Shown here: one piece after another, positions 1 through 50,715 of the stretch
Numbering within the stretch: position 1 is the stretch's first letter
Layout: every line of letters starts with the position of its first letter
NCBI GenBank assembly: GCA_031271045.1
Contig: JAISWO010000040.1
Location: 1 to 50,715, forward strand
Direction: 5' to 3'
From: Tannerellaceae bacterium
GTDB lineage: Bacteria; Bacteroidota; Bacteroidia; Bacteroidales; Tannerellaceae
Length of the DNA: 50,715 bases
Made by a program: the position numbers and the translations under genes
The notes under the pieces: model-generated
The model's database searches: none
What the model was told of the DNA's origin: nothing
The model's input: the letters and a program-made list of their open reading frames with translations, nothing else

Positions 1-167
1 CTATGGGTAATAGTTTGAGTAATCTCAATCGAATCAAGCCGTGCCAAGGTTATATTTACCTCTTCAAGTGGATGTTTGTTTTCTGCATCAATTATACGGC
101 CTGTTATAGAAATAGGATAGGAACTCAAACTGAGAAAAAGTAGAGAGACGACAAATATAGTTTTCAT
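1..167 (-). CDS. N-terminus of an outer-membrane protein with a CarboxypepD_reg-like domain (partial)
   Basis: Read from ATG at 167 the first 55 residues begin MKTIFVVSLLFLSLSSYPIS, a typical signal peptide. They continue with ITGRIIDAENKHPLEEVNI, the opening strand of a carboxypeptidase-regulatory-like (CNA-B/DUF4480-type) beta-sandwich found at the N-terminus of many Bacteroidetes TonB-dependent receptors and outer-membrane barrel proteins. The rest lies left of the window, so whether this is a receptor or another barrel cannot be decided. Signal peptide and fold assignment are seen or family-based; the receptor role is inference. Confidence 0.6.
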   Translation of the reverse strand, partial: MKTIFVVSLLFLSLSSYPISITGRIIDAENKHPLEEVNITLARLDSIEITQTITH

Positions 168-275
168 AATTGTATATTAAAATGTAACTTACAGCTCTAT
201 TTTTTTGTTTTGAAAGAACCCTAATGATCAGCAATTTAGAGGAAAACTTCGCATGTTTATCTCTGGCTATGACTT

Positions 276-617
276 ATGACTACTAAGGTGCCGCACAAAA
301 ATACACAATTGATTGAAGTTTTACTCAATCATTTCGGGAGAAATATGAATTTAGCCCGAATCAAGTTCTTTGGCATGTTTATTTGTGCCTTATGCAAGGT
401 TCAAACGGGCTCTAAAAGCGACTCAAGTTTACGCAGGATTCAGCGATTCATGTTACGTTACGCCGAATACGGTTACATCGTGATAGGTCATTATCGCGTC
501 GCTTTCGCAATACGGCTTATGGTTGTGTTCGCAGGCGTCGCAGTTGTCGCCAATGGCGTGGCGGGTGAAAGGGTAGGGCGTAAATTTCTCATTCTGACAA
601 AAAAGTCATTTTTTTGA
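276..617 (+). pseudogene. Decayed IS4-type transposase, N-terminal fragment
   Basis: The reading frame contains NMNLARIKFFGMFICALCKVQT followed almost directly by DSSLRRIQRFM (about residues 24-60, here written as two neighbouring blocks: LARIKFFGMFICALCKVQT and SSLRRIQRFM). Both are hallmark N-terminal motifs of the roughly 390-residue Bacteroides IS4-type transposases, where I recall about 15-20 more residues between them. The fragment therefore has an internal deletion of that spacer. After RYA the frame (to 617) no longer resembles a transposase, and the DDE catalytic core is absent. It is a relic without function. No terminal inverted repeats were recognised. The interval 168-275 shows nothing I can identify. 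Confidence 0.7.
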
Positions 618-650
618 AGGCTTTTATATGTGTGGTTGAATAGCAACCGT

Positions 651-658
651 TATATTTG
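651..658 (+). promoter_or_regulatory. Bacteroidetes -7 box (TATATTTG) of the RND efflux operon
   Basis: TATATTTG matches the TAnnTTTG consensus of the Bacteroidetes primary sigma factor. It lies 50 bases before the ATG at 709. No convincing TTTG -33 element is present at the usual spacing. Confidence 0.6.
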
Positions 659-708
659 CAGATTGATTATTTTAACAGGTAACATACTAAGTAAAAAACC
701 AGCATATT

Positions 709-1776
709 ATGAAGTTTTCTAATTTTCTTATTGTAATAATGTGGCTGCTTACGGGAGTAGCGGCTTGTTCGGGAAGTAAGGATCGTGCGGAGGAAGAGCA
801 AAATGTGGAAACATTGCTGCCGGAAACAGGAAACGGGGTCACAGTGGAAACACTCCAACTGTCTGACTTTAACCATGAACTCGTCAGTAACGGTAAGCTG
901 GCCTCCGGCAAATCAGCCGACCTGCACTTCGAGTCGGCCGAACCGCTTGCCGCTGTCTGGGTAAAGAACGGCGACTGGGTCACGCAAGGCCAGAAGCTGG
1001 CAGAACTGGCCTCCTTCCGTTTATCCAACAAAGCCTTCCAGGCAAAGGACGCTTTAGACAGAGCCCGTCTGGAAATGCAAGACGTCTTGATAGGACAAGG
1101 CTATACGCCCGCAGATTCCGCTCAAACGCCTCCCGCTACGCTGCAACTGGCTCGCACCCGGAGCGGATACGACCAGGCGCTGGCGCAATACGAACTGGCG
1201 GCATACGAAGAACAACGGGCCGTACTGACGGCGCCTTTTGACGGTACTGTAGCTAATCTGTTTGCCAAGCCCTTCAATATGGCTTCTACGTCGGAGGCTT
1301 TTTGCACCATCATAGATACGCGCAATCTGGAAGTCTCCTTTACCGTGCTCGAAGGCGAAGCTTCCCTTATCCAAGTGGGCGACAACGTAAAAGTAACTCC
1401 TTTCTCCCTGCCCGACGGAAGAACGGAAGGACGCATCTCCGAAATCAATCCCATCGTAGACGAGAACGGCATGGTGCGCGTAAAAGCCTCTGTTGCCAAT
1501 CCGGGTAAGAGGCTCCTCGACGGAATGAACGTACGCATCCATATCCAGCGTTTAGTGGGGAAACAATTGGTTGTCCCCAAAGAAGCCGTGGTGCTTCGTT
1601 CGGGGAAACAGGTCGTCTTTACGTTTGTCGAAGGGAAAGCGTATTGGAACTACGTACAGACCGGACTGGAAAATGCCGGTAGCTACACCATCACCGAAGG
1701 ACTGAAAGAAGGCGATATAATCATTACAAGCGGGAACATCAATCTGGCGCATGAAAGCGCTGTATCGGTATTATGA
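709..1776 (+). CDS. RND efflux periplasmic adaptor (membrane fusion protein), lipoprotein
   Basis: This 355-residue protein is an HlyD/AcrA-type adaptor that would link an inner-membrane RND pump to an outer-membrane TolC-like channel. It starts with a lipoprotein signal ending in LLTGVAAC, so Cys20 would be acylated and the protein anchored to a membrane. The biotinyl-lipoyl-like half motifs are visible around VWVKNGDWVTQGQKLAEL (residues ~82-100) and AVLTAPFDGTVANLFAKPF (~165-185), with a short helical hairpin between them. A beta-barrel domain follows (GDNVKVTPFSLPDGRTEGRI) and then a membrane-proximal domain with VVPKEAVVLRSGKQVVF. The hairpin is short, as in many Bacteroidetes adaptors. 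The stop overlaps the start of the next gene (ATGA), showing translational coupling. The exported substrate cannot be predicted. Confidence 0.9.
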   Translation: MKFSNFLIVIMWLLTGVAACSGSKDRAEEEQNVETLLPETGNGVTVETLQLSDFNHELVSNGKLASGKSADLHFESAEPLAAVWVKNGDWVTQGQKLAELASFRLSNKAFQAKDALDRARLEMQDVLIGQGYTPADSAQTPPATLQLARTRSGYDQALAQYELAAYEEQRAVLTAPFDGTVANLFAKPFNMASTSEAFCTIIDTRNLEVSFTVLEGEASLIQVGDNVKVTPFSLPDGRTEGRISEINPIVDENGMVRVKASVANPGKRLLDGMNVRIHIQRLVGKQLVVPKEAVVLRSGKQVVFTFVEGKAYWNYVQTGLENAGSYTITEGLKEGDIIITSGNINLAHESAVSVL

Positions 1777-4700
1777 TAAAGTTTCTATTAGACCGTCCGA
1801 TTGCCGTATTGATGGCTTTTACGGCCTGTTTTATCATAGGGCTGACGACGTATTTTACCCTGCCGGTATCCTTGTTGCCCGACATTGCGATCCCCGAAAT
1901 TACCGTGCAGGCCGTGGGCACCGAGACATCTGCCAGGGAACTGGAAAATACGGTGATGAAACCCATCCGCCAGCAACTGATGCAGGTAAGCAGGCTGCGC
2001 GACATCCGGAGCGAAACGCGCGACGGCGGGGGGATCATACGCCTGAGCTTCGACTTCGGTACCAATACCGACCTGGCCTTTATCGAAGTGAATGAAAAGA
2101 TAGACGCCGCCATGAACTACCTCCCGCGCGAGACCGAACGCCCCAGGGTGATCAAAGCCAGCGCTACGGACATACCGGTCTTTTGCCTCAACCTGACGCT
2201 GGCCGGAGAGGGGGGAGAGGCCGACTTCCTCGCGCTCTCGGAATTTGCGGAAATGGTCATCAAACGGCGGATAGAACAACTGCCGGAGGTAGCCATGGTC
2301 GACATAACGGGGACGGCTACCCAGCAGGTACAGATACGGCCCGACATAAAGTGGATGGAAACGGCAGACATCACGCTCAGCGACCTGGAAGAAGCCATCT
2401 CCGCCAGCAATATAGAGCCGGGCAGCATGACGGTGCGCGACGGGTACTATGAATACAACATCCGCTTCTCTACCCTGCTCCGCACGGCGGAGGATGTGGA
2501 GAATATCTATATACGCAAGGGAGAGCGCCTCTTTCAGCTCAAGGATATGGCCCGGGTGGCAGTGACGCCGGTGAAGGAAACCGGCGTCTCGCTCTCGAAC
2601 GGGAAACGGGCAGTCACCTTAGCCGTCATCAAGCAAGCCGACGAGAATATGGATGCAATGAAGGAGTCGCTTCAGGAAGTCGTCGATTACTTCTCGGCCG
2701 TCTATCCGGAGATTGAGTTCAGCATCACGCGCAACCAGACGCAGCTACTGGACTTCACGATCTCCAACCTCAAGCAGAACCTTTCCCTGGGGTTTATCTT
2801 TATCTGTATCGTAGCTATCCTCTTCCTTGGAGATGTGAAGAGTCCGGCTATTATCGGCCTGAGCATGATTGTCAGTCTGGTGGTTTGCTTCCTGTTCTTC
2901 TATCTTTTCCACGTATCGCTGAACATCATATCGTTGGCCGGGCTGATACTGGCGCTGGGGATGATGGTGGACAGCTCGATTGTGGTGACCGAGAATATTG
3001 CCCAGTACCGGGCGATGGGATATTCGCTCGACGAATCGTGTGCCAGAGGGACGAACGAAGTCCTCACGCCGATGCTGAGTTCTACCTTTACGACGATTGT
3101 TGTCTTCGTCCCCCTGGTGTTTCTGAGCGGGATTGCCGGCGCTATTTTCCGCGACCAGGCGTTTGCCGTTACCGTGGGGCTGATCGTCTCGTATTTTACG
3201 GGGATCATGCTGCTGCCGGTATTGTATAAGATGGTGAAAGGCGCCGGCAGCAGGAAGTCAGTCACGGAGAAGTCCTCCGCCGGAGGGCTGTGGGAGCGTT
3301 TCTACGACGCCGGCATCCGTCTGGTGTTCCGCCATAAGGTGTCGAGCCTTTTGTTGTTGCTGGCTTCGATGCCTTTATGCGTACTGCTCTTTTACGAGAT
3401 ACCCAAGAGCCGGATGCCGGATATAGAACAAAACGAACTGATCGCCCTTATCGAATGGAACGAGAACATCCATATCGACGAGAACCGGGCGCGCGTTGAC
3501 GCCCTCTTCAGGGAGATGAAGGAAAAAGGCATCGAATATACCGCCTATGTAGGTAGCCAGCAATTCCTGCTCAATCGCGACCGCGACCGGTCTCTCTCCG
3601 AAGCAGAGCTTTACTTCAAGGCGCCGGAACCCTCAGACATACCCCCTCTCGAGGAGAAGATAAGGGCGTGGCTCCAGACGTACTACCCGGCGTCGGTCTT
3701 TTCCTTTGCCCCGCCGGAGACGGTGTTCGAGAAGCTGTTCGTCACCGGCGAAGCCGATATCGTCGCCGGGCTTTATCCCCGCAACCGGACGGAAACGCCT
3801 ACCCCGACCAGGATTCATCAATTAGAGACGAAGATAAAGGAATCGACCGCCCTTGTTCCTACAGGCGTGGCCTTCGATAACCAGTACAATATCACGATCG
3901 ACCTCCGGAAGCTGCTCCTCTACAATGTGGATTACAGCGATGTATACCGCACGCTGCGCATGACTTTCCGCGATAACGAAGCCGGCACGCTCCGTTCCTA
4001 CCAGCAATATATCCCCATCGTGATTGCCGGCGACGCGCAATCCATCGACGAGATGATGCGCAACACGATGGTGAAGGCCGTCCCCCTGGCCTCCCTTGTC
4101 AGCATTACGCCGGGCGAAGACCTGAAGACCATTACGGCCGGCAAGAACGGCGAATACATCCCCTTCCAATTCTATGACGTCCGGGATGCCGCCAAGCTGA
4201 TGGACGACGTCAGGAACAGTGTCCGCTACGCTTCAGCCGCCACAGGACAGGAAGGAGCCCTGGGAGCAGAGGCAGAGATAAAGAGCGACTGGGACGTCGA
4301 ATTCTCCGGAAGCTTCTTCTCCAACCGGCAGATGTTGAACGAGCTGGTCGTTATCCTGCTCATCTCTATCCTGCTGATGTATTTCATCCTGGCTGCGCAA
4401 TTCGAGAGCTTCCTGCAACCGCTCATCGTACTGCTGGAGATACCCATCGACGTAGCGGCGGCGCTCTTGCTGCTATCCCTCTGCGGACATACGCTGAACC
4501 TGATGAGCGCCATCGGCATCGTCGTCACGTGCAGTATCATCATCAACGACTCCATCCTCAAGCTCGACGCCATCAACGTACTGCGCAAAGCCGGCATGCC
4601 GCTCCTGGAAGCCATACACGAAGCCGGACGCCGGCGCTTGCGCCCCATTGTGATGACGTCGCTCACCAGTATCCTGGCCATGGTGCCGCTCCTCTTCTCC

Positions 4701-4829
4701 TTCGACATGGGGAGCGAGCTGCAAAAGCCCCTTTCCTTAGCCATGATAGCCGCCATGTCGGTCGGAACGCTGGTCAGTCTGTTTATTATCCCCCTGGTTT
4801 ATTGGTTTATTTATAAGAAAGAGCAATGA
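1773..4829 (+). CDS. RND efflux transporter permease (first of two in the operon)
   Basis: A 1018-residue inner-membrane RND pump of the AcrB/MexB/CusA superfamily, full length. It shows an N-terminal transmembrane helix, a first periplasmic loop (VSLLPDIAIPEITVQAVG), TM2-6 (residues ~335-480), a second large periplasmic loop and TM8-12 at the end. The TM4 motif reads GMMVDSSIVVTENI: Asp400 corresponds to AcrB Asp407, but the AcrB Asp408 position is Ser401. The TM10 region reads GIVVTCSIIINDSI, so the AcrB Lys940 equivalent is also absent. Loss of the second Asp and the Lys is common in Bacteroidetes RND pumps, so the protein is probably functional with a variant proton relay. It overlaps both neighbours by 4 bases. 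Drug, metal or lipid substrate is not evident. Confidence 0.92.
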   Translation: MIKFLLDRPIAVLMAFTACFIIGLTTYFTLPVSLLPDIAIPEITVQAVGTETSARELENTVMKPIRQQLMQVSRLRDIRSETRDGGGIIRLSFDFGTNTDLAFIEVNEKIDAAMNYLPRETERPRVIKASATDIPVFCLNLTLAGEGGEADFLALSEFAEMVIKRRIEQLPEVAMVDITGTATQQVQIRPDIKWMETADITLSDLEEAISASNIEPGSMTVRDGYYEYNIRFSTLLRTAEDVENIYIRKGERLFQLKDMARVAVTPVKETGVSLSNGKRAVTLAVIKQADENMDAMKESLQEVVDYFSAVYPEIEFSITRNQTQLLDFTISNLKQNLSLGFIFICIVAILFLGDVKSPAIIGLSMIVSLVVCFLFFYLFHVSLNIISLAGLILALGMMVDSSIVVTENIAQYRAMGYSLDESCARGTNEVLTPMLSSTFTTIVVFVPLVFLSGIAGAIFRDQAFAVTVGLIVSYFTGIMLLPVLYKMVKGAGSRKSVTEKSSAGGLWERFYDAGIRLVFRHKVSSLLLLLASMPLCVLLFYEIPKSRMPDIEQNELIALIEWNENIHIDENRARVDALFREMKEKGIEYTAYVGSQQFLLNRDRDRSLSEAELYFKAPEPSDIPPLEEKIRAWLQTYYPASVFSFAPPETVFEKLFVTGEADIVAGLYPRNRTETPTPTRIHQLETKIKESTALVPTGVAFDNQYNITIDLRKLLLYNVDYSDVYRTLRMTFRDNEAGTLRSYQQYIPIVIAGDAQSIDEMMRNTMVKAVPLASLVSITPGEDLKTITAGKNGEYIPFQFYDVRDAAKLMDDVRNSVRYASAATGQEGALGAEAEIKSDWDVEFSGSFFSNRQMLNELVVILLISILLMYFILAAQFESFLQPLIVLLEIPIDVAAALLLLSLCGHTLNLMSAIGIVVTCSIIINDSILKLDAINVLRKAGMPLLEAIHEAGRRRLRPIVMTSLTSILAMVPLLFSFDMGSELQKPLSLAMIAAMSVGTLVSLFIIPLVYWFIYKKEQ

Positions 4830-6328
4830 AGAGAGCCATGTTTATCATCCTGCCGCTTACCGGCCTGCTGGCGTTATGGCCGGGCCGGCGTGCGGATGCG
4901 CAGGTCGTCCTGTCGCTGGAGCAGACCATTCATCTGGCAGCCGACAGTTCGCTGGAGGCCTTCCGGAGCCGGAACGTCTACTTAGCCGGTTACTGGCAGT
5001 TCCGCACCTACCGCGCCGGACGCCTGCCCCGCCTGACGCTCAACCTGACCCCCGCACAATATTACCGCGACATCACACGGCGGTACGACTCCAACGAAGA
5101 TATCGACGTCTATCGCCGCCAACAGTCCTTCTATTCCTACGGAGGGCTGGAAGTGAGGCAGAACTTCGACCCGCTGGGAGGCAGCTTCTTCCTCAACAGC
5201 GACCTGGGATATATGCGTAATTTCGGCGACAATACCTACACGCAGTTTACTTCCGTCCCCATCCGCATCGGATACGTGCAGGACCTTATCGGATACAACC
5301 CCTTCCGCTGGGAGCGCAGGATAGAACCGCTGAAGTACGAAAAGGCCCGGAAAGAACTCGTCTATAACCTTGAGCAGGTGAGCGAGCAAGCCACGACCGC
5401 CTTCTTCGACCTCGCCCTGGCGCAGGCAGAGTACGACATGGCCCTCGACAACGTCGCCTCGACCGACACCCTCTACCGCACCGGCGAGCAGCGCCACAAA
5501 ATTGCCTCCATCACCCAGGCCGACTTGCTGACTCTCAGGCTCGACGCCGTCAATGCCCGCAATACCCTCCAGAACGCCGGCATCGCCCTTAAGCGAAGCA
5601 TGTTCGCCCTGGCCTCGTACCTGAACTTCGACAAGAATACCGACATACGTCTCCGCCTCCCCGGGCGACCCGTCAACCGGATCATCGACGCAGATAAGGC
5701 ACTGGCCTATGCCCGCGAAAACAACCCAACTTTCCTCGACCTCCAGCGGCAGATACTCGAAGCCCAACAGCAAGCCGACAAGACCCAAAAGGAAGCCCGC
5801 TTCAACGCCTCGGCCACCGCCAGTATCGGCTTTAATCAAGTAGCCGCCAGCTTGAGCAACGCCTACCGCAATCCCCTGCAACAGGACGTCATCTCCCTAT
5901 CCGTCTCCATCCCCCTGGTCGACTGGGGCATCCGCAAGGGAAAGTACAACATCGCCCGCAATACCTTGAACGTTACTCAGATTTCCGCCCGGCAACAGGA
6001 GGTGGCTATCGAAGAAGATATCATCATGACCGTAGGAGACTTCAATATCCGCCTGCAACTGATCATCAGCGCCGAGGAAGCCCTCGACCTGGCCCAGATG
6101 GCGTATGCCGAAACCAAGCAGCGCTTCATGATCGGAAAGGCCGACATCAACAGTCTCACTCTCTCGCTCAACCGGCGCCAGGAAGCCGAACGAAACTACA
6201 TCTCCGCCCTGCGCAACTACTGGCTGAGCTATTATAAAATACGCAAACTGACCTTGTTCGACTTCGAGATGAACGTCCCTCTCTCGCACTCTATCCTGCA
6301 TCATAACGAAGCCGAACAATGGGAATAG
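4826..6328 (+). CDS. TolC-family outer-membrane channel protein
   Basis: A 500-residue TolC/OEP-type protein with a cleavable signal peptide (MKRAMFIILPLTGLLALWPG, mature end near RRADAQ). Two long alpha-helical coiled-coil stretches sit at about 170-260 and 285-340, with repeats in the second half (VAIEEDIIMTVGDFNIRL and EALDLAQMAYAETKQRFMIG). The motif YRTGEQRHKIASITQADLL resembles the TolC repeat consensus. It would form the outer-membrane exit duct for the adaptor and the two flanking RND pumps. It is coupled to the preceding pump by a 4-base overlap and to the following pump by a 10-base overlap. Length and order of genes fit a complete tripartite system. Confidence 0.9.
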   Translation: MKRAMFIILPLTGLLALWPGRRADAQVVLSLEQTIHLAADSSLEAFRSRNVYLAGYWQFRTYRAGRLPRLTLNLTPAQYYRDITRRYDSNEDIDVYRRQQSFYSYGGLEVRQNFDPLGGSFFLNSDLGYMRNFGDNTYTQFTSVPIRIGYVQDLIGYNPFRWERRIEPLKYEKARKELVYNLEQVSEQATTAFFDLALAQAEYDMALDNVASTDTLYRTGEQRHKIASITQADLLTLRLDAVNARNTLQNAGIALKRSMFALASYLNFDKNTDIRLRLPGRPVNRIIDADKALAYARENNPTFLDLQRQILEAQQQADKTQKEARFNASATASIGFNQVAASLSNAYRNPLQQDVISLSVSIPLVDWGIRKGKYNIARNTLNVTQISARQQEVAIEEDIIMTVGDFNIRLQLIISAEEALDLAQMAYAETKQRFMIGKADINSLTLSLNRRQEAERNYISALRNYWLSYYKIRKLTLFDFEMNVPLSHSILHHNEAEQWE

Positions 6329-9300
6329 ATCCGCATCGAAAGAGGCCGGAGAGACGCTTCTCCGTCATACTCATCTTCATCTGTATGGCCCTGGCCGGGA
6401 TCGCCTTTATCCCCCTGCTGCCCATTAAGCTGGAACCCTCCTACACCTTGCCCCGGCTGATGATCCGCTACGATATGCCCAATCACTCGGCGCGGGTGAT
6501 CGAGATAGAAGTTACCTCCCGCCTCGAAGCCATGCTGGCGCGTATCAAAGGAATCAAAGAAATCGAATCCACCTCAGGCAACGGATGGGGCCGCATCACC
6601 ATCGAGTTCGACAAACATACCGACATCGACGCCGCCCGCTTCGAGGCCTCCACCATTGTCCGCCAGACCTGGCCCGGCTTGCCCGACGGACTGACCTACC
6701 CCGTCCTGGAGATGAGCCGCCCCGACGACGAAGAAACGCGCCCCTTCATCAGCTACACCATCAATGCCGCCGCCTCCCCCATCCTGATACAACGTTTCGC
6801 CGAAAACCGCATCAAACCCTCCCTGGCCGGCATACCGGGCGTCTACCGCATCGACATCAGCGGCGCCACCCCGATGGAATGGAGGCTTGAGTACGACAGT
6901 CGACAGCTCTTCGCCCTCGGCATCACGCCGACCGGCATACAAGACGCCATCCGGACCCATTACAACCGCGAGTCGCTCGGCATCGCCCGTATTCGCAGCG
7001 AAAGCAGCGAATGGATACGACTCGCCCTCGTCCCCGACCCCGGCGAGCAGGCAGAGGAAGGCTTCGACGCCGCCCGCATCAGTCTCGCCGCCGCCGACGG
7101 GACGATCGTCCGCCTCGACCGCCTGCTGAAAGTGAGCCGCCGGGAAGAACCTCCCCGCAGCTACTACCGCATCAACGGCCTGAACTCCATCTACCTCTCC
7201 ATTCGCGCCGAAGAAACAGCCAACCAACTGGAGCTGGCCGCCAGGGTAAAGGCCGGCATGGAAGACATCCGCGCCCTCCTCCCCGCCGGATACGAGATAC
7301 ACGTCAGCTACGACGCCACCGACTATATCCGCGAGGAACTGAACAAGATCTATATCCGTACCGGGATGACGGTGCTCATCCTCCTCCTTTTCGTACTGCT
7401 CATCACCCGCAGCTTGCGCTACCTTCTGCTGATCGTCTCCAGCCTGACGGTCAATATCTGCATCTCGGTCATCTTCTACTACCTCCTGGGGCTGGAGATG
7501 CAGCTCTATTCGCTGGCCGGCGTGACCATCTCGCTGAGCCTGATCATCGACAATACGATTGTCATGAGCGACCATATCCGCAAACACCACAACCGAAACG
7601 CCTTCCTGCCCATCCTTGCCGCAACGCTGACCACCATCGGCGCCTTGGCCATCATCTTCTTCCTCGACGAACGCATACGCATCAACCTCCAGGACTTTGC
7701 CGCGGTGGTGATCATCAACTTGGCCGTATCCTTAGCCATCGCCCTCTTCTTCGTCCCGGCCCTATCCGACTTCCGCCCGGCCGGGCAACGACGCTCCGGG
7801 CGATGGGTCAGCAAGCTGCAACTCCTCTTCTCGCGCTATTACCTGCGTCAGATGGCCTTCTTCTGTCGCTGGCGCAAGACGGCCTGCCTCGTCCTGGCCC
7901 TCGCCTTCGGCCTGCCCTTCTTCATGCTCCCGGACAAAATAGACAAGAAGAGCAACCAAACCTACTCCCACCTCGAATCCCGCCTGATCAGCAAGTACAA
8001 CCAACTGTTCACCGGCGAGACCGTCAAGGAAAAGGTCAGACCCATCGTCGAGAAAGCCCTCGGAGGCACCCTGCGCCTCTTTGTGCAGAAGGTCTACGAA
8101 GGCAGCTACTTCACGCAGCGCGGCGAAACCGTCCTCACCGTCACCGCCTCACTCCCCAACGGCACGACGCTCGACCAGATGAACAACCTCATCAGCCGCA
8201 TGGAAGCCTACCTGAGCGCCCACTCCGAAATCCGACAGTTCCAAACCTCCATCCGCAACGCCCGACAGGCGCGCATCGACATCGTCTTCACCAAAGAAAG
8301 CGAACGAAGCGGATTCCCCTATGTCCTGAAAAGCCGCATCATCGCCAAAGCCCTCGAACTCGGCGGCGGTAGCTGGAATGTCTACGGACTGGCCGACCAG
8401 GGCTTCAGCAACGACGTCCGCGAGACTGCCGGCAACTACCGCATCGAACTCATGGGTTACAACTACGACGAACTGTATCGCCGCGCCGAAGAACTCCGCG
8501 ACACCTTGCTCACCTACCGTCGCACAAAGGAAGTCCTGATCAACGCCGAATTCTCTTACTGGAAAGATGACTACCGCGAGTTCTACTTCAAGCTCAACAA
8601 AGCCCGCCTGGCCGAGGCGAACCTCCGCCCCGTCGAGCTCTTCTCCTCGCTGCACACCGTCTTCGGACGAGATATATACGCCGGCAATATCATTGTCGAC
8701 AGCGAAACCGAACGCCTCAGGCTCAACTCCCGGCAGGCCGACCAGTACGATGTCTGGAACATGCTCCACGGCCCCCAATCCCTGACCAAGACCTCCTACA
8801 AACCCGACGCACTGGCCACAGTCGAGAAAGAACAAATGCCCCAGAACGTCGCCAAGGTCAACCAACAGTACCGCCTCTGCCTCCAATACGAATACATCGG
8901 CGCATCCAGCCAGGGCAACAAGATACAGAAGGGCATCCTCGCAAACTTCAACGCCTCCCTGCCGATGGGATACAGCGCCGAGTCGCAATCCTCCTACTAC
9001 TACTGGAGCCAGGAGGAGAACCGGCAATACTTATTGCTGCTGCTCATCGTCGTCATCATCTTCTTCACAAGCAGCATCCTGTTCAATTCACTTCGCCAGC
9101 CGCTCGCCATCATTTTCGTGATCCCGGTCTCCTATATCGGCGTCTTCCTCACCTTCTACTCCTTCCGGCTCAACTTCGACCAGGGCGGATTCGCGTCATT
9201 CGTCCTCCTGTGCGGCATCACAATCAACGCCAGCATCTACATCCTGAACGAATACAACAAAATCCGCCTCCGCAAGCCGCTCATCTCCCCCCATCGCGCC

Positions 9301-9516
9301 TACCTGAAGGCCTGGAACGCCAAAATCATGCCCATCTTCCTGACGGTCGTCTCCACCGTCCTGGGTTTCATCCCCTTCATGCTGGGGCCCGACAGGGAAG
9401 CCTTCTGGTTCCCCCTTGCCGCCGGCACCATTGGCGGCCTGCTGATGTCCTTAGCCGGCATCTTCTTCTACCTTCCGATCTTCGTCCTGCCCCGCCACCC
9501 CCACCGCCCAAAATAA
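6319..9516 (+). CDS. RND efflux transporter permease (second, divergent)
   Basis: A 1065-residue second RND pump, clearly paralogous in architecture but divergent in sequence from the one at 1773. N-terminal TM1 is RRFSVILIFICMALAGIAF, followed by a periplasmic loop with LEPSYTLPRLMIRYDMPNHS. The TM4 motif is SLIIDNTIVMSDHI, so the first relay Asp (411) is kept and the second is Asn412. TM10 has GITINASIYILNEY. Two RND genes in one operon suggest either a heteromeric pump (as in MdtBC) or two pumps sharing one adaptor and channel; this is inference. The stop codon (9514-9516) directly abuts repeat array A. It overlaps the TolC-like gene by 10 bases. Confidence 0.88.
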   Translation: MGIDPHRKRPERRFSVILIFICMALAGIAFIPLLPIKLEPSYTLPRLMIRYDMPNHSARVIEIEVTSRLEAMLARIKGIKEIESTSGNGWGRITIEFDKHTDIDAARFEASTIVRQTWPGLPDGLTYPVLEMSRPDDEETRPFISYTINAAASPILIQRFAENRIKPSLAGIPGVYRIDISGATPMEWRLEYDSRQLFALGITPTGIQDAIRTHYNRESLGIARIRSESSEWIRLALVPDPGEQAEEGFDAARISLAAADGTIVRLDRLLKVSRREEPPRSYYRINGLNSIYLSIRAEETANQLELAARVKAGMEDIRALLPAGYEIHVSYDATDYIREELNKIYIRTGMTVLILLLFVLLITRSLRYLLLIVSSLTVNICISVIFYYLLGLEMQLYSLAGVTISLSLIIDNTIVMSDHIRKHHNRNAFLPILAATLTTIGALAIIFFLDERIRINLQDFAAVVIINLAVSLAIALFFVPALSDFRPAGQRRSGRWVSKLQLLFSRYYLRQMAFFCRWRKTACLVLALAFGLPFFMLPDKIDKKSNQTYSHLESRLISKYNQLFTGETVKEKVRPIVEKALGGTLRLFVQKVYEGSYFTQRGETVLTVTASLPNGTTLDQMNNLISRMEAYLSAHSEIRQFQTSIRNARQARIDIVFTKESERSGFPYVLKSRIIAKALELGGGSWNVYGLADQGFSNDVRETAGNYRIELMGYNYDELYRRAEELRDTLLTYRRTKEVLINAEFSYWKDDYREFYFKLNKARLAEANLRPVELFSSLHTVFGRDIYAGNIIVDSETERLRLNSRQADQYDVWNMLHGPQSLTKTSYKPDALATVEKEQMPQNVAKVNQQYRLCLQYEYIGASSQGNKIQKGILANFNASLPMGYSAESQSSYYYWSQEENRQYLLLLLIVVIIFFTSSILFNSLRQPLAIIFVIPVSYIGVFLTFYSFRLNFDQGGFASFVLLCGITINASIYILNEYNKIRLRKPLISPHRAYLKAWNAKIMPIFLTVVSTVLGFIPFMLGPDREAFWFPLAAGTIGGLLMSLAGIFFYLPIFVLPRHPHRPK

Positions 9517-9804
9517 CGCGACAAAATAGGGCGCATGCGCGACAAAATAGGGCGCACACGCGACAAAATAGGGCGCACACGCAGGTGCGCCCCTACGTGA
9601 TACCCGACACCCGCCCGCCCTGTCGCCTACCGGACAAACCATTGGTCGGAATGTTACAAATCCGTAGGGGCGCACCTATGTGTGCGCCCTATTTTATTAC
9701 GTATGCGCCCTATTTCATTACGTGTGCGCCCTATTTTGTCGCGCATACGCCCCATTTTATTACGCATGCGCCCCATTTTATTACGCATACGTCCATTTCA
9801 TTGG
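9517..9804 (+). repeat. Array A: 21-bp units in inverted orientation around an inner hairpin
   Basis: Starting on the first base after the RND stop codon, three direct 21-bp units (core GACAAAATAGGGCGCA) occupy 9517-9537, 9538-9558 and 9559-9579. A perfect 15-base inverted repeat follows (AGGTGCGCCCCTACG at 9583-9597; complement at 9663-9677) with a 65-base spacer. Then come five 21-bp units plus one degenerate 19-base unit in the opposite orientation at 9681-9804 (core TGCGCCCTATTTT). The unit at 9723-9743 is the exact reverse complement of the unit at 9538-9558 or 9559-9579. The whole element could extrude a long hairpin and may end transcription of the efflux operon. Several reading frames stay open through it only because 21 is a multiple of three. 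Confidence 0.9.
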
Positions 9805-9855
9805 AGGCTTTTCTGTATCCTGCTGAAAAAATGTCGGAAGAATCATAATAATTAC

Positions 9856-9863
9856 TATCTTTG
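9856..9863 (+). promoter_or_regulatory. Bacteroidetes -7 box (TATCTTTG) just before array B
   Basis: TATCTTTG is a perfect TAnnTTTG match. The expected transcription start falls a few bases later, at about the first unit of array B (9868). The array would then be the 5' leader of the gene at 10140. No clear -33 element is seen. Confidence 0.55.
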
Positions 9864-9867
9864 TAGC

Positions 9868-10098
9868 GATCCCATTAGAAATCAATTCGATCCCATTGAG
9901 AAGAAATTGGATCCCATTGAGGAGAAATTGGATCCCATTGAGAAGAAATTCGATCCCAGCCGGAAGAAATTCGATCCCAACCGAAAGAAATTCGATCCCA
10001 ACCGGAAGAAATTCGATCCCAACCGGAAGAAATTCGATCCCAGCCGGAAGAAATTCGATCCCAACCGGAAGAAATTCGATCCCAATTGGAAAAAATAA
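9868..10098 (+). repeat. Array B: eleven tandem 21-bp units
   Basis: Eleven head-to-tail 21-bp units run without gaps from 9868 to 10098. The core is GATCCCAACCGGAAGAAA. Early units (9868-9951) carry CCATTGAG in place of CCAACCGG, so the array is graded from one variant to another. Each unit begins with GATC. The last unit ends in TAA. In one frame it would encode a DPNRKKF heptad, but all three forward frames stay open for long stretches, there is no convincing start signal, and I regard coding as unlikely. It lies between a -7 box and the gene at 10140. Confidence 0.92.
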
Positions 10099-10139
10099 AA
10101 GAGAAAAATATAGAATTTTAATCCTTAAAGCAATAAATT

Positions 10140-10844
10140 ATGTCCGGACGAGGATGGATACCGAACAGTAGGAGAGAAGTTTACCGCTTATTACTCAAAG
10201 CTAAGGGCCATATAGCAGCCAACTTGGTCCGCCTTGGGATGCAGCAGGGTATGCCGCTGGGAGATTGGTACCGCGACTTTTGCGACGGGCCGGCGGCCCA
10301 ATATATGGACGCCTTCTTCGAATGGGAGAACCCCTCCACCCGAACGCGCCTGGCAAGCGAACGTATGACGGAGGCCGAAGCCGAATTTCTGCCCGCCTTG
10401 CGCGAACTTTATCACGTGATGGTCTCCCATCCCGACGTCCTGAATGACGACCTCGCCGCCTGCGGCTTCCCCAAACGACGAGCCGGCAAGTATAAACCGT
10501 CGCCCGTCGCCAAGGATCCGCCCGGCTTTGCCATCACGCCGCTCACCAGCCACCGCCTCCGGATCGACTTCTTCTACATCACCGGAACCGGCAAGCCACG
10601 CAAAGGCAAGCTCCGCGGACAATATGGCGCCGAAATCCGCTGGGACTACGTTGCATCCCCCGGCAGCGATCCTGATCCCGACCCCGACAGCCTCCTCTGC
10701 TCCGAAATCGCCACGGCTTCTCCCTTCGTCCTCGCCTTCCCCCCCGACAACCGCGGGCAACTCGTCCGCATCGCCCTGCGATGGGAAAACCGCCGCGGAC
10801 AAAAAGGCCCCTGGAGCCCCCCGGCCGAATGTCCGATTCCTTGA
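10140..10844 (+). CDS. Unrecognised conserved-looking protein, 234 aa
   Basis: I do not recognise this protein. It has no signal peptide or membrane segment, so it is probably cytosolic. The first half is helical and basic (SRREVYRLLLKAKGHIAANL, then WYRDFCDGPAAQYMDAFFEW). The second half looks like beta-structure, with a segment VRIALRWENRRGQKGPWSPP close to the C-terminus that resembles the last strands of a fibronectin-III-like fold. Between them lies a proline-rich linker (KPSPVAKDPPGFAITPLT) and a short Asp-Pro run (DPDPDPDS). ATG at 10140 is chosen because it follows the AT-rich leader after array B and precedes all conserved-looking sequence. Codon use matches the GC-rich neighbours. 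The repeat array upstream is its most distinctive context. Confidence 0.75.
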   Translation: MSGRGWIPNSRREVYRLLLKAKGHIAANLVRLGMQQGMPLGDWYRDFCDGPAAQYMDAFFEWENPSTRTRLASERMTEAEAEFLPALRELYHVMVSHPDVLNDDLAACGFPKRRAGKYKPSPVAKDPPGFAITPLTSHRLRIDFFYITGTGKPRKGKLRGQYGAEIRWDYVASPGSDPDPDPDSLLCSEIATASPFVLAFPPDNRGQLVRIALRWENRRGQKGPWSPPAECPIP

Positions 10845-10899
10845 AAAATTATTGCCGTAGAAGTAACCCGGATGTAATAATCATGTAGCAAGAAAAACC

Positions 10900-10907
10900 T
10901 ACCTTTG
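10900..10907 (+). promoter_or_regulatory. Bacteroidetes -7 box (TACCTTTG) of the Oar-like receptor gene
   Basis: TACCTTTG matches TAnnTTTG and lies 28 bases before the ATG at 10935. It overlaps an upstream in-frame TTG, which argues against that TTG as a start. Confidence 0.6.
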
Positions 10908-10934
10908 CGAAAAGAAACAATAAATAAAGAAATT

Positions 10935-13900
10935 ATGAACTCAATCAACCGACTTCTGCAAGGACTCGTACTGAGTTTCCTTATCGTTTGCAACGCCTTC
11001 GGGCAACTTACCACCTCCTCCATCGGCGGACAAGTCGCCGACCAAAGCGAACCCCTGCCCGGCGCCGTCGTTATCGCCGTGCACCAACCCTCCGGCTCGC
11101 GCTACTCGGCCGTCGCCAACGAAAGCGGCCGCTACCTCATACAAGGCATGCGCACCGGTGGCCCCTACAGCGTAGAAGTAAGCTACATCGGCTACCACCC
11201 CTACGCCAAAGACGGCATCTACCTCTCCCTCGGCGAAGCCTCGATCATCGACATCAGTCTCCGCGAATCCTCCCAGGCACTTAGCGAAGTCGTCGTCTCG
11301 GCTACCCGTAGCTTCCGCTCACAGCAAACCGGCGCCGCCGACAACTTCGCCCGCACCGCCATCGAGGCCACGCCCACGATCTCGCGCAGCATCTACGACG
11401 TGGCCCGCCTCACTCCCCAAGCCGCCGTCGCAGGCAGCGGACTGTCCTTTGCCGGAAGCAATAACCGCTACAACAGCTTCCAAATCGACGGGACGGTCAA
11501 TAACGACGTCTTCGGCCTCGCCTCCAGCGGAACCAACGGCGGACAAGCCGGCGCCAACCCCATCTCGCTCGACGCCATAGAAGAAATACAAGTCGTCATA
11601 GCCCCCTTCGACGTCCGGCAAAGCGGATTCACCGGAGCCGGCATCAACGCCATCACCAAGTCGGGAACCAATCAATACCATGCCTCCCTCTACAGCTACT
11701 ACAATGACCAGAATTTCACCGGCACCACCGCCGGCCGCGACGTTGAACAGCGCGAAAAGCTCTCCCAACAGTCCGACCGGACCACCGGCTTCACCCTCGG
11801 AGGACCTATCATGCAAGATAAGCTCTTCTTCTTCGCCAGCGCAGAACAGGCCGCCAAAACTTACCCCTCGTCCTACAACGTCGGCGCCGGGTCTAACGTC
11901 ACCCCCGACGAGGCCAACCAAATCGTCGGCAAACTCAAAACCCTCACCGGAGGATACGACGGCGGAGGATACGGACCGCAAGACATCAACACCGAGTCCG
12001 TACGACTGCTCGGGCGCATCGACTGGAACATCAACGAACGGAACAAATTCTCCGCCCGTTACAGCTTCCTGACAGCCTCCCAGCTCATCTTCAGCAATAC
12101 TCCCAATGCCCTCCACCTGAACAACAACGGCTATACGATGAACAACACGACCCATTCCCTCATCGCCGAATGGACCTCCAACATCTCCTCCACCTGGTTC
12201 AACGAACTCCGCGCCGGCTTCACCAGCGTCCGCGACTTCCGCGAAATCCCCGGACAAGCCATCCCCTACGTCCGCATCAACCTGTCCAACAGCCGGACCG
12301 TCGAACTCGGATCCGAACGATATTCACCCGCCAACTACCTCAACCAGGACATCTGGACCATCACCGACAACGCTACCTGGCGACACGGCAAACATGAGTT
12401 CACCTTCGGAACACACAACGAGTTCTTCACGATGGCCAACCTCTTTATCCGCGAGAACTACGGCTCCTACGTCTACAACTCCATCGACGACTTCCTCTCT
12501 ATCGGAACCGCGACAGAAGCCGCCCCCTACGAATACAACTACTCCTTCTCGCGCGAAGACATCACCGGCAGCAAACGCTGGGCCCCGCAATTCAGCGCCG
12601 CCCAGCTCGCCTTCTACGCGCAGGACAACTGGGCCGTGACGCGACTCTTCAGCCTCTCCTACGGCCTGCGCATCGACTTCCCGCTCTTCATGGATAAACC
12701 CGGCGAAAACCCCGCCTTCAATGCCTCCGCCATCGCCAAAGAGTTCGACGTAGCCACCAACCAAATGCCCTCCTCTACGCCCCTGTTCTCGCCCCGCGCC
12801 GGCTTCCGCTGGTATCTCGACGACGACCGGCGCAGCCTCGTCCGCGGCGGGCTCGGTATCTTCACCGGACGCATCCCCTTCGTCTGGATCTCCAACAGTT
12901 TCTCCAACACCGGCGTCGAATACAGCCGCACCCGCCTCCAGTCGCGCGACATGACGGCCGCCATCGCCGACGGCTTCCGCTTCCAGATCGACCCCACCCG
13001 GCAATACCAGCCCTCGGCCCGCATGACCAGCGAAATCGACGTCGTCGCCCGCGACTTCAAGTTCCCCCAAGTCCTGCGCGGCAACCTTGCCTTCGACCAC
13101 ACCTTCCCGAACGGCCTCAAAGCCTCCGTCGAAGGCCTCTACTCCAAAACCCTCAATAACGTCCTCTACCAAAACCTCGTCGTCGAAGAAAGCGGCCGCT
13201 ACCTCCAGAACGGAGGCGACCGCCGCCCCCTCTACCAAGCCGCCGTCAACCCCGCTACCGGCGCCGCTTACACACAGGAATACACCGGCATCGTCTACCT
13301 CGGCAACTCCAGCAAAGGATATACCTACAACCTGACCGCCAAGCTCGAAAAAGACTTCGACTTCGGTCTCGACCTCATGCTGGCCTACACCTACGGACGA
13401 TCCAAAGGTATGAACGACGGAACCTCCAGCCAGGCCCTCTCCAACTGGTCCTACAACGAAAACTACCAGGGACCGAATAACCCTGAGCTTTCCTGGTCCG
13501 ACTTCGACCTGCCCCACCGCATCATCGGCTCCCTTTCCTACCGCAAAGAGTATGCCCGCCGCTTCGCCACCACCGTCAGCCTCATCTACAACGGACAGTC
13601 CGGCAGCCGGTACAGCCTCTGCTACCAGTACAACATCAATAACGACGGAGCCTCAGGCAACGACGTCCTCTACATCCCCACCGACGCCGAACTCGCCTCG
13701 ATGAACTTCCGCGACATCACCTCCGGAGGCAATACCGTGACCGCCGACCAGCAACGCGCCGGCCTGGGCGCCTGGATCAACGAACACGCCGACATCCGCG
13801 ACCTCAAAGGCAAATACGTCGAACGCAACGGCCTGCTCGGCCCCTTCGAACATCATTTCGACCTCCACATCGCCCAGGATTTCTACGTCAACATCGCCGG

Positions 13901-14138
13901 ACGGCGCAACACCTTCCAACTGTCGTTCGACATCCTCAACGTCACCAACCTCCTGAACCGCGCATGGGGGCTGTACAACAGCGTCGGCTACTCCTACACG
14001 CCGATAGCCGTCAGCCAGGTCGATGCCGACGGTGTCCCTACCTTCCAGTTCAGCAAACCTGCCGGCAAGAACCTCTACGGTATCTCCGACTACAATTCCC
14101 GCTGGCGTTCCCAGGTAGGCCTTCGCTACATCTTCTGA
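10935..14138 (+). CDS. Oar-like TonB-dependent outer-membrane receptor
   Basis: A 1067-residue protein beginning MNSINRLLQGLVLSFLIVCN with signal cleavage after NAFGQ. Residues ~25-115 form a carboxypeptidase-regulatory-like domain (GGQVADQSEPLPGAVVIAV ... VSYIGYHPYAKDGIYLSLGE). The plug domain follows (SEVVVSATRSF, NRYNSFQIDGTVNNDVFGL, AIEEIQVVIAPFDVRQSGFT, INAITKSGTNQYH). The last ~750 residues are beta-barrel strands ending in an aromatic C-terminus (RSQVGLRYIF), the usual barrel-assembly signal. This order matches the Oar-like receptors of Bacteroidetes, whose ligands are mostly unknown. It is not paired with a SusD. It is a single transcription unit, from the -7 box at 10900 to the terminator at 14153. 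An alternative TTG start 30 bases upstream was rejected because it lies in the promoter box. Confidence 0.9.
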   Translation: MNSINRLLQGLVLSFLIVCNAFGQLTTSSIGGQVADQSEPLPGAVVIAVHQPSGSRYSAVANESGRYLIQGMRTGGPYSVEVSYIGYHPYAKDGIYLSLGEASIIDISLRESSQALSEVVVSATRSFRSQQTGAADNFARTAIEATPTISRSIYDVARLTPQAAVAGSGLSFAGSNNRYNSFQIDGTVNNDVFGLASSGTNGGQAGANPISLDAIEEIQVVIAPFDVRQSGFTGAGINAITKSGTNQYHASLYSYYNDQNFTGTTAGRDVEQREKLSQQSDRTTGFTLGGPIMQDKLFFFASAEQAAKTYPSSYNVGAGSNVTPDEANQIVGKLKTLTGGYDGGGYGPQDINTESVRLLGRIDWNINERNKFSARYSFLTASQLIFSNTPNALHLNNNGYTMNNTTHSLIAEWTSNISSTWFNELRAGFTSVRDFREIPGQAIPYVRINLSNSRTVELGSERYSPANYLNQDIWTITDNATWRHGKHEFTFGTHNEFFTMANLFIRENYGSYVYNSIDDFLSIGTATEAAPYEYNYSFSREDITGSKRWAPQFSAAQLAFYAQDNWAVTRLFSLSYGLRIDFPLFMDKPGENPAFNASAIAKEFDVATNQMPSSTPLFSPRAGFRWYLDDDRRSLVRGGLGIFTGRIPFVWISNSFSNTGVEYSRTRLQSRDMTAAIADGFRFQIDPTRQYQPSARMTSEIDVVARDFKFPQVLRGNLAFDHTFPNGLKASVEGLYSKTLNNVLYQNLVVEESGRYLQNGGDRRPLYQAAVNPATGAAYTQEYTGIVYLGNSSKGYTYNLTAKLEKDFDFGLDLMLAYTYGRSKGMNDGTSSQALSNWSYNENYQGPNNPELSWSDFDLPHRIIGSLSYRKEYARRFATTVSLIYNGQSGSRYSLCYQYNINNDGASGNDVLYIPTDAELASMNFRDITSGGNTVTADQQRAGLGAWINEHADIRDLKGKYVERNGLLGPFEHHFDLHIAQDFYVNIAGRRNTFQLSFDILNVTNLLNRAWGLYNSVGYSYTPIAVSQVDADGVPTFQFSKPAGKNLYGISDYNSRWRSQVGLRYIF

Positions 14139-14152
14139 TACGCTCAGACCAT

Positions 14153-14188
14153 AAAAAAGCTCCGGGAACAATTCCCGGAGCTTTTTTT
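14153..14188. terminator. Bidirectional intrinsic terminator
   Basis: The stem AGCTCCGGGAA / TTCCCGGAGCT has a two-base loop and is flanked by A6 on the left and T7 on the right. It serves both the receptor gene (plus) and the convergent gene ending at 14187 (minus), whose stop codon overlaps the T-run. Confidence 0.93.
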
Positions 14189-15773
14189 ATGTTATCCCCT
14201 TTCTCTTTCCTTCCCCCGACCACCATCGGACAAGGACGCGCTCCTGCGCGTTAAACTCGGCGCCGACCTTCACAATCCGCCTCCCCTTGGCTGTATAGGG
14301 AATCGGATAAGCTGGATTGTTGATCTGCTTCCACGCATCCTCCGCCGTACCGCTGCCGGTGACCTTGAACTCGAGAACATAAACCGTGTCGGCGGTTTGA
14401 ATCACCGCATCCGCACGACCGCGAGCGATCTTCACCTCCACCGGCGCAAACTGCCCCATCATCGCGGCCAAAAGGTAGAACACCAATCGGAAATGCCTTT
14501 CCGCCTCTTCCTCCGGGTCGTAAGGGATCGCAGTCAGGAAAGCCTGCAAACTGCCGACAAACTTCTCAACGTCGCCTGCGCGAAGCAACCGGATAAACTG
14601 TGAAGCCGAAAAATCCTGACGTATCGCATACATCGGCGCATACGCCGGCATCAATTCCCAAAGGAAGCCATATTTAACCTCTTCGTTCGGGAAACCTAAA
14701 ACAAACTCGTTAAACTCGGCATCGTACTCCTTTATTGTCAGGTATCCGCTCTGGTAAAGTACCGGGATAGGGTTGCCCCACTCGACCCGGTAGTCGGACA
14801 GGCCCCGCACCGACGTACGCACGTTGTTGTCTAAGTTCGGAAGCTCAAAGTCTCCCCCCTTGAGCATATTCACCAGAGATGTCGGCGTGCCGGTCTGGAA
14901 CCAATAATCGGCGAAGTAGCCTGCGGCGAAAGTATTCAGTACGCTAAATGGATTATAGATGCCTTCCGACGCCTGCGCGAAATGATAACCGTCGTAACGC
15001 TTCTTCATCCCGGCAACGACGGCCTCATAGGTGAGCTTCCTCTTCTTTGCCAGCTCCCGAAGTTCGGGCCCGAAATCCCTCAACAACTCCCGCTCGGATA
15101 AGCCGCAGATGCCGGCGTATGCTTCCTCCATGCTTATATCCTGCAACTGGTTGAGGTCGCTGAAAACACCCGCCTCCGGAAATCTGCCGACACCCGTCAG
15201 GAAGACAAAGCGCAAGCAGGCATCCACGCTCTTCAGTACGCCATAGAACCCTTTCAACGTCTTGCGGATCGCTTCGCTCACGATCGGGTCGTCCATATTG
15301 CCCGGTAACGGCTTCTCGTAATCGTCTACCAGGACAACCACCTTCCGCCCCGTTTGCTCGTACGCCCAACGGATCACCGCCGCAAAGCGAGTGGCAGGGT
15401 CATTATCTTCGACCGTCCTTCCCCATTGCTTCTCAAAACCATCCACCAGAGCCTTCAGCCTGTTGACCAACGAATCATTGTCGGTAATAATACCAATACT
15501 CATATCCACATAAAACACCGGGTATTCCACCCATTCCTTCTCTACCTGGTCTATCTCCAGCCCTGCAAAGAGCTCCCGTTTCCCAAGGAAGTAAGCCTTC
15601 AGCGTAGAGAGGAACAAACTTTTCCCAAACCGCTGCGGCCGCCCCAGAAAACAGGGTGCGCCCTTCATCGCCAGGTCATATACATAGCGTGTCTTATCCA
15701 CGTACAGAAACCCGTCTCTGCGAAGTTTCTCAAAATCATGTATGCCCACAGGCAATTTCCTGTCATACGTCAT
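14187..15773 (-). CDS. AAA-ATPase-like / PD-(D/E)XK nuclease-superfamily protein
   Basis: This 528-residue protein belongs to the large Bacteroidetes family annotated as AAA-ATPase-like domain plus DUF1703/PD-(D/E)XK nuclease superfamily. Visible parts are the N-terminal PVGIHDFEKLRRDGFLYVDK signature, a Walker A variant GRPQRFGKS (residues 44-52), a Walker B-like VVVLVDDYEKPL and a C-terminal nuclease-like core. In that core, GRADAVIQ and VYVLEFKVTGSG supply the Asp and the Glu-x-Lys. The biological role of this often multi-copy family is unknown; a link to mobile or defence functions is only conjecture. ATG at 15773 is preferred over longer versions because it directly precedes the family signature, has AAGGAG eight bases upstream and lies after a -7 box (15805). 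It converges on the Oar-like receptor gene. Confidence 0.88.
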   Translation of the reverse strand: MTYDRKLPVGIHDFEKLRRDGFLYVDKTRYVYDLAMKGAPCFLGRPQRFGKSLFLSTLKAYFLGKRELFAGLEIDQVEKEWVEYPVFYVDMSIGIITDNDSLVNRLKALVDGFEKQWGRTVEDNDPATRFAAVIRWAYEQTGRKVVVLVDDYEKPLPGNMDDPIVSEAIRKTLKGFYGVLKSVDACLRFVFLTGVGRFPEAGVFSDLNQLQDISMEEAYAGICGLSERELLRDFGPELRELAKKRKLTYEAVVAGMKKRYDGYHFAQASEGIYNPFSVLNTFAAGYFADYWFQTGTPTSLVNMLKGGDFELPNLDNNVRTSVRGLSDYRVEWGNPIPVLYQSGYLTIKEYDAEFNEFVLGFPNEEVKYGFLWELMPAYAPMYAIRQDFSASQFIRLLRAGDVEKFVGSLQAFLTAIPYDPEEEAERHFRLVFYLLAAMMGQFAPVEVKIARGRADAVIQTADTVYVLEFKVTGSGTAEDAWKQINNPAYPIPYTAKGRRIVKVGAEFNAQERVLVRWWSGEGKRKGIT

Positions 15774-15804
15774 AATTCTTCTCCTTATATTCTTTAAATG
15801 TGTC

Positions 15805-15812
15805 CAAAGATA
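15805..15812 (-). promoter_or_regulatory. Bacteroidetes -7 box (TATCTTTG, minus strand) for the AAA/PD-(D/E)XK gene
   Basis: The plus strand reads CAAAGATA, i.e. TATCTTTG on the minus strand, 31 bases before the ATG at 15773. This supports the short start for that gene. Confidence 0.6.
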
Positions 15813-15894
15813 CGAAAAGGAGCGTCTCCTGGCCCCAAAAAAACATGCAGTTTTGATAGCAGAATAAACGAAAAGCAATACCTTAGCCCGGCAA

Positions 15895-18144
15895 ATGAAA
15901 AGCATTATGAGAAAATATAGCATAATATGTATACTGTTGAGCATCTTCGCCTTCAACATCTCAGCCCAGGTAAGCCACGGGGGCAAACCGCTCCCGCCCA
16001 TCATGACAAAGACTTACCGGTCGCTGATGTTTGAAGAAATGCCCCCTTTTGACCTGGAAAACGAACGACGGACAGAAGCCTCCACTCGCCAAGACCTAAG
16101 GGGAGGATACCGGTTTGCCTATAAATTCATGACCCATCTGGACCGCAACAACTCCGGCTCCTCCTTCCTTCTGCCCGACGGCAGTTCCGTCTGGAGGCTG
16201 GGCATCCGCTCGAAGGGAGCCCTTTCCATCAATGTCCTGTTCACCGAGTACGAACTGCCCGAAGGCGCCCAACTCTTCCTCTACAACTCCTCCCGGACGC
16301 AGACGCTCGGAGCATTCAACCATTTGAACAATTCGGAACTGGGTATACTGCCCGTCTCGCCTGTGCAAGGCGACGAACTGATCATCGAATACCACGAACC
16401 GCCACAGGCCGCCTTCCCCGGACGGCTCAGGGTAGGGGAGGTAAACCACGGATACCGGAGCCTGGAAGGTTATGAGCCGGCAGGCGACAGGAATGAATAT
16501 GCCTGCATGGCCTCGCCCCTCTGCTTCGGAGAAGAATACGCAGAGCTGAGCCGGAGCGTCGTGCTGCTCACCATCGACGGCGTAACAGCTTGTACGGGAG
16601 TGATGCTGAATAATACCCTCAACGACGGCAAACCCTATCTGCTGACCGCTTCGCACTGCCTTAACAAAGACTTCTCCGTACAAAATCCCGACTACGAAGC
16701 CATAGCCGGAAGAATCGTCTGCTTCTTTAATTATACCAGCCCGACCTGCGACACCCTGATGCGGGGAACAGAAGAAATGTCGGTCGCATCCGCCATCTAC
16801 CGGGCCGTAAACGAAAACAACGACCTGGCCCTGCTCGAATTGGCCGCCCCCCCTCCGGCCTACTACCAGCCCTATTACGCCGGCTGGACAATCAACGAGA
16901 ACGGAGGCGTCCCCCCCTATGCCGGCATCCACCACCCCCGCGCGTCGATGAAACGGATCAACTTCTCCGCCATAAGCCCCGTGCTTAAAACGTTTGACAT
17001 CCCCCAAATCTCTTTCAACAAAAACGTACACTGGAACATCGAAGCCTGGGATGCCGGAAGCACCGACGCCGGCTCGTCGGGCTCGCCATTGTTCGACTCC
17101 GCCCACCACGTCATGGGCTTCCTCTCCGGAGGAAGCTCTACCTGCAACGATCCGGTCAACGACTACTACGCCGCCTTCTTCAAAGCCTGGGATTCCGCAG
17201 GCGACGCCCATACGCAACTGAAAACCTGGCTCGATCCCACAGGCGACAACCCCCAGACCCTCGACGGCCTCGCCCCCTATGCCTCCAACCCTTGCTACCG
17301 CCTCAGCAACATCGCCGGCATGAGAGACAGCATAACCATCACCGCCCTCCCATCGCCCGCAAGCGGAAACCTCTTTGGCTCCAACACCCTGCAAACCGCC
17401 GAATACGCCGAATACGCCGAATACGCCGAAGAATACCACCTGACAGGCAGTGCCCGGATCGAAGGAATCTATTGCGTAACCCCAGCCATTACCGACCCGG
17501 CGGGAAGCTTAGAAGTAGAAATAACAGTACTTGAAGGAACAGAATCGCCTCACACCCTGCTACACTCCGAACCCTTTTGCCCCACCTACCTCGAACTGTC
17601 GCTGATAGACAGTACAATTGTAAACACAGAAAAGAGACTCGGCAGAGCACAGGAATCCTTCATCCGTTTCAGCCGGCCGGTCGACGTATCCGGTACCTTT
17701 TATATCGGTTACAAAATCAAATCGCCCGCCTCTTCCTCCTTCGCCGTGTACAATCTGTCGAAAGGAATGACAACCCGCAACACAGCCTGGGTGAACAACA
17801 AAGGCCAATGGATCAAAGCCTCCGCCCATCCACTGACCCCCTTCCACACCTCGCTGTTCATCGACCCGGTGATCTCTTATACCAACGATGACTCTTCCGA
17901 ACATATCGACCCCGGAACCACCCCCACGATATGGATCGACCCGGTGCGCGAACGGATCCACGTCCTGCTACCCCAGGACGACAGCGGCGTCTGCGCACTA
18001 TACTCAACCGGCGGCCGGCTTTTGCAGGAGAACAAATTCAGCGGTAGCGAGACCCTCGTGCCTGCCTCCGGGCTCCATCCGGGCATTTATATCCTCCAAA
18101 TCAGAGGACGGAAAACCCACCATGCCCAAAAGATATTCTTATAA
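15895..18144 (+). CDS. Trypsin-like serine protease with type IX secretion C-terminal domain
   Basis: A 749-residue exported protease. The signal peptide is MRKYSIICILLSIFAF ... NISAQ; ATG at 15907 is an alternative start. After a ~200-residue N-terminal beta-rich region comes an S1-type catalytic domain resembling lysyl endopeptidases: His254 in LLTASHCL, Asp310 in ENNDLALLEL and Ser395 in GSSGSPLF. Six or more cysteines fit a disulfide-stabilised secreted enzyme. A middle region contains an AEY tripeptide repeat (17398-17430). The last ~70 residues (ALYSTGGRLLQENKF ... LHPGIYILQIRG) match the type A T9SS sorting domain, so the enzyme should cross the outer membrane through the Por secretion system. 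That implies T9SS genes elsewhere in the genome. Cleavage specificity is not provable here. It stands alone between two other transcription units. Confidence 0.88.
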   Translation: MKSIMRKYSIICILLSIFAFNISAQVSHGGKPLPPIMTKTYRSLMFEEMPPFDLENERRTEASTRQDLRGGYRFAYKFMTHLDRNNSGSSFLLPDGSSVWRLGIRSKGALSINVLFTEYELPEGAQLFLYNSSRTQTLGAFNHLNNSELGILPVSPVQGDELIIEYHEPPQAAFPGRLRVGEVNHGYRSLEGYEPAGDRNEYACMASPLCFGEEYAELSRSVVLLTIDGVTACTGVMLNNTLNDGKPYLLTASHCLNKDFSVQNPDYEAIAGRIVCFFNYTSPTCDTLMRGTEEMSVASAIYRAVNENNDLALLELAAPPPAYYQPYYAGWTINENGGVPPYAGIHHPRASMKRINFSAISPVLKTFDIPQISFNKNVHWNIEAWDAGSTDAGSSGSPLFDSAHHVMGFLSGGSSTCNDPVNDYYAAFFKAWDSAGDAHTQLKTWLDPTGDNPQTLDGLAPYASNPCYRLSNIAGMRDSITITALPSPASGNLFGSNTLQTAEYAEYAEYAEEYHLTGSARIEGIYCVTPAITDPAGSLEVEITVLEGTESPHTLLHSEPFCPTYLELSLIDSTIVNTEKRLGRAQESFIRFSRPVDVSGTFYIGYKIKSPASSSFAVYNLSKGMTTRNTAWVNNKGQWIKASAHPLTPFHTSLFIDPVISYTNDDSSEHIDPGTTPTIWIDPVRERIHVLLPQDDSGVCALYSTGGRLLQENKFSGSETLVPASGLHPGIYILQIRGRKTHHAQKIFL
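17398..17430 (+). repeat. In-frame 9-bp microrepeat (GAATACGCC) inside the protease gene
   Basis: Three and a part copies of GAATACGCC encode AEYAEYAEYAEE in the linker between the catalytic and C-terminal regions. Because the unit is 9 bases, copy changes would alter linker length but not frame. Confidence 0.85.
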
Positions 18145-18225
18145 ACAAGCAGCGGTGAAACTTAATAAGTATTAAATGAGAAGAATTTGTTGATTCTTTC
18201 GTGTGTGAAAAAAAAAAATGGTTTA

Positions 18226-18233
18226 GTTTTGCA
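18226..18233 (+). promoter_or_regulatory. Bacteroidetes -7 box (TAGTTTTG) of the TPR lipoprotein gene
   Basis: TAGTTTTG fits TAnnTTTG and would give a leader of about 105 bases before ATG 18346. The rest of 18145-18345 is AT-rich leader with a small CTCA/TGAG hairpin and nothing else I recognise. Confidence 0.55.
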
Positions 18234-18345
18234 AACGGATGTGATTAGAACTCAAAAAGTGAGATAACTATAAAGTAGAGAGGACTAACGATTACCGAGT
18301 AATTATAATAAATACAATAAAATAACATTTTAAACTTACATCAAA

Positions 18346-20037
18346 ATGAGTAGAAAGTATGTATTGCCATTTCTTACATTGGCAGCAATAGTAACCTTTT
18401 CATCTTGTTCAAACAAGCTGAATCCGTTGGCAGCCGACTACGTAAAAGCAGAGCCGCAACCGCTGGAAGCAGTTGGAGGCAAAGTGCAGGCGACTATAGA
18501 CGCCACGTTCCCGGCCAAATGGTTTAACAAAAATGCAGTCGTAACAGTGACGCCTGTTCTCCGTTATCCCGGCGGAGAAGCCTGGGGAACGGCATACACG
18601 TTCCAGGGCGAAAAAGTAAAAGGAAACAATCAGGTGATCCCGCAGAAAACCGGAGGAAATGCAACCCTTAAATCTTCTTTCAACTACAAACCGGAAATGA
18701 AGAAATCAGAACTGTACCTTACGTTCGATGCAAAGATCAAAAACAAAACCGTGCAAATCCCCGATATTAAGATCGGAGAAGGAGTGCTCGCAACCTCTGA
18801 GCTGGCAGACGCCGCTACGGCTAACCCGGCTATCGGCGCTGATAAATTCCAACGCATCATCAGGGAAGCCCACAATGCCAATATCATGTTCCTGATCCAA
18901 CAAGCCGAACTTCGCTCGAAGGAATTGAGCAAGCAGGAAATCACGGAATGGAAAGACCTGGTTAAAAATGCCAACGAAGCTCCGAATCAGAACGTAGCCG
19001 TAGAAATATCTGCCTATGCTTCTCCCGACGGAGGCGTTAAACTGAACACCGGCCTGGCCGAAAAACGCGAAGGCGCTACGTCTTCTTACCTGAACAAAGA
19101 ACTGAAGAAAGCGAAGATCGACGTTCCCGTTGATGCCCACTATACCGCCCAGGACTGGGAAGGATTCCAGGAATTGGTATCCAAATCATCCATCCAGGAT
19201 AAAGATCTGGTATTGCGCGTACTCTCCATGTACAAAGATCCGGAACAACGCGAACGGGAAATTAAGAACATCTCCTCCGTTTTCAGTGTACTGGCCGAAG
19301 AAATCCTCCCCCAACTGCGTCGTTCACGCCTGACGGCCAACGTTGAAATCATCGGCAAATCCGACGACGAGATCAGCGCCTTAGCCAAGAGCAACTCCAG
19401 TGCCCTGAGCGTAGAAGAAATCCTCTATGCCGCTACGTTGACCAACAACGCAGCCGAAAAGGACGCTATCTACACCAAAGCTACCCAGCAATATCCGAAC
19501 GACTACCGTACGTGGAATAACCTCGGTATTGTTCGTTTCCGCGCCGGCGACCTGGCCAAGGCTGAGGAGCTGTTCAACAAGGCTAAATCAGTAAAGGCAA
19601 ACAACGAATCCAATCTGAACCTGGGCTTGATAGCGCTGACCAAAGGCGAAAACGACAAAGCACAGCAACTCTTCGGAAGCGCTGCCGGCGTAGCTGAATT
19701 AAGCGAAGCCTTAGGCGTACTCTATCTGCAACAAGGCGAATATGCAAAGGCCGTCAGTTCCTTCGGAGCCGTTAAGAGCAATAATGCCGCTCTGGCCCAG
19801 ATCCTGACCAAAGACTACAGCAAAGCGCTCCAGACGCTTAATGCCGTACCAGCAGCCAATGCAGCTACCGACTACCTGAAAGCCATCGTTTCCGCACGGA
19901 CGAACGATACGAACGGCGTAGTAAACAACTTGAAAGCAGCTATCGCCAAAGACAGAGCCTACGCGAAGGAAGCCGCCGCCGACCTGGAATTTGCCAAATA
20001 TGCAACTAATGCAGATTTTGCAACATTGCTAAGATAA
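18346..20037 (+). CDS. TPR-containing outer-membrane lipoprotein with OmpA-like middle region
   Basis: A 563-residue lipoprotein with signal MSRKYVLPFLTLAAIVTFSS and lipobox Cys21. Residues ~25-150 are beta-rich (VQATIDATFPAKWFNKNAVV). Residues ~200-330 contain VEISAYASPDGGVKLNTGLA followed by AEKREGATSSYL, which resembles the OmpA C-terminal motif (x-x-G-x-x-x ... LSxxRAxxV) that binds peptidoglycan. From ~360 onward there are tetratricopeptide repeats (PNDYRTWNNLGIVRFRAGDL and similar). Related lipoproteins are abundant surface antigens in Bacteroidales; a structural envelope role is inference. Its codon use is less GC-rich than the efflux operon, consistent with high expression. It ends in its own terminator (20078). 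Confidence 0.82.
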   Translation: MSRKYVLPFLTLAAIVTFSSCSNKLNPLAADYVKAEPQPLEAVGGKVQATIDATFPAKWFNKNAVVTVTPVLRYPGGEAWGTAYTFQGEKVKGNNQVIPQKTGGNATLKSSFNYKPEMKKSELYLTFDAKIKNKTVQIPDIKIGEGVLATSELADAATANPAIGADKFQRIIREAHNANIMFLIQQAELRSKELSKQEITEWKDLVKNANEAPNQNVAVEISAYASPDGGVKLNTGLAEKREGATSSYLNKELKKAKIDVPVDAHYTAQDWEGFQELVSKSSIQDKDLVLRVLSMYKDPEQREREIKNISSVFSVLAEEILPQLRRSRLTANVEIIGKSDDEISALAKSNSSALSVEEILYAATLTNNAAEKDAIYTKATQQYPNDYRTWNNLGIVRFRAGDLAKAEELFNKAKSVKANNESNLNLGLIALTKGENDKAQQLFGSAAGVAELSEALGVLYLQQGEYAKAVSSFGAVKSNNAALAQILTKDYSKALQTLNAVPAANAATDYLKAIVSARTNDTNGVVNNLKAAIAKDRAYAKEAAADLEFAKYATNADFATLLR

Positions 20038-20077
20038 GAAATGGTTTTTGGTTAAACTTTTATTTTATTCTTGATTG

Positions 20078-20108
20078 AAGAGGTTGTCAGTAAAGGCAAC
20101 CTCTTTTT
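20078..20108 (+). terminator. Intrinsic terminator after the TPR lipoprotein gene
   Basis: The stem AGAGGTTG / CAACCTCT has a ten-base loop and is followed by a T-run ending at 20108. It lies between the stop at 20037 and ATG 20119, so an upstream in-frame start at 20071 would be inside or before the hairpin and is unlikely. Confidence 0.85.
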
Positions 20109-20118
20109 ACGTCTATAT

Positions 20119-21291
20119 ATGAAACAATTTATACGTGAACATGCAGCAGACGACTTGAACCGCTTATTGCTGAGTGCCGCCCGCTATCCGGACATAGACG
20201 TCCCCTTTGCCGTTGAGCAGATAGCCTGCCGGCAACGGATACGCGACAAGCTCCCTTCCTGGTATGCCGACGACGAACTGATTTTCCCCGCCACGATAGC
20301 CGCCGAACAATGCTCGTCCGAGCTGACAGCCTCCTATAAGCAACGCTTGGTAGAGCCTTCCGACCATGTGTGCGACCTGACCGGGGGATTGGGTGTTGAC
20401 AGTTTCTTCTTTTCACGTAAGGCGGAACGAGTCACCTATCTGGAACGCCAGGCTACGTACTGTGATGCCGCCCGCCATAATTTCGCCCGCCTCGGCGCGG
20501 ATCATATCGACGTCAGAGAAGGCGATGCGACTCTGAACCTTGCAGACCAGCCTCCCTCCGTGGATGTTTTCTACATTGATCCCTCCCGGAGAGGCGACGG
20601 AGGCAAACGTATCTTCGCCCTCCGGGATTGCGAACCCGACCTGACAGCGATCCTGCCCTCCTTGCTGCAACGCGCGCCCCGGGTCATTGCCAAACTGTCG
20701 CCGATGACGGATCTCAGTCAAGCCCTGTCGCTGCTGCCCGGTGTCAGAGAGGCGCATGTCGTTTCGGTCAGGAACGACTGCAAGGAGTTGCTGTTTGTCA
20801 TCGAACGCAAGCCCCCGGCTGACGGCTCGCTCCCGGTACATTGCATCCACTTTACGGCGGCCGGCAGCGAGGAAGCCTTCTCTTTCGACTTCCGGGAGGA
20901 AAGGAGCTTCCCTGTACGTTGGGCGGAAGGCGTACAGTCCTGGCTGTATGAACCCAACGCGTCGATACTGAAAGCCGGAGCATTCCGGAGCATTACCGCC
21001 CTGGGCGCCGGCAAGCTGCATGTGAACAGTCATCTGTATACCTCGCCTGAGAAGCTGGACGCTTTTCCGGGCCGGCGTTTCGTGGTGGAGAGCGTCTTGC
21101 CTTTCAGTAGCCGGACTTGCAAAGGCTTACTCCAGGTCATTCCCTGCGCCCATATCACCGTGCGCAATTTCCCCCTGACCGTAGAGGAACTCCGCCGGCG
21201 CACCCGGATCGCCGACGGAGGCGACCTCTACGTCTTTGCCACCACCCTGCGCGAGGGCGCACGATCGCTGATCGTATGCCGCAAAGGCTGA
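20119..21291 (+). CDS. SAM-dependent methyltransferase, PG_1098 / THUMP-like family
   Basis: A 390-residue class I Rossmann methyltransferase. The SAM-binding motif I is CDLTGGLGVDSFFF (residues ~90-105), the acidic motif II is VTYLERQ, and the catalytic-loop-like motif is FYIDPSRRGDGGKRIF, reminiscent of the DPPR/NPPY motifs of nucleic-acid methylases. The N-terminal ~80 residues are helical. The C-terminal third carries the ferredoxin-like and THUMP-like parts known from the Porphyromonas PG_1098 family. Such domains usually bind RNA, so an rRNA or tRNA target is likely, but the modified base is not known to me. The start at 20119 is chosen because an upstream alternative (20071) overlaps the preceding terminator. 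No operon partner is obvious. Confidence 0.82.
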   Translation: MKQFIREHAADDLNRLLLSAARYPDIDVPFAVEQIACRQRIRDKLPSWYADDELIFPATIAAEQCSSELTASYKQRLVEPSDHVCDLTGGLGVDSFFFSRKAERVTYLERQATYCDAARHNFARLGADHIDVREGDATLNLADQPPSVDVFYIDPSRRGDGGKRIFALRDCEPDLTAILPSLLQRAPRVIAKLSPMTDLSQALSLLPGVREAHVVSVRNDCKELLFVIERKPPADGSLPVHCIHFTAAGSEEAFSFDFREERSFPVRWAEGVQSWLYEPNASILKAGAFRSITALGAGKLHVNSHLYTSPEKLDAFPGRRFVVESVLPFSSRTCKGLLQVIPCAHITVRNFPLTVEELRRRTRIADGGDLYVFATTLREGARSLIVCRKG

Positions 21292-21312
21292 AGGAGGAAC
21301 CGCTTTTTGCTT

Positions 21313-21320
21313 TATCTTTG
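21313..21320 (+). promoter_or_regulatory. Bacteroidetes -7 box (TATCTTTG) of the SulP gene
   Basis: TATCTTTG lies 15-22 bases before ATG 21335, giving a very short leader. It is a perfect TAnnTTTG match without an obvious -33 element. Confidence 0.6.
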
Positions 21321-21334
21321 CGCCAGAATAAACA

Positions 21335-23038
21335 ATGAGTATGAGGATAAAAGATAAGATTGACTTTCAACCGAAACTGTTCGGTTTGCCGGCGAACTAT
21401 TTGAAGGAACGGTTCGCCGGCGATTTGATGGCGGGAATTATTGTCGGCATCGTGGCGCTCCCGCTTGCTATTGCGTTTGGTATTGCTTCGGGAGTGAGTC
21501 CGGAGAAGGGATTGATTACGGCTTTCATCGGAGGCTTTATTGTCTCGTTCCTGGGCGGGAGCAATGTGCAGATCGGCGGCCCTACAGGAGCTTTCATCGT
21601 CATTGTGTACGGCATTATCCAGGACTTCGGCGTCGGGGGGCTGGCCATTGCTACGGTGATGGCGGGCATTATGCTGGTGGTGATGGGGGCGCTCAGGCTG
21701 GGGACGATTATCCGGTTTATCCCTTACCCCATCGTCGTCGGATTTACCAGTGGCATTGCCCTGACCATCTTTACTACGCAGATGAAAGACCTCTTCGGGC
21801 TGCACATCGAAAAGATGCCGGCCGATTTCATCTCGAAATGGATCGTCTACGCCGGGCATTTCCATACGTTCAACCTCTGGCCCTTGCTGGTCGGCTTGCT
21901 GAGCGTTGCCATCATTGTCTATACGCCGAGAGTGTCGAAAAGGATCCCCGGATCGCTCGTGGCCATCGTCGTGATGACGGCGCTGGTTTACCTCCTGCGC
22001 CGCTACATAGGCATCGACTCGATACAGACCATCGGCGACCTGTTCACTATCAAGGCCTCCCTGCCCCAGCCGGAACCTATCTCGTTTAATATGGCGACGA
22101 TTAACCAGTTGCTCCCTTCGGCGTTTACGATTGCCATGCTGGGAGCGATCGAGTCGCTGCTGTCGGCTACGGTGGCCGACGGGGTGACGGGCGACAAACA
22201 CCATTCCAACACGGAGCTGATCGCCCAGGGAGCGGCGAACATCGTCGTACCCATCTTTGGCGGCATCCCCGTCACCGGCGCCATTGCCCGTACGATGACC
22301 AACATCAACAACGGTGGGCGCACCCCCGTGGCCGGCCTGGTTCACGCCGTCGTCCTGCTGCTCATCCTCCTCTTCCTGGGTCCGCTTACCCGCCACATAC
22401 CGATGGCCTGCCTGGCCGGCGTGCTGATCATTGTATCCTACAACATGAGCGAGTGGCGCACCTTCCGCTCGTTGCTGAAGAATCCCAAGAGCGATGTCTC
22501 CGTCCTGCTGGTGACGTTTTTCCTGACCGTGATCTTCGACCTGACGATTGCGATCGAGATCGGTTTACTCATTGCCATGTTCCTTTTCATGAGGCGGGTG
22601 ATGGAGACGACGAGCGTCTCGGTGACGCGCGACGTGATCGACCTTTCCCACGAAGGCGAGACGCTGCACCAGGACGAAAAGCTCGTTATTCCCCAGGGCG
22701 TGGAAGTGTACGAGATCGACGGTCCGTTCTTCTTCGGCATAGCCAATAAGTTCGACGGCGTGATGCAATCGCTCGGCGGCCATAAGCCCAAGGTGCGCAT
22801 CATCCGTATGCGCAAAGTGCCGTTCATGGATTCCACCGGCCTGCACAACCTTGAGAGCCTGCTGCGCCTGTCGCAGGCAGAGAACATCCACCTGATCCTG
22901 TCGGGCGTCAATCAGAAAGTACGCGGCGTCCTGACCCGTGCCGGCTTCGACCGCAAGATCGGGGAAGACAACATTTGCAGCAACATCAACGAAGCCCTCG
23001 CCAAAGCCTCCGCCCATCTCCATTCTGCATCCCTTTAA
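21335..23038 (+). CDS. SulP-family inorganic anion transporter with STAS domain
   Basis: A 567-residue inner-membrane transporter of the SulP/SLC26 family. The family signature appears early (ADLMAGI-like in FAGDLMAGIIVGIVALPLAI, residues ~28-47) and is followed by GGSNVQIGGPTGAFIVIVYG, the conserved substrate-site region. About 12-14 hydrophobic helices run to residue ~420. The C-terminal cytoplasmic STAS domain spans ~440-555 and has the typical MDSTGLHNLESLL. Substrates in the family include sulfate, bicarbonate and dicarboxylates; the sequence does not settle which. The start is the ATG at 21335, with a second ATG two codons on. Single-gene unit, bounded by the -7 box at 21313 and a terminator at 23074. 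Confidence 0.92.
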   Translation: MSMRIKDKIDFQPKLFGLPANYLKERFAGDLMAGIIVGIVALPLAIAFGIASGVSPEKGLITAFIGGFIVSFLGGSNVQIGGPTGAFIVIVYGIIQDFGVGGLAIATVMAGIMLVVMGALRLGTIIRFIPYPIVVGFTSGIALTIFTTQMKDLFGLHIEKMPADFISKWIVYAGHFHTFNLWPLLVGLLSVAIIVYTPRVSKRIPGSLVAIVVMTALVYLLRRYIGIDSIQTIGDLFTIKASLPQPEPISFNMATINQLLPSAFTIAMLGAIESLLSATVADGVTGDKHHSNTELIAQGAANIVVPIFGGIPVTGAIARTMTNINNGGRTPVAGLVHAVVLLLILLFLGPLTRHIPMACLAGVLIIVSYNMSEWRTFRSLLKNPKSDVSVLLVTFFLTVIFDLTIAIEIGLLIAMFLFMRRVMETTSVSVTRDVIDLSHEGETLHQDEKLVIPQGVEVYEIDGPFFFGIANKFDGVMQSLGGHKPKVRIIRMRKVPFMDSTGLHNLESLLRLSQAENIHLILSGVNQKVRGVLTRAGFDRKIGEDNICSNINEALAKASAHLHSASL

Positions 23039-23073
23039 GGCTAAGAAAGAGGATACATTCCCCTCCCTCCGTC

Positions 23074-23120
23074 GCCGGGAAAGTCGCTACGTCACATATC
23101 GACCTTCCCGGCCTCGTTTT
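23074..23120 (+). terminator. Intrinsic terminator after the SulP gene
   Basis: GCCGGGAAAGTCG (23074-23086) pairs with CGACCTTCCCGGC (23100-23112) with one mismatch, followed by a weak T-run (CTCGTTTTG). Confidence 0.65.
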
Positions 23121-23170
23121 GTAGGGATTGACAGTTGTCAACCGGCCCGGATCAAACGCTTATTAGCAAG

Positions 23171-23205
23171 AAAAAAGCCGCTACCCGGCGGAGGATAGCG
23201 GCTTT
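23171..23205 (-). terminator. Intrinsic terminator of the susC-susD operon
   Basis: On the minus strand the stem AAAGCCGCTA / TAGCGGCTTT with a 12-base loop is followed by six T. It lies 25 bases past the susD-like stop codon. Confidence 0.85.
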
Positions 23206-23229
23206 GATCGTGATGCCGGGAGGGCAGGG

Positions 23230-24741
23230 TTATTCGTTGGTTGTCATCAACTGATTGGCGTCGAGTTCTTCTTGCGGGATGGCGTACTGCCAGCGGATGT
23301 CGCCGGCGGGTATGTCTATTTCGCGGCAGAAGGCGATGTTCCAGTTGCTGCCGCGCCTTGCTACGGGCAGGTTGAGACGTTTGAGGTCGTACCAGCGGAA
23401 ACCTTCGCCCCAGAGTTCGATGCGACGGTGCGTCATGATTTCTTCCACCAAGGCTTCACCCGTATTAGCGGGGGCATATTCGGGGTCGCGGGTGAGGGCA
23501 AATTCCGTCAGGACGGCCTGGGCTTCGGCGTCTTTGCCTTGGCGTGCGAGGGCTTCGGCTTTCGTCAGGTAAAGCTCGGCGATGCGCATGAAGGCGTAGT
23601 CACCCACGGCGTCGCCCGTTCCGTTGGCGCGGAACTTGCGTACCTGTCCGGGATAGGCCGTATAGTTAGACGGTATCCCGTCCTTGCTGCCGGTCGGATC
23701 CCACCAGGCGCGGCGGAGGTCGGTTTCCGACATCTTGTCGTAGGTATCCAGACTGATGGACTTGACGCCCGAACGGATGGCCGTGGCATTGAAGTTCCAT
23801 GACATATAGGCATAGAAGGAGTAGAAGTAAATGGTCTGATCAGCCTTGGTCATTGCGGCCCAGAGAGATTCTTTCACGCTGCTGGTGATGGTGGCGAATC
23901 CGTGATAAAGTTCACTGCCTGTCATCAGTTTGTAGCCTTGCGCAAGGGCTCCCTTCAGGGCGTTGTCGGCGGCTGTAGCGGCCGTGGCGTAGTCCTGTTG
24001 GGCCAGGGCGACGCGAGCTTTGAGCCCGTAGGCCGTTTCCTGGGTGAAGTGATTGCGGCGGTCGGCGCTGGGCTGGCTTTCGGGTTTATAGCCGTCGAGC
24101 AGTTGGATGGCCTGGTCAAGGTCCTGGTTGATGCGTTCGTACACTTCTTCTACCGTATGGCGCGCCATCTGCGTCACTTCGGAGGTGAGACGGATGGGTA
24201 CGCCCGGCTGGCTGTTGGCGGTACCGGCTTGGTATCGCTTGGCATACATCTGCACCAGGTTGAAGAGGGAGAAGGCGCGGAAGCAGAGTGCTTCGCCTTT
24301 GACGCCGTGGTGGGCGGCGGGGTTGGCGGATTCGTACTGGTCTATATTTTCGAGAATGAAGTTGGCATTCAGGATCCAGCGGTAGTAATACCTCCAGGGG
24401 AGGTAGTCGTAGGAACTGAGGGCGTTGCGGTGTGCTACCCATCCGAGGAGGTCTTTATGCCAGGTGCCGGTGGAGTACCAAGTCATGTCGTCGCCCAGGG
24501 ATTCGCGGCAGACGATGTATCCCGGTTCGCCTCCCATACCTTGGCTGGAGCCGTCTTGGGATACCATTTTACGGTGCATACCGTTCAGGGCGCCCCGGAG
24601 GTTGTCGATTCCTGAGGTGGCCAGTTGGTCGGACACCTGGTCGGTAGGAGCTGTTTCCAGATAGTCTTCCGAGCAGCCTGTGAAGAGAACCAGCATGGCT
24701 ACGAGACTGCTCGCTATGTAATATTTAAACTGTTGTTTCAT
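23230..24741 (-). CDS. susD-like: SusD/RagB-family nutrient-binding outer-membrane lipoprotein
   Basis: A 503-residue surface lipoprotein with signal ending LVLFTGC (Cys23) followed by SEDYLETAPTDQVSDQ, the classic SusD N-terminus. TPR-like helices hold the fold (residues ~75-110, 190-290). The C-terminal part contains EIMTHRRIELWGEGFRWYDL, a strongly conserved SusD motif, then RLNLPVARRG and an IPQEELDANQLM end. SusD proteins form the lid over a SusC transporter and bind glycans or peptides at the cell surface. It is co-transcribed after the susC gene (21-base gap). No glycoside hydrolase or sensor gene lies next to the pair in this window, so the ligand cannot be inferred. Confidence 0.94.
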   Translation of the reverse strand: MKQQFKYYIASSLVAMLVLFTGCSEDYLETAPTDQVSDQLATSGIDNLRGALNGMHRKMVSQDGSSQGMGGEPGYIVCRESLGDDMTWYSTGTWHKDLLGWVAHRNALSSYDYLPWRYYYRWILNANFILENIDQYESANPAAHHGVKGEALCFRAFSLFNLVQMYAKRYQAGTANSQPGVPIRLTSEVTQMARHTVEEVYERINQDLDQAIQLLDGYKPESQPSADRRNHFTQETAYGLKARVALAQQDYATAATAADNALKGALAQGYKLMTGSELYHGFATITSSVKESLWAAMTKADQTIYFYSFYAYMSWNFNATAIRSGVKSISLDTYDKMSETDLRRAWWDPTGSKDGIPSNYTAYPGQVRKFRANGTGDAVGDYAFMRIAELYLTKAEALARQGKDAEAQAVLTEFALTRDPEYAPANTGEALVEEIMTHRRIELWGEGFRWYDLKRLNLPVARRGSNWNIAFCREIDIPAGDIRWQYAIPQEELDANQLMTTNE

Positions 24742-24762
24742 GATTCGTGTTGTTTTCGATGA

Positions 24763-27700
24763 TTAGAACGAGAAATTCAAACTGGCCGTGATGGTACGCG
24801 CCGGTAGGTAGGCGTTATACGAGAGGCCATTAAATTCGGCTGCCGCGTTCAATCCCTTGCGGGCGTTGAAGTGGTAGAGGTTTTCGCCGCTCAGGGCGAT
24901 GCGGGTCGACTTGAAGCCAACAGGGCGCAGGATCGACCGCGGGAGGGTGTACGAGAGGGTGATGCTCTTGATGTTGAGGAAGTCGGAGCTGACGAGCCAG
25001 CGAGTCGACTGTCCGTCGAAGTTCGTAGCCTGCGAGTCGTCGAGGCGAGGTACGTCGGTGATGTCGCCCGGCTGTTTCCAGGCTTTGAGTACGTCGACGT
25101 GCCAGGCGTAGCCGTAGCGGTTGTTCATCAGCGACTGGTAGTTTCCGTCGAGCACATCTCCGCCTAATTGGTAGGAGAATACGCCGGAGAGTTCGAAGCC
25201 CTTGTATCCGACTGCGAAGTTGAATCCGCCGTAGAGCTTGGGAATAACGCTTCCGCTGTATCCGAATTTAGCTTTGTTGAGCGTGGTGGTAACCTGCTGT
25301 CCGTTGTATTCGAAGACGTCCGTGCCGGTGGCCTGATTCTCGGCGTCGAAGATATAGAGGGCGGCGCCGGTATCGGGGTGTACGCCTACGAACTGGCGCA
25401 GCCAAAATTCATAGCGCGAATGACCTACTTCGTACCGTTTGGTATTGTCGACGATGGTTGGCGTTTCTTGGGGCAGGCTCTTGATCACGTTGGTGATGGT
25501 GCTTACATTCGCTCCGACGGAGATGTTCCAGTCTTTGTTTTTGAAAGCCAAGTAGTCGAGGGTGACTTCAATGCCGTAGTTGTCGATCCGTCCGAGGTTC
25601 TTTTTCAGGTTCGATACGCCGGAGGAGGTTGGCGTGGGGACGGTGAAGAGCAGGTTGCGCGAGTAGCGATTATAATACTCTACCGCACCGGTCAGGCGCT
25701 CGAAGAGTCCGAACTCGACGGCTACGTCGGACGACACGACCGTTTCCCATACCAGAGCCGGATTCCCAAAGGAATCAAAATAGATGCCCGGTTCGTCCTT
25801 GTTGCTGTATCCCACATTATATAAAGTCGGGTAAGCATAATAGATCTCCGAGCCGGGTCTTTCCGTGGTGGTGGAGGTCAATAGGCGGTCGTTACCCGTT
25901 TCGCCGTAGGAGGCGCGCAGCTTGAGGCTGTTGACCCACGAGATGTCTTGGAGGAAATCTTCCTGGTCTAATCGCCATGAAGCGCCGATGGAATAGAAGT
26001 CACCCCAGCGGCTATCTTTATGGAAGCGCGACGTGCCGTCGTGCCGGTAGGAGAACGATCCGTAGTAGCGATCCCTGAAGTTATAGTTGGCGCGGAAGAG
26101 GTATCCTTCTTTCGTATACGTATCAGTAAAGGACGAGAGTGAGTTGATGTTGACGAAATTGCCGAACTCATACAGCCCGCCGACGATTTCACTCTGCCGG
26201 AAGCCGTAGAGGTACTGCCGGGCGTAGGAATAATTTTCGTGCCCGGCCAGAAGGTCGATGCTATGATCGCCGAAGGTCTTCTGGTAGGTGAGCAGTTGGT
26301 TGAACTGGTAGGTCGTATAGCGGTTGTGCGTGATGGAGAGGCGTCCGACTCCTTTACCGTCGCCCACGAGGGTGTTCTCATATCGTTTGTTCAGGAGGTT
26401 ACGGGTCTCAAGGTTCCCGCTTATGTTGACTTTCAGTCCGTCGATGAGGGTGAACTCCACGTAGGCGCGTCCACTCAGTTGGTCGCGTTCGTTCAGTCGG
26501 TCGTTGTAGATGGACTCGACTAAGGCGTCGCGTCCGGCGTCTGACAGGCGGGCGCCGTCGTAGTCGTACATCTTTTCGCCGTTACCGTCCAGGACGTAGG
26601 CTCCCGTTTCCGGATCGTGCTTATGGATCGGATAGATGGGCGCCATGCCGCGCGCGTAGCGGAATATGTTATTGTATGAGCTACTGTTGCCCGCATCGTC
26701 GGCTACGGAGACTTCGGACTGCGAGCGTGTGGCGGAGAGGTTCACGCCGGATTTGAACCATTTGACCGGGTAAATATTGTAGTTCACGCGTCCGGTAAAG
26801 CGTTTCATGCCGGTTTTGATGGCATATCCTTCGTTGTCCTGGTATCCGAAGGAGGCGAAGGCATCGCTCTTGTCGTTTTTGGACGAGTAGGAAATGTTGT
26901 AATCCTGGAAGTATCCTGTCCCGAAGTGTGCGCCTTCCCAGTCGAGGTCGTCTCCATAGAGAAGTGTGGTGGCTGCGGGGTTGAGCTTGCCGTCTGTGCC
27001 GACGATCTCGGTTCCGGCAATGCCTTGGAAGGGATTATACTTCCCCAGTTTGGTGTATATTTCGTTTGTGGCACGTTGGGCTGCCGCTTCGGCGTCGAGC
27101 TTGGCGCTTCCGTACTGGTACATGTTTTTCATCATCTGCCATTGTGCGGGGAAGTACTGGTAGATGTCAATGCGATCGTATTCGGGGATACCACGTTCCG
27201 AGAAGCCTTGAGAGACAGAGACGTTGACCGAGTGCGAGCCGACGTCGCCTTTGCCCTGTTTGGTATTGACGAGGATGACACCGTTACCGGCGCTTGATCC
27301 GTAGAGGGAGGTGGAGGCCGCATCCTTGAGGACGGTCATCGACTCGATGTCGTTGGGATTGATGTCCATAAAGTTACCGTCGAAGATCGCGCCGTCGAGC
27401 ACAATCAGCGGGTCGGAACTAGAGTTGATCGATCCGAATCCGCGGATTCGGAACGTAGGCGAGGAACCGGGTTGCCCCATGCCGGAAGTGACCTGGAGTC
27501 CGGGGACGTGTCCTTCGAGGGCAGAGGTGACGTTTGTCAGGGTGCGTTTCTCAAGCATCTGGGCGCCGACGGCCGTTGCCGATCCGGTGAACGAACTCTT
27601 CTTGGCTGTTCCATAGGCCACGACCATGACTTCGTCGATGGTCTGTGCGTCGGATTCCAGTTCGATGCGCAGGTTGGCACGTACGGCTACTTCCTGCGAT

Positions 27701-27939
27701 TTCATTCCCACGTACGATACGACGAGTGTCGCATTGGCGGGAGCATTCAGACTAAACTTCCCATCGATATCCGTGACCGTTCCTGTGGAAGTTCCTTTGA
27801 TGATGACGGAGGCGCCGATCAGTGGTTCTCCGTCGTCTTGACCAACAACTACGCCGGTTATCCCGATTTGTTGCGCGATCAAACACTGTATCCCTGTCAG
27901 CAGGGACAACAAAAGTGTGAAGATGATTTTTTGCTTCAT
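24763..27939 (-). CDS. susC-like: SusC/RagA-family TonB-linked outer-membrane transporter
   Basis: A 1058-residue TonB-dependent transporter. Signal peptide MKQKIIFTLLLSLLTGIQCL ... AQQ, then a CarboxypepD_reg-like domain (ITGVVVGQDDGEPLIGASV to VVSYVGMKSQEVAV, ~25-100). The SusC signature TIDEVMVVAYGTAKKSSFTG precedes the plug (~115-240: VTSGMGQPGSSPTFRIRGFG, SMTVLKDAASTSLYGS). The remainder is a 22-strand-type barrel ending ARTITASLNFSF. With the SusD partner it would import an oligosaccharide or peptide, powered by TonB. The gene heads the operon. It has a -7 box at 28059 and a ~115-base leader containing a terminator-like hairpin (27970-27998). No regulator of the HTCS, SusR or ECF type is adjacent. 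Confidence 0.95.
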   Translation of the reverse strand: MKQKIIFTLLLSLLTGIQCLIAQQIGITGVVVGQDDGEPLIGASVIIKGTSTGTVTDIDGKFSLNAPANATLVVSYVGMKSQEVAVRANLRIELESDAQTIDEVMVVAYGTAKKSSFTGSATAVGAQMLEKRTLTNVTSALEGHVPGLQVTSGMGQPGSSPTFRIRGFGSINSSSDPLIVLDGAIFDGNFMDINPNDIESMTVLKDAASTSLYGSSAGNGVILVNTKQGKGDVGSHSVNVSVSQGFSERGIPEYDRIDIYQYFPAQWQMMKNMYQYGSAKLDAEAAAQRATNEIYTKLGKYNPFQGIAGTEIVGTDGKLNPAATTLLYGDDLDWEGAHFGTGYFQDYNISYSSKNDKSDAFASFGYQDNEGYAIKTGMKRFTGRVNYNIYPVKWFKSGVNLSATRSQSEVSVADDAGNSSSYNNIFRYARGMAPIYPIHKHDPETGAYVLDGNGEKMYDYDGARLSDAGRDALVESIYNDRLNERDQLSGRAYVEFTLIDGLKVNISGNLETRNLLNKRYENTLVGDGKGVGRLSITHNRYTTYQFNQLLTYQKTFGDHSIDLLAGHENYSYARQYLYGFRQSEIVGGLYEFGNFVNINSLSSFTDTYTKEGYLFRANYNFRDRYYGSFSYRHDGTSRFHKDSRWGDFYSIGASWRLDQEDFLQDISWVNSLKLRASYGETGNDRLLTSTTTERPGSEIYYAYPTLYNVGYSNKDEPGIYFDSFGNPALVWETVVSSDVAVEFGLFERLTGAVEYYNRYSRNLLFTVPTPTSSGVSNLKKNLGRIDNYGIEVTLDYLAFKNKDWNISVGANVSTITNVIKSLPQETPTIVDNTKRYEVGHSRYEFWLRQFVGVHPDTGAALYIFDAENQATGTDVFEYNGQQVTTTLNKAKFGYSGSVIPKLYGGFNFAVGYKGFELSGVFSYQLGGDVLDGNYQSLMNNRYGYAWHVDVLKAWKQPGDITDVPRLDDSQATNFDGQSTRWLVSSDFLNIKSITLSYTLPRSILRPVGFKSTRIALSGENLYHFNARKGLNAAAEFNGLSYNAYLPARTITASLNFSF

Positions 27940-27969
27940 AGAGAAATTATTATTTAAGTATTACAATAT

Positions 27970-27998
27970 AAAAAAAGCACGAATAACTGTGCTTATTC
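27970..27998 (-). promoter_or_regulatory. Terminator-like hairpin overlapping an alternative hairpin in the susC leader
   Basis: On the minus strand, AAGCAC (27994-27989) pairs with GTGCTT (27980-27975) across an eight-base loop and is followed by T5, an intrinsic-terminator layout about 30 bases before the susC start. The overlapping stretch GAATAA (27998-27993) pairs perfectly with TTATTC (27986-27981) across a six-base loop. The two stems share bases, so only one can form. The hairpins are seen; attenuation is inference. Confidence 0.5.
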
Positions 27999-28058
27999 CC
28001 AGAGCCGGGAGAATTTCTTTTTCTATACTCTTATAAGAAGATTTCCATCCCGGGAACG

Positions 28059-28066
28059 CAAATATA
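28059..28066 (-). promoter_or_regulatory. Bacteroidetes -7 box (TATATTTG, minus strand) of the susC-susD operon
   Basis: The plus strand reads CAAATATA, i.e. TATATTTG on the minus strand, about 120 bases upstream of the susC ATG. It implies a long leader that includes the hairpins at 27970-27998. Confidence 0.55.
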
Positions 28067-28142
28067 GTTATTAATCTTAAATCTTCGTTATTAAAGGCTT
28101 TTTTTTGCATGGCAAAGCGAATTTTATCTACTACCCGGCTGG

Positions 28143-28253
28143 TATCCGGATGAACAGAAAGAATACAACAGGCAAATTGCTTCTTTCAGGATAAGGGTGG
28201 AACATGCTATTGCTGCTCTGCATAACTTCAGAATTGAAATTAATCTTTTATGA
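28143..28253 (+). pseudogene. Relic of an IS5-type transposase, C-terminal fragment
   Basis: The plus-strand frame from 28143 reads YPDEQKEYNRQIASFRIRVE followed by HAIAALHNFRIEINLL and a TGA stop at 28251. The R-I-R-V-E-H-A-I block with KEYNR upstream is diagnostic of the C-terminal DDE region of IS5-group transposases. Nothing recognisable remains of the first ~90% of the gene; sequence before ~28140 does not continue the family. A terminator-like hairpin follows at 28308, perhaps part of the same old insertion. Confidence 0.65.
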
Positions 28254-28307
28254 TCCGGTTTTCATGGAAAGAGTGAAATAACGCTCTCTACCTCTATCCA
28301 AACAAGC

Positions 28308-28350
28308 AAGGCTTTGAATATCCCTGAAAATGATAGTCAAAGCCTTTTTT
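28308..28350 (+). terminator. Intrinsic-terminator-like hairpin between the IS relic and array C
   Basis: AGGCTTTGA (28309-28317) pairs with TCAAAGCCT (28337-28345) and is followed by a run of T to 28350. No intact plus-strand gene ends here, so it is probably left over from the decayed insertion or acts on antisense transcription. Confidence 0.65.
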
Positions 28351-28468
28351 GTTCTCTATAATCTTCTCAAAATAACGTGAGTTCGATCTAAGTGTACGAA
28401 GGAGTTTCTGCGCCACTTCGCCCTGCAGATACTCCCCGAAGGCTTTGTCCGGATACGTCAGTATGGTT

Positions 28469-28699
28469 TATACTGACGTCAGTGCGACTTATACTGACGT
28501 CAGTGCGACTTATACTGATGTCAGTACGGCTTATACTGACGTCAGTACGACTTGTACTGATGTCAGTGCGACTTATACTGACGTCAGTGCGACTTGTACT
28601 GATGTCAGTACGACTTGTACTGACGTCAGTATGACTTGTACTGATGTCAGTATGACTTGTACTGATGTCAGTATGACTTGTACTGATGTCAGTAATTAG
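28469..28699 (+). repeat. Array C: eleven 21-bp units centred on the palindrome ACTGACGTCAGT
   Basis: Ten full 21-bp units and an eleventh that keeps 15 bases run from 28469 to 28699; a degenerate unit may precede at 28451-28468. The core is TACTGACGTCAGTGCGAC. Units 1, 2, 4, 6 and 8 keep a perfect 12-base palindrome; the others have TGATGTCA with one central change. Variation between units is confined to the spacer (GCGACT, ACGACT, ATGACT) and to that central base, so the palindrome arms are the most conserved part. One frame would spell a YTDVSAT heptad, but I treat coding as unlikely. It lies downstream of nadB and upstream of the susC promoter. Confidence 0.93.
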
Positions 28700-28774
28700 T
28701 CAATATATGTTGTGGGAAGCTGCCGGAGTAATTGAGCGAAGCAGAAATAGGCGCTTATATTTATCCGTTGAAAC

Positions 28775-30337
28775 TCAATGAGGATAATCCAAGGTATAAT
28801 GCAACCCGCGGCTTTCCTTGCGATCAATAGCTTGGCGCATGATAAGGTAGCCGACATTGATCATATTGCGCAGCTCGCAGATGTCTTTCGAGGCAACGGA
28901 ACGTTTGAAGAGATCTTCCGTCTCTTCATAGTTGATGTCTAAACGTTTCCAGGCGCGTTGCAACCGGAGGTCGGAACGTACGATGCCTACGTAGGTGCTC
29001 ATGATTTGTCCCACTTCCTTGGCGCTTTGCGTGATCAGGACCATCTCTTCGGAAGCCTGCACACCTTCGTCGTTCCAGGCGGGAAGGTTTTCCTGGTACG
29101 TCAGGGAATCCAGCAGTGGAATGCTGTGCCTGGCCGCAGCATCGGCATAAACGACGGCTTCGATCAGCGAATTGGAGGCTAACCGGTTGCCTCCATGCAA
29201 GCCCGTGCAGGAACATTCTCCTACGGCGTAAAGGCGACGGATAGACGAACAGGCGTTCAGATCAACCCATATTCCTCCGCAGAGGTAATGTGCCGCAGGG
29301 GCTACCGGGATGTAGTCTTTGGTTATATCGACTCCTATTTCTAAGCATCGTTTGTAAATAGAAGGGAAATGGGCTTTCGTCTCTTCCGGGTCTTTGTGGG
29401 TGACATCCAGATATACATGTTCATCTCCCCTGAGTTTCATCTCATTGTCGATGGCGCGGGCTACGATGTCGCGCGGAGCCAGCGACAGGCGGCTGTCGTA
29501 TTTCTGCATAAATTCTTTTCCATCCAATGTACGAAGCACTGCCCCATAGCCGCGCATGGCTTCCGAGATAAGAAATGAAGGACGGTCGCCTTCGTGATAT
29601 AATGCGGTGGGGTGGAACTGAACAAATTCCATATCCTTCACCGTTCCTTTGGCGCGATAGACCATCGCAATACCGTCGCCTGTAGCCACCAACGGGTTCG
29701 TTGTGGTCTGATAGACGGCGCCGATACCTCCGGTTGCCATCAATGTGATTTTGGAAAGGAATGTATGAATCTTGCCCGTAGCTATATCCATGATATAGGC
29801 TCCGTAACATTCAATGTCGGGCGTCTGCCGCGTAACGGTTACTCCCAAATGATGCTGTGTAAGTATCTCAATGGCGAAATGATTTTCATAGACAGTGATG
29901 TTGGGATGTTTCCGGACGGCTTTTATCAGACTGGCCTGTATCTCGGCACCGGTGCTGTCTTTATGGTGCAGGATCCGGAACTCGGAGTGTCCGCCTTCCC
30001 GGTGGAGATCGAAGTTGCCGTTATCGTCTTTATCGAAATCAACGCCCCAACTGATCAAATCTCTGATCTGGCGCGGCGCATTCCGAACGACCATCTCCAC
30101 CGCCTCCCGGTTGCTAAGCCAGTCGCCGGCAATCATGGTGTCTTCGATATGTTTTTCAAAATTATCGGTTATCCGGTTTGTCACTGAGGCAATCCCGCCT
30201 TGTGCAAAATACGTATTGGCTTCTTCCAGGTTTGTCTTGGCAATTAAGGCTACATTTCCTTTGTTAGCTACTTTCAGGGCAAAACTCATCCCGGCAATGC
30301 CGGAACCGATCACCAGGAAATCAATTTTATGAACCAT
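28775..30337 (-). CDS. nadB: L-aspartate oxidase
   Basis: This 520-residue FAD enzyme oxidises L-aspartate to iminoaspartate, the first step of de novo NAD synthesis. The FAD-binding Rossmann motif is at the very N-terminus (FLVIGSGIAGMSFALKVA). It is followed by TYFAQGGIASV and the substrate-site stretch HREGGHSEFRILHHKDSTG, both typical of NadB and shared with fumarate reductase flavoproteins. Further signatures are LMATGGIGAVYQTTTNP and ALYHEGDRPSFLISEAMRGYG; the C-terminal helical domain is complete. Length agrees with NadB (about 520-540). It is the last gene of pta-ackA-nadB with an 8-base gap to ackA. nadA and nadC are not in the window. No terminator is visible between its stop and array C. 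Confidence 0.95.
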   Translation of the reverse strand: MVHKIDFLVIGSGIAGMSFALKVANKGNVALIAKTNLEEANTYFAQGGIASVTNRITDNFEKHIEDTMIAGDWLSNREAVEMVVRNAPRQIRDLISWGVDFDKDDNGNFDLHREGGHSEFRILHHKDSTGAEIQASLIKAVRKHPNITVYENHFAIEILTQHHLGVTVTRQTPDIECYGAYIMDIATGKIHTFLSKITLMATGGIGAVYQTTTNPLVATGDGIAMVYRAKGTVKDMEFVQFHPTALYHEGDRPSFLISEAMRGYGAVLRTLDGKEFMQKYDSRLSLAPRDIVARAIDNEMKLRGDEHVYLDVTHKDPEETKAHFPSIYKRCLEIGVDITKDYIPVAPAAHYLCGGIWVDLNACSSIRRLYAVGECSCTGLHGGNRLASNSLIEAVVYADAAARHSIPLLDSLTYQENLPAWNDEGVQASEEMVLITQSAKEVGQIMSTYVGIVRSDLRLQRAWKRLDINYEETEDLFKRSVASKDICELRNMINVGYLIMRQAIDRKESRGLHYTLDYPH

Positions 30338-30345
30338 CCTCTGTT

Positions 30346-31548
30346 TTACTTCTTACTTAATATTTCCATTGTGTCGGAAGCAATCATGTATTCTTCATCC
30401 GTTGGCACGACCATGACGGTCACGCGGCTGTCGGGAGCGCTGATAATCTTTTCTTCTCCACGCATACCGGTGTTCTTTTCATTGTCTAACCGGATGCCCA
30501 TAAATTCCATACCGGAGCATACTACTTCCCGTGTGCTCCATTGATTTTCACCTACGCCTCCGGTAAATATCAGGATATCCAATCCTCCCAAGGCCGCGGC
30601 ATAAGCGCCGATGTATTTCTTGATACGGTAATTATATACTTCCAAGGCCAGAATGGCTCTTTTGTTGCCTTCTGCTACGGCGGCTTCAATCTCCCGCATA
30701 TCGGACGAGATTCCCGAAAGCCCCCATACGCCGCTTTGTTTATTGATGAGGTCGGAGAGGCCTTTTATATCCAAGCCTTCCTTGTCCATAAGATAAATCA
30801 GGGCGCCGGCATCAATGTCGCCGCAACGGGTTCCCATCAATAATCCTTCCACAGGTGTTAGTCCCATAGATGTGTCGACTGATTCTCCGTTTTTAATGGC
30901 CGTAAGCGAGCCGCCATTGCCTATATGGGCTGTAATGATACGCTGCTCTCTGTAAGGCACACCCAATATTTCGCAGGCACGTGCCGACACATACCGGTGG
31001 CTGGTTCCATGAAAACCGTAACGGCGGACACCATAGTTTTTATACATGGAATACGGGACGCCATACATATAGGCATAGTCGGGCATGGTTTGATGAAACG
31101 CCGTATCAAACACTCCGACCTGGGGCGTATGCGGCAGCAAGGCTTGCATGGCGCGGATACCTTTCAGGTTGGGCGGATTGTGGAGAGGCGCCAAGTCGAT
31201 ACATTCGACCATTTTGCCAATGACTTCAGAGGTGATTTCCACACTGCTGCTGAAGGCTTCCGCCCCGTGCACGACACGATGTCCGATGGCGTCGATCTCC
31301 TGGAAAGAACGAATGCATCCGTAGGTTTCATCCTTGAGGATATGAAGGATAAATTCAATGGCGGCCGTATGTTCCGGAAGGTCGTGCTCCAAAGTGATTT
31401 TCCTGCCGTCGGGCAAGGTGAATTTCAGAAACGAACCGGGCAAGCCCAGTTTCTCTACGACTCCCTGCGCCAACGTCTCATGGCTGTCCATGTTGAACAG
31501 TTTGTATTTTACGGATGAGCTTCCGCAATTTAAAACCAATATCTTCAT
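30346..31548 (-). CDS. ackA: Acetate kinase
   Basis: A 400-residue cytosolic kinase that converts acetyl phosphate and ADP to acetate and ATP, the energy-yielding end of overflow and fermentation metabolism. The ASKHA-fold phosphate-1 motif MKILVLNCGSSSVKYKLF opens the protein. Other signatures are GHRVVHGAEAF, GVFDTAFHQTMP, YGVRRYGFHGTSHRYV and the adenosine motif ILIFTGGVGEN near the C-terminus. Length is the family norm. It lies 11 bases downstream of pta and 8 bases upstream of nadB on the minus strand, forming one operon, and works directly with Pta. Confidence 0.97.
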   Translation of the reverse strand: MKILVLNCGSSSVKYKLFNMDSHETLAQGVVEKLGLPGSFLKFTLPDGRKITLEHDLPEHTAAIEFILHILKDETYGCIRSFQEIDAIGHRVVHGAEAFSSSVEITSEVIGKMVECIDLAPLHNPPNLKGIRAMQALLPHTPQVGVFDTAFHQTMPDYAYMYGVPYSMYKNYGVRRYGFHGTSHRYVSARACEILGVPYREQRIITAHIGNGGSLTAIKNGESVDTSMGLTPVEGLLMGTRCGDIDAGALIYLMDKEGLDIKGLSDLINKQSGVWGLSGISSDMREIEAAVAEGNKRAILALEVYNYRIKKYIGAYAAALGGLDILIFTGGVGENQWSTREVVCSGMEFMGIRLDNEKNTGMRGEEKIISAPDSRVTVMVVPTDEEYMIASDTMEILSKK

Positions 31549-31559
31549 TGTTAATCTAT

Positions 31560-32570
31560 TTATTTCGATTTAAGTCCGATAGCCTGATTGGCGGAAATGG
31601 CTACCATTTTATATATATCGTCGGAAGAACATCCGCGAGACAGATCGTTCACCGGGGCAGCCATCCCTTGCAGAATAGGTCCCACCGCCTCAGCGCCTCC
31701 CAAACGTTCAACTAATTTGTATGCTATATTACCTACCTCGAGTGAAGGGAATACCAATACGTTGGCCTTTCCCGCAATAGCGCTGCCGGGAGCTTTCCTT
31801 GCCCCTATTTCAGACACCAAAGCCGCATCGGTTTGCAATTCACCATCAATCTGTATGTCGGGCGCCATTTCTTTTGCCAGGCGAGTGGCTTCGACCACTT
31901 TGTCCACCATTGGATGCGAGGCGCTGCCTTTGGTAGAGAAACTCAGCATGGCCACACGTGGTTCAAAACCGGCTATCGCTCGCGTAGTATGAGCTGTTGC
32001 TACGGCAATCTCGGCCAATTCGGCAGCAGTAGGGTTAGGTATAACGGCACAATCGGCAAAGACAAGCAAACCGTTTTCGCCGTAATGCGAAGCTTTCGTA
32101 AACATCAGGTAGGCTCCGGATACGCTGCTCATGCCGGGCGCTGTCTTGATAATTTGCAGCGCAGGACGCAGGACGTCTCCGGTCGTATTGAAGGCGCCGG
32201 CTATTTCGCCGTCGGCGTCTCCGGCTTTAATCATCAGGCAAGCCAGATAAAGAGGGTTCTCTACTAATTTGGCGGCTTTTTCGGGGGTCATGCCTTTTTT
32301 CTGCCGTAATTGATAGAGCAGGTCTGTATAATCGGCTTTCCGCGGATGGTTGTAAGGGTCTATTATTGTCGCTTTGCCGATGTGTTCCAAGTGCATGGAT
32401 GCGACTGAGTTTTGAATTTCAGAAGGGTTTCCTATCAATAGGATATCTGCTATTTCATCGGCCAGCAGACGATTGGCGGCTATCAGCGTCCGTTCTTCAG
32501 TCCCTTCGGGGAGTACGATGCGTTGTCTGTTAGCTTTAGCACGTGCGAGGATACTTTGTATTAAGTTCAT
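31560..32570 (-). CDS. pta: Phosphate acetyltransferase
   Basis: A 336-residue enzyme exchanging acetyl-CoA and phosphate for acetyl phosphate and CoA. It is the short, catalytic-domain-only form (about 330 residues), lacking the N-terminal DRTGG region of the E. coli enzyme. Characteristic stretches are [57 protein letters not shown] and [11 protein letters not shown]. It heads the pta-ackA-nadB operon, with a -7 box at 32617 and a leader of about 40 bases. Co-expression with acetate kinase is standard; linkage to nadB is less usual. Confidence 0.96.
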
Positions 32571-32616
32571 TTTGGAATGATTTTGTTGTTTTTTATTATC
32601 GCGGTGTATTACCTCG

Positions 32617-32624
32617 CAAAGGTA
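32617..32624 (-). promoter_or_regulatory. Bacteroidetes -7 box (TACCTTTG, minus strand) of pta-ackA-nadB
   Basis: The plus strand reads CAAAGGTA. A TTTG sits 22 bases further upstream on the minus strand (CAAA at 32647-32650), slightly more than the usual -33 spacing. It separates the pta operon from cdaA. Confidence 0.65.
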
Positions 32625-32693
32625 TGAAAATGCAATACCGGGTTTGCAAAACGAGGGGTGTTTTCATAAATGGAGATGCGTCTTTTAGAAGAT

Positions 32694-33479
32694 TTAACAG
32701 AAATCCGAGACTTTCCGTTCTCCGGAAAGGATCTGCTGGAGTTCCTCCGCAGTGATATTACCGGCCAGACGTCCTTGACAGGCAACGGATATTTTCCCCC
32801 GTTCTTCCGACACGATGATAACCAAGGCGTCGGTCTCCATCGACATACCCAGCCCCGAACGGTGGCGCAATCCGAAGTCTTTCGGCAGAACGGCGTGTTG
32901 GGCAACCGGCAGGATACAGCCGGCAGCCTTGATCCTGTTGTCGGAAATAATCATAGCGCCGTCGTGCAAGGGACTGTTCTTAAAGAAAATATTCTCTATC
33001 AACCGGGCATTCACATCGGCATTAAACATCTCTCCCGAATGCTCGTAAACAGTAAGATCCATCTCCTGGCCGATTACAATAAGCGCACCGGTTTTCTTAC
33101 GTGCCATATTCATACAAGCAAGGACAACGGGAGCCACGTATTTATTCTCGTTTTCCGAGTTTTCGTTTTTTCCCTTGAAGATGTTAGAAAAGATTTTCCA
33201 CTGCCAACGCGAACCCAGTGCAAAAAGAAAACGTCGTATCTCGTCCTGAAAAAGAATAATCAGCACCAGAACGCCTACGCTGATAAATTTATCCAGGATA
33301 GCGCCCATCAAACGCATTTCAAACACTTGCGAAACGAGTATCCATACGACAATAAATGCGATGATACCCGTAAAAAGCACAGTCGTGCCCGAAGCTTTCA
33401 TCAGCTTGTATACCTGATACAGAAAAAAGGCTACCAACAGAATATCAATAATGTCTTTTATTCCGGCGTGCATCCACAT
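32694..33479 (-). CDS. cdaA: Membrane-bound diadenylate cyclase (c-di-AMP synthase)
   Basis: A 261-residue CdaA/DisA_N protein that joins two ATP into cyclic di-AMP. Three hydrophobic helices fill the first ~85 residues (DIIDILLVAFFLYQVYKL, VLFTGIIAFIVVWILVSQVF, FISVGVLVLIILFQDEI). The DAC domain follows with the catalytic DGAMII and the RHRSGLGMSMETDALVIIVS motifs intact. In Bacteroidetes c-di-AMP signals in osmotic and cell-wall homeostasis. It is the last gene of a minus-strand run and overlaps the end of folP by 22 bases, the arrangement commonly seen in Bacteroidales. No c-di-AMP phosphodiesterase or YbbR partner is adjacent. Confidence 0.94.
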   Translation of the reverse strand: MWMHAGIKDIIDILLVAFFLYQVYKLMKASGTTVLFTGIIAFIVVWILVSQVFEMRLMGAILDKFISVGVLVLIILFQDEIRRFLFALGSRWQWKIFSNIFKGKNENSENENKYVAPVVLACMNMARKKTGALIVIGQEMDLTVYEHSGEMFNADVNARLIENIFFKNSPLHDGAMIISDNRIKAAGCILPVAQHAVLPKDFGLRHRSGLGMSMETDALVIIVSEERGKISVACQGRLAGNITAEELQQILSGERKVSDFC

Positions 33480-34339
33480 AATGAGTCGCTTTTTGTGTAT
33501 TGTTCAACTAATCGTACCGCTTCTACCGCCTCCCGGACATCGTGCACACGCAGGATATCGGCGCCTTTGAGCAAGGCTAAGGTGTTTAATACGGTCGTCC
33601 CGTTCAGGCTTTCCTCTGAAGTGATATCAAGTGTTTTATAAATCATCGACTTGCGCGAAATACCTACTACAAGGGGACGTTCGAAGAGGGCAAATTCATC
33701 GAGAGAGTGCATCAGCTCAAAATTCTGTTCCGTCGTTTTACTGAATCCGAAACCGGGGTCGAGGATAATGTCGTTCACTCCCAAAAGTTCCAGTTCGTAG
33801 ATTTTGTCGGCAAAGTATTTCCGGATATCCACGATCAGGTGGTCGTAAGTGGTAAACTGCTGCATTGTCAAAGGGGTGCCACGCATGTGCATCAGTATGT
33901 AAGGCGTCTTAAGAGCGGCTATGGCGCGAAACATACCGGCGTCTAATTCGCCTCCGGAAATATCGTTGATAATGGCGGCCCCATATACTTCTACCGAACG
34001 ACGGGCTACGCCGGATCTGAAGGTATCGATCGAAACGATGGCTTCCGGGTAATGTTTATTCACAATCTTCAAGGCAAGGGCCAGCCGTTTCATCTCTTCT
34101 TCTTCCGACACTTCGGCGGCGGCGGGACGGGAAGAATAACCACCGACGTCGATTATCCGTCCGCCTTCTTCCAGAATCGTTTCAATGCGGCTGTGTATTT
34201 CAGTTTCGGTTTGCTTCCGGCTACCGGTGTAGAACGAGTCGGGAGTGACATTCAGTATGCCCATCACCAGCGGGGGGTGGAGAGACATTAAGCTCCCTTT
34301 GATACAGATCCTGTTATTATTCACTTGAGTCACATTCAT
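33458..34339 (-). CDS. folP: Dihydropteroate synthase
   Basis: A 293-residue TIM-barrel enzyme condensing pABA with dihydropterin pyrophosphate in folate synthesis, the sulfonamide target. Signatures in order are VMGILNVTPDSFYTGS (phosphate/pterin loop), RIIDVGGYSSRP, AIINDISGGELD, ILDPGFGFSKT and VGISRKSMIYK. ATG at 34339 is accepted because the preceding ~20 residues (NNNRICIKGSLMSL) resemble the usual N-terminal strand; there is a 2-base gap to the S41 protease gene upstream. It overlaps cdaA by 22 bases, so their expression is tied. Confidence 0.95.
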   Translation of the reverse strand: MNVTQVNNNRICIKGSLMSLHPPLVMGILNVTPDSFYTGSRKQTETEIHSRIETILEEGGRIIDVGGYSSRPAAAEVSEEEEMKRLALALKIVNKHYPEAIVSIDTFRSGVARRSVEVYGAAIINDISGGELDAGMFRAIAALKTPYILMHMRGTPLTMQQFTTYDHLIVDIRKYFADKIYELELLGVNDIILDPGFGFSKTTEQNFELMHSLDEFALFERPLVVGISRKSMIYKTLDITSEESLNGTTVLNTLALLKGADILRVHDVREAVEAVRLVEQYTKSDSLCGCTPE

Positions 34340-34341
34340 TG

Positions 34342-35949
34342 TTAGGAATCTAATCCTTTATTATAGGCAACGGCATCGTTGATGATGCGGAGGGCGGCCT
34401 TATAGCTTTGATTTTCGTCGTTTATGATTTGATAGTAGTCGCTGATGTCGTGCAGATCCCGTGCAATAAGGGCTTTTATCTGGAGTTTGATGAGGGATTT
34501 GGAGTGGTTGTAGGCTTCCGGGTCGAAGGTTATGTCTTCTTTCGTTGCAAGGTCTGTCAATTCTTGCAGGAGTGTTTCCGGAACTTCGAACGATTGTTTG
34601 TATTGGGTTAGTTTCGGATATTTGGAAGTCAGGCGGTCGCGGTTCGTATCCAGATAGTTCATCGCTATCCGGTTAACCAATCCGCTTGCTACCAATTGCC
34701 GGTGGTAGTCCGTATAGGTTGTTGTGTCTATGGGAATGAATATATCGGGCATGATCCCGCCGCCGCCATAGACAGTGCGTTTGCTGATGAGTGTGTTGAA
34801 CTTCAGCGAGTCGGGGAAATGGATACTGTCGGCGCTTATAAATTCGCCACGGTTGTAACGAACGCCCAATTCACGGTTATAGGCTTCCATGTTTCCGTTT
34901 TCATACGGTTTTTGTATGCCCCGTCCGGTAGGCGTATAATAGCGGGATACAGTTAAGCGTATCATAGATCCGTCGGGCAGCGGGATCGGTTTTTGTACCA
35001 GTCCCTTTCCGAAGGTGCGTCGTCCGAGGATAACACCTCTGTCCCAGTCTTGCACGGCGCCGGCCAGTATCTCGCTTGCCGAGGCTGAAGATTCGTCCAC
35101 CATAATCACCAGGCGGCCTTCTTCGAAATTTCCTTTGGAAGTGGCCGTTGCATTTTCGCGCGGCTGGTTATGTCCTTCGGTATAGACGATCAGTTTGTCT
35201 TTATCCAGAAATTCGTCGGCCAGTTCGATGGCGATATTCAGGTATCCGCCTCCATTGCCTTGCAGGTCGAGGATCAGGTGTTTCATTCCTTCCTTTTTCA
35301 GTTTGGTCAGAGCCGTTTGAAATTCTTCCATTGAGGAGGAGGCGAAGCGGCTCAGTTTGATATAGCCGGTTTGTTTGTCGGCCATATAGGCGGCGTCGAG
35401 GCTATAGACGGGGATCTTTCCGCGCGTAATTTTGAAGTCGATCAGTTGGGGTGCTTTGTGACGGAGGACTTTTACCTGCACTTCGGTTCCTTTGGGGCCT
35501 CGCAGACGCCGTTGTATTTCGGAGTTTCTCATTTTCACTCCGGCAATGAGTGTGTCGTCTACCATGATGATGCGGTCGCCGGCCTGCAGGCCGACTTCTT
35601 CCGAAGGGCCTCCGGCAATGACCTGGATGACGTAGAGCGTATCGGTCAGCATATTGAATTGGATGCCGATGCCGTCGAAGTTTCCTTGCAGAGGTTCGGT
35701 GAGTTCTTTTGTCTCTTCCGGGTCTAAATAGTTGGAGTGGGGATCGAGCTTTTCCAGCATACTGACGATTGCGTTTTCGGTCAGCTTCGTTACATTGGTT
35801 GGGTCTACATATAGGTTAGCAATGGCGTAGAGGGACATTGAGAGTTTTCTCGCTTCCTGATTCACCAATTGATTCTGGACCTGATTCTGGGCCTCTGTCC
35901 GGACAAGGGAGCAGAGGATTAGCAGGAGGGGTAATGCAATTTTCTTCAT
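34342..35949 (-). CDS. S41-family C-terminal processing peptidase with PDZ domain
   Basis: A 535-residue periplasmic protease of the CtpA/Prc type. The signal peptide is MKKIALPLLLILCSLVRTEA. An N-terminal helical part leads to a PDZ domain (~80-165: GIGIQFNMLTDTLYVIQVIA, LQAGDRIIMVDDTLI). The catalytic domain has GYIKLSRFASSSMEEF, LDLQGNGGGYLNIAIELAD and the Ser/Lys centre in VDESSASASEILAGA and RRTFGKGLVQ. A C-terminal ~130-residue extension after the catalytic core is typical of the Bacteroidetes subgroup. Such proteases trim or degrade envelope proteins; the substrate here is unknown. It lies 24 bases after coaD in the same direction. Confidence 0.93.
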   Translation of the reverse strand: MKKIALPLLLILCSLVRTEAQNQVQNQLVNQEARKLSMSLYAIANLYVDPTNVTKLTENAIVSMLEKLDPHSNYLDPEETKELTEPLQGNFDGIGIQFNMLTDTLYVIQVIAGGPSEEVGLQAGDRIIMVDDTLIAGVKMRNSEIQRRLRGPKGTEVQVKVLRHKAPQLIDFKITRGKIPVYSLDAAYMADKQTGYIKLSRFASSSMEEFQTALTKLKKEGMKHLILDLQGNGGGYLNIAIELADEFLDKDKLIVYTEGHNQPRENATATSKGNFEEGRLVIMVDESSASASEILAGAVQDWDRGVILGRRTFGKGLVQKPIPLPDGSMIRLTVSRYYTPTGRGIQKPYENGNMEAYNRELGVRYNRGEFISADSIHFPDSLKFNTLISKRTVYGGGGIMPDIFIPIDTTTYTDYHRQLVASGLVNRIAMNYLDTNRDRLTSKYPKLTQYKQSFEVPETLLQELTDLATKEDITFDPEAYNHSKSLIKLQIKALIARDLHDISDYYQIINDENQSYKAALRIINDAVAYNKGLDS

Positions 35950-35973
35950 GACAAATTATGATTCATTTAATGA

Positions 35974-36426
35974 TTATTCTTTTGCTTGGGGGATGAAGGG
36001 GGAGATGTCTTTGCCGTACTTCAGCAGTTCGCGCACGATGCTGGAGCTGATGTGGGTATGTTCGGGTTCGGTGAAGAGGATGAAGGTTTCGATGCCGGTC
36101 AGGTTGCGGTTGATGTCGGCGATACTTTTTTCGTATTCAAAGTCGTTGACGGTACGGATGCCGCGCAGGATGAAGCGTGCGTTCATTTCCTGGGCAAAGT
36201 CGACGGTCAGCGAGTTGTATGCTTCGACGCGCACTCGTGGTTCGCCGGCGTAGAGGCGGCGTATGGTTTCGATGCGTTCTTCGAGGGAGAAATAAGACTG
36301 TTTGTTGTCGTTGATACCGATGGAGATGATGAGTTCGTCCACAAGTCCGAGTCCGCGGGTTACGAGCGAATGATGTCCGATGGTAAAGGGGTCGAAGGTG
36401 CCGGGGAAGAGGGCGATCTTTTTCAT
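35974..36426 (-). CDS. coaD: Pantetheine-phosphate adenylyltransferase
   Basis: A 150-residue nucleotidyltransferase for the penultimate step of coenzyme A synthesis. The ATP-binding motif is [18 protein letters not shown] (T/H-I-G-H at the N-terminus) and the C-terminal ISSSIVREL motif is intact. The [17 protein letters not shown] and [15 protein letters not shown] stretches are characteristic. It overlaps the parE stop by 4 bases and precedes the S41 protease gene, so it is mid-operon. Confidence 0.96.
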
Positions 36427-38279
36427 GCTATTTCTTCTTCTATAACCAGGTTGTCGATGATGAAGTTTTGCCGCTCCATGGTGTTTTTACCCATATAAAA
36501 TTCCAGCATTTCCTTTACGAGGTCTTCTTTACGCATGGTTACCTGGTCCAGGCGTATGTCTTTTCCGATGAAGTGTTTGAATTCGTCGGGCGATATTTCT
36601 CCCAGTCCTTTGAAGCGTGTTATTTCCGGGTTTTTGCCGGCGGCTTTCATGGCTGTGAGGCGTTCTTCGTCGGTGTAGCAGTACCAGGTTTGCTGTTTGT
36701 TGCGTACGCGGAAGAGGGGGGTTTGGAGGATATAGACGTGGTTGCTTTTGATCAGGTCGGGGAAGAACTGGAGGAAGAAGGTGATCAGTAACAGGCGGAT
36801 GTGCATACCGTCGACGTCGGCGTCGGTTGCGATGATGACTTTATTGTAGCGCAGGCTATCGAGGCCGTCTTCTATATTGAGGGCGGCTTGGAGGAGGTTG
36901 AACTCTTCGTTTTCGTAGACGATCTTTTTGGTGAGTCCGAAGCAGTTCAGGGGTTTTCCGCGCAGGCTGAAGACAGCTTGGAGGTTGGGGTCGCGGCTTT
37001 TGGTGATGGAGCCGCTGGCGGAGTCTCCTTCGGTGATGAAGATACAGCTTTCTTCCGTCAGGGGGCCTTTGGAGTCGTTGAGGTGGATGCGGCAGTCGCG
37101 GAGTTTCTTGTTATGGAGATTGGCCTTTTTAGCTCGTTCGCGCGCCAGTTTGGTTACGCCGGCGATGGCTTTGCGTTCTTTTTCGGAGTCTAATATTTTG
37201 CGGAGCAGGAGGTCGGAGGTTTCGGTATGTTTGTGCAGGAAGTTGTCTAATTCTTTCTTGATGAAGTCGCCGATAAATTTGCCGACAGTTGGTCCTTGGG
37301 GGCCCATATCTTTGGAGCCTAATTTGGTTTTGGTTTGGCTTTCGAATACGGGTTCTTCTACTTTGATGCTGATGGCGGCTACGACGCCGGCGCGGATGTC
37401 GGAGTATTCGAAGTTTTTGTTATAGTATTCTTTTATGACGCGTCCGATGTGTTCTTTGAAGGCGGAGAGGTGGGTTCCTCCCTGGGTGGTGTACTGTCCG
37501 TTGACGAAGGAGTAGTATTCTTCGCCGTATTGGTTGCTGTGGGTGATGACCAGTTCGATGTCTTCGCCCTTGAGGTGGATGATGGGGTAGAGTGGTTCGG
37601 TGGTCATGTTTTCGTTCAGGAGGTCTACCAGGCCGTTGCGCGAATAGAATTTCCTGCCGTTGTAGAAGATGGAGAGTCCGGAGTTGAGAAAGACATAGTT
37701 TTTGAGCAGCGTTTCGATGTATTCGTCTTTGTATTCGTAGTCTTTGAATACTTCTTTGTCGGGGATGAAGCGGATGAAGGTGCCGTTGGTTTCCTGGGTG
37801 GGGGCGATTTCTTTTTCTGCGGTGATGATGGCGCGGCTGTATTCGACTTGTTTGGATTCGCCGTCGCGGTTGCTGCGGATCAGGAAGTAGCTGCTCAGGG
37901 CATTGACGGCTTTGATGCCGACACCGTTCAGTCCGACGGATTTCTTGAAGGCTTTGCTGTCGTATTTGGCGCCGGTGTTCATTTTGCTGGATACGTCGAC
38001 GACTTTTCCCAGGGGGATGCCGCGTCCGTGGTCGCGTACGGAGACGGTTCCACCTTCTACTTTTACTTCGAGGTTTTTGCCGTATCCCATCATGTATTCG
38101 TCGATGGAGTTGTCGAGTACTTCTTTTAGGAGGACGTAGATGCCGTCGTCGGCATGTGTTCCGTCGCCCAGTTTGCCGATGTACATACCGGGGCGTCGTC
38201 GGATGTGTTCCATCCAGTCGAGGGTTTTGATGTCATCCTCTTCATAGTTTGCATTTGTTTGAAAGATTTTCTTTTCCAT
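36423..38279 (-). CDS. parE: DNA topoisomerase IV subunit B
   Basis: A 618-residue type IIA topoisomerase ATPase subunit. GHKL ATPase motifs are [26 protein letters not shown] and [18 protein letters not shown]. The transducer domain follows, and the Toprim region holds [26 protein letters not shown] and [15 protein letters not shown]. The C-terminus ends soon after Toprim. I call ParE rather than GyrB because the protein lacks the GyrB insertion and because its length matches the Bacteroidetes ParE; a GyrB paralogue elsewhere is expected. With ParC (not in the window) it decatenates sister chromosomes. It follows the acetyltransferase gene by 7 bases and overlaps coaD by 4. Confidence 0.88.
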
Positions 38280-38286
38280 TGTTGGT

Positions 38287-39417
38287 TTATAGTTGTTTTT
38301 TGAAGGCTCGTCTGGTTTTATGGTGTTCTTGCCGGAAGTAGTCCCATTGTGCCTGCACGGCTTTGTTGGTTTCGAGTTCGGGGTTACTTTCTGCGTATAC
38401 GGTTCCTGCTTTCTGGTATACGGGTATCAGGTCGTTAAAGAAAAGGGCGTTGATGCCTTTGCCCCGGTATTCGGGTGTGACGCCTGTGAGGTAGAGGTCG
38501 ACGACTTTGGGTTTGCCGTAGAGGGCGCGCATCAGGGGGATGAATCCGAAGGGGAAGATGCGTCCGCGGGCTTTCCTCAGGGCGTGCGAGAGGTTGGGCA
38601 TGGTGATGGCGAATCCTACGACCTGGTCGTCGGCTTCTCGTACGACGACGGTGATCATGTCGAGGCGGAGCATGGGGATATACATCTGGACGTAGTATTC
38701 TATTTGTTTTTCGGTGAGCGGGACGACGCCGTAGAGCGGGGCGTAGGCTTCGTTCAGTGCGTAGAAGATTTTGTTGGCATAGGGCCAGATGTCTTTGCGT
38801 TTTTTGAACTTGAGTACTTTGAGTCCGTATTTATGTTGTGCGATTTCGCCGATGCGCCAGTGTTTTTCGGGTATTTCCCGGGGGATATAGATCTTGTATT
38901 CTTTCCAATCCTGGGCTTTGTCGTATCCGAGACGTTCCAGGTGGAGGGGGTAGTAGGGGTGGTTGTAGATGGTTGCCATGGTGCTTAACTGGTCGAAGCC
39001 GTGTACGAGCATGCCTTCGTGGTCCATGTCGGTAAAGCCCAGGGGGCCGTGTATTTGGTCCATGCCTTTTTCGCGGGCCCATTGTTCGACGGCTCCAAAG
39101 AGTGCGTCTACGACGTCGTCGTCGTCGATGAAGTCGACGAATCCGAAGCGTGCGGCTTTCTGTTGCCAGATTTCGTTGGCCTTGTGATTGATGATGCCGG
39201 CTATGCGTCCGACTATTTTTTTGTCTTTATAAGCGAGGAAACAGATGGCGTCCGATACCTCGAAGGCGGGATTTTTCTTCCTGTCCAAGGTCATCATCTC
39301 TTCGTCGATCAGTCCGGGTACGTGGTAGGGGTTGCCTTTATACAGTTCGATATTGAACTTTACGAACTTTTTCAGTTCCTTCCTGCTTGTTACTTCTTTG
39401 ATTTCTACTATTGCCAT
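38287..39417 (-). CDS. GNAT-like acyltransferase family protein
   Basis: A 376-residue protein of a Bacteroidetes family usually annotated as N-acetyltransferase. There is no signal peptide. The C-terminal part shows the GNAT acetyl-CoA loop-like [20 protein letters not shown] (R-G-K-G). The first half has the repeated pattern [19 protein letters not shown] and [20 protein letters not shown] seen in tandem-GNAT aminoacyl-chain transferases, so two GNAT-like halves are likely. Substrate unknown. ATG at 39417 follows a -7 box (39439) by about 22 bases, making this the first gene of the parE-coaD-S41-folP-cdaA run. Confidence 0.78.
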
Positions 39418-39438
39418 CGTTTTGTTTTATTTGGAAGG

Positions 39439-39446
39439 CAAATTTA
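39439..39446 (-). promoter_or_regulatory. Bacteroidetes -7 box (TAAATTTG, minus strand) of the parE operon
   Basis: The plus strand reads CAAATTTA, matching TAnnTTTG on the minus strand. It would start transcription of the acetyltransferase-parE-coaD-S41-folP-cdaA run. The rest of 39447-39574 shows nothing I recognise. Confidence 0.55.
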
Positions 39447-39574
39447 CGTATTATATTTTATCTGTGACGAATCGGTTTCTATAAATTGAGGCGAGCATCG
39501 CCTACGGCATGATTCTCTGTTGTTTCTTCTGTTTTGTGTTCGTTCTGTTCATCCGCGTCGGGGCATGAAATGTT

Positions 39575-39888
39575 GTTGGGTTTTATAGTACCTGTTACTT
39601 GGGTGAAAGAAAACCCAGGTGGGTTTTATAGCACCTGTTATTTGGGTGGCATAAATCCCATATGGGATTTATATTGCCTGTTACTTGGGTAATAAAAATA
39701 CCGGAAGGGGTTTATGTGGCCTATTACTTGGGAGATGGAAATACCTGTTGGGGTTTGTGTAGCCCATTACTTGGGAGATGAAAATACCTGTTGGGGTTTG
39801 TGGGGCCCATTACTTGGGAGAAGGAAATACCTGTTGGGGTTTGTGGGACCCATTACTTGGGAGAAGGAAATACCGGATGGGTGGGTTT
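39575..39888. repeat. Array D: 43-bp tandem units, each able to form a short hairpin
   Basis: The anchor TTAC/TTTGGG recurs at 39595, 39638, 39681, 39724, 39767, 39810 and 39853, exactly 43 bases apart each time. Between anchors each unit has a short inverted repeat: AAACCC-AGGT-GGGTTT at 39611-39626; a perfect 22-base palindrome built on ATAAATCCCAT at 39651-39672; AAATACC...GGGGTTT in the later units. The two halves change together between the first two units, while later units tolerate a G-T pair and one mismatch. Period 43 is not a multiple of three, so it is not coding. It begins 18 bases downstream of the DUF6261 stop (minus strand) and is probably in its 3' untranslated region. Confidence 0.9.
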
Positions 39889-39905
39889 GAATCCGGCGGT
39901 TGGGT

Positions 39906-40676
39906 TTAGTCTGCGCCGGCGATTTTGCTTTTAGCTTGGATGCCGGCACGGTGAGCAAGCATATTGCGGTACCTCTTTGCGACTTCGTTCCACCGGATGA
40001 CAAATTTGCAGATGATACTGGCGTCGGACGAGTTGAAATTGACGATTCGGTTGCCCCCCAGACCGTCGGCCAGCAGTTGTCCGTCCAGGTGGTTCATCAT
40101 GGCGGTGTAGATGAGTTCCGCCTGGCGGCGTATTTCGAGCAGGTTTTCTTTGGGCTTGTTGATGTTTTCCTGGCGTCGTTTTCTGTAGAGTTCGAGGAAG
40201 TCCTGTTCTGCCTTTTCGAGGGGTGTCACCCATTCGGAGAGGTTCAGCAGGCTGATGTCGGCGGCATAGTCGCCGTGGAGGTCCTGCATCAGGTTGTAAA
40301 GTGTGGACGACTTCTTGGCGTAGCTTGTGTCTATGACATTCTTGTAGTAGCTTCTGAGCAGGTTATAGAGGTGATGGGCGGCTACTTTCCGGGTGGGCTC
40401 GGGTTGTTTTTTCATGATTTTGGTCATGCCGTAAAGGGCCCGGAAGAGGTCTTGGCGCATCCGGTCGAGGTTTTCTATCTTCTGGGTATAGATGCTTTTG
40501 CGGAGTATTTCGAGCAGGGTATCGGCAGTGGCATAGAGAGGAAGGAAGCGTTGGTAGAGGGCTTGGAAGCCAAGGTTTTCTTCGCCGAAACTTTCGACGG
40601 TACTCTTCAGTTCGGTACAGAGGTTAAACCATTCTTCGTTCTGAAGGTTCTTCAGTCTGAGTCGTATTACTTTCAT
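39906..40676 (-). CDS. DUF6261-family protein
   Basis: This 256-residue all-helical soluble protein resembles the DUF6261 family that I recall from Bacteroidetes; function unknown. It opens MKVIRLRLKNLQNEEWFNL, and the C-terminal half carries ADGLGGNRIVNFNSSDASII and WNEVAKRYRNMLAHRAGIQA. There is no signal peptide or membrane segment. Basic, helix-rich composition would suit a scaffold or nucleic-acid contact but that is a guess. It follows the lipoprotein gene by 11 bases and is followed by array D. Confidence 0.7.
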   Translation of the reverse strand: MKVIRLRLKNLQNEEWFNLCTELKSTVESFGEENLGFQALYQRFLPLYATADTLLEILRKSIYTQKIENLDRMRQDLFRALYGMTKIMKKQPEPTRKVAAHHLYNLLRSYYKNVIDTSYAKKSSTLYNLMQDLHGDYAADISLLNLSEWVTPLEKAEQDFLELYRKRRQENINKPKENLLEIRRQAELIYTAMMNHLDGQLLADGLGGNRIVNFNSSDASIICKFVIRWNEVAKRYRNMLAHRAGIQAKSKIAGAD

Positions 40677-40687
40677 ATCGGTACGTT

Positions 40688-41155
40688 TTATTCATTTTCC
40701 GGGGTGGCGTGTTCTTTCATCCGTATGAAGACTTCTTTACGAGCTTCTCCCATGAACCAGGAGGTTTCTGTGTCGAATTCGTCTTTGCTGAACGAGATAC
40801 GGATGGTCTGGGGGGCGTAGCGGTTATTTTCTTCGTCGTCTATGTCTGTGACAATAATGTCGAAGGCAAGGTCTTTGCCGAATGTGCTGACGGGGCGTTC
40901 CCATCCGAACTTGCCGTCATTGGCCGTATACAGCGTATCGGCCGAGGGGTGGGGGGTGGCATGTGAAATGATGACCTGCAATCCGGGAATGGGAAGCGCT
41001 GTGTCTTTTTCGCTTACAACTGTTCCTTGGATGATGTAATTGGCCGTTGCCATATCGGCATCGAGATCTATATCTCCGCCGGACGAACAGGAAAAGGCGA
41101 TCCCTGCCATCCATCCGCAAAGGATGTTTATCCACAGTCTATATTCTTTTTTCAT
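40688..41155 (-). CDS. Small lipoprotein resembling radical-SAM-associated lipoproteins
   Basis: A 155-residue lipoprotein. The signal runs MKKEYRLWINILCGWMAGIA to the lipobox FSC (Cys23) followed by SSGG. A beta-sandwich like a CarboxypepD_reg domain follows (IIQGTVVSEKDTALPIPGLQ, LYTANDGKFGW, FDIIVTDIDDEENNRYAPQT, SWFMGEARKEVFIRMK). From memory this pattern, especially the D-I-D-x-E-x-N-G/N-x-Y-A-P block, matches the lipoproteins paired with a radical SAM enzyme in Bacteroidetes (TIGR04134 with TIGR04133). Those usually carry an EYGxP motif just after the acylated Cys; here that position reads DIDLDADMATANY and the motif is missing. No radical SAM gene is in the window. A longer upstream start would overlap the GH3 gene and lacks a signal peptide. 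It has 44 bases to GH3 and 11 to DUF6261. Confidence 0.65.
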   Translation of the reverse strand: MKKEYRLWINILCGWMAGIAFSCSSGGDIDLDADMATANYIIQGTVVSEKDTALPIPGLQVIISHATPHPSADTLYTANDGKFGWERPVSTFGKDLAFDIIVTDIDDEENNRYAPQTIRISFSKDEFDTETSWFMGEARKEVFIRMKEHATPENE

Positions 41156-41199
41156 ATCTATTGCTGTTTTCCTTGTTTTGTGTTGCATGACAAAAGACG

Positions 41200-42726
41200 T
41201 TAAAAAGCTTGTTTTTGCTGCATACAAGCCAGGAGTTCTTCGATCAGCTTGCGGTCGTTGCTCAGTCGTGGGGCTTTGTGTTGCCCTCCGAGCTTGCCTT
41301 TTTGTCTGAGCCATTCGTAGAAAATACCTTCGCGTGCGACGATGACTTTCAACGGGCGGAGGGATATTTCCTTGTAACGCTTGGCGGCATAATCGGAATT
41401 AAGCTCCTGGAGGTGTCTGTCCAGCAAGGCCGAGAAGTCAGGGATGGATGCGGGCATTTCTTCAAATTCGATGAGCCATTGGTGCTGCCCTTGGGCTTTG
41501 TCGAGCATGAAGAGGGGGGCTGCCGTATATTCTTTCACCTTGGCGCCGGTCTCGCGGCAGGTCAGGCTGATGGCATTGTCGGCATGGCCGACCATGAGTT
41601 CTTCGCCGAAGGCATTGATGTAGTGCGTTGTCCGCCCTGAGATGACGAATTTGTGTGGGAAGACGGAGGTGAAGCGTATCGTATCGCCGATGATGTATCG
41701 CCAAAGCCCTCCGCAGGTGGTAATGACTAAGGCATAGTTGCGGTTGACTTCCACTTCTTCCCAGGGGACGGCGGCCGGCCGGTGGGATCCGGAGAATTCG
41801 TCCGTGGGGAGAAATTCGTAGAAGATGCCATAGTCGGGCATCAGCAGCAGGGCCGGATCTGCCAGATCGTCCTGGATGCCGAAGAAGCCTTCGGAGGCGT
41901 TATAGGTTTCCATATAGTGCATCTTGTCCGACGGTATGAGGCTCTTGTATTGATCGCGATAGGGCTCGAAACTGATGCCTCCATGGAAAAAGACTTCCAG
42001 GTTCGGCCAGACGTCCGTCAGGGAGCTGCGCCCGGTTTTCTGTAACATCGCCTTGATGACGACCAGCATCCACGATGGTACGCCGGAGAGGTTACCGACG
42101 TCTTCGTTACGGGCGCTTTCGACGATGGCTTGTATCTTGCTTTCCCATTCGTCCATCAGGACGATTCGTTTCTTGGGTACGCGTATGAGGTTGACTAAGG
42201 GGTTGATGTTTTGTATCAACAGCCCCGACAGATCTCCGCAGTGGGCATGCCTGTTCAACGGCGAAGGGCTGTGGCTTCCTCCCAGGATCAGTCCTTTGTG
42301 CGAGAAGAAACGGCTCGTTGGGTTATTGCGCAAATAAAGGGTTACGCAGTCGAGGCCGCCTTTGTATTGCGCATCCCGTATTTCCGGCGTGAGGGGGAGG
42401 TATTTGCTTCTGTCGTGGGTCGTGCCGCTACTCTGCGCATACCATCGGACGGCAGAGGGCCAGAGGATGTTTTTCTCACCATTGATCATACGCATGACAG
42501 AGGGTTTCACATCGTCGTAAGTCTGCAAAGGCAACCGTCCGGAGAAATCCGCATACGTGCGGATACTCCCGAAGTCGAATTTCCTTCCCCATTCCGTATT
42601 TTTGGCCTTGCGTAAAAGTATCTTCAACTGTTGCTGCTGAATGTCGCCGGCTTGCTGTGCAAACCGCTCAATGGTTCGTTGGCGAGGCAGTAACAGTTGT
42701 GATATAATCGTTGTCAAAACGTCCAT
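41200..42726 (-). CDS. GH3 auxin-responsive-promoter family protein (acyl-adenylase superfamily)
   Basis: A 508-residue cytosolic protein of the GH3 family, the acyl-acid-amido synthetase fold best known from plants. Visible family features are WYAQSSGTTHDRSKYLPLTPE (the ATP phosphate-binding motif with S-S-G-T-T), WNLEVFFHGGISFEPYRDQY (GG-S-F region), YNASEGFFGIQDD (motif with Y-x-A-S-E-G) and GLWRYIIGDTIRFTSVFPHK (Y-x-x-G-D). These ATP/AMP-binding motifs look complete, so the enzyme is probably able to adenylate a carboxylate. Its substrate in bacteria is not known to me. It heads a minus-strand operon with the lipoprotein and DUF6261 genes; its promoter diverges from pfkA. Confidence 0.9.
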   Translation of the reverse strand: MDVLTTIISQLLLPRQRTIERFAQQAGDIQQQQLKILLRKAKNTEWGRKFDFGSIRTYADFSGRLPLQTYDDVKPSVMRMINGEKNILWPSAVRWYAQSSGTTHDRSKYLPLTPEIRDAQYKGGLDCVTLYLRNNPTSRFFSHKGLILGGSHSPSPLNRHAHCGDLSGLLIQNINPLVNLIRVPKKRIVLMDEWESKIQAIVESARNEDVGNLSGVPSWMLVVIKAMLQKTGRSSLTDVWPNLEVFFHGGISFEPYRDQYKSLIPSDKMHYMETYNASEGFFGIQDDLADPALLLMPDYGIFYEFLPTDEFSGSHRPAAVPWEEVEVNRNYALVITTCGGLWRYIIGDTIRFTSVFPHKFVISGRTTHYINAFGEELMVGHADNAISLTCRETGAKVKEYTAAPLFMLDKAQGQHQWLIEFEEMPASIPDFSALLDRHLQELNSDYAAKRYKEISLRPLKVIVAREGIFYEWLRQKGKLGGQHKAPRLSNDRKLIEELLACMQQKQAF

Positions 42727-42748
42727 ACTCTTTCTTGTAAATTATCCA

Positions 42749-42756
42749 CAAACGTA
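42749..42756 (-). promoter_or_regulatory. Bacteroidetes -7 box (TACGTTTG, minus strand) of the GH3 operon
   Basis: The plus strand reads CAAACGTA, 23 bases upstream of the GH3-family ATG. It faces away from the phosphofructokinase promoter 22 bases to the right. Confidence 0.6.
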
Positions 42757-42778
42757 GGCATTCTCCCGCTTATTTCCA

Positions 42779-42786
42779 TATCTTTG
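42779..42786 (+). promoter_or_regulatory. Bacteroidetes -7 box (TATCTTTG) of the phosphofructokinase gene
   Basis: TATCTTTG overlaps a weak upstream in-frame start (42784) and supports ATG 42805 as the true start. Together with the box at 42749 it forms a compact divergent promoter pair. Confidence 0.65.
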
Positions 42787-42804
42787 CCTTATAATCTTTT
42801 AGAT

Positions 42805-43818
42805 ATGAAAATAGGTATTCTTTCTTCAGGTGGCGACTGCCCCGGTATTAATGCTACGATCCGGGGCGTAGGCAAAACGGCGATCATGCACTACAATATG
42901 GAGGTGATCGGCATACATAACGGTTTCTCAGGCATATTGAACAAAGACTTTCAAACACTCGACCAGCGGAGCCTGTCAGGTATCCTGAACCTGGGCGGGA
43001 CCATTCTGGGCACTTCCCGCGAGAAATCGTTCCGCAAACTCATCCTTCCCGACGACAGCCACTCGTCCATTATCAAGCAAAAATATGACGAGTTGGAACT
43101 GGATTGCCTTGTATGTATCGGAGGAAACGGGACGCAGAAGACATCCCACATCTTATCCAGGATCGGGCTAAATGTGATCGGGATACCCAAAACGATCGAC
43201 AACGACGTATGGGGGACGGACATTACCTTTGGCTTCGACACGGCGGTCAACATCGCGACCGAAGCTATCGACCGGCTTCATTCTACCGCCAATGCCCACA
43301 GGCGGGTGATGGTCGTAGAAGTCATGGGGCATCATGCCGGCTGGATCGCTTTATACGCCGGCATGGCCGGAGGCGCCGACGTGATCCTGCTGCCCGAATT
43401 GAGCTTCGACATCGACCGGGTAAACGACACCATCACGAACCGCGCCCACCAGGGCAAACCGTATTCCATCGTCGTCGTAGCCGAAGGGCTGCGAACCAGA
43501 ACCGGGAAGATCCATCCTGCGGATTACATCGCCCGCATGATAGAAAAAGAAACCGGTATCGAGACCCGCGAAACGGTCCTGGGATACATTCAGCGGGGAG
43601 GGAATCCTTCTCCCTACGACCGTAACCTGGCGACACGTCTGGGAGGGCATGCTTCCGAGCTGATCGCCGAACGGAAATTCGGACGCATGGTCTGCATCAA
43701 CGGCAATCGTGTAGACTCCATCCTTCTCTCCGAAGCGGCCTGCAAACTGAAATTAGTTCCTCCCGACCACGACCTCATCATTCAGGGCCAGCGAATGGGC
43801 ATCTCGTTCGGGAGATAA
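42805..43818 (+). CDS. pfkA: 6-phosphofructokinase, variant phosphoryl-donor site
   Basis: A 337-residue PfkA-family enzyme phosphorylating fructose-6-phosphate in glycolysis. MKIGILSSGGDCPGINATIR is the ATP-binding N-terminus. The donor-site motifs are GGNGTQKT (106-113) and IPKTIDNDVWGTD (from 127), with the catalytic base Asp132. The equivalents of E. coli Gly104 and Gly124 are Gly109 and Lys129. In the family, Gly+Gly means ATP, Asp+Lys means pyrophosphate, and Gly+Lys is the mixed group that mostly uses ATP. The Mg-binding Asp103 equivalent is Asn108. VMGHHAGWIALYAG and the C-terminal YIQRGGNPSPYDR (fructose-6-phosphate site) are normal. It converges with the sigma-factor gene, 6 bases apart. 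Confidence 0.93.
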   Translation: MKIGILSSGGDCPGINATIRGVGKTAIMHYNMEVIGIHNGFSGILNKDFQTLDQRSLSGILNLGGTILGTSREKSFRKLILPDDSHSSIIKQKYDELELDCLVCIGGNGTQKTSHILSRIGLNVIGIPKTIDNDVWGTDITFGFDTAVNIATEAIDRLHSTANAHRRVMVVEVMGHHAGWIALYAGMAGGADVILLPELSFDIDRVNDTITNRAHQGKPYSIVVVAEGLRTRTGKIHPADYIARMIEKETGIETRETVLGYIQRGGNPSPYDRNLATRLGGHASELIAERKFGRMVCINGNRVDSILLSEAACKLKLVPPDHDLIIQGQRMGISFGR

Positions 43819-43824
43819 GGCGGG

Positions 43825-44364
43825 TCAGGGCTTGAGCTTGTGGCGGAGTATCTTCAGCGATTGGGTAATCCGGTATTCTACTGTTTTGAGGGAAACGCCC
43901 AACAGTTGGGCGATCTGAATGTTTGTATAGTGGCTCATCCGGCTCAGGGCGAATGTCCGGCGATAGTTTTCGGGCAATTGGTTGATGGCATTCCGGAGCT
44001 GTTCTTCCAGGTCGTTCATCAGGTAATAGTCCGGATCGTCAAAGCGTCCTTTAGTCTTTTCCTGCAAGTCGCTATGCACGCGCCGGTGAAATTGTTGCTT
44101 CTTCAGCATATTCAGGCAGCGGTATTTGGTGGCAGTAAACAGATAGGATCTCAGCGAGCTTTCGATAACGAGGATTTTGCGGTTTTCCCACAAGTAGAGC
44201 ATGAGTTCCTGTACCAGCTCTTCGGTCTCTTCGCCGGGAACATACCGGGAAGCATATTCGCATAGCGGGGAATAGTATTGGACAAACAACTGCTTGAACG
44301 CCTCATTACTGTCATCATATAACAAAGCCAACAGGCAGGAATCATTTGTAATCGTTGAAGCCAT
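43825..44364 (-). CDS. ECF-type RNA polymerase sigma factor
   Basis: A 179-residue sigma-70 family factor of the Bacteroidetes ECF expansion. Region 2 is FKQLFVQYYSPLCEYASRYV followed by EELVQELMLYLWENR. Region 4 is LPENYRRTFALSRMSHYTN followed by IQIAQLLGVSLKTVEYRITQ, a helix-turn-helix that binds the -35 element. In Bacteroidetes such factors usually sit beside a FecR anti-sigma and a SusC/SusD pair; neither is adjacent here, so this is an orphan in local context. The ATG at 44364 is preceded by a -7 box at 44387. It converges on pfkA and diverges from the GH35 gene. Confidence 0.93.
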   Translation of the reverse strand: MASTITNDSCLLALLYDDSNEAFKQLFVQYYSPLCEYASRYVPGEETEELVQELMLYLWENRKILVIESSLRSYLFTATKYRCLNMLKKQQFHRRVHSDLQEKTKGRFDDPDYYLMNDLEEQLRNAINQLPENYRRTFALSRMSHYTNIQIAQLLGVSLKTVEYRITQSLKILRHKLKP

Positions 44365-44386
44365 GATGTCGGGTGTGTGTGTGTCG

Positions 44387-44394
44387 CAAAGGTA
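44387..44394 (-). promoter_or_regulatory. Bacteroidetes -7 box (TACCTTTG, minus strand) of the sigma-factor gene
   Basis: The plus strand reads CAAAGGTA, 22 bases upstream of the sigma-factor ATG. A TTTG lies 16 bases further upstream (CAAA at 44411), shorter than the usual 19-base spacing. A GTGTGTGTGT run lies between box and start. Confidence 0.6.
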
Positions 44395-44505
44395 TCATTT
44401 CGTCGAAAAACAAAGTCCGCAGACGGGATTAATTATGTTTCATTTTAGGGTGAAGGATGGGTTTTATTGTCATCTATACAAATCTAATCATTACAGTAAT
44501 AAATT

Positions 44506-46158
44506 ATGTTGAACCGAATTTTATTAGTTGCGGCCGTATGCGGAATATCCTTTGCGGCCGGCGCGCAGTCCTTGCCCGGACTGCAAAAGCAAGGAACGGC
44601 TACACAGTTGATAGTGGACGGGAAACCCTATCTGATGCTCGCCGGTGAGTTACATAACTCCAGTTGCTCGAACGTAGAGTATATGGATGCCATCTGGCCG
44701 CGAATGAAACAATTGAACATGAATACCATCCTGGCGCCCGTTTCCTGGGAACTGATCGAGCCGCAGGAAGGGACGTTCGACTTCACCTTAGTCGACGCCA
44801 TGATCCGGGGAGCCGAACAATCCGGCATCAAATTGGTCATCCTCTGGTTTGCGAGCTGGAAGAACGGAGGCTCTATCTATATGCCTTCTTGGGTAAAGAA
44901 AGACTTCGAGCGATTCCCCAGGGCGATGGATCAGCAGGGCAATCGCATCGAGATCCTTTCCACCTTTTCCGACGAAGCCATGAAAGCCGATGCACGGGCC
45001 TTTGCCGCCTTTATGAAGCATGTGCGCGAAACAGACACGAAACGCACCATCCTGATGGTACAGATCGAAAACGAAGTCGGCGTCCTGAACACCGTGCGTG
45101 ACTTCTCGCCGGCGGCCAACCAAGCCTTCAACGGCCCGATCCCACAGGATTTATCTGCTTACCTGAGTAAGAACCGGAACAACCTGGCGCCCGAATTGCA
45201 GAACGTATGGCGCCGTGCCGGCTCCCGTACCTCCGGGACTTGGGAAGAGGTCTTCGGACGCAGCTTCGTCGACGTGAAGGACTGGCGGTCGATGTCTTTC
45301 TTCACCGAAGAGATCTTCATGGCCTACCACTATGCCCGCTACATGGGATACATCGCCCGCGAAGGGAAGAAGGAATACAACATCCCCCTCTTTGTGAACG
45401 CTTGGCTCAAAGGGCCGGATCATCCCTGGACGGGACGCTTCCCCGGAGGCGGCCCCCTGCCACAGGTGATGGACCTGTGGAGATGCGCCGCTCCTGCGAT
45501 TGATTTCCTGGCGCCCGATATTTACCTCCCGTTCTTCCGGGAAATCGTCGAACAGTACGACCGGATGGGCAATGCCGTCTTCATTCCCGAAACCAGGGGA
45601 GGCGACATCGGCGCTTCCAGGGCGCTCTTTGCCATAGGAGAACACAATGCCATGGGTTTCTCGCCCTTCGGCATCGATGGCATGAGGATGTCCACATCAA
45701 CGGCGCCCGATCCCTTAGCTGCAACCTACCGCCTACTCGACGGCATGAGCGGGCTCATCCTCCGGCATCAGGGCAAAGGAACGATGCGTGGCATATTGGT
45801 CGAAAAGGACGCGCCGGTACAAACCTTCGAAATGGGTAATTACATCGTGACTGCCGATGTTTACAACTCCCAATCATTGGAAACCTCTGCGGCCGGGGGG
45901 CTGATCATACAGCTCGGAAGTGATGAATACATCGTACTGGGACGGAACCTCAACGTCCGCTTTGCCCCAAAAACGCCGGGCGATCTCCCCTACGTCGGCA
46001 TCGACAAAGTCTACGAAGGCGTATATGATAAAGACGGCCTGTGGAAACCGGGCCGTTTACTGAATGGCGACGAAACTCATTGCAGCACCTTCTCCGGAAC
46101 CGGCCTGAAAATGCCCGGCACAAGCATCCAGCGGATCACGCTCTACCGCTACCGGTAA
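44506..46158 (+). CDS. GH35 / DUF5597 beta-galactosidase-like glycoside hydrolase
   Basis: A 550-residue exported enzyme with signal MLNRILLVAAVCGISFAAGA and cleavage after AGAQ. The TIM-barrel catalytic domain spans ~25-380: LMLAGELHNSSCSNVEYMDA, NTILAPVSWELIEPQEGTFD, the acid/base in VQIENEVG (Glu190) and the nucleophile in FIPETRGG (Glu362). A C-terminal ~150-residue beta domain (DUF5597 type) completes the protein. This matches the Bacteroidetes GH35-related beta-galactosidases, which act in the periplasm on galactose-containing oligosaccharides. The exact linkage is not evident. It is divergent from the sigma-factor gene with a 141-base gap; no convincing promoter box was found there. 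A palindrome overlaps its stop codon. Confidence 0.87.
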   Translation: MLNRILLVAAVCGISFAAGAQSLPGLQKQGTATQLIVDGKPYLMLAGELHNSSCSNVEYMDAIWPRMKQLNMNTILAPVSWELIEPQEGTFDFTLVDAMIRGAEQSGIKLVILWFASWKNGGSIYMPSWVKKDFERFPRAMDQQGNRIEILSTFSDEAMKADARAFAAFMKHVRETDTKRTILMVQIENEVGVLNTVRDFSPAANQAFNGPIPQDLSAYLSKNRNNLAPELQNVWRRAGSRTSGTWEEVFGRSFVDVKDWRSMSFFTEEIFMAYHYARYMGYIAREGKKEYNIPLFVNAWLKGPDHPWTGRFPGGGPLPQVMDLWRCAAPAIDFLAPDIYLPFFREIVEQYDRMGNAVFIPETRGGDIGASRALFAIGEHNAMGFSPFGIDGMRMSTSTAPDPLAATYRLLDGMSGLILRHQGKGTMRGILVEKDAPVQTFEMGNYIVTADVYNSQSLETSAAGGLIIQLGSDEYIVLGRNLNVRFAPKTPGDLPYVGIDKVYEGVYDKDGLWKPGRLLNGDETHCSTFSGTGLKMPGTSIQRITLYRYR

Positions 46159-46173
46159 TCCGGCGCCGGATTA
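46156..46173. terminator. 18-base perfect palindrome overlapping the GH35 stop codon
   Basis: TAATCCGGCGCCGGATTA is self-complementary and starts on the TAA stop. Downstream, CGGAT (46185) and ATCCG (46197) can form another small stem. Lying between convergent genes, it may act as a terminator although it lacks a T-run. Confidence 0.4.
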
Positions 46174-46214
46174 TGTCGCCGGATACTTTGATCGCCGATC
46201 CGCTGCAATGTGAG

Positions 46215-47252
46215 TTAAACGGCTTGACTTTCCAGCCAGGTCCTGACGGCATTGGTCAGCAACTGATTCTCGGCGCTCGTTTGGGTGGACAGGCGGAAGT
46301 AGGATTCATCCAGGCCGTGGAAATTGGATGCGGTCCGTATCAAGATGCCGTGATGGTCTAACAGATACTTTTTCAGTGCGGCAGCAGCAGCGCCTTTCTT
46401 CAGGCGGACAAGGAAGAAGGTGGTGGAGGTAGGCAACACTTCCAGTCCTTCCATTTTGTTGAGTTGATAGATAAACTCTGCCGTTTCGCGTTGCCATTTC
46501 CGGATGGGCAGGGTAAATTGTGCCGGATGTATGAGGATGTATTTGCTTGCTTCGATGGCCAGGGCATTGACCGACCAGGGGATGAGGTATTTGTTTATCT
46601 CCTTCGTTACGGAGGGAGAGGCCATGAGATAGCCGATGCGCAATCCGGGGACGTTATAGGCTTTGGAGATGGACTGCACAAGGACCAAGTTTTTATTTGT
46701 TTTCAGATCGGCGGGTTTCAGCAAGTCTTCTGTGGTGAAGGTGGCGTATGCCTGGTCGATGATGAAGGTCGTATGTCGGTTGGCAGCGAGTAATTTGAGT
46801 ATTTCCGGGCGGTGGATCAGTTTGCCGTCGGGGTTATTAGGATTGCCGATCCAGCAGAAGTCTTGTCCTTTGAGGGATAGTCCGGACAAGTCTCCGGAGT
46901 TGGAGAAGTAGCATATCTCGTGTTCATGCAGGCGACAAGCGTCTTCGTACTCGGAGAATGAAGGCACGAAGATGGTCGATTTGGAGCCTCTCCAAGCCTG
47001 CGCCAGGAGGTAGAATGCTGTGACGGATCCGTTTGTCACCACCACATTATCTTCTTTGATCTCAAACCGGCGTGCAAGCAGTCGTTTCAGGTTGGACGCA
47101 TCGGGGTCAGGATAGCGCGTAATTTTGTCGAACTGTGTCCGTAGATGTTCCGTCAGTTTTTCGAGGTTTGCTCCGCGCCATACGTTAGAGCTGAAATTGA
47201 TTTTCACTTCCTGCTGGATATTGTAGAAGTCGTCGCCATGTCCAAATAACAT
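46215..47252 (-). CDS. cobD: PLP-dependent aminotransferase-fold enzyme, CobD-like
   Basis: A 345-residue class I/II aminotransferase-fold protein. The N-terminus MLFGHGDDFYNIQQEVKINF followed by SSNVW resembles L-threonine-O-3-phosphate decarboxylase (CobD), which makes the aminopropanol linker of cobalamin. The histidinol-phosphate aminotransferases are the closest other family. The PLP lysine lies in VQSISKAYNVPGLRIGYL; cofactor contacts are VVTNGSVTAFYLLAQ, WIGNPNNPDGKL and FIIDQAYATF. The length fits CobD (about 330-360). No other cobalamin genes are in the window, so the assignment rests on N-terminal similarity. It lies 30 bases after the stop of the large hydrolase gene on the same strand and is probably co-transcribed. 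Confidence 0.65.
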   Translation of the reverse strand: MLFGHGDDFYNIQQEVKINFSSNVWRGANLEKLTEHLRTQFDKITRYPDPDASNLKRLLARRFEIKEDNVVVTNGSVTAFYLLAQAWRGSKSTIFVPSFSEYEDACRLHEHEICYFSNSGDLSGLSLKGQDFCWIGNPNNPDGKLIHRPEILKLLAANRHTTFIIDQAYATFTTEDLLKPADLKTNKNLVLVQSISKAYNVPGLRIGYLMASPSVTKEINKYLIPWSVNALAIEASKYILIHPAQFTLPIRKWQRETAEFIYQLNKMEGLEVLPTSTTFFLVRLKKGAAAAALKKYLLDHHGILIRTASNFHGLDESYFRLSTQTSAENQLLTNAVRTWLESQAV

Positions 47253-47282
47253 ATTATTTTAGTTTTAAATGAATAATTCGTT

Positions 47283-50168
47283 TTATTTTTTATCCGTCAC
47301 AGCCTTGTATATTGCATCCTGTATGCGGGTACGGATGTCGAGTGAACTCAGCTTATTGTTTTCGCGGGTTGGGTTCACGCGGTTGCTCAGGAAGATGTAT
47401 AACAATTGGTTGTCGGGGTCTACCCAGAAGCAGGTTCCCGTATAGCCGGTATGGCCGTAGACCGAAGGCGGCGCCAAGACGCCGCATGGCGAAGACTTGG
47501 GGTTTCCTATGGCCGGTTTGTCGAAGCCCAGTCCGCGCCGGGAGACCGGGCTTTTGCTTTCGGTGAAGAGCCGTACGGTTTCGGCCGACAGATAGCGTTC
47601 GCCGCCGTATTCTCCTTGGTTGAGGAAGAGTTGCAGCATTTTGGCCAGGTCGTTGGCGTTGGCGAAGAGGCCGGCATTGCCCGATACGCCTCCAAGGAAT
47701 GCAGCCATTTCGTCGTGGACGTATCCCCGGAGGAGTTGGTGGCGGGTGTGGGGGTCGTTTTCTGTGGGTACGATGCGCAGGGTGTCGATTGTTTGGAGTG
47801 GGCGCCAGGTCAGCGTGCGGGCGCCTAAGCGGTTGCTGAATTGGGTACGGAAGAGGCTGTCGAGCGGTTGTTTCGCCTGGTTTTCCACTATTTTCTGTAG
47901 TACGACGAAATTGACGCAGCTATACAGGTATTTTCCTTTAACGCCTAAGCGGGAGGTTTTTATTTCCTCCATAAGGGTGTCCTTAAAGCTATTGCTTACG
48001 TAAAGGCGTCGGGCCACTTCGATCTGGAAGCCGCTTTTGATCGTATCCGACACATTCCTGTCGATGGCTTTTGTGTAGCGGGACAGGGTTGGCACAAGTC
48101 CTGTCTGGTGATAGAGCAGATCTCTTATCATGAAGTCTTTTTTGTCTGACTCCAGCAGTTCGGGGACAAAGTCGGAGATCTTACTTTCTAAAGAGAACGC
48201 GTGCCTGTCGTACATCTGCATGACGACAGGGAGCGTGCCGGCGGCTTTGGTGACGGAGGCCAGGTCGTAGACGGCGTCCGGAGTCAGTTGCTGTTTCTTT
48301 GCGTAGTCATAGTAGCCGAACGACTTATCGTAGATGACCATTCCCTTGTGGGCAACCAACACCTGGCAGCCGGGGTAAGCTTCCTTGCGCAGTCCTTCGG
48401 AGGCGATACTGTCGATGGCCGACAGGAGGTGGGCATCGATACTTGTTTCTTTGGGCTGGTGAAATCCTAAGCGAGTCTTTTCGGTGAAGATACCGGCGCC
48501 TGCATAATAGAGGTCGGGGATGCTCACCGGCAGTTTTCCTTTGGCGGCGATACCGCCGAAGATCAGTTGGGCGGCGTATTCCATGGCAAGCGGGCTTCCT
48601 TCGTAGGCCATGACGACGGCTTTGGCCTTGTCGATGGAGCGTTTGTATTCGCGGCAGAAGTAGGGGTGGGTAAAGAATGTGAGGACGACGTCTTTCCGGG
48701 CGACCAGCCGGCAGAGGGCTTCGCTTTCGGGGATACGGACGGTGTGGAGTCCGCAGACGATGAGGTCGTAATGTTCCAGTTGTTTATATACGTTTTGTTG
48801 CTGGGCGACGGAGGCGTTCCTATCCAGGGAGAAGCAGTCGACGTTGTCGTATTTGTTCAGCATGATCTGGAAGGCGTTTCCCGGGGTTTCTCCCAGGGAG
48901 AGGGCGGCTATTCTTTTCTTATCCAATTGTTTCAGGGGGATGGCGTCGGCGTCGTTTTTCAGCAGTGTGATACCTTCGGCGTTGAGGCGGGCGGCCAGCC
49001 AGGCAGCGTGGGGCGAGTTGATGCGTTCGGAGAGTCCGTCGGTATGGAGCGGCGTTGAGGCATTCAGTCCGGCCACGTATTTATAGCGCAGGATTTTCAG
49101 GCATCGCGATTCCACGTCTTTGAGGTCGAGGATGCCGTCTTCGATAGCTTGTTTGACGGCTTTGAAGTCGCTGATGGGCGAGGCCGGCGCCAGCAGGATG
49201 TCGTTACCGGCCAGGAGGGCTTTGACCGAAGGGTTGTCGGTTTTACCGACCGAAGCGCCTTTCATGGCTAAGGCGTCGGTGAAGAGCAGTCCCTGGAAGC
49301 CGTATTCTTTTTTCAGCAGGTCGGTGACGATGGGCTGCGAGTAGGAGGCGGGGTTGTTTTTGGTCTCGTCTAAGGCGGGGACATAGAGGTGGGAAGTCAT
49401 GATGCCGGCAAATCCTTCGCGTATATAGCGTCGGAAGGGCAGGAGTTCGATGGAGTCCAACCGTTCTTTGTCGTGTCCGACCACAGGCAGGGTATAATGC
49501 GAATCTTCGGACGTATCGCCGTGTCCGGGGAAGTGTTTGGCGACGGAGATGATGCGCGCCTTTTCGAGTCCTTTGGCATAGATAACGCCTTTGTCTGCGA
49601 CGGCCTGGGGGTTTTCGCCAAAGGAGCGGGTACCGATGACGGGGTTTTCGATATTGCTGTTGACGTCGAGCGAGGGGGCGAAGTTGACGTGGATGCCCAT
49701 TTCCCGGCATTGCCGTCCGACTTCTTCGCCGTAGAGGCCGATGAGGCTATCGTTTTCGATGGCGCCCAGCATCATATTCCGAGGGAAGCGGACTGTCTCG
49801 CTCAGTCGCATGGAGAGGCCCCATTCGCCATCCAAGGCGATGAACAGCGGTACGCGCGAGGTTTTCTGGAGGTAATTGGTGACGGACACCTGCTCCACGG
49901 GGTTACCTTTGGAAAAGAGAACGCCGCCGATCCGGATCGAGTCGATATATTGCGAAAGTTTCTGCATATTGCGCTTATCCTGGGTAGGATTGGCAACGAC
50001 CATGAAGAGTTGTCCGATCCGTTCGTCGTAGCTCATTGCATCAAAGACAGAGTCAGCCCAGTGAATCATCTTTTCCCGGTCCGCCAAACGATACAGGGCG
50101 GGCTCGGTCTGCGACAATCCGCACAGGCAGGATACTGCAAGGAAATAAAATGTATGATATATCTTCAT
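47283..50168 (-). CDS. GH3 N-acetylglucosaminidase-like domain fused to a serine beta-lactamase-like domain
   Basis: A 961-residue exported protein, signal MKIYHTFYFLAVSCLCGLSQ. Residues ~50-400 form a NagZ-type GH3 barrel: VAKHFPGHGDTSEDSHYTLP carries the catalytic His loop, and GLLFTDALAMKGAS carries the nucleophile Asp. A GH3 C-terminal domain follows to ~600. The last ~370 residues are a class-C beta-lactamase/DD-peptidase-like fold with YDLASVTKAAGTLP (Ser-x-x-Lys) and YGHTGYTGTCFW (His-x-Gly). The fusion probably acts on cell-wall or other amino-sugar material in the periplasm. ATG 50168 is chosen over a 68-codon longer version because it starts a clean signal peptide just after the -7 box at 50196; the longer frame runs into the transposon flank. 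Confidence 0.9.
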   Translation of the reverse strand: MKIYHTFYFLAVSCLCGLSQTEPALYRLADREKMIHWADSVFDAMSYDERIGQLFMVVANPTQDKRNMQKLSQYIDSIRIGGVLFSKGNPVEQVSVTNYLQKTSRVPLFIALDGEWGLSMRLSETVRFPRNMMLGAIENDSLIGLYGEEVGRQCREMGIHVNFAPSLDVNSNIENPVIGTRSFGENPQAVADKGVIYAKGLEKARIISVAKHFPGHGDTSEDSHYTLPVVGHDKERLDSIELLPFRRYIREGFAGIMTSHLYVPALDETKNNPASYSQPIVTDLLKKEYGFQGLLFTDALAMKGASVGKTDNPSVKALLAGNDILLAPASPISDFKAVKQAIEDGILDLKDVESRCLKILRYKYVAGLNASTPLHTDGLSERINSPHAAWLAARLNAEGITLLKNDADAIPLKQLDKKRIAALSLGETPGNAFQIMLNKYDNVDCFSLDRNASVAQQQNVYKQLEHYDLIVCGLHTVRIPESEALCRLVARKDVVLTFFTHPYFCREYKRSIDKAKAVVMAYEGSPLAMEYAAQLIFGGIAAKGKLPVSIPDLYYAGAGIFTEKTRLGFHQPKETSIDAHLLSAIDSIASEGLRKEAYPGCQVLVAHKGMVIYDKSFGYYDYAKKQQLTPDAVYDLASVTKAAGTLPVVMQMYDRHAFSLESKISDFVPELLESDKKDFMIRDLLYHQTGLVPTLSRYTKAIDRNVSDTIKSGFQIEVARRLYVSNSFKDTLMEEIKTSRLGVKGKYLYSCVNFVVLQKIVENQAKQPLDSLFRTQFSNRLGARTLTWRPLQTIDTLRIVPTENDPHTRHQLLRGYVHDEMAAFLGGVSGNAGLFANANDLAKMLQLFLNQGEYGGERYLSAETVRLFTESKSPVSRRGLGFDKPAIGNPKSSPCGVLAPPSVYGHTGYTGTCFWVDPDNQLLYIFLSNRVNPTRENNKLSSLDIRTRIQDAIYKAVTDKK

Positions 50169-50195
50169 CTGCTTACCGGTACATGAAAAACCGAC

Positions 50196-50225
50196 CAAAA
50201 GTAGGAAAATACTTGCACTCGGCAA
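50196..50225 (-). promoter_or_regulatory. Complete Bacteroidetes promoter (TTG-N19-TACTTTTG, minus strand)
   Basis: On the minus strand a TTG (50225-50223) is separated by exactly 19 bases from TACTTTTG (50203-50196), 28 bases before ATG 50168. This is the only promoter in the window where both elements sit at the usual distance. The sequence between here and the transposase stop (50226-50405) shows no other feature I recognise and probably contains the transposon end. Confidence 0.72.
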
Positions 50226-50405
50226 TCCCTTCCGCCTCAAAACTTCCCCGTTGCATCCCGAAGGGAAAGAATTTTGGGCGCATTGTATTCGTTGCGGTAA
50301 TATAGTAAATTTGTCTCTAACTATATGACAAAATTCAAAAATATCAAAATCGAGTTTTGCCATCGGGTTCAAATATTTCCTGACTTCGTCAATGCGCCTC
50401 CCAAA

Positions 50406-50715
50406 TCATTCGCCGATTTTCTGAGGTTCGAAAAGCGTCTTAATAGCCAGATGCTTTTCTGTGAGGAATAATGTCTTTGTATAGACCTTCCTGTTTTCGG
50501 GCATGTTCACTCTGATGGTAGTTATGGTTTTGGCTGCATCAAGGACTTTATCTACGCTCATTCCTATTCCATTCAATTTGATGACGCGTTCGAGTTCTTT
50601 ATATACTTTACAGGCAATGAAACAGATGCAGACATGTGCCTCAATCCTCCGTTCTGTAAAATGAAACATAGGACGCATCTCTAATGAGCCTTTGGATATT
50701 CTGAATGCTTTCTCA
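50406..50715 (-). CDS. IS1634-type transposase, C-terminal part (runs off the window)
   Basis: The minus-strand frame open to the window edge reads EKAFRISKGSLEMRPMFHFT, then ERRIEAHVCICFIACKVYKE and LERVIKLNGIGMS, ending FEPQKIGE. The E-x-A-F-R-x-x-K and R-P-x-F-H blocks followed by R-I-E-A-H are the C-terminal DDE region of IS1634/IS4-superfamily transposases. About 103 residues are inside the window; the N-terminal two thirds lie to the right. The internal Met at 50678 is not the start. The frame looks intact, so a complete element may be present. Terminal repeats were not identified. Confidence 0.85.
   Translation of the reverse strand, partial: EKAFRISKGSLEMRPMFHFTERRIEAHVCICFIACKVYKELERVIKLNGIGMSVDKVLDAAKTITTIRVNMPENRKVYTKTLFLTEKHLAIKTLFEPQKIGE

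Follow-up and report, generated by a model that had tools for sequence, protein, structure and literature searches.

Four tandem-repeat arrays, A to D, lie in the window, the 50,715-nt stretch of Tannerellaceae DNA analysed here, and were delimited with Tandem Repeats Finder (TRF; Table 1). All four arrays of the initial annotation are real, and TRF recovered B and C as direct arrays of 21-bp units and D as a direct array of 43-bp units. Array A, previously taken for one array of exact 21-bp units, was resolved by TRF and sequence inspection into two opposed 21-bp blocks flanking a GTAG-type REP pair. The right block has 82% matches and 1% indels, and the ~100 bp between the blocks contain two inverted GTAG-tagged palindromes. 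Arrays B and C had been given the same length of 231 bp, but their TRF spans are 213 bp (91% matches, 0% indels) and 240 bp (90% matches, 0% indels), and a match in length depends on the ends chosen. Array B falls mostly within an ORF called by a simple gene caller and possibly spurious, and its unit has no palindrome at score 6. Alternate units of array C make up a 42-bp double unit, which TRF scored slightly above the 21-bp reading, and its right-flank segment stops 4 bp before the stop codon of the adjoining ORF (28775-30337). In none of the four arrays was a CRISPR layout found; the units are contiguous and alike, with no unique spacers, and a CRISPR identity was rejected on these grounds.

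Table 1. Repeat arrays and associated features in the window.
Feature	Position	Strand	Description	Basis
Array A, left block	9516..9582	+	21-bp unit ACGCGACAAAATAGGGCGCAC, x3.2	TRF, sequence
GTAG-tagged palindrome (REP-like), first of inverted pair	9571..9596	-		Sequence inspection
GTAG-tagged palindrome (REP-like), second of inverted pair	9664..9689	+		Sequence inspection
Array A, right block	9683..9802	-	21-bp unit family of the left block, inverted, x5.8	TRF
Array B	9884..10096	+	21-bp unit AATTCGATCCCAACCGGAAGA, x10.1	TRF
Array C	28455..28694	+	21-bp unit, perfect palindrome GTACTGACGTCAGTAC, x11.4	TRF
Array C, right flank	28695..28770	+	92% over 76 bp to the C32 array flank	
Array D	39577..39881	+	43-bp unit, ~7 copies	TRF, two overlapping rows merged

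As had been claimed, the units of A, B, C and D are mutually unrelated: they do not cluster with one another, and each has kin elsewhere in its own genome. The array B family is also present at C67:9680-9875, the array C family occupies four further loci (two in C42, one each in C32 and C24), and array D has a distant relative at C31:94006-94303, its relatives reaching only 65-70% identity. Palindrome pairs of the array A type occur at C25, C5, C62 and C32 of the same genome, and in the C32 REP-like copies both arms are changed (GCGCAC..GTGCGC vs GCGAAC..GTTCGC). PMC3733652 describes REPs as extragenic imperfect palindromes of 20-40 bp with a GTAG tag at one end, arranged in inverted pairs; array A has both tag and palindrome and, like the GTAG REP/BIME elements treated there, contains an inverted pair of them with relatives in the genome. 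Unlike those elements, it also has one REP arm extended in tandem by 21-bp units. In the units of B, C and D we saw no GTAG tag. According to the same source, the RAYT gene may be missing from a REP-bearing genome (PMC3733652), and the RAYT-type Y1 transposase (PF01797) gave no match in the 88.5%-complete own genome, G000. PF01797 matched in 6 of 18 genus genomes; RAYT was rejected as the maker of the arrays, being absent from G000, G003 and G013 and present in G001, G005 and G009.

The initial annotation had anticipated a genome-wide excess of ~21- and ~42-bp arrays with differing units, and such an excess was found. In an unselected sample of 32 stretches of the own genome, picked regardless of repeats and totalling 512 kb, 33 of 35 tandem arrays had periods of 21-23 or 41-43 bp and none had a period of 24-40 bp; the two contrary outcomes named beforehand, an even spread of periods and four arrays standing alone, were not seen. 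For this count, a row had to have at least 2.4 copies, a length of at least 51 bp and a period of at least 9, and where periods overlapped at one locus we retained the shortest whose score reached 60% of the top one. No array arose by chance in 715,890 shuffled bases, and TRF recall was flat, with all 20 of 20 simulated arrays recovered at every one of the 23 periods tried between 15 and 60. The density of 33 per 512 kb is probably an overestimate, the unselected stretches all starting at contig starts, where arrays gather. Unit families were counted over a 26% sample of the own genome, where 51 arrays fall into 40 families, 7 of which occur at 2-5 loci each. Across the own and six same-genus genomes, the two bands hold 68 of 73 unit families with periods of 9-65 bp. 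We rejected the reading of 41-43-bp units as doubled 21-bp units, since most are not recent dimers: half-lag identity was clearly raised (0.62-0.71) in only 3 of 31 arrays, with a mean, taken as a best-of-three value, of 0.34 vs 0.24 at other lags.

Both length classes were also present in the same-genus genomes G003 and G013. In G001 the commonest period was 22 bp (8/11 arrays), as it was in the sampled Bacteroidales loci (18/48), and G002 and G005 together had one of five arrays in the bands, with no such array in 44 kb of G002. The length pattern weakens in other Bacteroidota: 5 of 17 arrays were at 20-23 bp in 40 other families of the order (one stretch each, 794 kb), and sampling of another 20 genomes from the class and phylum (400 kb) gave 4 of 11 at these lengths, two of the four being open in a frame; neither sample contained a 41-43-bp array. 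Individual arrays turn over between species, and A, B and C are, as judged by sequence matches, species-specific within the genus. Of 18 same-genus genomes, two matched the array C query (the own genome and one other at 69%) and three, own included, matched the A and B queries. The gene adjoining array C has no array behind it in 13 of 14 orthologous loci, and in the fourteenth, in G003, an unrelated 23-bp array takes this place. A G006 contig is syntenic to the window up to 39457, and its final 668 bp, where the window has array D, are without an array.

Palindromes were counted in 106 unit families representing 131 arrays from every group, the controls among them. Inverted repeats at score 5 were present in 57 of the families vs 20 for mirror repeats. 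Positions within inverted repeats were less changed than the rest in 44 families and more changed in 10 (mean 6.4% vs 14.4% elsewhere), the corresponding numbers for mirror repeats being 10 and 7. New here is that the units are enriched in inverted repeats, the positions of which are roughly half as variable as the remainder of the unit. In the other 49 families no inverted repeat reaches score 5, and of the 26 families at score 4 or below, 20 are at 21-23 or 41-43 bp and one more is at 24 bp. Palindromes therefore do not set the ruler for unit length, because families without an inverted repeat largely keep the same lengths.

Most arrays of the own genome (42/51) overlap no called gene. Five of the 51 lie mostly within an ORF accepted by the simple gene caller, ORFs that may be spurious. 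By flanking genes, 25 arrays are co-directional, 9 divergent and 8 convergent, with 9 at an edge; the gap DNA for comparison comprises 49,845 bp co-directional, 20,655 bp divergent and 15,623 bp convergent, and the arrays have no overall gene-orientation preference. Gaps between divergent genes hold 7 of 15 placed 41-43-bp arrays vs 2 of 26 placed 21-23-bp arrays.

As a class, the arrays combine many unrelated units, lengths of 21-23 and 41-43 bp, species turnover and an excess of inverted repeats. A common generating or selecting process, as originally suggested, is likely because the length excess is very strong and recurs in related genomes. Minisatellites are usually regarded as accidents with arbitrary unit length, and those used in VNTR/MLVA typing have widely spread unit lengths. 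The arrays here resemble the latter as tandem arrays in DNA with presumed copy-number change and differ from them in being restricted to two narrow bands; these bands and the empty gap between them, across dozens of unrelated arrays, imply a physical ruler in the making or keeping of arrays. With confidence that is about evenly balanced, we favour the reading that the arrays are mostly intergenic minisatellites that slippage or template switching has extended, in many cases from small palindromes, under a length ruler. The seed of each array would be a short stretch, often a quasi-palindrome (for array A, a REP element), which replication slippage or template switching would lengthen and whose units, sometimes with pieces of flank, recombination may copy to other sites. 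The candidate ruler, most likely the fixed geometry of a replication or recombination step or, alternatively, a protein covering about two turns of DNA regardless of sequence, would fix the step at ~21 bp or double that. Host function is not needed to account for the data. Several points run against this reading: slippage alone should give scattered unit lengths, which are not seen, making the ruler an added assumption; the low variation of palindromes could reflect selection for a bound protein; 49 of the 106 families are without an inverted repeat at score 5; compensating changes are not clearly in excess; and the surplus of 41-43-bp arrays between divergent genes is not predicted by a purely neutral process. 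Loss of SbcCD as the reason for palindrome survival was rejected, SbcD being above the cut-off in 11 of 18 genus genomes, including the array-rich G000, G003 and G013; it was above the cut-off in G002 and in neither of the array-poor genomes, G005 and G009.

An alternative that we consider possible, on balance doubtful, is that a DNA-binding protein, perhaps a weakly sequence-demanding nucleoid protein, aligns as dimers on palindromes about two or four turns apart, the arrays being kept as filament nucleators. The unit lengths do equal two and four turns, the low variation at palindrome positions and the 41-43-bp arrays between divergent genes are in line with this, and the palindromes run into the centre, as suits dyads in double-stranded DNA more than hairpin loops: 25 of 106 families, vs 2.9 in shuffles, had their axis between base pairs, with the pair next to the axis complementary in 11 of these 25 and the second pair in 17. 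An axis on a base pair was also enriched (12/106 vs 2.9), and in 41-43-bp arrays of other genomes odd and even loops were equally enriched. Against such a protein stand the many families without an inverted repeat and the ~40 unrelated unit families in one genome; the latter are hard to reconcile with any one DNA-binding protein that has a sequence preference. The drift of 22- and 23-bp arrays around the helix, the missing three-turn class and the missing 10.5-bp A/T signal, described below, also count against it. Plasmid iterons and partition-site arrays are likewise direct repeats about two helical turns apart, but there each replicon typically has a single sequence family next to its initiator or partition gene, whereas here tens of families are scattered across many contigs.

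Nor is placement of the units on one face of the helix, the reason first offered for the 21-bp period, supported as an account of the lengths. At 10.5 bp per turn, units of 21 and 42 bp keep the same face, but a 22-bp unit rotates by 34 degrees per copy and a 23-bp unit by 69 degrees, and such arrays, which would drift around the helix, are common (23-bp arrays are 6 of 18 in the short class of the unselected own-genome sample). The equally in-phase three-turn class (31-32 bp) is missing among the 35 arrays of that sample, no A/T signal at 10.5 bp was found within units, and the best-fitting quantum of the periods is ~20.6 bp (0.915) vs 10.5 bp (0.834). We reject strict helical phasing on the basis of the 22/23-bp classes and the missing three-turn class and 10.5-bp harmonic. 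Within the long class, A/T is in unexplained excess at the sixth harmonic, which corresponds to ~7 bp (z 4.2 and 2.7); at the third harmonic, the short class has an A/T deficit.

Among known systems, the closest are the Porphyromonas gingivalis minisatellites with units of 22/23 and 41 nt. There, BrickBuilt (23-nt) and MITE464/PgRS (41-nt) have been proposed to be MITEs, and strains gain or lose whole 23-nt units (PMC4596501). The arrays here are likewise intergenic, spacer-free direct repeats, dispersed within the genome, species-limited and of dyad symmetry, share the pair of unit sizes (22/23 and 41), and differ in comprising ~40 unit families in a 26% sample vs few in P. gingivalis (PMC4596501). 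That they are the cargo of small non-autonomous transposons spread by transposition is unlikely in our view. The matching unit sizes, the recurrence of unit families at several loci, the 76-bp right flank common to array C and its C32 copy, and the similar short left flanks of the C32 and C42b arrays point in this direction. Against it, shared flanks resembling leader and tail segments occur, and then partly, only in family C of the 7 multi-locus families, a comparison limited in three others by arrays ending at contig ends, and terminal inverted repeats are not established, the family C flanks having been read by eye. The array class sets the P. gingivalis repeats within a broader phenomenon. 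More tentatively than for the minisatellite reading itself, we propose that some Bacteroidales make arrays by a process that is independent of sequence and has a ruler of ~21 bp built in. Acting in single or double steps, it would give each genome tens to hundreds of unrelated minisatellites, and the first of its products to be described would be the 22/23- and 41-nt repeats of P. gingivalis. By title or abstract opening, no report of this length rule in Bacteroidales appeared among the matches listed, mostly non-subscription literature, and one may be in print. The class may also account for broken assemblies: of the 35 arrays from the unselected stretches, 8 run up to a contig end.

A role as RNA, in which tandem transcript hairpins stabilise or end messages, appears very improbable. 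Inverted repeats do occur in many units, and REPs such as those in array A have been proposed to act in messages (PMC3733652). Yet gene 3' ends are not favoured, the palindromes tend to reach the centre, the part that a hairpin would leave unpaired as its loop, and an Rfam scan of the window gave no match at the gathering score, on which an Rfam RNA identity was rejected. Compensating changes were not clearly above expectation (15 double changes vs 11.8 expected, 8 of the 15 re-paired). Among one-sided changes, G.T numbered 105 vs 65 for A.C.

Coding of heptapeptide repeats, to which we assign next to no probability, draws on the divisibility of 21 and 42 by three (7 and 14 codons), on the 19 of 68 in-band families for which at least one frame stays open when 100 bp of flank are included on either side and on the few own arrays mostly inside an ORF, but is largely refuted for the class as a whole by the 49 families closed in all six frames and by the 22-, 23-, 41- and 43-bp classes, which are not divisible by three; single arrays may be translated.

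The initial annotation had described four tandem arrays in the window. Tandem Repeats Finder (TRF) confirmed arrays B, C and D, whereas array A is not one array but two opposed blocks of a single 21-bp family separated by ~100 bp of other sequence. Since GTAG-tagged imperfect palindromes, inverted to each other, occupy the centre of A, and since similar pairs, some with their own tandem extensions, are present on four other contigs (C25, C5, C62 and C32) of the host genome (2.79 Mb, 74 contigs, 88.5% complete; the window is contig C54), array A looks like a REP-type pair with an iterated arm. Its core fits the GTAG-tagged REPs described in the available text of PMC3733652; no RAYT gene was found in the host genome. 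Both arms are altered in the C32 palindrome copies (stretch L031, 9220-9900; GCGCAC..GTGCGC and GCGAAC..GTTCGC), and the arm there is iterated at an 18-bp period, the sole 18-bp array of the own-genome sample.

Tandem arrays of the window and adjoining features
Feature	Position	Description	Method
Array A, left block	9516-9582	21-bp family	Tandem Repeats Finder
Palindrome pair, centre of array A	9571-9596 and 9664-9689	GTAG-tagged, imperfect, inverted to each other
Array A, right block	9683-9802	same 21-bp family, orientation opposite to left block	Tandem Repeats Finder
Array B	9884-10096	21 bp x10.1	Tandem Repeats Finder
Open frame beside array B	10140-10844	234 residues, no Pfam match at E 0.001
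Array C	28455-28694	21 bp x11.4	Tandem Repeats Finder
Flavoprotein gene adjoining array C	28775-30337	Pfam FAD_binding_2 and Succ_DH_flav_C
Array D	39577-39881	43 bp, about 7 copies	Tandem Repeats Finder

The arrays belong to a genome-wide class. We sampled 40 stretches of the host genome, 32 (511,792 bp) taken by contig number only and 8 chosen for relatives of A-D. In the 32 unselected stretches, 35 arrays passed the filters (eleven of 21 bp, one of 22, six of 23, three of 41, twelve of 42 and two long); 33 had periods of 20-23 or 41-43 bp, none had a period of 24-40 bp, and the two long arrays (periods 138 and 279) each have one or more open frames. The same bands held 12 of 13 arrays in the selected stretches and all five in the window, A being counted as two. 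Shuffled sequence gave no arrays in 715,890 bases, and all 20 arrays simulated for each of 23 periods between 15 and 60 were recovered. The 51 own-genome arrays of 18-24 or 40-44 bp represent 40 unit families. The predicted genome-wide excess of ~21- and ~42-bp arrays with differing units was borne out. Unit length is steady, with 0% indels (TRF) in 40 of the 51 arrays and about 1188 mismatched versus 46 indel bases overall. Eight of the 35 unselected arrays reach a contig end (L022, L023, L032, L036, L146, L149, L152 and L154), so such arrays probably break this assembly.

Six genomes of the same genus were sampled at 44 to 200 kb each. Arrays fell in the bands in 19/23 cases in G003 (173 kb), 6/7 in G013 (71 kb), 9/11 in G001 (200 kb; 2.6 to 4.2 copies, eight at 22 bp), 3/3 in G009 (82 kb), 1/3 in G005 (59 kb) and 0/2 in G002 (44 kb). 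The flavoprotein beside array C, which we would guess to be nadB-like, is 92% identical to its counterpart in a Tannerellaceae MAG; through it we reached 80 Bacteroidales loci (1.49 Mb, one locus overlapping the G003 sample), where 34 of 48 arrays lay in the bands and 22 bp was the commonest period (18/48). When one stretch was taken from each of 40 further families of the order the proportion was 5/17, and in 20 genomes from elsewhere in the class and phylum it was 4/11. The two-band pattern is therefore pronounced in this genus and in some other Bacteroidales, and weakens beyond them. One record titled Pseudoflavonifractor (L116) encodes a protein 78% identical to this Bacteroidales one, and its title or bin is probably wrong.

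Across own and genus genomes, 68 of 73 unit families of period 9-65 lie at 21-23 or 41-43 bp. The proposal that helical phasing sets every unit on the same face, at 10.5 bp per turn, fits periods of 21 and 42 but is contradicted by the 22- and 23-bp arrays, which belong to the class no less than those of 21 bp and in which each successive unit would be turned by 34 or 69 degrees, respectively. No three-turn class appears among the sampled arrays. Nor do the units show an A/T excess at 10.5 bp: z is 0.9 and -0.6 for the short class (second harmonic) and 0.5 and -0.6 for the long class (fourth harmonic). The best quantum of the periods is near 20.6 bp (resultant 0.915; 0.914 for 21 bp and 0.834 for 10.5). 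These observations argue for a ruler that measures about 21 bp or twice that length, with no rule on helix faces. Growth may proceed by slippage or template switching, and the ruler could lie in the growth machinery or in a bound protein. That 41-43-bp units are doubled 21-bp units is untrue for most. In the own and genus families, A/T content is raised at the sixth harmonic of the long units (z 4.2), a spacing of about 7 bp, and lowered at the third harmonic of the short ones (z -3.4).

Inverted repeats are enriched in the units, occurring in 57 of 106 distinct families versus 20 for mirror repeats at score 5, and in 35 versus 7 at score 6. Axes between base pairs predominate in the 66 short arrays from other genomes (loops of 0, 2, 4, 6 and 8, z 9.5 to 16; loops of 1, 3, 5 and 7, z 2.0 to 2.8); odd loops are enriched as well in own short arrays and in long arrays. 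When set by the outer five pairs, the axis fell between base pairs in 25 families (2.9 expected), with the second pair from the centre complementary in 17 and the first in 11, and on a base pair in 12 families (2.9 expected), with corresponding values of 7 and 5. These often complementary central pairs would be left free in hairpin loops. Because families without palindromes largely keep the same two lengths as those with them, the palindrome is not the ruler.

Between copies, inverted-repeat positions vary less than the remaining positions in 44 families, with the reverse in 10 (6.4% versus 14.4%), and mirror-repeat positions show no difference (less in 10, more in 7). The lower variation would follow from selection on a dyad bound by a putative protein, or from a neutral process that tidies quasi-palindromes, as known from work on bacterial mutation; compensating double changes were few, with 8 of 15 re-paired. 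Length bands, unit diversity, turnover, and the palindrome excess with its lower variation are established properties of the class.

The tested unit families are not common to different species: array C was matched in 2 and arrays A/B in 3 of 18 genus genomes, the host included each time; D was searched in the host genome. Behind the nadB-like gene, in the place of C, 13 of 14 orthologous genus loci carry no array and the other (G003) an unrelated 23-bp array; in G009 a weak array of 22-bp period lies on the gene's other side. L041, taken as a contig of G006, shares synteny with window positions 28780 to 39457, and its final 668 bp, corresponding to the place of D, hold no array. Family C alone among seven multi-locus families, three of the others being cut by contig ends, has flanks in common: 76 bp (92% alike) that follow both C and the C32 array on the right, a short stretch to the left of C32 and of C42b, and a block of 150 bp close to the two C42 arrays. 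Spread may occur by recombination. Read by eye, an ATG directly precedes two family members (L035 155-396 and L030 9925-10141), and a frame of seven-residue repeats could run from it into the array. Neither SbcD loss nor RAYT was borne out as an explanation of array-dense genomes.

According to the accessible text of PMC4596501, P. gingivalis has a 23-nt intergenic minisatellite that sits within a MITE and is dispersed in 19 copies, a different MITE that contains a 41-nt minisatellite, and 22-nt repeats. Its strains differ by the gain and loss of whole 23-nt units, and the paper remarks on dyad symmetry. The length bands are the same two, and the layout resembles that of the window's arrays. 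Since the common leader and tail segments that define BrickBuilt elements were not found here, except partly for C, we do not class the arrays as BrickBuilt MITEs; PMC5771137, as far as its available text goes, gives BrickBuilt annotation only.

By the rough calls of a simple gene caller of our own making, 42 of the 51 host-genome arrays lie clear of any gene, and five, B included, lie mostly within called ORFs that may be spurious. Flanking-gene orientation overall tracks the available gaps; 7 of 15 placed 41-43-bp arrays versus 2 of 26 placed 21-23-bp arrays lie between divergent genes, in small numbers and on these rough calls. In a control genome, a 68-69-bp periodic array (L255, 13419-14196; repeat GTTTCAATCCACACGCCCGCGTGGGGC...) looks like a CRISPR.
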